This document shows, piece by piece, positions 1 to 64,000 of a DNA stretch of 64,000 nt (the first letter of the stretch is position 1; each line of letters opens with the position of its first letter). The translations under genes and the position numbers were made by a program. The notes beneath the pieces are model-generated. The model had not been told where the DNA came from, made no database searches, and saw nothing but the letters and a program-made list of their open reading frames with translations. This DNA comes from Arctopsyche grandis (lineage: Eukaryota > Arthropoda > Insecta > Trichoptera > Hydropsychidae), in the NCBI RefSeq assembly GCF_051622035.1, contig NC_135356.1, positions 62,001 through 126,000 of the forward strand. Reading direction: 5' to 3'.

Positions 1-226
1 CGCTCGTCGTCTGTAGAATTTCATAGGTTTTTAATATGAAATTCAGTTACATATTTACGCCCACCCATTCAATGTAGTATTTCTAGGTATAAAATTTAGT
101 TGAAAATAAAATAGGTCAATTTCAAATCGATTCCAAGTGTATAAAAAGATAATGCAATTTGTTATTGTATTATGGAAAATATTCCATATGAGATTCAAAC
201 AAAATCAAAATAATAATTTCTTTAAA

Positions 227-3200
227 TTAATTAATTTCAATAACACCATCATCCAAATCTATTTTAATATTAGGAAGATTCAAAACTTTCGTTGTCGTTG
301 TAGTTTTAGTGATCTCCGTAGTAGTTTCAACTGAACTATCTTGAACTGTGACACATTTTTTCAAAACTTTCATACTACTACTACTTTCAGTCTCATTTTT
401 TCTTTTGGCCGATACATCGGTATTTTGTACACAGTTTGCAAACGATTCCTCACTATCCGTTAGGTCGATAACATTTTTTCCTTTTCTTTCTTCAACAACT
501 TTTGGAGATTCATTATTTTTGTCTGAATTAGTCGTCGACTCGTTCATGCCATTTTTGCTGGAGGCGCGCTGTTTTGAATTCTTAGATTCTTGAACGGTGA
601 TGCACGGAATTAAATTTTTACAACTTGAAAGCCCCCTGATTACGCATGGCTTCATTGCCTCATAGTGTTCCTCTTTAAGTGTTATATCATTATTAACCGG
701 CGATATTTCGAAAGGATCAACGCTGATAATCTCAAAACACTCCTTGATTTCTGTATCAAATATTTTCTCAATGTATACCCGTTTTCGTGATGCACATTTA
801 TTTTTACTTTTCAGTAGCAAAATGTATGGTACTCGGTTTTCCGCATTTGTTTGGTTGTCAAGAACAAAAACCTCTTCCTGAAAATATAAATATTACAATA
901 AATTAATATGTAGTACATTGTAGATAGTCAGTTCAAGTTCAAGGTTAATTAATACACAAAAAAAATTACTTTAGGTGTTATGGGTACCGCATCGTCTTCA
1001 TTCACAGGTTTTATTTCATTATCACATTTGACTATCATTTGATTTTTTAGCTCACAAATATCATAATTCAAACGCACGAATTTCATGTTAAGATTTTCAA
1101 TATGAAGTAAAATATTTTTTCTAGACATACTCAATACTTGTCGTTGTATTTTGATATTCTCTATCTCGTATTTAAGCTTTTCACACTTCAACCGAAGAAT
1201 AGAAGTATAACTATTTCTGAAAACAAAAAATATATATATAAAAATAAAATAAAATTGTAATGTATTATTAACAAAATCATCAAACGATATCGGTTTAAGG
1301 ATTTTGGAATATAAATAGCCCTGCCAGGCGTTTCAGTATTCCGGGCTTGTCCCGGCGTCCCGAAAAGAACTTTGGGACACCCAAAAATCCCGGTTTTAGA
1401 TCAATTGCTTGCTGATCATGACAACTCTCATTGTTTAGAAATACCGAGTCCCCTCAGTTATGAAGTGAAATCATAAATCATTAATCGAAACGTATAGGAT
1501 GTTACTAGTATGCTGCTACTAGATCAGTGGTTCTTAACCTTATTGGAGGTACTGAACCCCACCAGTTTCATATGCGTATTCACCGAACCCCTCTTAATTG
1601 GAATAATAAAATATGATTTTTTTCAAATTCAAAACATAGGTATATATTTTACTGGTGCACAAAATGAACCGTGCATCAACATCACTGTGTTCAAAGAACA
1701 AAACCATTAAAACATGATTTTCACACAAAAACATAATAATGAATATTTACTGCAAATCAGTATGGCTTCTGCTGTTGCCTTTCAGAGACTAGTTCAGAAA
1801 TGCGCGGCTTCACATTGGCAAGTGCCACTCTCATGTTATTTTCGCAACAAAGTCTGTTCCTTTTATTCGTTTTTATGTCCAGCATCCTCGAAAAGGATTG
1901 CTCGCAAAGATATGTAGTAACAAACGGTATGAAAATCTCCAGAGCTTTCTTAGCAATAACAGGGTACGTTGCCATTTGTTGACACCAAAAATTTTGAGAA
2001 CGTTGTTGTTCTGAAGAGTTGCTGTTGAACCTGGCTATGTTGAATTTCCGCCGCATACATACAAACATGCATGCATACATACAAACATACATACGTACAT
2101 ACATACATACATACATGCATGCATACATACAAACACACACATACATAATACACACATACACACACACACAAATACACACATACACAAACAAATACATACA
2201 TACATACATACATGCATGCATACATGCATGCATACATACAAACATACATACGTACATACATACATGCATACACACACACACACATACATAATACACACAT
2301 ACACACATGCATACGTACACACATACACACACACAAATACACACATACACACATGCAAACATACACACACACATAGATCATGTGCCACCAAGACGAAGGG
2401 TGGACGGAAGCCCTACCGACAGTGTTACTGGGGATCCGATCGGCATGGTATCCGATAAGACCTCAATGCCACGTCAGCAGAACTGGTATATGGTCAACCG
2501 CTACGGCTACCGGGAGAGTTTCTGGCTCCACAACGAAACGGAGGACCCAACACAGCGGAACTAGCAGAGAGATTGCGGTCCCAAATGGGGCGAGGTTGAG
2601 AAACGCCAGTCCACCGCGGCGCCATGGAACAAGATCAACCTTCAGATCAACCAACAAAGACCTGCACACCAGTGATCAGGTGTTCCTGAGACACGATGCT
2701 GCCAAGGGTCCGTTACAGCCAGTGTTGAAGAAGGGACCGAAGTTCTTCACACTGAGAATTAAGGATTCCAATGTCACCGTATCGGTAGACCGCATAAAGC
2801 CGGCATACATGGAAAGCAGCGGAGAGCCCCCCAAGAAAATGCAGAACCACAGCAAGAAACTGGCCGACAAGCAACCACACGGACTGGCAGGAGAGTCCGG
2901 TGGCCAGCCCATCTGGACAGCTACATCCCGTAGTTGTCGCGACGGCTACGCAATGTCGAGACCCACAATATGTATTTACATATGACATTTTGTAAAATAT
3001 CGCATCGCAATAAATAATTATAATGAGAAGACGCGCGCGCGTCCGCAGTGAAATTGAATGAATGAAAATTGAAAGGATTAAAGCGCGAGACGGAGACGGA
3101 GACGGAGACGGAGACGAGAAAGGAACATGCATTTCGCATTGGGTATGACAGCGCGAATGTATGAAACCGCAATCGTCCCAGCAATCGTCCCATCCCAGTG

Positions 3201-3423
3201 GCGAGGGGTGTTTTGGCGCGCGGAAGAGTTTTCGCAAAGTGACAGTTCGCAAACAGACAGAGTCTGCGACGCGTGACGTAAGTGAACTGAAGTGAACTCT
3301 AACGAAGCTGGTTAGTGTTAGTGTGGTATTGAATTAATATGAGAACACTCACCGGGAAGCAGAAGCAGAAGCAGAAGCAAAGGCAGAGGCAGAAGCAGAA
3401 GCAGAAGCGGAAGCGCCCGACAT
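227..3423 (-). CDS. Gene A: coiled-coil protein with SUMO-interacting-type motif, unit 1
   Basis: I do not recognise the family. Three exons read on the minus strand: 3423-3353, 1216-970 and 877-227. The start ATG at 3423 opens a Ser/Ala dipeptide run of about 20 residues (MSGASASASA...), followed by a strong donor (CCCG|GTGAGT). It stops in phase 2, and the acceptor before 1216 (TTTTCAG) opens in the matching phase, giving Arg24. The second intron is GT-AG and phase 0. The total is about 322 residues. Residues ~31-87 are Leu/Ile/Lys/Glu-rich and likely a coiled coil. Residues 242-246 read VIDLT followed by DSEES, the form of a SUMO-interacting motif next to an acidic/Ser patch. The C-terminal third is Ser/Thr/Lys-rich and probably disordered. 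A nuclear, SUMO-linked role is inference. No break is visible. The first intron (2136 bp) is filled with transposon debris. Confidence 0.65.
1217..1524. other. Intron 1 of gene A: AT-rich part with a GC-rich block
   Basis: This holds a T-rich acceptor tract next to exon 2 of gene A and a GC-richer block at about 1318-1400 with several CCCGG and GGGAC words (GTCCCGGCGTCCCG, AATCCCGG). The block looks like the remains of another repeat, which I cannot name. Equivalent segments are 22473-22780, 41858-42165 and 61246-61553. Confidence 0.4.
1525..2054 (-). mobile_element. hAT transposon 3' end (ZBED/SCAND3-like transposase tail), unit 1
   Basis: The outer end begins CAGTGGTTCTTAACC at 1525, a typical hAT/Charlie terminal inverted repeat, next to the 8-base candidate target TACTAGAT (1517-1524). 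Inside, the minus strand codes for about 95 residues ending at 1757 with MATYPVIAKKALEIFIPFVT and then YLCEQSFSRMLDIKTNKRNR. This is the C-terminal dimerisation region of hAT transposases. The rest of the transposase and the other terminal repeat are gone; the element stops where a microsatellite starts. It lies in intron 1 of gene A in the same orientation as the gene. Confidence 0.85.
2055..2376. repeat. TACA/CACA compound microsatellite, unit 1
   Basis: About 320 bases of (CATA)n and (CACA)n with GCATGC interruptions. It abuts the broken inner end of the hAT fragment on one side and the Gypsy fossil on the other. Copies lie at 23311-23632, 42696-43017 and 60394-60715. It yields long Cys/Val/Met or His/Thr reading frames that are artefacts. 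Confidence 0.95.
2377..2985 (+). mobile_element. Ty3/Gypsy retrotransposon fossil (pol fragment, end of integrase), unit 1
   Basis: The plus strand reads WTEALPTVLLGIRSAW near 2401 and, further on, RHDAAKGPLQPVLKKGPKFF and VSVDRIKPAY. These match the end of the integrase core and the C-terminal chromatin-side domain of Ty3/Gypsy polyproteins. Only this roughly 0.6 kb piece is left, so it is a broken fragment. It is antisense to gene A and sits in its first intron. The GC content is higher than the surroundings. Age cannot be judged without relatives. Confidence 0.75.
2986..3352. other. Intron 1 of gene A: GC-rich segment, possible LTR-like tail of the Gypsy fossil
   Basis: This follows the pol fragment and is unusually rich in CG dinucleotides (GACGCGCGCGCGTC near 3032). 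It has a short (GAGACG)n run at about 3087-3117. Its position after pol and the base composition would fit remains of a 3' LTR, but I cannot define LTR ends. Equivalent segments are 24242-24608, 43627-43993 and 59418-59784. Confidence 0.3.
3356..3412. repeat. (GCAGAA)n hexamer run inside gene A exon 1
   Basis: A GAAGCA-type hexamer run that on the minus strand codes for the Ser/Ala repeat at the start of gene A. The repeat units are whole codons, so length changes would keep the frame. Equivalent positions are 24612-24668, 43997-44053 and 59358-59414. Confidence 0.8.
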
Positions 3424-3470
3424 CGTGCGAGGCAGCGACTAGACTGACAGCGCAACAACACGCTGTTCGT

Positions 3471-3515
3471 TGAATTCGAATTTCGAATTTCGAATTTCGA
3501 ATTACGAATTTCGAG
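3471..3515. repeat. (TTTCGAA)n microsatellite upstream of gene A
   Basis: About six copies of a 7-base TTTCGAA-type unit lie between the gene A leader and satellite B, within 100 bases of the gene A start. Equivalent blocks are at about 24727-24771, 44112-44156 and 59255-59299. Confidence 0.8.
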
Positions 3516-3523
3516 TTTTGAAT

Positions 3524-4110
3524 CATGAATTTCGTTTCATGAACCAACGATAAAAGAGAATCACCTTTGTCTCCGTTCCGTCTAAACATTTTCGAGTGCA
3601 ATTACTTCTGCCTCATCGGCAGGTTTTTAATCTGAAAACTTAAATTGAACGCAAAGTATGCTCCTGGTGATGAATTTCGTTAACCAACGATAACAGAGAA
3701 TCACTTTTGTCTCCGTCTAAACATTTTGGAGTGCAATTACTTCTGTGGAAGAAGGATTTCGATCTGAATACTCAAAAAAGGAATGTTTTGTCCAGAATCG
3801 TGGCATAATTGAATGCATATTATTGCTCTTGCGATGAATTTCGTTTACCAACGATAAAAGAGAATCACTTTTGTCTCCGTCTTAACATTTTGGAGTGCAA
3901 TTACTTATGCCGATGAAGGTTTTTAATCTGAAAACTTAAATAAGGAAAGTTTTGTCCAGAATCGTGGCATAATTGAATGCATATTATTGCTCTTGCGATG
4001 AATTTCGTTTACCAACGATAAAAGAGAATCACTTTTGTCTCCGTCTAAACATTTTGGAGTGCAATTACTTCTGCCGATGAAGGTTTTTACCTTGCGATGA
4101 ATTTCGTTTA
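3524..4110 (+). repeat. Satellite B, left block, unit 1
   Basis: Tandem ~164 bp monomers recognised by ACCAACGATAAAAGAGAATC and TTTGTCTCCGTCTAAACATT. Two monomer flavours alternate, one with GAATCGTGGCATAATTGAAT and one with GAACGCAAAGTATGCTCCTG. This block has about 3.6 monomers and fills most of the gap between the gene A start and the Kelch 3' end. Confidence 0.9.
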
Positions 4111-4688
4111 ATGTCCAATAAAACTCATGGATGTACAAAAATACCTAGTTTATAAGTTTTTACGTCTTATTTTGTTGAGAGAAAATGATTAGGTGTTTGA
4201 TGTTTGAAGTTGTGCAAAAAACTGGTTAACTGAATTGTTTTTGAAATGAAAAGGTAGCTCGGGTTCACCGGATACTAACTTAACTTAAAAAAATGATGAC
4301 CATTATTTTCATTGATTGATTGAGTTTCCACTCGTGATCACATTAATAACAAAACGTTTATTAAAATAAGATGAAATAAATAAAAACACTCTTTTCATTT
4401 GAGAAAAAAATATATTTGTGACATTATATTTACAAATATAGAACAGGATGAACTGTTAATAGTTTTCATGAAATAAAGAATGTGTACAAATAATTCCACA
4501 TATATGTACTTACATATGTACATACATATATAATATATAATAAATAAAAATGGAAATGCAAAACAAAAATCCTGTTTTAAGCCAACAGTGTTACCATTAA
4601 AAGGAAAACATTATATGTACATAATATTAAACAAGTTATGCATTTAAACAAGTTACTACTCATTTGAATTCAAGTTTCATTTTCATTA
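4111..4688. other. AT-rich 3' flank of the Kelch gene
   Basis: No gene seen. It contains the possible Kelch polyA signal (TTTATT 4357-4362 on plus) and TACATATGTA-type low-complexity runs near 4500. Equivalent segments are 25367-25944, 45572-46149 and 57262-57839. In unit 3 and the inverted arm one base differs (45738/57673). Confidence 0.6.
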
Positions 4689-7631
4689 TTAAACATTAAA
4701 ACCAGTCAGTAAATGCATCGGTGCAATTAGCATATTAAAATCGAATCGTTTCGTTGAAATGGATCCAATAATCGTCCACGAGTCTCTATCGGGGCTGTAT
4801 TCTAGCACCGACAAGTGATTACCTCCTGAAATAAATATGTATTAAATATTAATCACTTGCATACAAAAAACACACACACACAATAATGGTTGTTACAAAA
4901 TCAAAATCAACTCACCGACGCAAACAATTTTATCGTCGTGGACGATAGCCTTATGCCCAAACCGTGCTTCAGGGAGACTAGCAACATATGTCCAGGTTTG
5001 AGCCTCCGGGTCATACCGTTCTACCGAGTCGTGTGTACTATTGCTATTGCTATTGCTGATAATATCGCAGGTGCCGCCAATTGCGTAGATATAACCTCCC
5101 AATGCAACAGCCTACAAAGTGAAACAGACTGAATATAACGATATATAATATATGTATGTATGTACAATATTCAAAATTCAATTTTTCTAAAATGATGACA
5201 ATACAATACATACAATGTAAAATGGCGATTATGTAGACATAATCGATTTCAGAAAAAAATCCTGACAATACTTACAGCAAACCGGGCTCTCTTTTCGGCC
5301 ATCGGCGGAGCGGCCGTCCATCTATTCCTGGCCACATTGAAAGTTTCCATGCTATTAAGGAATACCTCTTTGTCGTTTTTTCCACCTATTGCATATATGA
5401 CACCGTCTAGTGCAACGGTGTCATGGAGATGTCGGCACTCCGACATATGGGATAGATAGGCCCAGTTTCTTGTATTGAAATCGTACCTTTGAAAAATCGT
5501 AAAAACTAGTTGTAATCCATTGTACAATATTAAAAAATCATCATAAATATTCACCAACCAACCAACCTATGTACACTCGTTTGTAAGTCTATGTCTTCAG
5601 TGGCAGCATTGGAACAGGGATTTTTTCCTCCTGAGATGAAAACATGGTCACCGACAACAGCGGTTGCAAAATCTTTTCTTCCATGTACCATTTGTGGAAG
5701 CGCCGTCACATCCTTTGTGGCAACATCCAAACTGTACATCTATTCAATATAAATATTATACATACGTATTATTATAACTGTATTGTTAATAAATTTGCAT
5801 ACAATAAGTGAACGACAATAAGGTAACAAAAGCAACGAGTTGCTGAATATTAATGAACTTACCTTTTGAAAAACCCAATGCCGGTATTGCAATCCCCCAA
5901 AGTAAACTTTTCAAAATATTGTTATAACAAATAGAATCTACATAAATGTTCGATTTATTGTCATTTCTTTCGTGACGGCACAAATTTGAAAGTTTAGTAA
6001 TAAATTGAATAAACACCTCCTTCGATCGACGGCCAATCATTATTAAATATTGGTCTCGAAGAATGACCGTCTCGAAGGGATTATAAAATTTATTCATGTC
6101 GTAAAACGACAAACATTTCTGGAAATCTCCTCTTATTGTTTGGATTTCATTGGCAAGCTAAAAAAAAAACATTGAAAAATATACATAATTACATATACAT
6201 ATATCTATGTACATACATATGCATTTAAAGCATTTACATACAAACTAAACTTACTTTTGCCGAACGTCTTCCTACAATCAATATACCTCGTGTGCTCTTT
6301 CTAGGTTTTACATTTTGCAATGATAGACGTGGTCTCTTTTTTGGACTCATATTCCATTCAAGTAAATCCCACAATTGTTGACAGCATACACGATTGTAAC
6401 AAAGAGGTTTCACTTCGTTTAAAATGAACTGAAACGAAACATTTATAACGTTCAGCAATTAATCGCATACCTTTTTAAATTTATTGTGCCGAGCACACAT
6501 TAAAAACAAAATATTATATCAAGTAATGATTAGTACATTGTACATACATACATACATACATACATACATACATGTGTACATATGAAAGCACATTAAGAAA
6601 GTACAGTAAGAATTACATGTAATATATGTATGTACAATATACAAAACAAATTAAAAATATTATTACCTCTTTAGATAACAGACGAAATCTAACAAATTTA
6701 AATAAAGCATTCAAATGCTGCTTCCGATTGTCCCAGTCCTTTTGAACCCACAGCTTCAAGCCTATAAACACTTGCTCTTCTGTGGTGACATTTAAATCAT
6801 TCGACTGCAGCAATTCCTCCAGTTGGTCAGCTTTTATATCGAGAAACGCTCTCCCTTGAATTATCTACAATGCAGACAGACAGACAGATTTCATGAATAT
6901 TAAAAAATATAAATACACATACGTATGTATGACCTAAAATTATAATATACATACGTCAACATAATTTTTAGTTGTGTAAGCTCTCGTTTTTTCTAGCAAT
7001 AAGAAATAACTATAATGCTTCGCAAAATTTCCGATTAACAAGAAGTTTTCAGTATTTAATGCGCTTTCTAGGAACGACACGCAATAATCCTCAAGTTTAT
7101 AGCAGTGAATGTTTGTTCGCGAAAATTCAACTAACTGGATCGCCCCAAGAGGATCCAAATCTGCAAATATTGTAAAATTTGTCATTAGTACTAATTAGTA
7201 CATATGTATTAATTCGTACGAACGAAGTTTAAATTCTCACCGAGTTTGCCTCTGTAGAAGTATTCAATAGCTTTGCTCAAAGTGTCCAGACGAAAATCGC
7301 CCCGATCGTCCAAGACAATTTCCTCCGGTGATGCTTCTAAGCGCTCCGCCAAATAGTCGCTGTGGCACATAACAATAAACTTGTGTACATTGAATCTGCA
7401 AACAGATTAAACATTAAACCTCGAGTTAACATATGTACATAATACATTAAATATTTGAAGCAAGACTAACCTTGCAGTGCCGACAACTAGCACAGTATCG
7501 CATTGCTCCTGTTCGACATACTTCCGATACATGTATTTCGAGAAAAGATGCGCATGCTGCACATCTATTTCGAAATCCGTTGAGTCACCAAAATTGGCAC
7601 TAATTTCGGTCATATTGCTCCCGATGCTCAT
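4689..7631 (-). CDS. BTB-BACK-Kelch (KLHL-like) protein, unit 1; frame break in exon 6
   Basis: The product is a likely CUL3 ubiquitin-ligase adaptor, by family knowledge. Ten exons: 7631-7471, 7395-7241, 7160-6955, 6864-6667, 6428-6255, 6157-5863, 5739-5567, 5486-5276, 5111-4916 and 4825-4689, all GT-AG with matching phases, for about 634 residues. BTB is roughly residues 40-150 (RFNVHKFIVMCHSDYLAERL from residue 54). BACK is roughly 160-275. Kelch blades run from ~283 to the end, with GG pairs in VFISGG, IYAIGG (twice) and VCVGG; the first strand has ILIVGR, Arg replacing the second Gly. In exon 6 the frame entering from exon 5 reaches NNILK and then loses register. The frame that continues VYFGGLQYRHW and splices correctly into exon 7 is one base away, at the A-run (T-run 5908-5911 on plus). 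So the gene is either freshly broken or wrongly called there. TTTATT at 4357-4362 is a possible polyA signal (AATAAA on the coding strand). Confidence 0.82.
6540..6573. repeat. (TACA)n microsatellite in Kelch intron 4
   Basis: A pure TACA run in the longest Kelch intron (238 bp). Copies lie at about 27796-27829, 48001-48034 and 55377-55410, all about the same length. Confidence 0.85.
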
Positions 7632-7676
7632 GTCTTTTCTAAAAATCAAATTATACAATAACAATAATATGAAAAT
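7632..7676 (-). promoter_or_regulatory. Short leader of the Kelch gene with acceptor-like TTTTTAG
   Basis: Read on the minus strand, these 45 bases are T-rich and contain TTTTTAG seven bases before the ATG, a good 3' splice site. The Kelch ATG may therefore lie at the start of exon 2 of the transcript, with a non-coding first exon beyond the satellite A array. Equivalent sites are at 28888-28932 and 49093-49137. Only the first 16 bases survive in the inverted copy (54303-54318). Confidence 0.35.
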
Positions 7677-10600
7677 CATACACCACCAAACCTCACCCAT
7701 CTGAACATAACCAACACCGAAATCAAAGAATTGGACATTGCCAAAATATCCACAAAACAAGCTTACCTCACCATACCTAACCCAACATAACCTTACCATC
7801 ACCGAAGTCAAAGAATTCGATATTGCCAAAATATCCACAAAAAGTTCTGATCCTACCAAACCTCACCCATCTGAACCTAACCATCACCGAAATCAATCTT
7901 GGACATTGCCAAAATATCCACAAAACGTGCTTACCTCACAATATTTAACACAACCTTACATAACCATCACCGAAGTCAAAGAATTCGACATTTCCAAAAT
8001 ATCCACAAAAAGTTCTTATCCTACCAAATCTCACCCATCTGAACCTAACCATCACCGAAATCAAAGAATTGGACATTGCTTAAATATCCACAAAACGTGC
8101 TTACCTCACAATACCTAACTTAACCTAACCTTACCATCACCGAAGTCAGAGAATTCGACATTGCCAAAATATCCACAAAAAGTTCATATCCTACCAAACC
8201 TCACCCATCTGAACCTAACCGTCACCGAAATCAAAGAATTGGACATTGCCAAAATATCCACAAAACAAGCTTACCTCACCATACCTAACCCAACATAACC
8301 TTACCATCACCGAAGTCAAAGAATTCGATATTGCCAAAATATCCACAAAAAGTTCTGATCCTACCAAACCTCACCCATCTGAACCTAACCATCACCGAAA
8401 TCAAAGGTTTGGACATTGCCAAAATATCCACAAAACGTGCTTACCTCACAATACCTAGCACAACCTTACATTACCATCACCGAAGTCAAAGAATTCGACA
8501 TTTCCAAAATATCCACAAAAAGTTCTTATCCTACCAAATCTCACCCATCTGAACCTAACCATCACCGAAATCAAAGAATTGGACATTGCCAAAATATCCA
8601 CAAAACGTGCTTACCTCACAATACCTAACTTAACCTAACCTAACCATCACCGAAGTCAGAGAATTCGACATTGCCAAAATCTCCACAAAAAGTTCATACC
8701 CCACCAAACCTCACCCATCTGAACCTAACTAACACCGAAATCAAAGAATTGGACATTGCAAAAATATCCACAAAACGTATTTACCTCACAATACCTAACC
8801 CAACCTAACATAGCCATCACCGAAGTCAGAGAATTCGACATTGCCAAAATCTCCACAAAAAGTTCATATCCTACCAAACCTCACCCATCTGAACCTAACC
8901 GTCACTGAAATCAAAGAATTGGACATCGCCAAAATATCCACAAAACGTGCTTACCTCACAATACCTAACCCAAGCTAACATAACCATCACCGAAGTCAGA
9001 GAATTCGACATTGCCAAAATATCCACAAAAAGTTCTTATCCTACCAAACCTCACCCATCTGAACCTAACCATCACCGAAATCAAAAATTTAGACATTGCC
9101 AAAATATCCACAAAACGTGCTTACCTTACAATACCTAACCCAACCTAACCTAACCATCACTGAAGTCAGAGAATTCGAAATTGCCAAAATATCCACAAAA
9201 AATTCTTATCCTACCAAACCTCACCCATCTGAACCTTACCATCACAAAAATCAATGAATTCGACATTGCCAAAATATCCACAAAAAGTTCATACCCCACC
9301 AAACCTCACCCATCTGAACCTAACCAACACCGAAATATAAGAATTGGACACTGCTATAATATCCACAAAACGTGCTTACCTCACAATACCTCACCCATCT
9401 GAACCTAACCATCACCGAAATCAAAGAATTAGACATTGCCAAAATTTCCACAAAACGTGCTTACCTCACAATACCTAACCCAACCTAACCGAACCATCAC
9501 CGAAGTCAGAGAATTCGACATTTTAAAAATATCCACAAAAAGTTCTTATCCTACCAAACCTCGACCATCTAAACCTTACCATCATAAAAATCAAAGAATT
9601 AGACATTGCCAAAATATCCACAAAACGTGCTTACCTCACAATACCTAACCCAACCTACCCTAACCATCACCGAATTCAGAGAATTCGACATTGCCAAAAT
9701 ATCCACAAAAAGTTCTTATCCTACCAAACCTCACCCATCTGAACCTTACCATCACAAAAATCAAAGAATTAGACATTGCCAAAATTTCCACAAAACGTGC
9801 TTACCTCACAATACCTAACCCAACCTAACCGAACCATCACCGAAGTCAGAGAATTCGACATTTCCAAAATATCCACAAAAAGTTCGTATCCTACCAAACC
9901 TCACCCATCTGAACCTAACCATCACCGAAATTAAAGAATTGGACATTGCCAAAATATCCACAAAACGTGCTTCCCTCACAATACCTAACGCAACCTAACC
10001 TAACCATCACCGAAGTCAGAGAATTCGACATTGCCAAAATATCCACAAAAAGTTCTTATCCTACCAAACCTTACCCATCTGAACCTAACCATCATCGAAA
10101 TCAAAGAATTGGACATTGCCAAAATATCCACAAAACGTGCTTACCTAACTATACCTAATCCAACCTAACCTTACCATCACCGAAGTCAAAGAATTCGACA
10201 TTGCCAAAATATCCATAAAAAATTCTGATCCTACCAAACCTCACCCATCTGAACCTAACCATCATCGAAATCAAAGAATTGGACATTGCCAAAATATCCA
10301 CAAAACGTGTTTACCTCACCATACCGAACCCAACCTAACCTCACCATCACCAAAGTCAGAGAATTCGACATTGCCAAAATATCTTCAAAAAGATCATATC
10401 CTACCAAACCTCACCTATCTGAACCTAACCATCACCGAAATCAAAGAATTGGACATTGCCAAAATATCCACAAAACGTGCTTACCTCACAATAACTAACC
10501 CAACCTAACATAACCATCACCGAAGTCAAAGATTTCGACATTTCCAAAATATCCACAAAAAGTTCTTATCCTACCAAATCTCACCCATCTGAACCTAACC

Positions 10601-13600
10601 ATCACCGAAATCAATGAATTGGACATTGCCAAAATATCCACAAAATGTGCTTACCTAACTATACCTAATCCAACCTAACCTTACCATCACCGAAGTCAAA
10701 GAATTCGACATTGCCAAAATATCCATAAAAAATTCTGATCCTACCAAACCTCACCCATCTGAACCTAACCATCATCGAAATCAAAGAATTGGACATTGCC
10801 AAAATATCCACAAAACGTGTTTACCTCACCATACCGAACCCAACCTAACCTCACCATCACCAAAGTCAGAGAATTCGACATTGCCAAAATATCTTCAAAA
10901 AGATCATATCCTACCAAACCTCACCTATCTGAACCTAACCATCACCGAAATCAAAGAATTGGACATTGCCAAAATATCCACAAAACGTGCTTACCTCACA
11001 ATAACTAATCCAACCTAACATAACCATCACCGAAGTCAAAGATTTCGACATTTCCAAAATATCCACAAAAAGTTCTTATCCTACCAAATCTCACCCATCT
11101 GAACCTAACCATCACCGAAATCAATGAATTGGACATTGCCAAAATATCCACAAAATGTGCTTACCTCACAAAGCCTAACTCAACCTAACCTAACCATCCT
11201 CTAAGTCAGAGAATTCGACATTGCCAAAATATCCACAAAAAGTTCTTATCCTACCAAACCTCACCCATCTGAACCTAGCCATCACCGAAATCAAAGAATT
11301 GGACATTGCCAAAATATTTACAAAACTTGCTTACTTCACAATACCTAACCCAACCTAACCTAACCATCACCGAAGTCAAAGAATTCGACATCGCCAAAAT
11401 ATCCACAAAAAATTCTTATCCTACCAAACCTCACCCATCTGAACCTAACCATCACCGAAATCAAAGAATTAGACATTGCCAAAATATCCACAAAACGTGC
11501 TTACCTCACAATACCTAACCCAACCTAACCTAACCATCACCGAAGTCTGGGAATTCGACATCGCCAAAATATCCACAAAAAATTCTTATCCTACCAAACC
11601 TCACCCATCTGAACCTAACCATCACCGAAATCAAAGAATTGGACATTGCTAAAATATCCACAAAAATTTCATATCCTAAAAAAACCTCACCCATCTGAAC
11701 CTTACCGTCACTGAAATCAAAGAATTGGACATTGCCAAAATATTCATAAAACGTGCTTACCTCACCATACCTTACTTAACCTAACCTAACCATCACCGAA
11801 GTCAAAGAATTCGACATTGCCAAAATATCCACAAAAAGTTCTTATCCTACCAAACCTCACCCATCTGAACCTTACCATCACAAAAATCATAGAAATGGAC
11901 ATTGCCAAAATTTCCACAAAACGTGCTTACCTCACAATACCTACCCCAACCTAACATAACCATCACCGAAGTCAGAGAATTCGACATTGCCAAAATATCC
12001 ACAAAAAGTTCTTATCTTTCCAAACCTCACCCATCTGAACCTAACCATCACCGAAATCAAAGAATTGGACATTGCCAAAATATCCACAAAAATTTCATAT
12101 CCTAAAAAAACCTCACCCATCTGAACCTTACCATCACCGAAGTCAAAGAATTCGACATTGCCAAAATATCCACAAAAAGTTCTTATCCTACCAAACCTCA
12201 CCCATCTGAACCTTACCATCACAAAAATCATAGAATTGGACATTGCCAAAATATCCAAAAAACGTGCTTACCTCACCATACCGAACCCAACCTAACCTAA
12301 CCATCACCAAAGTCAGAGAATTCGACATTGCCAAAATATCCACAAAAAGTTCGTATCCTACCAAACCTCACCCATCTGAACCTAACCATCACCGAAATTA
12401 AAGAATTAGACATTGCCAAAATATCCACAAAACGTGCTTCCCTCACAATACCTAACGCAACCTAACCTAACCATCACCGAAGTCAGAGAATTCAACATTG
12501 CCAAAATATCCACAAAAAGTTCTTATCCTACCAAACCTTACCCATCTGAACCTAACCATCATCGAAATCAAAGAATTGGACATTGCCAAAATATCCACAA
12601 AACGTGCTTACCTAACTATACCTAATCCAACCTAACCTTACCATCACCGAAGTCAAAGAATTCGACATTGCCAAAATATCCATAAAAAATTCTGATCCTA
12701 CCAAACCTCACCCATCTGAACCTAACCATCACCGAAATCAAAGAATTGGACATTGCCAAAATATTTACAAAACTTGCTTACTTCACAATACCTAACCCAA
12801 CCTAACCTAACCATCACCGAAGTCAAAGAATTCGACATCGCCAAAATATCCACAAAAAATTCTTATCCTACCAAACCTCACCCATCTGAACCTAACCATC
12901 ACCGAAATCAAAGAATTAGACATTGCCAAAATATCCACAAAACGTGCTTACCTCACAATACCTAACCCAACCTAACCTAACCATCACCGAAGTCTGGGAA
13001 TTCGACATCGCCAAAATATCCACAAAAAATTCTTATCCTACCAAACCTCACCCATCTGAACCTAACCATCACCGAAATCAAAGAATTGGACATTGCTAAA
13101 ATATCCACAAAAATTTCATATCCTAAAAAAACCTCACCCATCTGAACCTTACCGTCACTGAAATCAAAGAATTGGACATTGCCAAAATATTCATAAAACG
13201 TGCTTACCTCACCATACCTTACTTAACCTAACCTAACCATCACCGAAGTCAAAGAATTCGACATTGCCAAAATATCCACAAAAAGTTCTTATCCTACCAA
13301 ACCTCACCCATCTGAACCTTACCATCACAAAAATCATAGAAATGGACATTGCCAAAATTTCCACAAAACGTGCTTACCTCACAATACCTACCCCAACCTA
13401 ACATAACCATCACCGAAGTCAGAGAATTCGACATTGCCAAAATATCCACAAAAAGTTCTTATCTTTCCAAACCTCACCCATCTGAACCTAACCATCACCG
13501 AAATCAAAGAATTGGACATTGCCAAAATATCCACAAAAATTTCATATCCTAAAAAAACCTCACCCATCTGAACCTTACCATCACCGAAGTCAAAGAATTC

Positions 13601-16600
13601 GACATTGCCAAAATATCCACAAAAAGTTCTTATCCTACCAAACCTCACCCATCTGAACCTTACCATCACAAAAATCATAGAATTGGACATTGCCAAAATA
13701 TCCAAAAAACGTGCTTACCTCACCATACCGAACCCAACCTAACCTAACCATCACCAAAGTCAGAGAATTCGACATTGCCAAAATATCCACAAAAAGTTCG
13801 TATCCTACCAAACCTCACCCATCTGAACCTAACCATCACCGAAATTAAAGAATTGGACATTGCCAAAATATCCACAAAACGTGCTTCCCTCACAATACCT
13901 AACGCAACCTAACCTAACCATCACCGAAGTCAGAGAATTCAACATTGCCAAAATATCCACAAAAAGTTCTTATCCTACCAAACCTTACCCATCTGAACCT
14001 AACCATCATCGAAATCAAAGAATTGGACATTGCCAAAATATCCACAAAACGTGCTTACCTAACTATACCTAATCCAACCTAACCTTACCATCACCGAAGT
14101 CAAAGAATTCGACATTGCCAAAATATCCATAAAAAATTCTGATCCTACCAAACCTCACCCATCTGAACCTAACCATCACCGAAATCAAAGAATTGGACAT
14201 TGCTAAAATATCCACAAAAATTTCATATCCTAAAAAAACCTCACCCATCTGAACCTTACCGTCACTGAAATCAAAGAATTGGACATTGCCAAAATATCCA
14301 CAAAAAGTTCTTATCCTACCAAACCTCACCCATCTGAACCTTACCATCACAAAAATCATAGAATTGGACATTGCCAAAATATCCAAAAAACGTGCTTACC
14401 TCACCATACCGAACCCAACCTAACCTAACCATCACCAAAGTCAGAGAATTCGACATTGCCAAAATATCCACAAAAAGTTCGTATCCTACCAAACCTCACC
14501 CATCTGAACCTAACCATCACCGAAATTAAAGAATTGGACATTGCCAAAATATCCACAAAACGTGCTTCCCTCACAATACCTAACGCAACCTAACCTAACC
14601 ATCACCGAAGTCAGAGAATTCAACATTGCCAAAATATCCACAAAAAGTTCTTATCCTACCAAACCTTACCCATCTGAACCTAACCATCATCGAAATCAAA
14701 GAATTGGACATTGCCAAAATATCCACAAAACGTGCTTACCTAACTATACCTAATCCAACCTAACCTTACCATCACCGAAGTCAAAGAATTCGACATTGCC
14801 AAAATATCCATAAAAAATTCTGATCCTACCAAACCTCACCCATCTGAACCTAACCATCACCGAAATCAAAGAATTGGACATTGCTAAAATATCCACAAAA
14901 ATTTCATATCCTAAAAAAACCTCACCCATCTGAACCTTACCGTCACTGAAATCAAAGAATTGGACATTGCCAAAATATCCACAAAAAGTTCTTATCCTAC
15001 CAAACCTCACCCATCTGAACCTTACCATCACAAAAATCATAGAATTGGACATTGCCAAAATATCCAAAAAACGTGCTTACCTCACCATACCGAACCCAAC
15101 CTAACCTAACCATCACCAAAGTCAGAGAATTCGACATTGCCAAAATATCCACAAAAAGTTCGTATCCTACCAAACCTCACCCATCTGAACCTAACCATCA
15201 CCGAAATTAAAGAATTGGACATTGCCAAAATATCCACAAAACGTGCTTCCCTCACAATACCTAACGCAACCTAACCTAACCATCACCGAAGTCAGAGAAT
15301 TCAACATTGCCAAAATATCCACAAAAAGTTCTTATCCTACCAAACCTTACCCATCTGAACCTAACCATCATCGAAATCAAAGAATTGGACATTGCCAAAA
15401 TATCCACAAAACGTGCTTACCTAACTATACCTAATCCAACCTAACCTTACCATCACCGAAGTCAAAGAATTCGACATTGCCAAAATATCCATAAAAAATT
15501 CTGATCCTACCAAACCTCACCCATCTGAACCTAACCATCATCGAAATCAAAGAATTGGACATCGCCAAAATATCCACAAAACGAGCTTACCTCACAATAC
15601 CTAACCCAAGCTAACATAACCATCACCGAAGTCAGAGAATCGACATTGCCAAAATATCCACAAAAAGTTCTTATCCTACTAATACTCACCCATCTGAACC
15701 TAACCATCACCGAAATCAATGAATTCGACATTGCCAAAATATCCACAAAAAGATCATACCCCACCAAACCTCACCCAACTGAACCTAACCAACACCGAAA
15801 TATAAGAATTGGACACTGCTATAATATCCACAAAACGTGCTTACCTCACAATACCTAACCCAACCTAACCTAACCATCACCGAAGTCAGAGAATTCGACA
15901 TTGCCAAAATATCCACAAAAAGTTCTTATCCTACCAAACCTCACCCATCTGAACCTAACCGTCACTGAAATCAAAGAATTGGACATTGCCAAAATATCCA
16001 CAAAACGTGCTTACCTTACAATACCTAACCCAACCTAACCTAACCATCACTGAAGTCAGAGAATTCGAAATTGCCAAAATATCCACAAAAAATTCTTATC
16101 CTACCAAACCTCACCCATCTGAACCTTACCATCACAAAAATCAATGAATTCGACATTGCCAAAATATCCACAAAAAGATCATACCCCACCAAACCTCACC
16201 CAACTGAACCTAACCAACACCGAAATATAAGAATTGGACACTGCTATAATATCCACAAAACGTGCTTACCTCACAATACCTAACCCAACCTAACCTAACC
16301 ATCACCGAAGTCAGAGAATTCGACATTGCCAAAATATCCACAAAAAGTTCTTATCCTACCAAACCTCGACCATCTAAACCTTACCATCACAAAAATCAAA
16401 GAATTAGACATTGCCAAAATATCCACAAAACGTGCTTACCTCACAATACCTAACCCAACCTAACCTTACCATCACCGAAGTCAAAGAATTCGACATTGCC
16501 AAAATATCCACAAAAAGTTCTTATCCTACCAAACCTCACCCATCTGAACCTTACCATCACAAAAATCATAGAATTGGACATTGCCAAAATATCCACAAAA

Positions 16601-16837
16601 CGTGCTTACCTCACAATACCTAACCCAACCTAACCTAACCATCACCGAAGTCAGAGAATTCGACATTGCCAAAATATCCACAAAAAGTTCATACCCCACC
16701 AAACCTCACCCATCTGAACCTAACCAACACCGAAATCAAAGAATTCGACAATGCCAAAATATCCACAAAACGTTCTTACCCCACCAAACCTAACCCAACT
16801 GAACCTAACCATCACCGAAATCAAAGAATTGGACATT
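7677..16837 (+). repeat. Satellite A array, unit 1 (170 bp dimeric monomer)
   Basis: About 54 monomers of 170 bp. Each is two ~85 bp halves that share TTGCCAAAATATCCAC. One half continues with AAAACGTGCTTACCTCACAA and CCTAACCTAACC. The other has GAATTC (an EcoRI site) before the shared word and CCAAACCTCACCCATCTGAA after it. Higher-order repeats are visible: a 510 bp repeat (10286 and 10796), a 1447 bp repeat (11306 and 12753) and a 681 bp repeat (13860, 14541 and 15222). The 1447 bp unit equals 8.5 monomers, so it shifts register by one half. No protein coding is credible here. Confidence 0.97.
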
Positions 16838-17954
16838 GAGAAGAGCAATAATAATTGGACAAGAGCAATAATATGCATTCAATTATGCCACGAATCTGGA
16901 CAAAACATTCCATATTTGAGTATTCAGATCGAAATCCTTCTTCCACAGAAGTAATTGCACTCCAAAATGTTTAGAAGGAGACAAAAGTGATACTCTGTTA
17001 TCGTTGGTAAACGAAATTCATCACCAGGAGCATACTTTGCGTTCAATTTTGCCATGACTTTGGCCAAAACTTTCTTTATTTAAGTTTTCAGATTAGAAAC
17101 CTTCTTCGACAGAAGTATTTGCACTCAAAAATGTTTAGACGGAGACAAAAGTGATTCTCTTTAATCGTTGGTAAACGAAATTCATCGCAAGAGCAATAAT
17201 ATGCATTCAATTATGCCACGATTCTAGACAAAACATTCCTTATTTGAGTATTCAGATCAAAATCCTTCTTCCACAGAAGTAATTGCACTCCAAAATGTTT
17301 AGACGAAGACAAAAGTGATTCTCTTTTATCGTTGGTAAACGAAATTCATAACCAGGAGCATACTTTGCGTTCAATTTTGCCACGACTTGGGCCAAAACTT
17401 TCCCTATTTAAGTTTTCAGATTAGAGACCTTCTTCGGCAGAAGTATTTGCACTCCAAAATGTTTAGACGGAGACAAAAGTGATTCTCTTTTATCGTTGGT
17501 AAACGAAATTCATCGCAAGAGCAATAATATGCATTCACTTATGCCACGATTCGGGACATAACATTCCTTATTTGAGTATTCAGATCGAAATCCTTCTTCC
17601 ACAGAAGTAATTGCACTCCAAAATGTTTAGACGGAGACAAAAGTGATACTCTTTTATCGTTGGTAAACGAAAATCATCACTTTCCTTATTTAAGTTTTCA
17701 GATAAAAACCTTCTTCTGCAGAAGTATTTGCACTCTAAAATGTGTCGACGGAGACCAAAGTGATACTTTTTTATCGTTGGTAAACGAAATTCATCGCAAG
17801 GGCTATAATATGCTTTAAATTATGCCATGACTAAGGCCAAAACTTTCCTTATTTAAGTTTTCACATTAAAAACCTTCTTCGCCAGAGGTACTTGCACTCT
17901 AACATGGGTCGACAGAGACAAAAGTGATACTTTTTTATAGTTGGTAAACGAAAT
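16838..17954 (-). repeat. Satellite B, right block, unit 1 (opposite orientation)
   Basis: The same ~164 bp family as at 3524-4110 but inverted (GAGACAAAAGTGATTCTCTT, CGTTGGTAAACGAAATTCAT). It holds six to seven monomers, with the two flavours alternating. The last monomers are more diverged (GTCGACGGAGACC near 17749), as is common at array edges. The left edge joins satellite A with a short repeat of AAGAGCAATAATA on either side of ATTGGAC. Confidence 0.9.
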
Positions 17955-19897
17955 AAACTAAATGAACACTGCTAAATAATGGAAACTCAAAGTTTCGACT
18001 ACCGAGGTGCAATGTGAAAGAATCCCGTCACATAATCAATGAGCCAAATGTTACGATGCTTTAAAATGGCTTTTTTATGTATATTCAAAAGTATACTTCG
18101 GTTATCAAACAGGTCAAATTGTGATTAATAAACAGCGGCTTGCATAATAGTGATATTTTCATAAGCGCTCGTATCAGGTAAGAGACTGTGTTACATATTT
18201 TACAATATTACATTATTAATTGGTTGTATTGAAACATGTTTTAATATTTAAAATATATTTTATTTGTAATACACGCGCTGGCGATACAAAATTCGAAACA
18301 TGAGCAGTTTACAATTACATAGGTGGCTTACAATAACATCATTAATTTTGTGATGTGATTCTGTGTAAGCTTTATTCATCACTTACACCAATTGAAAATG
18401 ATAAATAAACGAGTGGCATGACTGACCGGAAGAAGACACTTAATGAATAACGAGCACAAGAAGAAAATAATATCATACATAATGCATATACAATACACAC
18501 ATACATATATGCAAACCTACATATTATGTTTAAGAAAATCCTTATACACATACGTATTTATAACGAAAAATCAAAAAAATATTATACATATCAACTTAAA
18601 TTGTACATAAAAACATTACTATAATACGTAAAAGAAATTAATCTGCAGTGATTAATACTTTTCACGAAACTATCCTTCCTTATTTCTAAGTACTAGTGCC
18701 GCAGGAGTTCATGTTAGTATCTCCTGTAGTCCAAGTGCTTATCAATAGGAATTGGATGCTCTCATCAGAAGATCTAGAAATTTAAACATATCTAATAAAA
18801 TTTGAATATAATTAATTATTATAAAAAATTTACTAATACTAAGATAAACTTGTGAGATTACTAATTTCTTAAATATTTCAAAATATAATTAAAACATAGT
18901 CATAGCCATTGTATACAATGAAACGAATAAATGATAAAAAAAAAACAGTAATTTGTTCTCATTATTATCTTTTTTAATCCATTTCAGAAATTCTAAGATC
19001 AAATTAAGACTTTGTAAGAAGTAAAGGATAACAGACAGGCAAGGTCATAAAAATATACATATTTAATGAGAAATTTGAAGTTACGTAAGAAACAATACAT
19101 GTACGTATATGTAGTGTTGGGATTGAACGAAAGGCTGATGTATGGGCTATGGCTGAGAAAGGGTATGTTACGACCGATTGTAGAGAGGGGATGGAAAAGT
19201 GGCAGAGGGCGCGAAAGGACCGCTATTTTACAGTTAGTAGAAGTTAACCTTCCACTGGGGGCGGTTGGTCGTTAAACCACCGCGTGGTGTCGTTTTAATA
19301 AACAACATGACTGAAAACGCACGTGTTTGATCTTCAATTCCACCGCCACATCCCATCGTGGTCCTGAATAGCGTCATCTATTCAGGAATTCCACCCACAT
19401 ATATGTACGTCATATAAATATATATTATGTAAACAGGGTTGGATGTCCCGATTTAGTAACTGTAATCCTGCGTCTCGATTTGCAAAGAAAATTTTTAAAT
19501 GGAACTCAAGAGAGACATTAACTTTATTAACTCACTATGGACCGTAAAGACATCCGCTGTATTATTAATTTATTAACTTCATTCAAAGGCTATCAATACA
19601 GCGTATGTTTTTAAATCCTTCACACTTCATACAAAAAAATATTATTTAATAGGTTTAGTTTCAATATTCCAATCATAGATTATCCAATCATAGATATACC
19701 AGCATATATTTTTTCCAAAATATCGATAAATAAATTTAAAAAAAAATTATATTTCTATAGTTAAAGCTTGATTATTTTACCAAAGAATTTATCGATATTC
19801 CAAAATTCAAAAAAGATTTCAAATCCTCAGATATTGAAATGATTTTTTTTCTCGCGTAGCATACATATCAATGATCTAAAATATATCGTTTATTACG
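17955..19897. other. AT-rich non-coding stretch, unit 1
   Basis: No gene supported. Many short A/T runs, no exon-like ORF. It may hold the true promoter or first exon of the Kelch gene, which would be transcribed leftwards across the satellites, but I see no clear signal. An LTR-like segment lies at about 19112-19345. The unit 2 copy is 37340-39282. Confidence 0.5.
19112..19345 (+). mobile_element. LTR-like fossil, possible solo LTR
   Basis: A GC-richer island that starts TGTTGGGATTG, carries AATAAA near 19298 and is followed by TCGTGGTCCTGAATAG, which resembles the region after a 5' LTR in some insect elements. No coding part is nearby. Family and true ends are uncertain. A copy lies at 38497-38730. 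Confidence 0.22.
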
Positions 19898-19901
19898 TTA
19901 A

Positions 19902-20448
19902 CCCTTGAATGCTGACCAACGCCGATCGGCGTTATGCCAACAAGCCCATCAGCCTGAAATATGACTATCGGCGTTGTTTTTTTGAGTATGTTAAAAATAA
20001 ACAAGAATACTACCCGCTAAGCCTTTCCAGGTTGCATTGAAAAAATAAATGCATTGAACATGGGTCGTGTAATCTGTGTCAATGTTTATAAAGACTTGGT
20101 TGACACTGGAATTTCTGAATTTATAACCATAACAGAATTTCTCGATGGAAATCCCTAACTGCTGAGTATTTTAGATTGTGGCTTGGCATTTAAATTGTGA
20201 GCATTACATTTTAACAACAATGAAGAAGATGGAACTAGTTTTGGAAAAATACATTCATTAATAGACTTCTTTTGTTTATTTTATATTGTTGCAAGATGTA
20301 TTAGAGTCTAAACACACCTTTACAAAACTCGAAATCGTCGGCGAGAGTTATCTAGGGTTTTTATACGTGCTTTCTATTGGATTTCTAAATAATTCTAATT
20401 TTCAGCGTGGTGGGCTTTAAAAAAAAAAGACGTCAGCACTCAAAAGGT
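19902..20448. mobile_element. piggyBac-type MITE with TTAA target duplication, unit 1
   Basis: TTAA at 19898-19901 and at 20449-20452 flank a 547 bp element. The ends are inverted and alike: CCCTTGAATGCTGAC at the left, and ACCTTTTGAGTGCTGAC when the right end is read inward. TTAA duplication and C-rich ends fit the piggyBac superfamily. Next to the left end is a perfect 16-base palindrome, AACGCCGATCGGCGTT (19918-19933). There is no intact transposase, so it would be non-autonomous. Confidence 0.75.
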
Positions 20449-20452
20449 TTAA

Positions 20453-21482
20453 GTATATAAATTTTATACAAAATTGAATACAACAATCACCACAGTTTGA
20501 GAAATATTGATCTGATAATTTATACGGTCAAAGACAACTGTAAAGATGGTGTTGTAAATGAGTTAATATAATTGCAGTTTTTGAATGCTTAGTAAGAAAA
20601 AATGGAAACAATGAGAGTTTTAAAGTGGCGTATACGATGGCATACATAGTTCTGGGAATCCCTTGGATTTATTGGAAGAAATACAAAAATTAAATTTATG
20701 AATAGAGATAGACAAGACCAAATGATCGACTAACGAAAAATCGGTAAAACATTTTAAAAGTAATTAAAAAGTAACCAATTTTTATAAAATAACATCTTAT
20801 AATTATTTGATTCCCTACTCAAATGCAGCATTAGTACGAATTTTTAGTTTTGACGACGGCTTTGCAGAAAGAATGTAATCGTCCGTTGCTGAATACCTTG
20901 GAGTTGATAGAAAAATAAAATTCTAATATATCATGCAGTTTCGCGAATTTTTAAAGACTTGAAATGAACATGCAGAAAATATTTTGAAAAATGAAACTGG
21001 AATTGAAAAATATTCAAAAGATTTGTGATATTTTTTATGGTTTGTGCTGTTTTATAATAAAAAAAAAATGTTATTGAAAGTTAACATTAAATATTATAGT
21101 ATATTGAAAAAAATATATTTTAATAAAATTCAGGTATGCTTTTTTTGAAAATCTGGCAACCTTTATGTAAATGTTTGTATGTAAAAAAATTACATATCTT
21201 AGAAATGTATATAGTTTTAGCGTTCTAAATAAATTATAACATGCTGGAGTTATAAACGCTCGTCGTCTGTAGAATTTCATAGGTTTTTAATATGAAATTC
21301 AGTTACATATTTACGCCCACCCATTCAATGTAGTATTTCTAGGTATAAAATTTAGTTGAAAATAAAATAGGTCAATTTCAAATCGATTCCAAGTGTATAA
21401 AAAGATAATGCAATTTGTTATTGTATTATGGAAAATATTCCATATGAGATTCAAACAAAATCAAAATAATAATTTCTTTAAA
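20453..21482. other. AT-rich stretch between MITE and gene A of the next unit
   Basis: No gene supported. It includes the 21256/21257 period point and the 3' flank of gene A. No AATAAA is seen close behind the gene A stop on the minus strand. Copies are at 39838-40867 and, inverted, 62544-63573. Positions 1-226 are the matching part of unit 1. Confidence 0.5.
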
Positions 21483-24400
21483 TTAATTAATTTCAATAAC
21501 ACCATCATCCAAATCTATTTTAATATTAGGAAGATTCAAAACTTTCGTTGTCGTTGTAGTTTTAGTGATCTCCGTAGTAGTTTCAACTGAACTATCTTGA
21601 ACTGTGACACATTTTTTCAAAACTTTCATACTACTACTACTTTCAGTCTCATTTTTTCTTTTGGCCGATACATCGGTATTTTGTACACAGTTTGCAAACG
21701 ATTCCTCACTATCCGTTAGGTCGATAACATTTTTTCCTTTTCTTTCTTCAACAACTTTTGGAGATTCATTATTTTTGTCTGAATTAGTCGTCGACTCGTT
21801 CATGCCATTTTTGCTGGAGGCGCGCTGTTTTGAATTCTTAGATTCTTGAACGGTGATGCACGGAATTAAATTTTTACAACTTGAAAGCCCCCTGATTACG
21901 CATGGCTTCATTGCCTCATAGTGTTCCTCTTTAAGTGTTATATCATTATTAACCGGCGATATTTCGAAAGGATCAACGCTGATAATCTCAAAACACTCCT
22001 TGATTTCTGTATCAAATATTTTCTCAATGTATACCCGTTTTCGTGATGCACATTTATTTTTACTTTTCAGTAGCAAAATGTATGGTACTCGGTTTTCCGC
22101 ATTTGTTTGGTTGTCAAGAACAAAAACCTCTTCCTGAAAATATAAATATTACAATAAATTAATATGTAGTACATTGTAGATAGTCAGTTCAAGTTCAAGG
22201 TTAATTAATACACAAAAAAAATTACTTTAGGTGTTATGGGTACCGCATCGTCTTCATTCACAGGTTTTATTTCATTATCACATTTGACTATCATTTGATT
22301 TTTTAGCTCACAAATATCATAATTCAAACGCACGAATTTCATGTTAAGATTTTCAATATGAAGTAAAATATTTTTTCTAGACATACTCAATACTTGTCGT
22401 TGTATTTTGATATTCTCTATCTCGTATTTAAGCTTTTCACACTTCAACCGAAGAATAGAAGTATAACTATTTCTGAAAACAAAAAATATATATATAAAAA
22501 TAAAATAAAATTGTAATGTATTATTAACAAAATCATCAAACGATATCGGTTTAAGGATTTTGGAATATAAATAGCCCTGCCAGGCGTTTCAGTATTCCGG
22601 GCTTGTCCCGGCGTCCCGAAAAGAACTTTGGGACACCCAAAAATCCCGGTTTTAGATCAATTGCTTGCTGATCATGACAACTCTCATTGTTTAGAAATAC
22701 CGAGTCCCCTCAGTTATGAAGTGAAATCATAAATCATTAATCGAAACGTATAGGATGTTACTAGTATGCTGCTACTAGATCAGTGGTTCTTAACCTTATT
22801 GGAGGTACTGAACCCCACCAGTTTCATATGCGTATTCACCGAACCCCTCTTAATTGGAATAATAAAATATGATTTTTTTCAAATTCAAAACATAGGTATA
22901 TATTTTACTGGTGCACAAAATGAACCGTGCATCAACATCACTGTGTTCAAAGAACAAAACCATTAAAACATGATTTTCACACAAAAACATAATAATGAAT
23001 ATTTACTGCAAATCAGTATGGCTTCTGCTGTTGCCTTTCAGAGACTAGTTCAGAAATGCGCGGCTTCACATTGGCAAGTGCCACTCTCATGTTATTTTCG
23101 CAACAAAGTCTGTTCCTTTTATTCGTTTTTATGTCCAGCATCCTCGAAAAGGATTGCTCGCAAAGATATGTAGTAACAAACGGTATGAAAATCTCCAGAG
23201 CTTTCTTAGCAATAACAGGGTACGTTGCCATTTGTTGACACCAAAAATTTTGAGAACGTTGTTGTTCTGAAGAGTTGCTGTTGAACCTGGCTATGTTGAA
23301 TTTCCGCCGCATACATACAAACATGCATGCATACATACAAACATACATACGTACATACATACATACATACATGCATGCATACATACAAACACACACATAC
23401 ATAATACACACATACACACACACACAAATACACACATACACAAACAAATACATACATACATACATACATGCATGCATACATGCATGCATACATACAAACA
23501 TACATACGTACATACATACATGCATACACACACACACACATACATAATACACACATACACACATGCATACGTACACACATACACACACACAAATACACAC
23601 ATACACACATGCAAACATACACACACACATAGATCATGTGCCACCAAGACGAAGGGTGGACGGAAGCCCTACCGACAGTGTTACTGGGGATCCGATCGGC
23701 ATGGTATCCGATAAGACCTCAATGCCACGTCAGCAGAACTGGTATATGGTCAACCGCTACGGCTACCGGGAGAGTTTCTGGCTCCACAACGAAACGGAGG
23801 ACCCAACACAGCGGAACTAGCAGAGAGATTGCGGTCCCAAATGGGGCGAGGTTGAGAAACGCCAGTCCACCGCGGCGCCATGGAACAAGATCAACCTTCA
23901 GATCAACCAACAAAGACCTGCACACCAGTGATCAGGTGTTCCTGAGACACGATGCTGCCAAGGGTCCGTTACAGCCAGTGTTGAAGAAGGGACCGAAGTT
24001 CTTCACACTGAGAATTAAGGATTCCAATGTCACCGTATCGGTAGACCGCATAAAGCCGGCATACATGGAAAGCAGCGGAGAGCCCCCCAAGAAAATGCAG
24101 AACCACAGCAAGAAACTGGCCGACAAGCAACCACACGGACTGGCAGGAGAGTCCGGTGGCCAGCCCATCTGGACAGCTACATCCCGTAGTTGTCGCGACG
24201 GCTACGCAATGTCGAGACCCACAATATGTATTTACATATGACATTTTGTAAAATATCGCATCGCAATAAATAATTATAATGAGAAGACGCGCGCGCGTCC
24301 GCAGTGAAATTGAATGAATGAAAATTGAAAGGATTAAAGCGCGAGACGGAGACGGAGACGGAGACGGAGACGAGAAAGGAACATGCATTTCGCATTGGGT

Positions 24401-24679
24401 ATGACAGCGCGAATGTATGAAACCGCAATCGTCCCAGCAATCGTCCCATCCCAGTGGCGAGGGGTGTTTTGGCGCGCGGAAGAGTTTTCGCAAAGTGACA
24501 GTTCGCAAACAGACAGAGTCTGCGACGCGTGACGTAAGTGAACTGAAGTGAACTCTAACGAAGCTGGTTAGTGTTAGTGTGGTATTGAATTAATATGAGA
24601 ACACTCACCGGGAAGCAGAAGCAGAAGCAGAAGCAAAGGCAGAGGCAGAAGCAGAAGCAGAAGCGGAAGCGCCCGACAT
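21483..24679 (-). CDS. Gene A, unit 2 copy
   Basis: Exons are 24679-24609, 22472-22226 and 22133-21483. Exon sequence and splice sites read the same as in unit 1, with no private change noticed. Its 3' end lies about 230 bp inside the unit, downstream of the AT-rich tail of unit 1, so no second gene separates it from the unit 1 MITE. Confidence 0.65.
22781..23310 (-). mobile_element. hAT 3' end, unit 2
   Basis: This is a copy of 1525-2054, carried along by the segmental duplication rather than a separate insertion, since its flanks are the same. Confidence 0.85.
23311..23632. repeat. TACA/CACA compound microsatellite, unit 2
   Basis: The pattern of GCATGC interruptions is the same as in unit 1, which is notable because arrays of this kind normally mutate fast. 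It points to very recent duplication or to the same reads being used twice. Confidence 0.95.
23633..24241 (+). mobile_element. Ty3/Gypsy fossil, unit 2
   Basis: Duplicated copy of the unit 1 fragment with the same edges. Confidence 0.75.
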
Positions 24680-24779
24680 CGTGCGAGGCAGCGACTAGAC
24701 TGACAGCGCAACAACACGCTGTTCGTTGAATTCGAATTTCGAATTTCGAATTTCGAATTACGAATTTCGAGTTTTGAAT

Positions 24780-25366
24780 CATGAATTTCGTTTCATGAAC
24801 CAACGATAAAAGAGAATCACCTTTGTCTCCGTTCCGTCTAAACATTTTCGAGTGCAATTACTTCTGCCTCATCGGCAGGTTTTTAATCTGAAAACTTAAA
24901 TTGAACGCAAAGTATGCTCCTGGTGATGAATTTCGTTAACCAACGATAACAGAGAATCACTTTTGTCTCCGTCTAAACATTTTGGAGTGCAATTACTTCT
25001 GTGGAAGAAGGATTTCGATCTGAATACTCAAAAAAGGAATGTTTTGTCCAGAATCGTGGCATAATTGAATGCATATTATTGCTCTTGCGATGAATTTCGT
25101 TTACCAACGATAAAAGAGAATCACTTTTGTCTCCGTCTTAACATTTTGGAGTGCAATTACTTATGCCGATGAAGGTTTTTAATCTGAAAACTTAAATAAG
25201 GAAAGTTTTGTCCAGAATCGTGGCATAATTGAATGCATATTATTGCTCTTGCGATGAATTTCGTTTACCAACGATAAAAGAGAATCACTTTTGTCTCCGT
25301 CTAAACATTTTGGAGTGCAATTACTTCTGCCGATGAAGGTTTTTACCTTGCGATGAATTTCGTTTA
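24780..25366 (+). repeat. Satellite B, left block, unit 2
   Basis: Same monomer order and length as in unit 1. Confidence 0.9.
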
Positions 25367-25944
25367 ATGTCCAATAAAACTCATGGATGTACAAAAATAC
25401 CTAGTTTATAAGTTTTTACGTCTTATTTTGTTGAGAGAAAATGATTAGGTGTTTGATGTTTGAAGTTGTGCAAAAAACTGGTTAACTGAATTGTTTTTGA
25501 AATGAAAAGGTAGCTCGGGTTCACCGGATACTAACTTAACTTAAAAAAATGATGACCATTATTTTCATTGATTGATTGAGTTTCCACTCGTGATCACATT
25601 AATAACAAAACGTTTATTAAAATAAGATGAAATAAATAAAAACACTCTTTTCATTTGAGAAAAAAATATATTTGTGACATTATATTTACAAATATAGAAC
25701 AGGATGAACTGTTAATAGTTTTCATGAAATAAAGAATGTGTACAAATAATTCCACATATATGTACTTACATATGTACATACATATATAATATATAATAAA
25801 TAAAAATGGAAATGCAAAACAAAAATCCTGTTTTAAGCCAACAGTGTTACCATTAAAAGGAAAACATTATATGTACATAATATTAAACAAGTTATGCATT
25901 TAAACAAGTTACTACTCATTTGAATTCAAGTTTCATTTTCATTA

Positions 25945-28887
25945 TTAAACATTAAAACCAGTCAGTAAATGCATCGGTGCAATTAGCATATTAAAATCGA
26001 ATCGTTTCGTTGAAATGGATCCAATAATCGTCCACGAGTCTCTATCGGGGCTGTATTCTAGCACCGACAAGTGATTACCTCCTGAAATAAATATGTATTA
26101 AATATTAATCACTTGCATACAAAAAACACACACACACAATAATGGTTGTTACAAAATCAAAATCAACTCACCGACGCAAACAATTTTATCGTCGTGGACG
26201 ATAGCCTTATGCCCAAACCGTGCTTCAGGGAGACTAGCAACATATGTCCAGGTTTGAGCCTCCGGGTCATACCGTTCTACCGAGTCGTGTGTACTATTGC
26301 TATTGCTATTGCTGATAATATCGCAGGTGCCGCCAATTGCGTAGATATAACCTCCCAATGCAACAGCCTACAAAGTGAAACAGACTGAATATAACGATAT
26401 ATAATATATGTATGTATGTACAATATTCAAAATTCAATTTTTCTAAAATGATGACAATACAATACATACAATGTAAAATGGCGATTATGTAGACATAATC
26501 GATTTCAGAAAAAAATCCTGACAATACTTACAGCAAACCGGGCTCTCTTTTCGGCCATCGGCGGAGCGGCCGTCCATCTATTCCTGGCCACATTGAAAGT
26601 TTCCATGCTATTAAGGAATACCTCTTTGTCGTTTTTTCCACCTATTGCATATATGACACCGTCTAGTGCAACGGTGTCATGGAGATGTCGGCACTCCGAC
26701 ATATGGGATAGATAGGCCCAGTTTCTTGTATTGAAATCGTACCTTTGAAAAATCGTAAAAACTAGTTGTAATCCATTGTACAATATTAAAAAATCATCAT
26801 AAATATTCACCAACCAACCAACCTATGTACACTCGTTTGTAAGTCTATGTCTTCAGTGGCAGCATTGGAACAGGGATTTTTTCCTCCTGAGATGAAAACA
26901 TGGTCACCGACAACAGCGGTTGCAAAATCTTTTCTTCCATGTACCATTTGTGGAAGCGCCGTCACATCCTTTGTGGCAACATCCAAACTGTACATCTATT
27001 CAATATAAATATTATACATACGTATTATTATAACTGTATTGTTAATAAATTTGCATACAATAAGTGAACGACAATAAGGTAACAAAAGCAACGAGTTGCT
27101 GAATATTAATGAACTTACCTTTTGAAAAACCCAATGCCGGTATTGCAATCCCCCAAAGTAAACTTTTCAAAATATTGTTATAACAAATAGAATCTACATA
27201 AATGTTCGATTTATTGTCATTTCTTTCGTGACGGCACAAATTTGAAAGTTTAGTAATAAATTGAATAAACACCTCCTTCGATCGACGGCCAATCATTATT
27301 AAATATTGGTCTCGAAGAATGACCGTCTCGAAGGGATTATAAAATTTATTCATGTCATAAAACGACAAACATTTCTGGAAATCTCCTCTTATTGTTTGGA
27401 TTTCATTGGCAAGCTAAAAAAAAAACATTGAAAAATATACATAATTACATATACATATATCTATGTACATACATATGCATTTAAAGCATTTACATACAAA
27501 CTAAACTTACTTTTGCCGAACGTCTTCCTACAATCAATATACCTCGTGTGCTCTTTCTAGGTTTTACATTTTGCAATGATAGACGTGGTCTCTTTTTTGG
27601 ACTCATATTCCATTCAAGTAAATCCCACAATTGTTGACAGCATACACGATTGTAACAAAGAGGTTTCACTTCGTTTAAAATGAACTGAAACGAAACATTT
27701 ATAACGTTCAGCAATTAATCGCATACCTTTTTAAATTTATTGTGCCGAGCACACATTAAAAACAAAATATTATATCAAGTAATGATTAGTACATTGTACA
27801 TACATACATACATACATACATACATACATGTGTACATATGAAAGCACATTAAGAAAGTACAGTAAGAATTACATGTAATATATGTATGTACAATATACAA
27901 AACAAATTAAAAATATTATTACCTCTTTAGATAACAGACGAAATCTAACAAATTTAAATAAAGCATTCAAATGCTGCTTCCGATTGTCCCAGTCCTTTTG
28001 AACCCACAGCTTCAAGCCTATAAACACTTGCTCTTCTGTGGTGACATTTAAATCATTCGACTGCAGCAATTCCTCCAGTTGGTCAGCTTTTATATCGAGA
28101 AACGCTCTCCCTTGAATTATCTACAATGCAGACAGACAGACAGATTTCATGAATATTAAAAAATATAAATACACATACGTATGTATGACCTAAAATTATA
28201 ATATACATACGTCAACATAATTTTTAGTTGTGTAAGCTCTCGTTTTTTCTAGCAATAAGAAATAACTATAATGCTTCGCAAAATTTCCGATTAACAAGAA
28301 GTTTTCAGTATTTAATGCGCTTTCTAGGAACGACACGCAATAATCCTCAAGTTTATAGCAGTGAATGTTTGTTCGCGAAAATTCAACTAACTGGATCGCC
28401 CCAAGAGGATCCAAATCTGCAAATATTGTAAAATTTGTCATTAGTACTAATTAGTACATATGTATTAATTCGTACGAACGAAGTTTAAATTCTCACCGAG
28501 TTTGCCTCTGTAGAAGTATTCAATAGCTTTGCTCAAAGTGTCCAGACGAAAATCGCCCCGATCGTCCAAGACAATTTCCTCCGGTGATGCTTCTAAGCGC
28601 TCCGCCAAATAGTCGCTGTGGCACATAACAATAAACTTGTGTACATTGAATCTGCAAACAGATTAAACATTAAACCTCGAGTTAACATATGTACATAATA
28701 CATTAAATATTTGAAGCAAGACTAACCTTGCAGTGCCGACAACTAGCACAGTATCGCATTGCTCCTGTTCGACATACTTCCGATACATGTATTTCGAGAA
28801 AAGATGCGCATGCTGCACATCTATTTCGAAATCCGTTGAGTCACCAAAATTGGCACTAATTTCGGTCATATTGCTCCCGATGCTCAT
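25945..28887 (-). CDS. BTB-BACK-Kelch protein, unit 2 copy; same frame break
   Basis: Exon positions equal those of unit 1 plus 21256. The only coding difference I noticed is A27357 for G6101, which changes a Tyr codon silently (TAC to TAT). The exon 6 A-run (27164-27167) has the same extra base, so any break predates or was copied with the duplication. Confidence 0.82.
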
Positions 28888-28932
28888 GTCTTTTCTAAAA
28901 ATCAAATTATACAATAACAATAATATGAAAAT

Positions 28933-31900
28933 CATACACCACCAAACCTCACCCATCTGAACATAACCAACACCGAAATCAAAGAATTGGACATTGCCAA
29001 AATATCCACAAAACAAGCTTACCTCACCATACCTAACCCAACATAACCTTACCATCACCGAAGTCAAAGAATTCGATATTGCCAAAATATCCACAAAAAG
29101 TTCTGATCCTACCAAACCTCACCCATCTGAACCTAACCATCACCGAAATCAATCTTGGACATTGCCAAAATATCCACAAAACGTGCTTACCTCACAATAT
29201 TTAACACAACCTTACATAACCATCACCGAAGTCAAAGAATTCGACATTTCCAAAATATCCACAAAAAGTTCTTATCCTACCAAATCTCACCCATCTGAAC
29301 CTAACCATCACCGAAATCAAAGAATTGGACATTGCTTAAATATCCACAAAACGTGCTTACCTCACAATACCTAACTTAACCTAACCTTACCATCACCGAA
29401 GTCAGAGAATTCGACATTGCCAAAATATCCACAAAAAGTTCATATCCTACCAAACCTCACCCATCTGAACCTAACCGTCACCGAAATCAAAGAATTGGAC
29501 ATTGCCAAAATATCCACAAAACAAGCTTACCTCACCATACCTAACCCAACATAACCTTACCATCACCGAAGTCAAAGAATTCGATATTGCCAAAATATCC
29601 ACAAAAAGTTCTGATCCTACCAAACCTCACCCATCTGAACCTAACCATCACCGAAATCAAAGGTTTGGACATTGCCAAAATATCCACAAAACGTGCTTAC
29701 CTCACAATACCTAGCACAACCTTACATTACCATCACCGAAGTCAAAGAATTCGACATTTCCAAAATATCCACAAAAAGTTCTTATCCTACCAAATCTCAC
29801 CCATCTGAACCTAACCATCACCGAAATCAAAGAATTGGACATTGCCAAAATATCCACAAAACGTGCTTACCTCACAATACCTAACTTAACCTAACCTAAC
29901 CATCACCGAAGTCAGAGAATTCGACATTGCCAAAATCTCCACAAAAAGTTCATACCCCACCAAACCTCACCCATCTGAACCTAACTAACACCGAAATCAA
30001 AGAATTGGACATTGCAAAAATATCCACAAAACGTATTTACCTCACAATACCTAACCCAACCTAACATAGCCATCACCGAAGTCAGAGAATTCGACATTGC
30101 CAAAATCTCCACAAAAAGTTCATATCCTACCAAACCTCACCCATCTGAACCTAACCGTCACTGAAATCAAAGAATTGGACATCGCCAAAATATCCACAAA
30201 ACGTGCTTACCTCACAATACCTAACCCAAGCTAACATAACCATCACCGAAGTCAGAGAATTCGACATTGCCAAAATATCCACAAAAAGTTCTTATCCTAC
30301 CAAACCTCACCCATCTGAACCTAACCATCACCGAAATCAAAAATTTAGACATTGCCAAAATATCCACAAAACGTGCTTACCTTACAATACCTAACCCAAC
30401 CTAACCTAACCATCACTGAAGTCAGAGAATTCGAAATTGCCAAAATATCCACAAAAAATTCTTATCCTACCAAACCTCACCCATCTGAACCTTACCATCA
30501 CAAAAATCAATGAATTCGACATTGCCAAAATATCCACAAAAAGTTCATACCCCACCAAACCTCACCCATCTGAACCTAACCAACACCGAAATATAAGAAT
30601 TGGACACTGCTATAATATCCACAAAACGTGCTTACCTCACAATACCTCACCCATCTGAACCTAACCATCACCGAAATCAAAGAATTAGACATTGCCAAAA
30701 TTTCCACAAAACGTGCTTACCTCACAATACCTAACCCAACCTAACCGAACCATCACCGAAGTCAGAGAATTCGACATTTTAAAAATATCCACAAAAAGTT
30801 CTTATCCTACCAAACCTCGACCATCTAAACCTTACCATCATAAAAATCAAAGAATTAGACATTGCCAAAATATCCACAAAACGTGCTTACCTCACAATAC
30901 CTAACCCAACCTACCCTAACCATCACCGAATTCAGAGAATTCGACATTGCCAAAATATCCACAAAAAGTTCTTATCCTACCAAACCTCACCCATCTGAAC
31001 CTTACCATCACAAAAATCAAAGAATTAGACATTGCCAAAATTTCCACAAAACGTGCTTACCTCACAATACCTAACCCAACCTAACCGAACCATCACCGAA
31101 GTCAGAGAATTCGACATTTCCAAAATATCCACAAAAAGTTCGTATCCTACCAAACCTCACCCATCTGAACCTAACCATCACCGAAATTAAAGAATTGGAC
31201 ATTGCCAAAATATCCACAAAACGTGCTTCCCTCACAATACCTAACGCAACCTAACCTAACCATCACCGAAGTCAGAGAATTCGACATTGCCAAAATATCC
31301 ACAAAAAGTTCTTATCCTACCAAACCTTACCCATCTGAACCTAACCATCATCGAAATCAAAGAATTGGACATTGCCAAAATATCCACAAAACGTGCTTAC
31401 CTAACTATACCTAATCCAACCTAACCTTACCATCACCGAAGTCAAAGAATTCGACATTGCCAAAATATCCATAAAAAATTCTGATCCTACCAAACCTCAC
31501 CCATCTGAACCTAACCATCATCGAAATCAAAGAATTGGACATTGCCAAAATATCCACAAAACGTGTTTACCTCACCATACCGAACCCAACCTAACCTCAC
31601 CATCACCAAAGTCAGAGAATTCGACATTGCCAAAATATCTTCAAAAAGATCATATCCTACCAAACCTCACCTATCTGAACCTAACCATCACCGAAATCAA
31701 AGAATTGGACATTGCCAAAATATCCACAAAACGTGCTTACCTCACAATAACTAATCCAACCTAACATAACCATCACCGAAGTCAAAGATTTCGACATTTC
31801 CAAAATATCCACAAAAAGTTCTTATCCTACCAAATCTCACCCATCTGAACCTAACCATCACCGAAATCAATGAATTGGACATTGCCAAAATATCCACAAA

Positions 31901-34900
31901 ATGTGCTTACCTCACAAAGCCTAACTCAACCTAACCTAACCATCCTCTAAGTCAGAGAATTCGACATTGCCAAAATATCCACAAAAAGTTCTTATCCTAC
32001 CAAACCTCACCCATCTGAACCTAGCCATCACCGAAATCAAAGAATTGGACATTGCCAAAATATTTACAAAACTTGCTTACTTCACAATACCTAACCCAAC
32101 CTAACCTAACCATCACCGAAGTCAAAGAATTCGACATCGCCAAAATATCCACAAAAAATTCTTATCCTACCAAACCTCACCCATCTGAACCTAACCATCA
32201 CCGAAATCAAAGAATTAGACATTGCCAAAATATCCACAAAACGTGCTTACCTCACAATACCTAACCCAACCTAACCTAACCATCACCGAAGTCTGGGAAT
32301 TCGACATCGCCAAAATATCCACAAAAAATTCTTATCCTACCAAACCTCACCCATCTGAACCTAACCATCACCGAAATCAAAGAATTGGACATTGCTAAAA
32401 TATCCACAAAAATTTCATATCCTAAAAAAACCTCACCCATCTGAACCTTACCGTCACTGAAATCAAAGAATTGGACATTGCCAAAATATTCATAAAACGT
32501 GCTTACCTCACCATACCTTACTTAACCTAACCTAACCATCACCGAAGTCAAAGAATTCGACATTGCCAAAATATCCACAAAAAGTTCTTATCCTACCAAA
32601 CCTCACCCATCTGAACCTTACCATCACAAAAATCATAGAAATGGACATTGCCAAAATTTCCACAAAACGTGCTTACCTCACAATACCTACCCCAACCTAA
32701 CATAACCATCACCGAAGTCAGAGAATTCGACATTGCCAAAATATCCACAAAAAGTTCTTATCTTTCCAAACCTCACCCATCTGAACCTAACCATCACCGA
32801 AATCAAAGAATTGGACATTGCCAAAATATCCACAAAAATTTCATATCCTAAAAAAACCTCACCCATCTGAACCTTACCATCACCGAAGTCAAAGAATTCG
32901 ACATTGCCAAAATATCCACAAAAAGTTCTTATCCTACCAAACCTCACCCATCTGAACCTTACCATCACAAAAATCATAGAATTGGACATTGCCAAAATAT
33001 CCAAAAAACGTGCTTACCTCACCATACCGAACCCAACCTAACCTAACCATCACCAAAGTCAGAGAATTCGACATTGCCAAAATATCCACAAAAAGTTCGT
33101 ATCCTACCAAACCTCACCCATCTGAACCTAACCATCACCGAAATTAAAGAATTGGACATTGCCAAAATATCCACAAAACGTGCTTCCCTCACAATACCTA
33201 ACGCAACCTAACCTAACCATCACCGAAGTCAGAGAATTCAACATTGCCAAAATATCCACAAAAAGTTCTTATCCTACCAAACCTTACCCATCTGAACCTA
33301 ACCATCATCGAAATCAAAGAATTGGACATTGCCAAAATATCCACAAAACGTGCTTACCTAACTATACCTAATCCAACCTAACCTTACCATCACCGAAGTC
33401 AAAGAATTCGACATTGCCAAAATATCCATAAAAAATTCTGATCCTACCAAACCTCACCCATCTGAACCTAACCATCACCGAAATCAAAGAATTGGACATT
33501 GCTAAAATATCCACAAAAATTTCATATCCTAAAAAAACCTCACCCATCTGAACCTTACCGTCACTGAAATCAAAGAATTGGACATTGCCAAAATATCCAC
33601 AAAAAGTTCTTATCCTACCAAACCTCACCCATCTGAACCTTACCATCACAAAAATCATAGAATTGGACATTGCCAAAATATCCAAAAAACGTGCTTACCT
33701 CACCATACCGAACCCAACCTAACCTAACCATCACCAAAGTCAGAGAATTCGACATTGCCAAAATATCCACAAAAAGTTCGTATCCTACCAAACCTCACCC
33801 ATCTGAACCTAACCATCACCGAAATTAAAGAATTGGACATTGCCAAAATATCCACAAAACGTGCTTCCCTCACAATACCTAACGCAACCTAACCTAACCA
33901 TCACCGAAGTCAGAGAATTCAACATTGCCAAAATATCCACAAAAAGTTCTTATCCTACCAAACCTTACCCATCTGAACCTAACCATCATCGAAATCAAAG
34001 AATTGGACATTGCCAAAATATCCACAAAACGTGCTTACCTAACTATACCTAATCCAACCTAACCTTACCATCACCGAAGTCAAAGAATTCGACATTGCCA
34101 AAATATCCATAAAAAATTCTGATCCTACCAAACCTCACCCATCTGAACCTAACCATCATCGAAATCAAAGAATTGGACATTGCCAAAATATCCACAAAAC
34201 GTGTTTACCTCACCATACCGAACCCAACCTAACCTCACCATCACCAAAGTCAGAGAATTCGACATTGCCAAAATATCTTCAAAAAGATCATATCCTACCA
34301 AACCTCACCTATCTGAACCTAACCATCACCGAAATCAAAGAATTGGACATTGCCAAAATATCCACAAAACGTGCTTACCTCACAATAACTAACCCAACCT
34401 AACATAACCATCACCGAAGTCAAAGATTTCGACATTTCCAAAATATCCACAAAAAGTTCTTATCCTACCAAATCTCACCCATCTGAACCTAACCATCACC
34501 GAAATCAATGAATTGGACATTGCCAAAATATCCACAAAATGTGCTTACCTCACAATACCTAACTCAACCTAACCTAACCATCCTCTAAGTCAGAGAATTC
34601 GACATTGCCAAAATATCCACAAAAAGTTCTTATCCTACCAAACCTCACCCATCTGAACCTAGCCATCACCGAAATCAAAGAATTGGACATTGCCAAAATA
34701 TTTACAAAACTTGCTTACTTCACAATACCTAACCCAACCTAACCTAACCATCACCGAAGTCAAAGAATTCGACATCGCCAAAATATCCACAAAAAGTTCT
34801 TATCCTACCAAACCTCACCCATCTGAACCTAGCCATCACCGAAATCAAAGAATTGGACATTGCCAAAATATTTACAAAACTTGCTTACTTCACAATACCT

Positions 34901-36222
34901 AACCCAACCTAACCTAACCATCACCGAAGTCAAAGAATTCGACATCGCCAAAATATCCACAAAAAATTCTTATCCTACCAAACCTCACCCATCTGAACCT
35001 AACCATCACCGAAATCAAAGAATTAGACATTGCCAAAATATCCACAAAACGTGCTTACCTCACAATACCTAACCCAACCTAACCTAACCATCACCGAAGT
35101 CTGGGAATTCGACATCGCCAAAATATCCACAAAAAATTCTTATCCTACCAAACCTCACCCATCTGAACCTAACCATCACCGAAATCAAAGAATTGGACAT
35201 TGCTAAAATATCCACAAAAATTTCATATCCTAAAAAAACCTCACCCATCTGAACCTTACCGTCACTGAAATCAAAGAATTGGACATTGCCAAAATATTCA
35301 TAAAACGTGCTTACCTCACCATACCTTACTTAACCTAACCTAACCATCACCGAAGTCAAAGAATTCGACATTGCCAAAATATCCACAAAAAGTTCTTATC
35401 CTACCAAACCTCACCCATCTGAACCTTACCATCACAAAAATCATAGAAATGGACATTGCCAAAATTTCCACAAAACGTGCTTACCTCACAATACCTACCC
35501 CAACCTAACATAACCATCACCGAAGTCAGAGAATTCGACATTGCCAAAATATCCACAAAAAGTTCTTATCTTTCCAAACCTCACCCATCTGAACCTAACC
35601 ATCACCGAAATCAAAGAATTGGACATTGCCAAAATATCCACAAAATTTGCTTACCTAAAAATACCTAACCCAACCTAACCTAATCCTCACCGAAGTCAAA
35701 GAATTCGACATTGCCAAAATATCCACATAAAATTCTTATCCTACCAAACCTCACCCATCTGAACCTAACCATCACCGAAATCAATGAATTGGACATTGCC
35801 AAAATATCCACAAAACGTGCTTACCTCACTATACCTAATCCAACCTAACCTTACCATCACCGAAGTCAAAGAATTCGACATTGCCAAAATATCCATAAAA
35901 AGTTCTGATTCTACCAAGCCTCACCCATCTGAACCTAACCATCACCGAAATCAAAGAATTGGACATTGCCAAAATATCCACAAAACGTGCTTACCTCACA
36001 ATACCTAACCCAACCTAACCTAACCATCACCGAAGTCAGAGAATTCGACATTGCCAAAATATCCACAAAAAGTTCATACCCCACCAAACCTCACCCATCT
36101 GAACCTAACCAACACCGAAATCAAAGAATTCGACAATGCCAAAATATCCACAAAACGTTCTTACCCCACCAAACCTAACCCAACTGAACCTAACCATCAC
36201 CGAAATCAAAGAATTGGACATT
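28933..36222 (+). repeat. Satellite A array, unit 2
   Basis: About 43 monomers. The edges are the same as in unit 1, but the interior differs by whole monomers: one 510 bp unit at 31542 with a relative at 34180, two 681 bp units (33159 and 33840), and a 170 bp duplication at 34690/34860 not seen in unit 1. This is the pattern expected from unequal exchange. Confidence 0.97.
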
Positions 36223-37339
36223 GAGAAGAGCAATAATAATTGGACAAGAGCAATAATATGCATTCAATTATGCCACGAATCTGGACAAAACATTCCATAT
36301 TTGAGTATTCAGATCGAAATCCTTCTTCCACAGAAGTAATTGCACTCCAAAATGTTTAGAAGGAGACAAAAGTGATACTCTGTTATCGTTGGTAAACGAA
36401 ATTCATCACCAGGAGCATACTTTGCGTTCAATTTTGCCATGACTTTGGCCAAAACTTTCTTTATTTAAGTTTTCAGATTAGAAACCTTCTTCGACAGAAG
36501 TATTTGCACTCAAAAATGTTTAGACGGAGACAAAAGTGATTCTCTTTAATCGTTGGTAAACGAAATTCATCGCAAGAGCAATAATATGCATTCAATTATG
36601 CCACGATTCTAGACAAAACATTCCTTATTTGAGTATTCAGATCGAAATCCTTCTTCCACAGAAGTAATTGCACTCCAAAATGTTTAGACGAAGACAAAAG
36701 TGATTCTCTTTTATCGTTGGTAAACGAAATTCATAACCAGGAGCATACTTTGCGTTCAATTTTGCCACGACTTGGGCCAAAACTTTCCCTATTTAAGTTT
36801 TCAGATTAGAAACCTTCTTCGGCAGAAGTATTTGCACTCCAAAATGTTTAGACGGAGACAAAAGTGATTCTCTTTTATCGTTGGTAAACGAAATTCATCG
36901 CAAGAGCAATAATATGCATTCACTTATGCCACGATTCGGGACATAACATTCCTTATTTGAGTATTCAGATCGAAATCCTTCTTCCACAGAAGTAATTGCA
37001 CTCCAAAATGTTTAGACGGAGACAAAAGTGATACTCTTTTATCGTTGGTAAACGAAAATCATCACTTTCCTTATTTAAGTTTTCAGATAAAAACCTTCTT
37101 CTGCAGAAGTATTTGCACTCTAAAATGTGTCGACGGAGACCAAAGTGATACTTTTTTATCGTTGGTAAACGAAATTCATCGCAAGGGCTATAATATGCTT
37201 TAAATTATGCCATGACTAAGGCCAAAACTTTCCTTATTTAAGTTTTCACATTAAAAACCTTCTTCGCCAGAGGTACTTGCACTCTAACATGGGTCGACAG
37301 AGACAAAAGTGATACTTTTTTATAGTTGGTAAACGAAAT
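36223..37339 (-). repeat. Satellite B, right block, unit 2
   Basis: Same length as in unit 1, with at least two base differences from it (36644 and 36811). Confidence 0.9.
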
Positions 37340-39282
37340 AAACTAAATGAACACTGCTAAATAATGGAAACTCAAAGTTTCGACTACCGAGGTGCAATGT
37401 GAAAGAATCCCGTCACATAATCAATGAGCCAAATGTTACGATGCTTTAAAATGGCTTTTTTATGTATATTCAAAAGTATACTTCGGTTATCAAACAGGTC
37501 AAATTGTGATTAATAAACAGCGGCTTGCATAATAGTGATATTTTCATAAGCGCTCGTATCAGGTAAGAGACTGTGTTACATATTTTACAATATTACATTA
37601 TTAATTGGTTGTATTGAAACATGTTTTAATATTTAAAATATATTTTATTTGTAATACACGCGCTGGCGATACAAAATTCGAAACATGAGCAGTTTACAAT
37701 TACATAGGTGGCTTACAATAACATCATTAATTTTGTGATGTGATTCTGTGTAAGCTTTATTCATCACTTACACCAATTGAAAATGATAAATAAACGAGTG
37801 GCATGACTGACCGGAAGAAGACACTTAATGAATAACGAGCACAAGAAGAAAATAATATCATACATAATGCATATACAATACACACATACATATATGCAAA
37901 CCTACATATTATGTTTAAGAAAATCCTTATACACATACGTATTTATAACGAAAAATCAAAAAAATATTATACATATCAACTTAAATTGTACATAAAAACA
38001 TTACTATAATACGTAAAAGAAATTAATCTGCAGTGATTAATACTTTTCACGAAACTATCCTTCCTTATTTCTAAGTACTAGTGCCGCAGGAGTTCATGTT
38101 AGTATCTCCTGTAGTCCAAGTGCTTATCAATAGGAATTGGATGCTCTCATCAGAAGATCTAGAAATTTAAACATATCTAATAAAATTTGAATATAATTAA
38201 TTATTATAAAAAATTTACTAATACTAAGATAAACTTGTGAGATTACTAATTTCTTAAATATTTCAAAATATAATTAAAACATAGTCATAGCCATTGTATA
38301 CAATGAAACGAATAAATGATAAAAAAAAAACAGTAATTTGTTCTCATTATTATCTTTTTTAATCCATTTCAGAAATTCTAAGATCAAATTAAGACTTTGT
38401 AAGAAGTAAAGGATAACAGACAGGCAAGGTCATAAAAATATACATATTTAATGAGAAATTTGAAGTTACGTAAGAAACAATACATGTACGTATATGTAGT
38501 GTTGGGATTGAACGAAAGGCTGATGTATGGGCTATGGCTGAGAAAGGGTATGTTACGACCGATTGTAGAGAGGGGATGGAAAAGTGGCAGAGGGCGCGAA
38601 AGGACCGCTATTTTACAGTTAGTAGAAGTTAACCTTCCACTGGGGGCGGTTGGTCGTTAAACCACCGCGTGGTGTCGTTTTAATAAACAACATGACTGAA
38701 AACGCACGTGTTTGATCTTCAATTCCACCGCCACATCCCATCGTGGTCCTGAATAGCGTCATCTATTCAGGAATTCCACCCACATATATGTACGTCATAT
38801 AAATATATATTATGTAAACAGGGTTGGATGTCCCGATTTAGTAACTGTAATCCTGCGTCTCGATTTGCAAAGAAAATTTTTAAATGGAACTCAAGAGAGA
38901 CATTAACTTTATTAACTCACTATGGACCGTAAAGACATCCGCTGTATTATTAATTTATTAACTTCATTCAAAGGCTATCAATACAGCGTATGTTTTTAAA
39001 TCCTTCACACTTCATACAAAAAAATATTATTTAATAGGTTTAGTTTCAATATTCCAATCATAGATTATCCAATCATAGATATACCAGCATATATTTTTTC
39101 CAAAATATCGATAAATAAATTTAAAAAAAAATTATATTTCTATAGTTAAAGCTTGATTATTTTACCAAAGAATTTATCGATATTCCAAAATTCAAAAAAG
39201 ATTTCAAATCCTCAGATATTGAAATGATTTTTTTTCTCGCGTAGCATACATATCAATGATCTAAAATATATCGTTTATTACG
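37340..39282. other. AT-rich non-coding stretch, unit 2
   Basis: Copy of 17955-19897. Nothing further is seen in it. Confidence 0.5.
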
Positions 39283-39286
39283 TTAA

Positions 39287-39833
39287 CCCTTGAATGCTGA
39301 CCAACGCCGATCGGCGTTATGCCAACAAGCCCATCAGCCTGAAATATGACTATCGGCGTTGTTTTTTTGAGTATGTTAAAAATAAACAAGAATACTACCC
39401 GCTAAGCCTTTCCAGGTTGCATTGAAAAAATAAATGCATTGAACATGGGTCGTGTAATCTGTGTCAATGTTTATAAAGACTTGGTTGACACTGGAATTTC
39501 TGAATTTATAACCATAACAGAATTTCTCGATGGAAATCCCTAACTGCTGAGTATTTTAGATTGTGGCTTGGCATTTAAATTGTGAGCATTACATTTTAAC
39601 AACAATGAAGAAGATGGAACTAGTTTTGGAAAAATACATTCATTAATAGACTTCTTTTGTTTATTTTATATTGTTGCAAGATGTATTAGAGTCTAAACAC
39701 ACCTTTACAAAACTCGAAATCGTCGGCGAGAGTTATCTAGGGTTTTTATACGTGCTTTCTATTGGATTTCTAAATAATTCTAATTTTCAGCGTGGTGGGC
39801 TTTAAAAAAAAAAGACGTCAGCACTCAAAAGGT
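39287..39833. mobile_element. piggyBac-type MITE, unit 2
   Basis: Copy of the unit 1 element, with TTAA at 39283-39286 and 39834-39837. Confidence 0.75.
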
Positions 39834-40867
39834 TTAAGTATATAAATTTTATACAAAATTGAATACAACAATCACCACAGTTTGAGAAATATTGATCTGA
39901 TAATTTATACGGTCAAAGACAACTGTAAAGATGGTGTTGTAAATGAGTTAATATAATTGCAGTTTTTGAATGCTTAGTAAGAAAAAATGGAAACAATGAG
40001 AGTTTTAAAGTGGCGTATACGATGGCATACATAGTTCTGGGAATCCCTTGGATTTATTGGAAGAAATACAAAAATTAAATTTATGAATAGAGATAGACAA
40101 GACCAAATGATCGACTAACGAAAAATCGGTAAAACATTTTAAAAGTAATTAAAAAGTAACCAATTTTTATAAAATAACATCTTATAATTATTTGATTCCC
40201 TACTCAAATGCAGCATTAGTACGAATTTTTAGTTTTGACGACGGCTTTGCAGAAAGAATGTAATCGTCCGTTGCTGAATACCTTGGAGTTGATAGAAAAA
40301 TAAAATTCTAATATATCATGCAGTTTCGCGAATTTTTAAAGACTTGAAATGAACATGCAGAAAATATTTTGAAAAATGAAACTGGAATTGAAAAATATTC
40401 AAAAGATTTGTGATATTTTTTATGGTTTGTGCTGTTTTATAATAAAAAAAAAATGTTATTGAAAGTTAACATTAAATATTATAGTATATTGAAAAAAATA
40501 TATTTTAATAAAATTCAGGTATGCTTTTTTTGAAAATCTGGCAACCTTTATGTAAATGTTTGTATGTAAAAAAATTACATATCTTAGAAATGTATATAGT
40601 TTTAGCGTTCTAAATAAATTATAACATGCTGGAGTTATAAACGCTCGTCGTCTGTAGAATTTCATAGGTTTTTAATATGAAATTCAGTTACATATTTACG
40701 CCCACCCATTCAATGTAGTATTTCTAGGTATAAAATTTAGTTGAAAATAAAATAGGTCAATTTCAAATCGATTCCAAGTGTATAAAAAGATAATGCAATT
40801 TGTTATTGTATTATGGAAAATATTCCATATGAGATTCAAACAAAATCAAAATAATAATTTCTTTAAA

Positions 40868-43800
40868 TTAATTAATTTCAATAACACCATCATCCAAATC
40901 TATTTTAATATTAGGAAGATTCAAAACTTTCGTTGTCGTTGTAGTTTTAGTGATCTCCGTAGTAGTTTCAACTGAACTATCTTGAACTGTGACACATTTT
41001 TTCAAAACTTTCATACTACTACTACTTTCAGTCTCATTTTTTCTTTTGGCCGATACATCGGTATTTTGTACACAGTTTGCAAACGATTCCTCACTATCCG
41101 TTAGGTCGATAACATTTTTTCCTTTTCTTTCTTCAACAACTTTTGGAGATTCATTATTTTTGTCTGAATTAGTCGTCGACTCGTTCATGCCATTTTTGCT
41201 GGAGGCGCGCTGTTTTGAATTCTTAGATTCTTGAACGGTGATGCACGGAATTAAATTTTTACAACTTGAAAGCCCCCTGATTACGCATGGCTTCATTGCC
41301 TCATAGTGTTCCTCTTTAAGTGTTATATCATTATTAACCGGCGATATTTCGAAAGGATCAACGCTGATAATCTCAAAACACTCCTTGATTTCTGTATCAA
41401 ATATTTTCTCAATGTATACCCGTTTTCGTGATGCACATTTATTTTTACTTTTCAGTAGCAAAATGTATGGTACTCGGTTTTCCGCATTTGTTTGGTTGTC
41501 AAGAACAAAAACCTCTTCCTGAAAATATAAATATTACAATAAATTAATATGTAGTACATTGTAGATAGTCAGTTCAAGTTCAAGGTTAATTAATACACAA
41601 AAAAAATTACTTTAGGTGTTATGGGTACCGCATCGTCTTCATTCACAGGTTTTATTTCATTATCACATTTGACTATCATTTGATTTTTTAGCTCACAAAT
41701 ATCATAATTCAAACGCACGAATTTCATGTTAAGATTTTCAATATGAAGTAAAATATTTTTTCTAGACATACTCAATACTTGTCGTTGTATTTTGATATTC
41801 TCTATCTCGTATTTAAGCTTTTCACACTTCAACCGAAGAATAGAAGTATAACTATTTCTGAAAACAAAAAATATATATATAAAAATAAAATAAAATTGTA
41901 ATGTATTATTAACAAAATCATCAAACGATATCGGTTTAAGGATTTTGGAATATAAATAGCCCTGCCAGGCGTTTCAGTATTCCGGGCTTGTCCCGGCGTC
42001 CCGAAAAGAACTTTGGGACACCCAAAAATCCCGGTTTTAGATCAATTGCTTGCTGATCATGACAACTCTCATTGTTTAGAAATACCGAGTCCCCTCAGTT
42101 ATGAAGTGAAATCATAAATCATTAATCGAAACGTATAGGATGTTACTAGTATGCTGCTACTAGATCAGTGGTTCTTAACCTTATTGGAGGTACTGAACCC
42201 CACCAGTTTCATATGCGTATTCACCGAACCCCTCTTAATTGGAATAATAAAATATGATTTTTTTCAAATTCAAAACATAGGTATATATTTTACTGGTGCA
42301 CAAAATGAACCGTGCATCAACATCACTGTGTTCAAAGAACAAAACCATTAAAACATGATTTTCACACAAAAACATAATAATGAATATTTACTGCAAATCA
42401 GTATGGCTTCTGCTGTTGCCTTTCAGAGACTAGTTCAGAAATGCGCGGCTTCACATTGGCAAGTGCCACTCTCATGTTATTTTCGCAACAAAGTCTGTTC
42501 CTTTTATTCGTTTTTATGTCCAGCATCCTCGAAAAGGATTGCTCGCAAAGATATGTAGTAACAAACGGTATGAAAATCTCCAGAGCTTTCTTAGCAATAA
42601 CAGGGTACGTTGCCATTTGTTGACACCAAAAATTTTGAGAACGTTGTTGTTCTGAAGAGTTGCTGTTGAACCTGGCTATGTTGAATTTCCGCCGCATACA
42701 TACAAACATGCATGCATACATACAAACATACATACGTACATACATACATACATACATGCATGCATACATACAAACACACACATACATAATACACACATAC
42801 ACACACACACAAATACACACATACACAAACAAATACATACATACATACATACATGCATGCATACATGCATGCATACATACAAACATACATACGTACATAC
42901 ATACATGCATACACACACACACACATACATAATACACACATACACACATGCATACGTACACACATACACACACACAAATACACACATACACACATGCAAA
43001 CATACACACACACATAGATCATGTGCCACCAAGACGAAGGGTGGACGGAAGCCCTACCGACAGTGTTACTGGGGATCCGATCGGCATGGTATCCGATAAG
43101 ACCTCAATGCCACGTCAGCAGAACTGGTATATGGTCAACCGCTACGGCTACCGGGAGAGTTTCTGGCTCCACAACGAAACGGAGGACCCAACACAGCGGA
43201 ACTAGCAGAGAGATTGCGGTCCCAAATGGGGCGAGGTTGAGAAACGCCAGTCCACCGCGGCGCCATGGAACAAGATCAACCTTCAGATCAACCAACAAAG
43301 ACCTGCACACCAGTGATCAGGTGTTCCTGAGACACGATGCTGCCAAGGGTCCGTTACAGCCAGTGTTGAAGAAGGGACCGAAGTTCTTCACACTGAGAAT
43401 TAAGGATTCCAATGTCACCGTATCGGTAGACCGCATAAAGCCGGCATACATGGAAAGCAGCGGAGAGCCCCCCAAGAAAATGCAGAACCACAGCAAGAAA
43501 CTGGCCGACAAGCAACCACACGGACTGGCAGGAGAGTCCGGTGGCCAGCCCATCTGGACAGCTACATCCCGTAGTTGTCGCGACGGCTACGCAATGTCGA
43601 GACCCACAATATGTATTTACATATGACATTTTGTAAAATATCGCATCGCAATAAATAATTATAATGAGAAGACGCGCGCGCGTCCGCAGTGAAATTGAAT
43701 GAATGAAAATTGAAAGGATTAAAGCGCGAGACGGAGACGGAGACGGAGACGGAGACGAGAAAGGAACATGCATTTCGCATTGGGTATGACAGCGCGAATG

Positions 43801-44064
43801 TATGAAACCGCAATCGTCCCAGCAATCGTCCCATCCCAGTGGCGAGGGGTGTTTTGGCGCGCGGAAGAGTTTTCGCAAAGTGACAGTTCGCAAACAGACA
43901 GAGTCTGCGACGCGTGACGTAAGTGAACTGAAGTGAACTCTAACGAAGCTGGTTAGTGTTAGTGTGGTATTGAATTAATATGAGAACACTCACCGGGAAG
44001 CAGAAGCAGAAGCAGAAGCAAAGGCAGAGGCAGAAGCAGAAGCAGAAGCGGAAGCGCCCGACAT
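40868..44064 (-). CDS. Gene A, unit 3 copy
   Basis: Exons are 44064-43994, 41857-41611 and 41518-40868. The coding sequence matches the other copies. Directly upstream of its ATG the satellite B block is 820 bp longer than in units 1 and 2, so its 5' neighbourhood differs from theirs although the first ~500 bp upstream are the same. Confidence 0.65.
42166..42695 (-). mobile_element. hAT 3' end, unit 3
   Basis: This is a duplicated copy in intron 1 of the unit 3 gene A. The terminal repeat starts at 42166. Confidence 0.85.
42696..43017. repeat. TACA/CACA compound microsatellite, unit 3
   Basis: Same length and interruption pattern as in units 1 and 2. Confidence 0.95.
43018..43626 (+). mobile_element. 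Ty3/Gypsy fossil, unit 3
   Basis: Duplicated copy with the same edges. Confidence 0.75.
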
Positions 44065-44164
44065 CGTGCGAGGCAGCGACTAGACTGACAGCGCAACAAC
44101 ACGCTGTTCGTTGAATTCGAATTTCGAATTTCGAATTTCGAATTACGAATTTCGAGTTTTGAAT

Positions 44165-45571
44165 CATGAATTTCGTTTCATGAACCAACGATAAAAGAGA
44201 ATCACCTTTGTCTCCGTTCCGTCTAAACATTTTCGAGTGCAATTACTTCTGCCTCATCGGCAGGTTTTTAATCTGAAAACTTAAATTGAACGCAAAGTAT
44301 GCTCCTGGTGATGAATTTCGTTAACCAACGATAACAGAGAATCACTTTTGTCTCCGTCTAAACATTTTGGAGTGCAATTACTTCTGTGGAAGAAGGATTT
44401 CGATCTGAATACTCAAAAAAGGAATGTTTTGTCCAGAATCGTGGCATAATTGAATGCATATTATTGCTCTTGCGATGAATTTCGTTTACCAACGATAAAA
44501 GAGAATCACTTTTGTCTCCGTCTTAACATTTTGGAGTGCAATTACTTATGCCGATGAAGGTTTTTAATCTGAAAACTTAAATAAGGAAAGTTTTCGCCCA
44601 AGTCGTGGCAAAATTGAACGCAAATTATGCTGCTGGTGATGAATTTCGTTTACCAACGATAAAAGAGAATAACTTTTGTCTCCGTCTTAACATTTTGGAG
44701 TGCAATAACTTATGCCGATGAAGGTTTTTAATCTGAAAACTTAAATAAGGAAAGTTTTGGCCCAAGTGATGGCATAATTGAACGCAAAGTATGCTCCTGG
44801 TGATGAATTTCGTTTACCAACGATAAAAGAGAATCACTTTTGTCTCCGTTTAAACATTTTGGAGTGCATATACTTCTGCCAAAGAAGGTTTTTAATCTGA
44901 AAACTTAAATAAGGAAAGTTTTGGCCCAAGTGATGGCATAATTGAACGCAAAGTATGCTCCTGGTGATGAATTTCGTTTACCAACGATAAAAGAGAATCA
45001 CTTTTGTCTCCGTTTAAACATTTTGGAGTGCAATTACTTATGCCGATGAAGGTTTTTAATCTGAAAACTTAAATAAGGAAAGTTTTGGCCCAAGTCGTGG
45101 CAAAATTGAACGCAAAGTATGCTCCTGGTGATGAATTTCGTTTACCAACGATAACAGAGTTTCACTTTTGTCTCCGTCTAAACATTTTGGGGTGCAATTA
45201 CTTCTGCCAAAGAAGGTTTCTAATATGAAAACTTAAATAAGGAAAGTTTTGGCCCAAGTCGTGGCAAAATTGAACGCAAATTATGCTTCTGGTGATGAAT
45301 TTCGTTTACCAACGATAAAAGAGAATCACTTTTGTCTCCGTCTTAACATTTTGGAGTGCAATTACTTATGCCGATGAAGGTTTTTAATCTGAAAACTTAA
45401 ATAAGGAAAGTTTTGTCCAGAATCGTGGCATAATTGAATGCATATTATTGCTCTTGCGATGAATTTCGTTTACCAACGATAAAAGAGAATCACTTTTGTC
45501 TCCGTCTAAACATTTTGGAGTGCAATTACTTCTGCCGATGAAGGTTTTTACCTTGCGATGAATTTCGTTTA
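44165..45571 (+). repeat. Satellite B, left block, unit 3 (expanded)
   Basis: About 8.6 monomers, 820 bp more than units 1 and 2, equal to five monomers of 164 bp. Successive starts of the GATGAATTTCG word at about 44473, 44638, 44802, 44966, 45130, 45293 and 45458 are 163-165 bp apart. The added monomers lie between about 44595 and 45415. Confidence 0.9.
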
Positions 45572-46149
45572 ATGTCCAATAAAACTCATGGATGTACAAA
45601 AATACCTAGTTTATAAGTTTTTACGTCTTATTTTGTTGAGAGAAAATGATTAGGTGTTTGATGTTTGAAGTTGTGCAAAAAACTGGTTAACTGAATTGTT
45701 TTTGAAATGAAAAGGTAGCTCGGGTTCACCGGATACTTACTTAACTTAAAAAAATGATGACCATTATTTTCATTGATTGATTGAGTTTCCACTCGTGATC
45801 ACATTAATAACAAAACGTTTATTAAAATAAGATGAAATAAATAAAAACACTCTTTTCATTTGAGAAAAAAATATATTTGTGACATTATATTTACAAATAT
45901 AGAACAGGATGAACTGTTAATAGTTTTCATGAAATAAAGAATGTGTACAAATAATTCCACATATATGTACTTACATATGTACATACATATATAATATATA
46001 ATAAATAAAAATGGAAATGCAAAACAAAAATCCTGTTTTAAGCCAACAGTGTTACCATTAAAAGGAAAACATTATATGTACATAATATTAAACAAGTTAT
46101 GCATTTAAACAAGTTACTACTCATTTGAATTCAAGTTTCATTTTCATTA

Positions 46150-49092
46150 TTAAACATTAAAACCAGTCAGTAAATGCATCGGTGCAATTAGCATATTAAA
46201 ATCGAATCGTTTCGTTGAAATGGATCCAATAATCGTCCACGAGTCTCTATCGGGGCTGTATTCTAGCACCGACAAGTGATTACCTCCTGAAATAAATATG
46301 TATTAAATATTAATCACTTGCATACAAAAAACACACACACACAATAATGGTTGTTACAAAATCAAAATCAACTCACCGACGCAAACAATTTTATCGTCGT
46401 GGACGATAGCCTTATGCCCAAACCGTGCTTCAGGGAGACTAGCAACATATGTCCAGGTTTGAGCCTCCGGGTCATACCGTTCTACCGAGTCGTGTGTACT
46501 ATTGCTATTGCTATTGCTGATAATATCGCAGGTGCCGCCAATTGCGTAGATATAACCTCCCAATGCAACAGCCTACAAAGTGAAACAGACTGAATATAAC
46601 GATATATAATATATGTATGTATGTACAATATTCAAAATTCAATTTTTCTAAAATGATGACAATACAATACATACAATGTAAAATGGCGATTATGTAGACA
46701 TAATCGATTTCAGAAAAAAATCCTGACAATACTTACAGCAAACCGGGCTCTCTTTTCGGCCATCGGCGGAGCGGCCGTCCATCTATTCCTGGCCACATTG
46801 AAAGTTTCCATGCTATTAAGGAATACCTCTTTGTCGTTTTTTCCACCTATTGCATATATGACACCGTCTAGTGCAACGGTGTCATGGAGATGTCGGCACT
46901 CCGACATATGGGATAGATAGGCCCAGTTTCTTGTATTGAAATCGTACCTTTGAAAAATCGTAAAAACTAGTTGTAATCCATTGTACAATATTAAAAAATC
47001 ATCATAAATATTCACCAACCAACCAACCTATGTACACTCGTTTGTAAGTCTATGTCTTCAGTGGCAGCATTGGAACAGGGATTTTTTCCTCCTGAGATGA
47101 AAACATGGTCACCGACAACAGCGGTTGCAAAATCTTTTCTTCCATGTACCATTTGTGGAAGCGCCGTCACATCCTTTGTGGCAACATCCAAACTGTACAT
47201 CTATTCAATATAAATATTATACATACGTATTATTATAACTGTATTGTTAATAAATTTGCATACAATAAGTGAACGACAATAAGGTAACAAAAGCAACGAG
47301 TTGCTGAATATTAATGAACTTACCTTTTGAAAAACCCAATGCCGGTATTGCAATCCCCCAAAGTAAACTTTTCAAAATATTGTTATAACAAATAGAATCT
47401 ACATAAATGTTCGATTTATTGTCATTTCTTTCGTGACGGCACAAATTTGAAAGTTTAGTAATAAATTGAATAAACACCTCCTTCGATCGACGGCCAATCA
47501 TTATTAAATATTGGTCTCGAAGAATGACCGTCTCGAAGGGATTATAAAATTTATTCATGTCGTAAAACGACAAACATTTCTGGAAATCTCCTCTTATTGT
47601 TTGGATTTCATTGGCAAGCTAAAAAAAAAACATTGAAAAATATACATAATTACATATACATATATCTATGTACATACATATGCATTTAAAGCATTTACAT
47701 ACAAACTAAACTTACTTTTGCCGAACGTCTTCCTACAATCAATATACCTCGTGTGCTCTTTCTAGGTTTTACATTTTGCAATGATAGACGTGGTCTCTTT
47801 TTTGGACTCATATTCCATTCAAGTAAATCCCACAATTGTTGACAGCATACACGATTGTAACAAAGAGGTTTCACTTCGTTTAAAATGAACTGAAACGAAA
47901 CATTTATAACGTTCAGCAATTAATCGCATACCTTTTTAAATTTATTGTGCCGAGCACACATTAAAAACAAAATATTATATCAAGTAATGATTAGTACATT
48001 GTACATACATACATACATACATACATACATACATGTGTACATATGAAAGCACATTAAGAAAGTACAGTAAGAATTACATGTAATATATGTATGTACAATA
48101 TACAAAACAAATTAAAAATATTATTACCTCTTTAGATAACAGACGAAATCTAACAAATTTAAATAAAGCATTCAAATGCTGCTTCCGATTGTCCCAGTCC
48201 TTTTGAACCCACAGCTTCAAGCCTATAAACACTTGCTCTTCTGTGGTGACATTTAAATCATTCGACTGCAGCAATTCCTCCAGTTGGTCAGCTTTTATAT
48301 CGAGAAACGCTCTCCCTTGAATTATCTACAATGCAGACAGACAGACAGATTTCATGAATATTAAAAAATATAAATACACATACGTATGTATGACCTAAAA
48401 TTATAATATACATACGTCAACATAATTTTTAGTTGTGTAAGCTCTCGTTTTTTCTAGCAATAAGAAATAACTATAATGCTTCGCAAAATTTCCGATTAAC
48501 AAGAAGTTTTCAGTATTTAATGCGCTTTCTAGGAACGACACGCAATAATCCTCAAGTTTATAGCAGTGAATGTTTGTTCGCGAAAATTCAACTAACTGGA
48601 TCGCCCCAAGAGGATCCAAATCTGCAAATATTGTAAAATTTGTCATTAGTACTAATTAGTACATATGTATTAATTCGTACGAACGAAGTTTAAATTCTCA
48701 CCGAGTTTGCCTCTGTAGAAGTATTCAATAGCTTTGCTCAAAGTGTCCAGACGAAAATCGCCCCGATCGTCCAAGACAATTTCCTCCGGTGATGCTTCTA
48801 AGCGCTCCGCCAAATAGTCGCTGTGGCACATAACAATAAACTTGTGTACATTGAATCTGCAAACAGATTAAACATAAAACCTCGAGTTAACATATGTACA
48901 TAATACATTAAATATTTGAAGCAAGACTAACCTTGCAGTGCCGACAACTAGCACAGTATCGCATTGCTCCTGTTCGACATACTTCCGATACATGTATTTC
49001 GAGAAAAGATGCGCATGCTGCACATCTATTTCGAAATCCGTTGAGTCACCAAAATTGGCACTAATTTCGGTCATATTGCTCCCGATGCTCAT
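46150..49092 (-). CDS. BTB-BACK-Kelch protein, unit 3 copy; same frame break
   Basis: Exon positions equal those of unit 1 plus 41461. One private base lies in intron 1 (A48876). The exon 6 A-run is at 47369-47372 with the same length. This copy diverges head-to-head from the inverted copy at 54319, with 5.2 kb of satellite A between the two start codons. Confidence 0.82.
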
Positions 49093-49137
49093 GTCTTTTC
49101 TAAAAATCAAATTATACAATAACAATAATATGAAAAT

Positions 49138-52100
49138 CATACACCACCAAACCTCACCCATCTGAACATAACCAACACCGAAATCAAAGAATTGGACATT
49201 GCCAAAATATCCACAAAACAAGCTTACCTCACCATACCTAACCCAACATAACCTTACCATCACCGAAGTCAAAGAATTCGATATTGCCAAAATATCCACA
49301 AAAAGTTCTGATCCTACCAAACCTCACCCATCTGAACCTAACCATCACCGAAATCAATCTTGGACATTGCCAAAATATCCACAAAACGTGCTTACCTCAC
49401 AATATTTAACACAACCTTACATAACCATCACCGAAGTCAAAGAATTCGACATTTCCAAAATATCCACAAAAAGTTCTTATCCTACCAAATCTCACCCATC
49501 TGAACCTAACCATCACCGAAATCAAAGAATTGGACATTGCTTAAATATCCACAAAACGTGCTTACCTCACAATACCTAACTTAACCTAACCTTACCATCA
49601 CCGAAGTCAGAGAATTCGACATTGCCAAAATATCCACAAAAAGTTCATATCCTACCAAACCTCACCCATCTGAACCTAACCGTCACCGAAATCAAAGAAT
49701 TGGACATTGCCAAAATATCCACAAAACAAGCTTACCTCACCATACCTAACCTAACATAACCTTACCATCACCGAAGTCAAAGAATTCGATATTGCCAAAA
49801 TATCCACAAAAAGTTCTGATCCTACCAAACCTCACCCATCTGAACCTAACCATCACCGAAATCAAAGGTTTGGACATTGCCAAAATATCCACAAAACGTG
49901 CTTACCTCACAATACCTAGCACAACCTTACATTACCATCACCGAAGTCAAAGAATTCGACATTTCCAAAATATCCACAAAAAGTTCTTATCCTACCAAAT
50001 CTCACCCATCTGAACCTAACCATCACCGAAATCAAAGAATTGGACATTGCCAAAATATCCACAAAACGTGCTTACCTCACAATACCTAACTTAACCTAAC
50101 CTAACCATCACCGAAGTCAGAGAATTCGACATTGCCAAAATCTCCACAAAAAGTTCATACCCCACCAAACCTCACCCATCTGAACCTAACTAACACCGAA
50201 ATCAAAGAATTGGACATTGCAAAAATATCCACAAAACGTATTTACCTCACAATACCTAACCCAACCTAACATAGCCATCACCGAAGTCAGAGAATTCGAC
50301 ATTGCCAAAATCTCCACAAAAAGTTCATATCCTACCAAACCTCACCCATCTGAACCTAACCGTCACTGAAATCAAAGAATTGGACATCGCCAAAATATCC
50401 ACAAAACGTGCTTACCTCACAATACCTAACCCAAGCTAACATAACCATCACCGAAGTCAGAGAATTCGACATTGCCAAAATATCCACAAAAAGTTCTTAT
50501 CCTACCAAACCTCACCCATCTGAACCTAACCATCACCGAAATCAAAAATTTAGACATTGCCAAAATATCCACAAAACGTGCTTACCTTACAATACCTAAC
50601 CCAACCTAACCTAACCATCACTGAAGTCAGAGAATTCGAAATTGCCAAAATATCCACAAAAAATTCTTATCCTACCAAACCTCACCCATCTGAACCTTAC
50701 CATCACAAAAATCAATGAATTCGACATTGCCAAAATATCCACAAAAAGTTCATACCCCACCAAACCTCACCCATCTGAACCTAACCAACACCGAAATATA
50801 AGAATTGGACACTGCTATAATATCCACAAAACGTGCTTACCTCACAATACCTCACCCATCTGAACCTAACCATCACCGAAATCAAAGAATTAGACATTGC
50901 CAAAATTTCCACAAAACGTGCTTACCTCACAATACCTAACCCAACCTAACCGAACCATCACCGAAGTCAGAGAATTCGACATTTTAAAAATATCCACAAA
51001 AAGTTCTTATCCTACCAAACCTCGACCATCTAAACCTTACCATCATAAAAATCAAAGAATTAGACATTGCCAAAATATCCACAAAACGTGCTTACCTCAC
51101 AATACCTAACCCAACCTACCCTAACCATCACCGAATTCAGAGAATTCGACATTGCCAAAATATCCACAAAAAGTTCTTATCCTACCAAACCTCACCCATC
51201 TGAACCTTACCATCACAAAAATCAAAGAATTAGACATTGCCAAAATTTCCACAAAACGTGCTTACCTCACAATACCTAACCCAACCTAACCGAACCATCA
51301 CCGAAGTCAGAGAATTCGACATTTCCAAAATATCCACAAAAAGTTCGTATCCTACCAAACCTCACCCATCTGAACCTAACCATCACCGAAATTAAAGAAT
51401 TGGACATTGCCAAAATATCCACAAAACGTGCTTCCCTCACAATACCTAACGCAACCTAACCTAACCATCACCGAAGTCAGAGAATTCGACATTGCCAAAA
51501 TATCCACAAAAAGTTCTTATCCTACCAAACCTTACCCATCTGAACCTAACCATCATCGAAATCAAAGAATTGGACATTGCCAAAATATCCACAAAACGTG
51601 CTTACCTAACTATACCTAATCCAACCTAACCTTACCATCACCGAAGTCAAAGAATTCGACATTGCCAAAATATCCATAAAAAATTCTGATCCTACCAAAC
51701 CTCACCCATCTGAACCTAACCATCATCGAAATCAAAGAATTGGACATTGCCAAAATATCCACAAAACGTGTTTACCTCACCATACCGAACCCAACCTAAC
51801 CTCACCATCACCAAAGTCAGAGAATTCGACATTGCCAAAATATCTTCAAAAAGATCATATCCTACCAAACCTCACCTATCTGAACCTAACCATCACCGAA
51901 ATCAAAGAATTGGACATTGCCAAAATATCCACAAAACGTGCTTACCTCACAATAACTAACCCAACCTAACATAACCATCACCGAAGTCAAAGATTTCGAC
52001 ATTTCCAAAATATCCACAAAAAGTTCTTATCCTACCAAATCTCACCCATCTGAACCTAACCATCACCGAAATCAATGAATTGGACATTGCCAAAATATCC

Positions 52101-54302
52101 ACAAAATGTGCTTACCTAACTATACCTAATCCAACCTAACCTTACCATCACCGAAGTCAAAGAATTCGACATTGCCAAAATATCCATAAAAAATTCTGAT
52201 CCTACCAAACCTCACCCATCTGAACCTAACCATCATCGAAATCAAAGAATTGGACATTGCCAAAATATCCACAAAACGTGTTTACCTCACCATACCGAAC
52301 CCAACCTAACCTCACCATCACCAAAGTCAGAGAATTCGACATTGCCAAAATATCTTCAAAAAGATCATATCCTACCAAACCTCACCTATCTGAACCTAAC
52401 CATCACCGAAATCAAAGAATTGGACATTGCCAAAATATCCACAAAACGTGCTTACCTCACAATAACTAACCCAACCTAACATAACCATCACCGAAGTCAA
52501 AGATTTCGACATTTCCAAAATATCCACAAAAAGTTCTTATCCTACCAAATCTCACCCATCTGAACCTAACCATCACCGAAATCAATGAATTGGACATTGC
52601 CAAAATATCCACAAAATGTGCTTACCTCACAAAGCCTAACTCAACCTAACCTAACCATCCTCTAAGTCAGAGAATTCGACATTGCCAAAATATCCACAAA
52701 AAGTTCTTATCCTACCAAACCTCACCCATCTGAACCTAGCCATCACCGAAATCAAAGAATTGGACATTGCCAAAATATTTACAAAACTTGCTTACTTCAC
52801 AATACCTAACCCAACCTAACCTCACCATCACCGAAGTCAAAGAATTCGACATCGCCAAAATATCCACAAAAAATTCTTATCCTACCAAACCTCACCCATC
52901 TGAACCTAACCATCACCGAAATCAAAGAATTAGACATTGCCAAAATATCCACAAAACGTGCTTACCTCACAATACCTAACCCAACCTAACCTAACCATCA
53001 CCGAAGTCTGGGAATTCGACATCGCCAAAATATCCACAAAAAATTCTTATCCTACCAAACCTCACCCATCTGAACCTAACCATCACCGAAATCAAAGAAT
53101 TGGACATTGCTAAAATATCCACAAAAATTTCATATCCTAAAAAAACCTCACCCATCTGAACCTTACCGTCACTGAAATCAAAGAATTGGACATTGCCAAA
53201 ATATTCATAAAACGTGCTTACCTCACCATACCTTACTTAACCTAACCTAACCATCACCGAAGTCAAAGAATTCGACATTGCCAAAATATCCACAAAAAGT
53301 TCTTATCCTACCAAACCTCACCCATCTGAACCTTACCATCACAAAAATCATAGAAATGGACATTGCCAAAATTTCCACAAAACGTGCTTACCTCACAATA
53401 CCTACCCCAACCTAACATAACCATCACCGAAGTCAGAGAATTCGACATTGCCAAAATATCCACAAAAAGTTCTTATCTTTCCAAACCTCACCCATCTGAA
53501 CCTAACCATCACCGAAATCAAAGAATTGGACATTGCCAAAATATCCACAAAAATTTCATATCCTAAAAAAACCTCACCCATCTGAACCTTACCATCACCG
53601 AAGTCAAAGAATTCGACATTGCCAAAATATCCACAAAAAGTTCTTATCCTACCAAACCTCACCCATCTGAACCTTACCATCACAAAAATCATAGAATTGG
53701 ACATTGCCAAAATATCCAAAAAACGTGCTTACCTCACCATACCGAACCCAACCTAACCTAACCATCACCAAAGTCAGAGAATTCGACATTGCCAAAATAT
53801 CCACAAAAAGTTCGTATCCTACCAAACCTCACCCATCTGAACCTAACCATCACCGAAATTAAAGAATTGGACATTGCCAAAATATCCACAAAACGTGCTT
53901 CCCTCACAATACCTAACGCAACCTAACCTAACCATCACCGAAGTCAGAGAATTCAACATTGCCAAAATATCCACAAAAAGTTCTTATCCTACCAAACCTT
54001 ACCCATCTGAACCTAACCATCATCGAAATCAAAGAATTGGACATTGCCAAAATATCCACAAAACGTGCTTACCTAACTATACCTAATCCAACCTAACCTT
54101 ACCATCACCGAAGTCAAAGAATTCGACATTGCCAAAATATCCACAAAAAGTTCATACCCCACCAAACCTCACCCATCTGAACCTAACCAACACCGAAATA
54201 TAAGAATTGGACACTGCTATAATATCCACAAAACGTGCTTACCTCACAATACCTCACCCATCTGAACCTAACCATCACCGAAATCAAAGAATTAGACATT
54301 TA
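49138..54302 (+). repeat. Satellite A array, unit 3 (palindrome spacer, truncated)
   Basis: About 30 monomers. It keeps the two 510 bp repeats (51747 and 52257) but has only one 681 bp-type monomer (53874). After about 54125 the array jumps to a block that resembles 50735-50905 (CACAATACCTCACCCATCTG), then ends in TTAGACATT at the inversion point. Confidence 0.96.
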
Positions 54303-54318
54303 GATTTTTAGAAAAGAC
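54290..54318. other. Inversion breakpoint
   Basis: Satellite A (AAAGAATTAGACATT) runs into TA and then GATTTTTAGAAAAGAC, the reverse complement of the Kelch leader at 49093-49108. One or two bases (TA) at 54301-54302 are not clearly from either side, and short ATT/TTT homology surrounds the join. Confidence 0.85.
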
Positions 54319-57261
54319 ATGAGCATCGGGAGCAATATGACCGAAATTAGTGCCAATTTTGGTGACTCAACGGATTTCGAAATAGATGTGCAGCATGCGC
54401 ATCTTTTCTCGAAATACATGTATCGGAAGTATGTCGAACAGGAGCAATGCGATACTGTGCTAGTTGTCGGCACTGCAAGGTTAGTCTTGCTTCAAATATT
54501 TAATGTATTATGTACATATGTTAACTCGAGGTTTTATGTTTAATCTGTTTGCAGATTCAATGTACACAAGTTTATTGTTATGTGCCACAGCGACTATTTG
54601 GCGGAGCGCTTAGAAGCATCACCGGAGGAAATTGTCTTGGACGATCGGGGCGATTTTCGTCTGGACACTTTGAGCAAAGCTATTGAATACTTCTACAGAG
54701 GCAAACTCGGTGAGAATTTAAACTTCGTTCGTACGAATTAATACATATGTACTAATTAGTACTAATGACAAATTTTACAATATTTGCAGATTTGGATCCT
54801 CTTGGGGCGATCCAGTTAGTTGAATTTTCGCGAACAAACATTCACTGCTATAAACTTGAGGATTATTGCGTGTCGTTCCTAGAAAGCGCATTAAATACTG
54901 AAAACTTCTTGTTAATCGGAAATTTTGCGAAGCATTATAGTTATTTCTTATTGCTAGAAAAAACGAGAGCTTACACAACTAAAAATTATGTTGACGTATG
55001 TATATTATAATTTTAGGTCATACATACGTATGTGTATTTATATTTTTTAATATTCATGAAATCTGTCTGTCTGTCTGCATTGTAGATAATTCAAGGGAGA
55101 GCGTTTCTCGATATAAAAGCTGACCAACTGGAGGAATTGCTGCAGTCGAATGATTTAAATGTCACCACAGAAGAGCAAGTGTTTATAGGCTTGAAGCTGT
55201 GGGTTCAAAAGGACTGGGACAATCGGAAGCAGCATTTGAATGCTTTATTTAAATTTGTTAGATTTCGTCTGTTATCTAAAGAGGTAATAATATTTTTAAT
55301 TTGTTTTGTATATTGTACATACATATATTACATGTAATTCTTACTGTACTTTCTTAATGTGCTTTCATATGTACACATGTATGTATGTATGTATGTATGT
55401 ATGTATGTACAATGTACTAATCATTACTTGATATAATATTTTGTTTTTAATGTGTGCTCGGCACAATAAATTTAAAAAGGTATGCGATTAATTGCTGAAC
55501 GTTATAAATGTTTCGTTTCAGTTCATTTTAAACGAAGTGAAACCTCTTTGTTACAATCGTGTATGCTGTCAACAATTGTGGGATTTACTTGAATGGAATA
55601 TGAGTCCAAAAAAGAGACCACGTCTATCATTGCAAAATGTAAAACCTAGAAAGAGCACACGAGGTATATTGATTGTAGGAAGACGTTCGGCAAAAGTAAG
55701 TTTAGTTTGTATGTAAATGCTTTAAATGCATATGTATGTACATAGATATATGTATATGTAATTATGTATATTTTTCAATGTTTTTTTTTTAGCTTGCCAA
55801 TGAAATCCAAACAATAAGAGGAGATTTCCAGAAATGTTTGTCGTTTTACGACATGAATAAATTTTATAATCCCTTCGAGACGGTCATTCTTCGAGACCAA
55901 TATTTAATAATGATTGGCCGTCGATCGAAGGAGGTGTTTATTCAATTTATTACTAAACTTTCAAATTTGTGCCGTCACGAAAGAAATGACAATAAATCGA
56001 ACATTTATGTAGATTCTATTTGTTATAACAATATTTTGAAAAGTTTACTTTGGGGGATTGCAATACCGGCATTGGGTTTTTCAAAAGGTAAGTTCATTAA
56101 TATTCAGCAACTCGTTGCTTTTGTTACCTTATTGTCGTTCACTTATTGTATGCAAATTTATTAACAATACAGTTATAATAATACGTATGTATAATATTTA
56201 TATTGAATAGATGTACAGTTTGGATGTTGCCACAAAGGATGTGACGGCGCTTCCACAAATGGTACATGGAAGAAAAGATTTTGCAACCGCTGTTGTCGGT
56301 GACCATGTTTTCATCTCAGGAGGAAAAAATCCCTGTTCCAATGCTGCCACTGAAGACATAGACTTACAAACGAGTGTACATAGGTTGGTTGGTTGGTGAA
56401 TATTTATGATGATTTTTTAATATTGTACAATGGATTACAACTAGTTTTTACGATTTTTCAAAGGTACGATTTCAATACAAGAAACTGGGCCTATCTATCC
56501 CATATGTCGGAGTGCCGACATCTCCATGACACCGTTGCACTAGACGGTGTCATATATGCAATAGGTGGAAAAAACGACAAAGAGGTATTCCTTAATAGCA
56601 TGGAAACTTTCAATGTGGCCAGGAATAGATGGACGGCCGCTCCGCCGATGGCCGAAAAGAGAGCCCGGTTTGCTGTAAGTATTGTCAGGATTTTTTTCTG
56701 AAATCGATTATGTCTACATAATCGCCATTTTACATTGTATGTATTGTATTGTCATCATTTTAGAAAAATTGAATTTTGAATATTGTACATACATACATAT
56801 ATTATATATCGTTATATTCAGTCTGTTTCACTTTGTAGGCTGTTGCATTGGGAGGTTATATCTACGCAATTGGCGGCACCTGCGATATTATCAGCAATAG
56901 CAATAGCAATAGTACACACGACTCGGTAGAACGGTATGACCCGGAGGCTCAAACCTGGACATATGTTGCTAGTCTCCCTGAAGCACGGTTTGGGCATAAG
57001 GCTATCGTCCACGACGATAAAATTGTTTGCGTCGGTGAGTTGATTTTGATTTTGTAACAACCATTATTGTGTGTGTGTGTTTTTTGTATGCAAGTGATTA
57101 ATATTTAATACATATTTATTTCAGGAGGTAATCACTTGTCGGTGCTAGAATACAGCCCCGATAGAGACTCGTGGACGATTATTGGATCCATTTCAACGAA
57201 ACGATTCGATTTTAATATGCTAATTGCACCGATGCATTTACTGACTGGTTTTAATGTTTAA
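54319..57261 (+). CDS. BTB-BACK-Kelch protein, inverted-arm copy; same frame break
   Basis: Plus-strand exons are 54319-54479, 54555-54709, 54790-54995, 55086-55283, 55522-55695, 55793-56087, 56211-56383, 56464-56674, 56839-57034 and 57125-57261. The exon 6 A-run is 56039-56042. A 70 nt intron at 55974-56043 (GTCACG...AAAAG) would also restore the frame, but it has a poor donor and would remove a stretch that looks like a normal Kelch blade strand, so a one-base insertion is preferred. Only 16 bases upstream of this ATG belong to the gene; everything further up is satellite A, so any native upstream exon or promoter is missing. AATAAA lies at 57588-57593. Confidence 0.82.
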
Positions 57262-57839
57262 TAATGAAAATGAAACTTGAATTCAAATGAGTAGTAACTT
57301 GTTTAAATGCATAACTTGTTTAATATTATGTACATATAATGTTTTCCTTTTAATGGTAACACTGTTGGCTTAAAACAGGATTTTTGTTTTGCATTTCCAT
57401 TTTTATTTATTATATATTATATATGTATGTACATATGTAAGTACATATATGTGGAATTATTTGTACACATTCTTTATTTCATGAAAACTATTAACAGTTC
57501 ATCCTGTTCTATATTTGTAAATATAATGTCACAAATATATTTTTTTCTCAAATGAAAAGAGTGTTTTTATTTATTTCATCTTATTTTAATAAACGTTTTG
57601 TTATTAATGTGATCACGAGTGGAAACTCAATCAATCAATGAAAATAATGGTCATCATTTTTTTAAGTTAAGTAAGTATCCGGTGAACCCGAGCTACCTTT
57701 TCATTTCAAAAACAATTCAGTTAACCAGTTTTTTGCACAACTTCAAACATCAAACACCTAATCATTTTCTCTCAACAAAATAAGACGTAAAAACTTATAA
57801 ACTAGGTATTTTTGTACATCCATGAGTTTTATTGGACAT

Positions 57840-59246
57840 TAAACGAAATTCATCGCAAGGTAAAAACCTTCATCGGCAGAAGTAATTGCACTCCAAAATG
57901 TTTAGACGGAGACAAAAGTGATTCTCTTTTATCGTTGGTAAACGAAATTCATCGCAAGAGCAATAATATGCATTCAATTATGCCACGATTCTGGACAAAA
58001 CTTTCCTTATTTAAGTTTTCAGATTAAAAACCTTCATCGGCATAAGTAATTGCACTCCAAAATGTTAAGACGGAGACAAAAGTGATTCTCTTTTATCGTT
58101 GGTAAACGAAATTCATCACCAGAAGCATAATTTGCGTTCAATTTTGCCACGACTTGGGCCAAAACTTTCCTTATTTAAGTTTTCATATTAGAAACCTTCT
58201 TTGGCAGAAGTAATTGCACCCCAAAATGTTTAGACGGAGACAAAAGTGAAACTCTGTTATCGTTGGTAAACGAAATTCATCACCAGGAGCATACTTTGCG
58301 TTCAATTTTGCCACGACTTGGGCCAAAACTTTCCTTATTTAAGTTTTCAGATTAAAAACCTTCATCGGCATAAGTAATTGCACTCCAAAATGTTTAAACG
58401 GAGACAAAAGTGATTCTCTTTTATCGTTGGTAAACGAAATTCATCACCAGGAGCATACTTTGCGTTCAATTATGCCATCACTTGGGCCAAAACTTTCCTT
58501 ATTTAAGTTTTCAGATTAAAAACCTTCTTTGGCAGAAGTATATGCACTCCAAAATGTTTAAACGGAGACAAAAGTGATTCTCTTTTATCGTTGGTAAACG
58601 AAATTCATCACCAGGAGCATACTTTGCGTTCAATTATGCCATCACTTGGGCCAAAACTTTCCTTATTTAAGTTTTCAGATTAAAAACCTTCATCGGCATA
58701 AGTTATTGCACTCCAAAATGTTAAGACGGAGACAAAAGTTATTCTCTTTTATCGTTGGTAAACGAAATTCATCACCAGCAGCATAATTTGCGTTCAATTT
58801 TGCCACGACTTGGGCGAAAACTTTCCTTATTTAAGTTTTCAGATTAAAAACCTTCATCGGCATAAGTAATTGCACTCCAAAATGTTAAGACGGAGACAAA
58901 AGTGATTCTCTTTTATCGTTGGTAAACGAAATTCATCGCAAGAGCAATAATATGCATTCAATTATGCCACGATTCTGGACAAAACATTCCTTTTTTGAGT
59001 ATTCAGATCGAAATCCTTCTTCCACAGAAGTAATTGCACTCCAAAATGTTTAGACGGAGACAAAAGTGATTCTCTGTTATCGTTGGTTAACGAAATTCAT
59101 CACCAGGAGCATACTTTGCGTTCAATTTAAGTTTTCAGATTAAAAACCTGCCGATGAGGCAGAAGTAATTGCACTCGAAAATGTTTAGACGGAACGGAGA
59201 CAAAGGTGATTCTCTTTTATCGTTGGTTCATGAAACGAAATTCATG
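57840..59246 (-). repeat. Satellite B block, inverted arm (expanded form)
   Basis: Reverse complement of 44165-45571 including the five extra monomers, which shows that the inverted arm was copied from unit 3. Confidence 0.9.
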
Positions 59247-59322
59247 ATTCAAAACTCGAAATTCGTAATTCGAAATTCGAAATTCGAAATTCGAATTCAA
59301 CGAACAGCGTGTTGTTGCGCTG

Positions 59323-59327
59323 TCAGT
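59323..59327 (+). promoter_or_regulatory. Possible initiator (TCAGT) for gene A
   Basis: TCAGT, the arthropod initiator core, lies about 20 bases upstream of the gene A ATG in a locally GC-richer stretch between a TTTCGAA microsatellite and the start codon. The same site occurs in the other copies (3443-3447, 24699-24703 and 44084-44088 on the minus strand). No TATA box is evident. This is a short motif and could be chance. Confidence 0.25.
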
Positions 59328-59346
59328 CTAGTCGCTGCCTCGCACG

Positions 59347-62300
59347 ATGTCGGGCGCTTCCGCTTCTGCTTCTGCTTCTGCCTCTGCCTTTGCTTCTGCT
59401 TCTGCTTCTGCTTCCCGGTGAGTGTTCTCATATTAATTCAATACCACACTAACACTAACCAGCTTCGTTAGAGTTCACTTCAGTTCACTTACGTCACGCG
59501 TCGCAGACTCTGTCTGTTTGCGAACTGTCACTTTGCGAAAACTCTTCCGCGCGCCAAAACACCCCTCGCCACTGGGATGGGACGATTGCTGGGACGATTG
59601 CGGTTTCATACATTCGCGCTGTCATACCCAATGCGAAATGCATGTTCCTTTCTCGTCTCCGTCTCCGTCTCCGTCTCCGTCTCGCGCTTTAATCCTTTCA
59701 ATTTTCATTCATTCAATTTCACTGCGGACGCGCGCGCGTCTTCTCATTATAATTATTTATTGCGATGCGATATTTTACAAAATGTCATATGTAAATACAT
59801 ATTGTGGGTCTCGACATTGCGTAGCCGTCGCGACAACTACGGGATGTAGCTGTCCAGATGGGCTGGCCACCGGACTCTCCTGCCAGTCCGTGTGGTTGCT
59901 TGTCGGCCAGTTTCTTGCTGTGGTTCTGCATTTTCTTGGGGGGCTCTCCGCTGCTTTCCATGTATGCCGGCTTTATGCGGTCTACCGATACGGTGACATT
60001 GGAATCCTTAATTCTCAGTGTGAAGAACTTCGGTCCCTTCTTCAACACTGGCTGTAACGGACCCTTGGCAGCATCGTGTCTCAGGAACACCTGATCACTG
60101 GTGTGCAGGTCTTTGTTGGTTGATCTGAAGGTTGATCTTGTTCCATGGCGCCGCGGTGGACTGGCGTTTCTCAACCTCGCCCCATTTGGGACCGCAATCT
60201 CTCTGCTAGTTCCGCTGTGTTGGGTCCTCCGTTTCGTTGTGGAGCCAGAAACTCTCCCGGTAGCCGTAGCGGTTGACCATATACCAGTTCTGCTGACGTG
60301 GCATTGAGGTCTTATCGGATACCATGCCGATCGGATCCCCAGTAACACTGTCGGTAGGGCTTCCGTCCACCCTTCGTCTTGGTGGCACATGATCTATGTG
60401 TGTGTGTATGTTTGCATGTGTGTATGTGTGTATTTGTGTGTGTGTATGTGTGTACGTATGCATGTGTGTATGTGTGTATTATGTATGTGTGTGTGTGTGT
60501 ATGCATGTATGTATGTACGTATGTATGTTTGTATGTATGCATGCATGTATGCATGCATGTATGTATGTATGTATGTATTTGTTTGTGTATGTGTGTATTT
60601 GTGTGTGTGTGTATGTGTGTATTATGTATGTGTGTGTTTGTATGTATGCATGCATGTATGTATGTATGTATGTACGTATGTATGTTTGTATGTATGCATG
60701 CATGTTTGTATGTATGCGGCGGAAATTCAACATAGCCAGGTTCAACAGCAACTCTTCAGAACAACAACGTTCTCAAAATTTTTGGTGTCAACAAATGGCA
60801 ACGTACCCTGTTATTGCTAAGAAAGCTCTGGAGATTTTCATACCGTTTGTTACTACATATCTTTGCGAGCAATCCTTTTCGAGGATGCTGGACATAAAAA
60901 CGAATAAAAGGAACAGACTTTGTTGCGAAAATAACATGAGAGTGGCACTTGCCAATGTGAAGCCGCGCATTTCTGAACTAGTCTCTGAAAGGCAACAGCA
61001 GAAGCCATACTGATTTGCAGTAAATATTCATTATTATGTTTTTGTGTGAAAATCATGTTTTAATGGTTTTGTTCTTTGAACACAGTGATGTTGATGCACG
61101 GTTCATTTTGTGCACCAGTAAAATATATACCTATGTTTTGAATTTGAAAAAAATCATATTTTATTATTCCAATTAAGAGGGGTTCGGTGAATACGCATAT
61201 GAAACTGGTGGGGTTCAGTACCTCCAATAAGGTTAAGAACCACTGATCTAGTAGCAGCATACTAGTAACATCCTATACGTTTCGATTAATGATTTATGAT
61301 TTCACTTCATAACTGAGGGGACTCGGTATTTCTAAACAATGAGAGTTGTCATGATCAGCAAGCAATTGATCTAAAACCGGGATTTTTGGGTGTCCCAAAG
61401 TTCTTTTCGGGACGCCGGGACAAGCCCGGAATACTGAAACGCCTGGCAGGGCTATTTATATTCCAAAATCCTTAAACCGATATCGTTTGATGATTTTGTT
61501 AATAATACATTACAATTTTATTTTATTTTTATATATATATTTTTTGTTTTCAGAAATAGTTATACTTCTATTCTTCGGTTGAAGTGTGAAAAGCTTAAAT
61601 ACGAGATAGAGAATATCAAAATACAACGACAAGTATTGAGTATGTCTAGAAAAAATATTTTACTTCATATTGAAAATCTTAACATGAAATTCGTGCGTTT
61701 GAATTATGATATTTGTGAGCTAAAAAATCAAATGATAGTCAAATGTGATAATGAAATAAAACCTGTGAATGAAGACGATGCGGTACCCATAACACCTAAA
61801 GTAATTTTTTTTGTGTATTAATTAACCTTGAACTTGAACTGACTATCTACAATGTACTACATATTAATTTATTGTAATATTTATATTTTCAGGAAGAGGT
61901 TTTTGTTCTTGACAACCAAACAAATGCGGAAAACCGAGTACCATACATTTTGCTACTGAAAAGTAAAAATAAATGTGCATCACGAAAACGGGTATACATT
62001 GAGAAAATATTTGATACAGAAATCAAGGAGTGTTTTGAGATTATCAGCGTTGATCCTTTCGAAATATCGCCGGTTAATAATGATATAACACTTAAAGAGG
62101 AACACTATGAGGCAATGAAGCCATGCGTAATCAGGGGGCTTTCAAGTTGTAAAAATTTAATTCCGTGCATCACCGTTCAAGAATCTAAGAATTCAAAACA
62201 GCGCGCCTCCAGCAAAAATGGCATGAACGAGTCGACGACTAATTCAGACAAAAATAATGAATCTCCAAAAGTTGTTGAAGAAAGAAAAGGAAAAAATGTT

Positions 62301-62543
62301 ATCGACCTAACGGATAGTGAGGAATCGTTTGCAAACTGTGTACAAAATACCGATGTATCGGCCAAAAGAAAAAATGAGACTGAAAGTAGTAGTAGTATGA
62401 AAGTTTTGAAAAAATGTGTCACAGTTCAAGATAGTTCAGTTGAAACTACTACGGAGATCACTAAAACTACAACGACAACGAAAGTTTTGAATCTTCCTAA
62501 TATTAAAATAGATTTGGATGATGGTGTTATTGAAATTAATTAA
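59347..62543 (+). CDS. Gene A, inverted-arm copy
   Basis: On the plus strand the exons are 59347-59417, 61554-61800 and 61893-62543 (stop TAA 62541-62543). This copy is the easiest for checking the model: exon 1 is 71 nt (23 codons plus CG), exon 2 is 247 nt starting with the A that completes CGA, and exon 3 is 651 nt. The total of 969 nt is exactly 323 codons. Because three independent pieces join in frame with good splice sites, the first exon is unlikely to be a chance ORF. Confidence 0.65.
59785..60393 (-). mobile_element. Ty3/Gypsy fossil, inverted arm
   Basis: Duplicated copy, now on the minus strand and still antisense to its host gene. Confidence 0.75.
60394..60715. repeat. TACA/CACA compound microsatellite, inverted arm
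   Basis: Reverse complement of the unit 3 block, reading TGTG/TATG on the plus strand. Confidence 0.95.
60716..61245 (+). mobile_element. hAT 3' end, inverted arm
   Basis: Here the transposase tail reads on the plus strand with its stop at 61011-61013. The terminal repeat ends in GGTTAAGAACCACTG at 61245. Confidence 0.85.
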
Positions 62544-63577
62544 TTTAAAGAAATTATTATTTTGATTTTGTTTGAATCTCATATGGAATATTTTCCATAA
62601 TACAATAACAAATTGCATTATCTTTTTATACACTTGGAATCGATTTGAAATTGACCTATTTTATTTTCAACTAAATTTTATACCTAGAAATACTACATTG
62701 AATGGGTGGGCGTAAATATGTAACTGAATTTCATATTAAAAACCTATGAAATTCTACAGACGACGAGCGTTTATAACTCCAGCATGTTATAATTTATTTA
62801 GAACGCTAAAACTATATACATTTCTAAGATATGTAATTTTTTTACATACAAACATTTACATAAAGGTTGCCAGATTTTCAAAAAAAGCATACCTGAATTT
62901 TATTAAAATATATTTTTTTCAATATACTATAATATTTAATGTTAACTTTCAATAACATTTTTTTTTTATTATAAAACAGCACAAACCATAAAAAATATCA
63001 CAAATCTTTTGAATATTTTTCAATTCCAGTTTCATTTTTCAAAATATTTTCTGCATGTTCATTTCAAGTCTTTAAAAATTCGCGAAACTGCATGATATAT
63101 TAGAATTTTATTTTTCTATCAACTCCAAGGTATTCAGCAACGGACGATTACATTCTTTCTGCAAAGCCGTCGTCAAAACTAAAAATTCGTACTAATGCTG
63201 CATTTGAGTAGGGAATCAAATAATTATAAGATGTTATTTTATAAAAATTGGTTACTTTTTAATTACTTTTAAAATGTTTTACCGATTTTTCGTTAGTCGA
63301 TCATTTGGTCTTGTCTATCTCTATTCATAAATTTAATTTTTGTATTTCTTCCAATAAATCCAAGGGATTCCCAGAACTATGTATGCCATCGTATACGCCA
63401 CTTTAAAACTCTCATTGTTTCCATTTTTTCTTACTAAGCATTCAAAAACTGCAATTATATTAACTCATTTACAACACCATCTTTACAGTTGTCTTTGACC
63501 GTATAAATTATCAGATCAATATTTCTCAAACTGTGGTGATTGTTGTATTCAATTTTGTATAAAATTTATATACTTAA

Positions 63578-64000
63578 ACCTTTTGAGTGCTGACGTCTTT
63601 TTTTTTTAAAGCCCACCACGCTGAAAATTAGAATTATTTAGAAATCCAATAGAAAGCACGTATAAAAACCCTAGATAACTCTCGCCGACGATTTCGAGTT
63701 TTGTAAAGGTGTGTTTAGACTCTAATACATCTTGCAACAATATAAAATAAACAAAAGAAGTCTATTAATGAATGTATTTTTCCAAAACTAGTTCCATCTT
63801 CTTCATTGTTGTTAAAATGTAATGCTCACAATTTAAATGCCAAGCCACAATCTAAAATACTCAGCAGTTAGGGATTTCCATCGAGAAATTCTGTTATGGT
63901 TATAAATTCAGAAATTCCAGTGTCAACCAAGTCTTTATAAACATTGACACAGATTACACGACCCATGTTCAATGCATTTATTTTTTCAATGCAACCTGGA
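63578..64000. mobile_element. piggyBac-type MITE, inverted arm (cut by window end)
   Basis: Inverted copy of the unit 2 element. TTAA at 63574-63577 precedes it and the window ends inside it. It shows that the right arm extends into unit 2 sequence. Confidence 0.75.

Follow-up and report, generated by a model that had tools for sequence, protein, structure and literature searches.

The window, i.e., the whole stretch of 64,000 nucleotides that was analysed, corresponds to C2:62001-126000, C2 being a contig of 39.5 Mb in a 475.7 Mb assembly. Positions without a contig name are those of the window. It holds three units of a tandem array, referred to as window units 1, 2 and 3 (U3, U4 and U5 on the contig), followed by an inverted unit, R. 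Each unit is a patchwork of sequences known from other contigs, accompanied by two satellites, A and B, and carries a microRNA precursor and a predicted Kelch gene.

Gene content and composition of the unit

In U5, the segment at 37342..42694 (plus strand) is common to C11:17686336-17691404 (97-99%) and includes mir-252 and two exon-like stretches on the minus strand. The mir-252 precursor lies on the plus strand at 38063..38135, and also at 18678-18750 (Rfam RF00838, 69.7 bits), with six copies on C2 and one on C11. Compared with C11, the C2 unit contains a 283-bp insertion (38499..38781), where the two matching C11 pieces share 11 bp, the pattern expected of a target-site duplication. The exon-like open frames (40868..41973, minus strand) are coiled-coil-like, match no Pfam family at the cut-off and include a VIDLTDSEES stretch, presumably SUMO-interaction-like. 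A remnant of the C-terminal part of a hAT transposase follows at 42398..42680 on the minus strand (Pfam PF05699, E 8.7e-06, 25.9 bits for a cut-off of 21.4). A search for tRNAs found none.

At 42694/42695 the C11 segment meets a second segment (42695..49142, plus strand), common to the Kelch amplicon of C41 and C188 and composed of (CATA)n, an integrase-like frame, satellite B and the Kelch gene. The frame, which we take to resemble the end of a retrotransposon integrase, has no Pfam match. The predicted BTB-BACK-Kelch gene (46160..49092, minus strand, lower end approximate) was recognised by its Pfam domains, namely BACK (E 2.9e-16) and Kelch_1 (E 3.8e-12 and 3.8e-16), with a weak BTB match below the cut-off. 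Exon joins made by eye gave five internal stops, and the idea of an intact Kelch protein was dropped. The frame break falls in the sixth exon-like stretch and is the same in the six C2 and five C188 copies read; hence a broken gene is possible, as is an overlooked short intron or acceptor. On C188, an unplaced contig, the Kelch amplicon forms a second inverted pair (1 mismatch and 4 gap columns in 6,668 bp, satellite B excluded), which counts in favour of inverted duplication; one C188 inverted pair has a 500-N gap at its centre.

Satellite B (164-bp period, plus strand) occurs in U5 as copy 2 at 36245..37338 and as copy 1 at 44284..45550, the latter with an 820-bp expansion found only in U5 and R among the six C2 units. 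Satellite A, with a period of 85/170 bp and 12-14 CCTAACC motifs per kb, forms the arrays of U3 (7685..16838) and of U4, to the left of U5 (28940..36223), as well as the CCTAACC-rich stretch beyond U5 (49145..54300), all on the plus strand. Satellite patterns had no matches in viral_contigs and none in genome_contigs, which is uninformative about insects.

A (TAACC)n telomere repeat of the TTAGG type, 3.7 kb long, opens the contig (C2:1-3660), and the satellite A array abuts it at C2:3660. In view of PMC9693754, this telomere type led to a fly being discarded as the source, an idea that the microRNA and the base composition had at first suggested. From the telomere inwards, this array is followed by U1 to U5 (the first beginning at about C2:20,202), the spacer of the palindrome, R and 71 kb of satellite A, beyond which the contig continues. 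There is no N in C2:1-256,000. U1 to U5 share one orientation, while R and the 71 kb array behind it have the opposite one. U1 to U5 differ pairwise by 2-7 substitutions in about 12 kb (~12,060 bp), and U4 and U5 are identical over 7.7 kb (C2:98812-106503). The complete unit was seen on C2 only; among the matches listed, the telomere-satellite motif also lies near the starts of other contigs. The locus thus adjoins a telomere and consists of near-identical, large tandem units assembled from other loci, as a macrosatellite does. It is probably the inner margin of a tandem array of this kind, young and subtelomeric, on a chromosome-size contig. Divergence suggests that the C11 and C41 pieces came first (84 substitutions in about 5.1 kb relative to C11; for the Kelch part relative to C41, 20 substitutions along with gaps over 3,692 bp), followed by the multiplication in tandem (2-7 per ~12 kb) and likely last by the palindrome (2 in 12,885 bp).

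The palindrome and its junction

The original prediction described a palindrome with arms of at least 9.7 kb around a 5.2 kb satellite spacer. Letter-by-letter comparison in the window confirmed that 39411-49108 is mirrored by 54303-64000 (minus strand), without mismatch over 9,698 of 9,698 bp, a likeness far beyond chance. The right arm ends at 64000 only because the window ends there, and runs on to C2:129187. In the contig, the full arms are C2:98224-111108 (36224..49108, plus strand, i.e., U5 minus its satellite A) and C2:116303-129187, each of 12,885 bp, with two mismatches and no gaps. Both differences, C2:98644 and 98811 (36644 and 36811), are located in satellite B copy 2.

The spacer (49109..54302, plus strand) measures 5,194 bp, in agreement with the predicted size, and is almost wholly satellite A, preceded by 36 bp of gene flank and followed by two odd bases. 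The inverted arms flank it without any inverse copy of the spacer itself, as in a fold-back. Up to 54118 the spacer is colinear with the array of window unit 1 (4 mismatches in 5,010), and its final 182 bp of satellite A (54119-54300) are identical to 9256-9437. This register jump, 184 bp before the junction, was considered as proof of serial template switching and rejected, such switches being common between the satellite A arrays of the C2 locus.

At the junction (54301..54302), satellite A ends in ..GACATT and is followed by an extra TA, then by the inverted arm, which starts 16 bp upstream of the predicted Kelch start codon. There is no clear homology, at most a short, imperfect TTT-type match beside the TA insertion. 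The junction sequence is unique in the genome: a 27-mer spanning it occurs once with up to 2 mismatches allowed, which fits an artefact and a young event equally. The TA itself amounts to two bases without explanation, and the assembly is presumed to be correct at this point.

R does not carry the 36-bp gene flank. Because this flank is present in U1 to U5 and the 36-bp sequence continues into gene flank on C188, the inner edge of R is the derived side. In the usual fold-back of a broken end, the arm nearer the centromere keeps its original link to the spacer. Here, by contrast, the 36-bp flank and the start of the satellite belong natively to U5, the unit nearer the telomere, whereas the new junction lies on the centromere side of the spacer. 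A textbook fold-back would therefore require an additional step.

The orientation of R and of the satellite A behind it, which are flipped together, could also be the product of a paracentric inversion, whereby R and the 71 kb array would be the next tandem unit turned around and no new copy would have been made. Such an origin would agree with the relation of R to U4 and U5, which is what a tandem neighbour would show, and with the at least 25 motif places within 200 kb of a contig start (seven contigs), all on the plus strand among the matches listed, like U1 to U5. However, the motif contains 20 telomere-repeat bases, which in part predetermine its orientation at contig starts, and internal motif places lie on both strands among the matches listed. 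In addition, an inversion should leave an orphan 36-bp flank at its other end. The 36-mer has five places genome-wide at up to 3 mismatches, all in U1 to U5, and an orphan was likewise not found in C2:1-256,000 at up to 8 mismatches. A balanced inversion keeping both junctions was therefore discarded; an inversion, which is unlikely, would require that its other end has disappeared or is absent from the assembly.

Mosaic composition of the inverted unit

Within the window, the right arm has marks private to window unit 3, as predicted: the 820-bp satellite B expansion as well as bases 45738 and 48876, whose privacy was judged against window units 1 and 2. It had been proposed on this basis that unit 3, as opposed to units 1 or 2, was the template of the arm. 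This is true of the portion in the window, but does not extend to the entire arm. Near the centre R carries U5 markers, while at the two far satellite B sites it carries U4 alleles. Its outer flank (C2:129167-137069) is the reverse of C2:78859-70958, with 1 mismatch in about 7.9 kb; this outer satellite flank is therefore the array of U3, the left neighbour of U4, which is its closest relative. R is thus not the mirror of a single molecule throughout. A plain fold-back of unit 3 was rejected for the whole arm, given the U4 alleles and U3 satellite flank at the far end of R, and is possible for the inner part. From allele comparison, the mosaic points to an independent copy and not to one mirrored molecule.

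These observations bear on the warning, fair in itself, that a fold-back read or a returning assembly walk can give the same picture. In its plain form, as a mirror of unit 3, this is contradicted by the far end of R, which matches another unit and is followed by 71 kb of satellite. In a broader form, the junction at 54303 would be unreal, the telomere-side array having been connected with an inverted unit by a read that was chimeric or folded back, or by an erroneous path through identical repeats. The arms are indeed free of mismatches over 9.7 kb in the window and the junction occurs once in the genome. A false path could merge thanks to the 7.7 kb over which U4 and U5 are identical, and a chimeric junction read could merge with a real inverted unit within C2:98812-106503. 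Amplified DNA and some long-read libraries yield inverted repeats, according to PMC6218980 and PMC12870357. However, no N is found nearby, and C2 continues through the 71 kb satellite in a 39.5 Mb contig. Furthermore, the far end of R follows U4 and the satellite of U3, not U5, for which a single mirrored molecule is insufficient. The 5.2 kb spacer also contrasts with foldback artefacts, defined in PMC12870357 by a return within 200 bp, even though one artefact pictured there has about 2 kb between its halves. The same paper describes virtually no foldbacks in a PacBio HiFi sample, a sample whose read type may differ from that of the C2 assembly. Altogether, an artefact is rather unlikely, and less likely than a real inverted duplication.

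Gene conversion was also proposed. Palindromes carrying multi-copy genes are known from Y chromosomes, and the locus could be an ampliconic palindrome of a sex chromosome whose arms are kept alike by gene conversion. Besides this familiar precedent, the mosaic of U4 and U5 alleles in R could be a conversion track, and the same amplicon forms a second palindrome on the unplaced contig C188. However, the arms differ by 2 substitutions in 12,885 bp compared with 2-7 per tandem pair, which is no excess likeness; the tandem units are all of roughly the same young age, which suffices to explain the arms without gene conversion. The sex-chromosome frame is further weakened by the position of the palindrome, whose centre lies ~114 kb from the telomeric end of C2, and which is therefore subtelomeric. 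A palindrome of this kind is expected in fast-changing telomere-adjacent DNA and is not special evidence for a sex chromosome, an origin that is most improbable here.

A probable recent inverted duplication beside a telomere

The best explanation, and a probable one, is an inverted duplication, real and recent, within a subtelomeric macrosatellite of an insect with TTAGG telomeres. A break inside satellite A would have been joined to the opposite strand a short way upstream of the Kelch gene, with no long homology involved, by fold-back or template switch and possibly on a sister or homologous array. The copy would be recent and drawn from this same array, in which recombination, then or later, would have made R a mosaic of two neighbouring units. 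The prevalence of register switches between the arrays makes exchange in the C2 array ordinary. Although the structure, its place near the telomere, the one-off junction, the lack of the 36-bp flank in R and the mosaic are all observed, the route of repair and the order of events are inferred from them. Copying of 21 kb does not explain the flipped 71 kb satellite A array behind R.

Similar arrangements are known at human chromosome ends, although no entry among the literature search listings was recognised as the C2 locus. D4Z4/DUX4c at 4q35 is, according to PMC12376486, a subtelomeric macrosatellite of genic units with a single inverted unit on the centromere side, which the C2 array resembles. 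As described there, the human inverted unit is truncated and apart from the array, whereas R abuts its array and is complete except for the gene flank. The genes and sequences of the two systems are unrelated as far as seen. The C2 palindrome is also comparable to human fold-back copy number variants, which combine an inverted copy, a single-copy spacer of a few kb, short or no homology and inserted junction bases; in PMC3907307, spacers range from 766 to 70,466 bp (median 3,428) and inserted bases occur at 5 of 21 sequenced junctions. It differs from them by its arms of 12.9 kb plus satellite, its location within a tandem array and its centromere-side junction.

Like mammalian Y palindromes, the C2 palindrome has highly identical, gene-bearing arms, but it is subtelomeric, apparently young and shows no arm identity in excess of that between tandem units. 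Similarly, it shares a near-perfect inverted repeat with long-read fold-back artefacts, and is unlike them in its 5.2 kb spacer, its mosaic far end and a contig without a dead end.

More speculatively, and with little likelihood at present, satellite A, whose many CCTAACC motifs are telomere-like and which adjoins the telomere repeat itself, may serve as a breakage-and-healing spacer that captures genes, multiplies them in tandem and flips units into palindromes. Ends broken there would be capped by telomerase or rejoined to the opposite strand, and the captured genes would be mir-252, from C11, and Kelch, from the C41/C188 amplicon. In that case, read-through of the palindrome would give a long hairpin RNA comprising the microRNA host segment and the Kelch gene.

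If the junction is not real, the locus is a warning about assembled chromosome ends; if it is, it offers a case for studying how inverted units form beside telomeres. A conserved microRNA, mir-252, is present on C2 in six extra copies, and an insect with TTAGG telomeres shows a young patchwork of tandem and inverted units as known from human chromosome ends.

Organization of the subtelomeric array

Contig C2 (NC_135356.1) is 39,475,857 bp long, in a genome of 475,669,232 bp and 189 contigs. The window (C2:62001-126000; coordinates without prefix are its own) was read together with C2:1-62,000 and C2:126,001-256,000, and C2:1-256,000 contains no N bases. The contig opens with a (TAACC)n telomere repeat (C2:1-3660), which on the complementary strand is the insect-type repeat TTAGG. 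On the forward strand follow satellite A, a repeat of 85/170-bp period, up to C2:20,180, and five tandem units, U1-U5. A sixth unit, R, lies in the opposite orientation (C2:116,303-129,187), and behind it satellite A is on the reverse strand (C2:129,188-199,858 and 206,038-210,065). The motif CCTAACC occurs at 12-14 copies per kb in satellite A, which passes directly into the telomere at C2:3660; telomerase healing of breaks within satellite A is hence plausible.

At C2:199859-206037, satellite A is interrupted by a non-LTR retrotransposon of 6.2 kb with an endonuclease and a reverse transcriptase; GGTAAGCAC flanks it on both sides and resembles a target-site duplication. Telomere-repeat-plus-satellite motifs also occur near other contig starts (C10:7680, C3:10936, C4:11397, C6:8789, C7:27-136 kb and C12:7793), all on the forward strand among the matches listed, and at internal places on both strands. 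Among the same matches, the one closest to the C2 telomere/satellite boundary is on C10 (1 mismatch). In a separate search, the matches listed include a short interstitial stretch of exact telomere repeat at C1:24599936-24600014.

Composition and likeness of the units

U1-U5 share one orientation and one order: satellite B (164-bp period), block Z with mir-252, block X, satellite B, block Y with the Kelch gene, and satellite A. Three of them start in the window at 1, 21257 and 40642 (U3, U4 and U5). The mir-252 matches (69.7 bits each) fall in at least six places on C2, which are subtelomeric (22020, 39275, 59422, 80678 and 100063 on the forward strand, 127276 on the reverse), and in at least one on contig C11 (17687057); the window itself holds copies at 18678-18750 and 38063-38135.

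Positions 37342-42694 have two matching pieces in C11:17,686,336-17,691,404, one 98.7% alike over 1,161 columns and the other 97.2% alike over 3,935 columns; the substitutions total 84, and the C2 unit has a 283-bp insertion between the pieces. Positions 42695-49142 match an amplicon on contig C41 at 95-98% in overlapping pieces, as well as one on the unplaced contig C188, whose Kelch block is about 98% alike. The two segments join at 42694/42695, where a (CATA)n microsatellite begins. Judged by these matches, the unit is chimeric, combining a C11 segment with the C41/C188 Kelch amplicon. In the 40 kb of C188 compared (of 131.8 kb), the matches listed include none of at least 300 bp to satellite A or of at least 100 bp to block Z.

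Genome-wide, 44 matches to a 1-kb Kelch probe were found. The C2 array accounts for 6 and C41 for 4; C188 has 12 of full length and 2 partial, in both orientations, and weaker matches lie on C6, on C9 and near 35.3 Mb on C2. Diverged amplicon pieces (86-91%) lie in both orientations at C2:35.27-35.41 Mb, far inside the chromosome. In the Kelch gene, the reading frame is broken within exon-like stretch six (47324-47618, reverse strand), in the same way in the 6 C2 and 5 C188 copies read, which would reflect either a broken gene or a missed intron.

Outside the satellites, the three window units are almost identical. A 3,642-bp block shows no differences among the three window units and the right arm, a 3,595-bp block 1-3 differences between window units, and a 3,303-bp block none between the two units showing it in full. 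Compared pairwise, U1-U5 show 2-7 differing sites per about 12 kb, aside from one 4-bp gap and an 820-bp satellite B expansion present in U5 and R only.

The palindrome and its junction

As the original prediction had it, 39411-49108 and 54303-64000 are reverse complements, with 0 differences over 9,698 bp. Each arm (U5 and R) measures 12,885 bp at full length, with two differing sites and no gap between them. The suggestion of an ampliconic sex-chromosome palindrome, with arms kept alike by gene conversion, is argued against by the adjoining telomere and by the tandem units outside the palindrome, which resemble one another about as closely as the arms do; arm-to-arm conversion is therefore not called for.

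At the two differing sites (C2:98644 and C2:98811), R has the letters of U4. The satellite end of about 270 bp just past them is common to all arrays, and the outer flank of R tracks the U3 array alone among the five arrays compared (about 7.9 kb, 1 mismatch), U3's array being the left neighbour of U4. Derivation of the arm from U5 thus fits the inner end of R, which resembles U5, but not the outer end, which resembles U4 with its left flank. Because U4 and U5 are identical over C2:98812-106503 (7.7 kb), the switch, as read from the letters, must sit there.

The spacer (49109-54302) is satellite A except for a 36-bp gene flank on the left and two odd bases on the right. Over 5,010 bp it tracks the U3 array with 4 mismatches, and its register then jumps 184 bp before the junction; such jumps are common between satellite arrays. 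At the junction (C2:116,300-116,303), the last letters of satellite A are GACATT; the two bases TA follow, and then the inverted arm, which begins 16 bp upstream of the predicted Kelch gene start. At the U1-U5 edge, a 36-bp stretch separates gene from satellite. It is found in five places, all in U1-U5, and nowhere else in the genome (up to 3 mismatches); since it mostly continues the gene flank present on C188, this edge is the older one.

An assembly artefact is improbable, though it deserves some weight: the 27-mer spanning the junction occurs in one place in the genome (up to 2 mismatches), and the 7.7 kb identity of U4 and U5 would let a false path merge. Against it stand the contiguous sequence, the 5.2 kb spacer, the mosaic outer end of R and a second inverted pair elsewhere. 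This separate palindrome of the Kelch amplicon (C188:45001-71000) has an AT-rich minisatellite at its centre. Leaving satellite B aside, its two arms are identical over 6,668 bp but for 1 substitution and 4 gap columns. Another inverted Kelch pair on C188 surrounds 500 N at C188:25001-25500, indicating that this contig is scaffolded.

Probable origin of the inverted unit

Inverted duplications by fold-back or template switching, as far as described in two reports, combine a copy in inverted orientation with a spacer a few kb long and bases inserted at the join (PMC3907307; PMC10622511), features that the C2 palindrome shares. However, unlike in a textbook fold-back duplication, its spacer belongs natively to the telomere-side unit, so the palindrome is not assigned to that class. 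Fold-back- or template-switch-like copying nonetheless probably produced it; R could also be a copy of a sister array or of a homologous one, or have arisen by an inversion whose other junction was lost. Its mosaic would call for one or more exchanges between adjacent units, or for a donor array in which one unit was already missing. The human D4Z4 array, in the arrangement described by one report, has an inverted DUX4c unit on its centromere side, as in the C2 layout (PMC12376486), and among those known to us it appears to be the closest layout to the C2 array.
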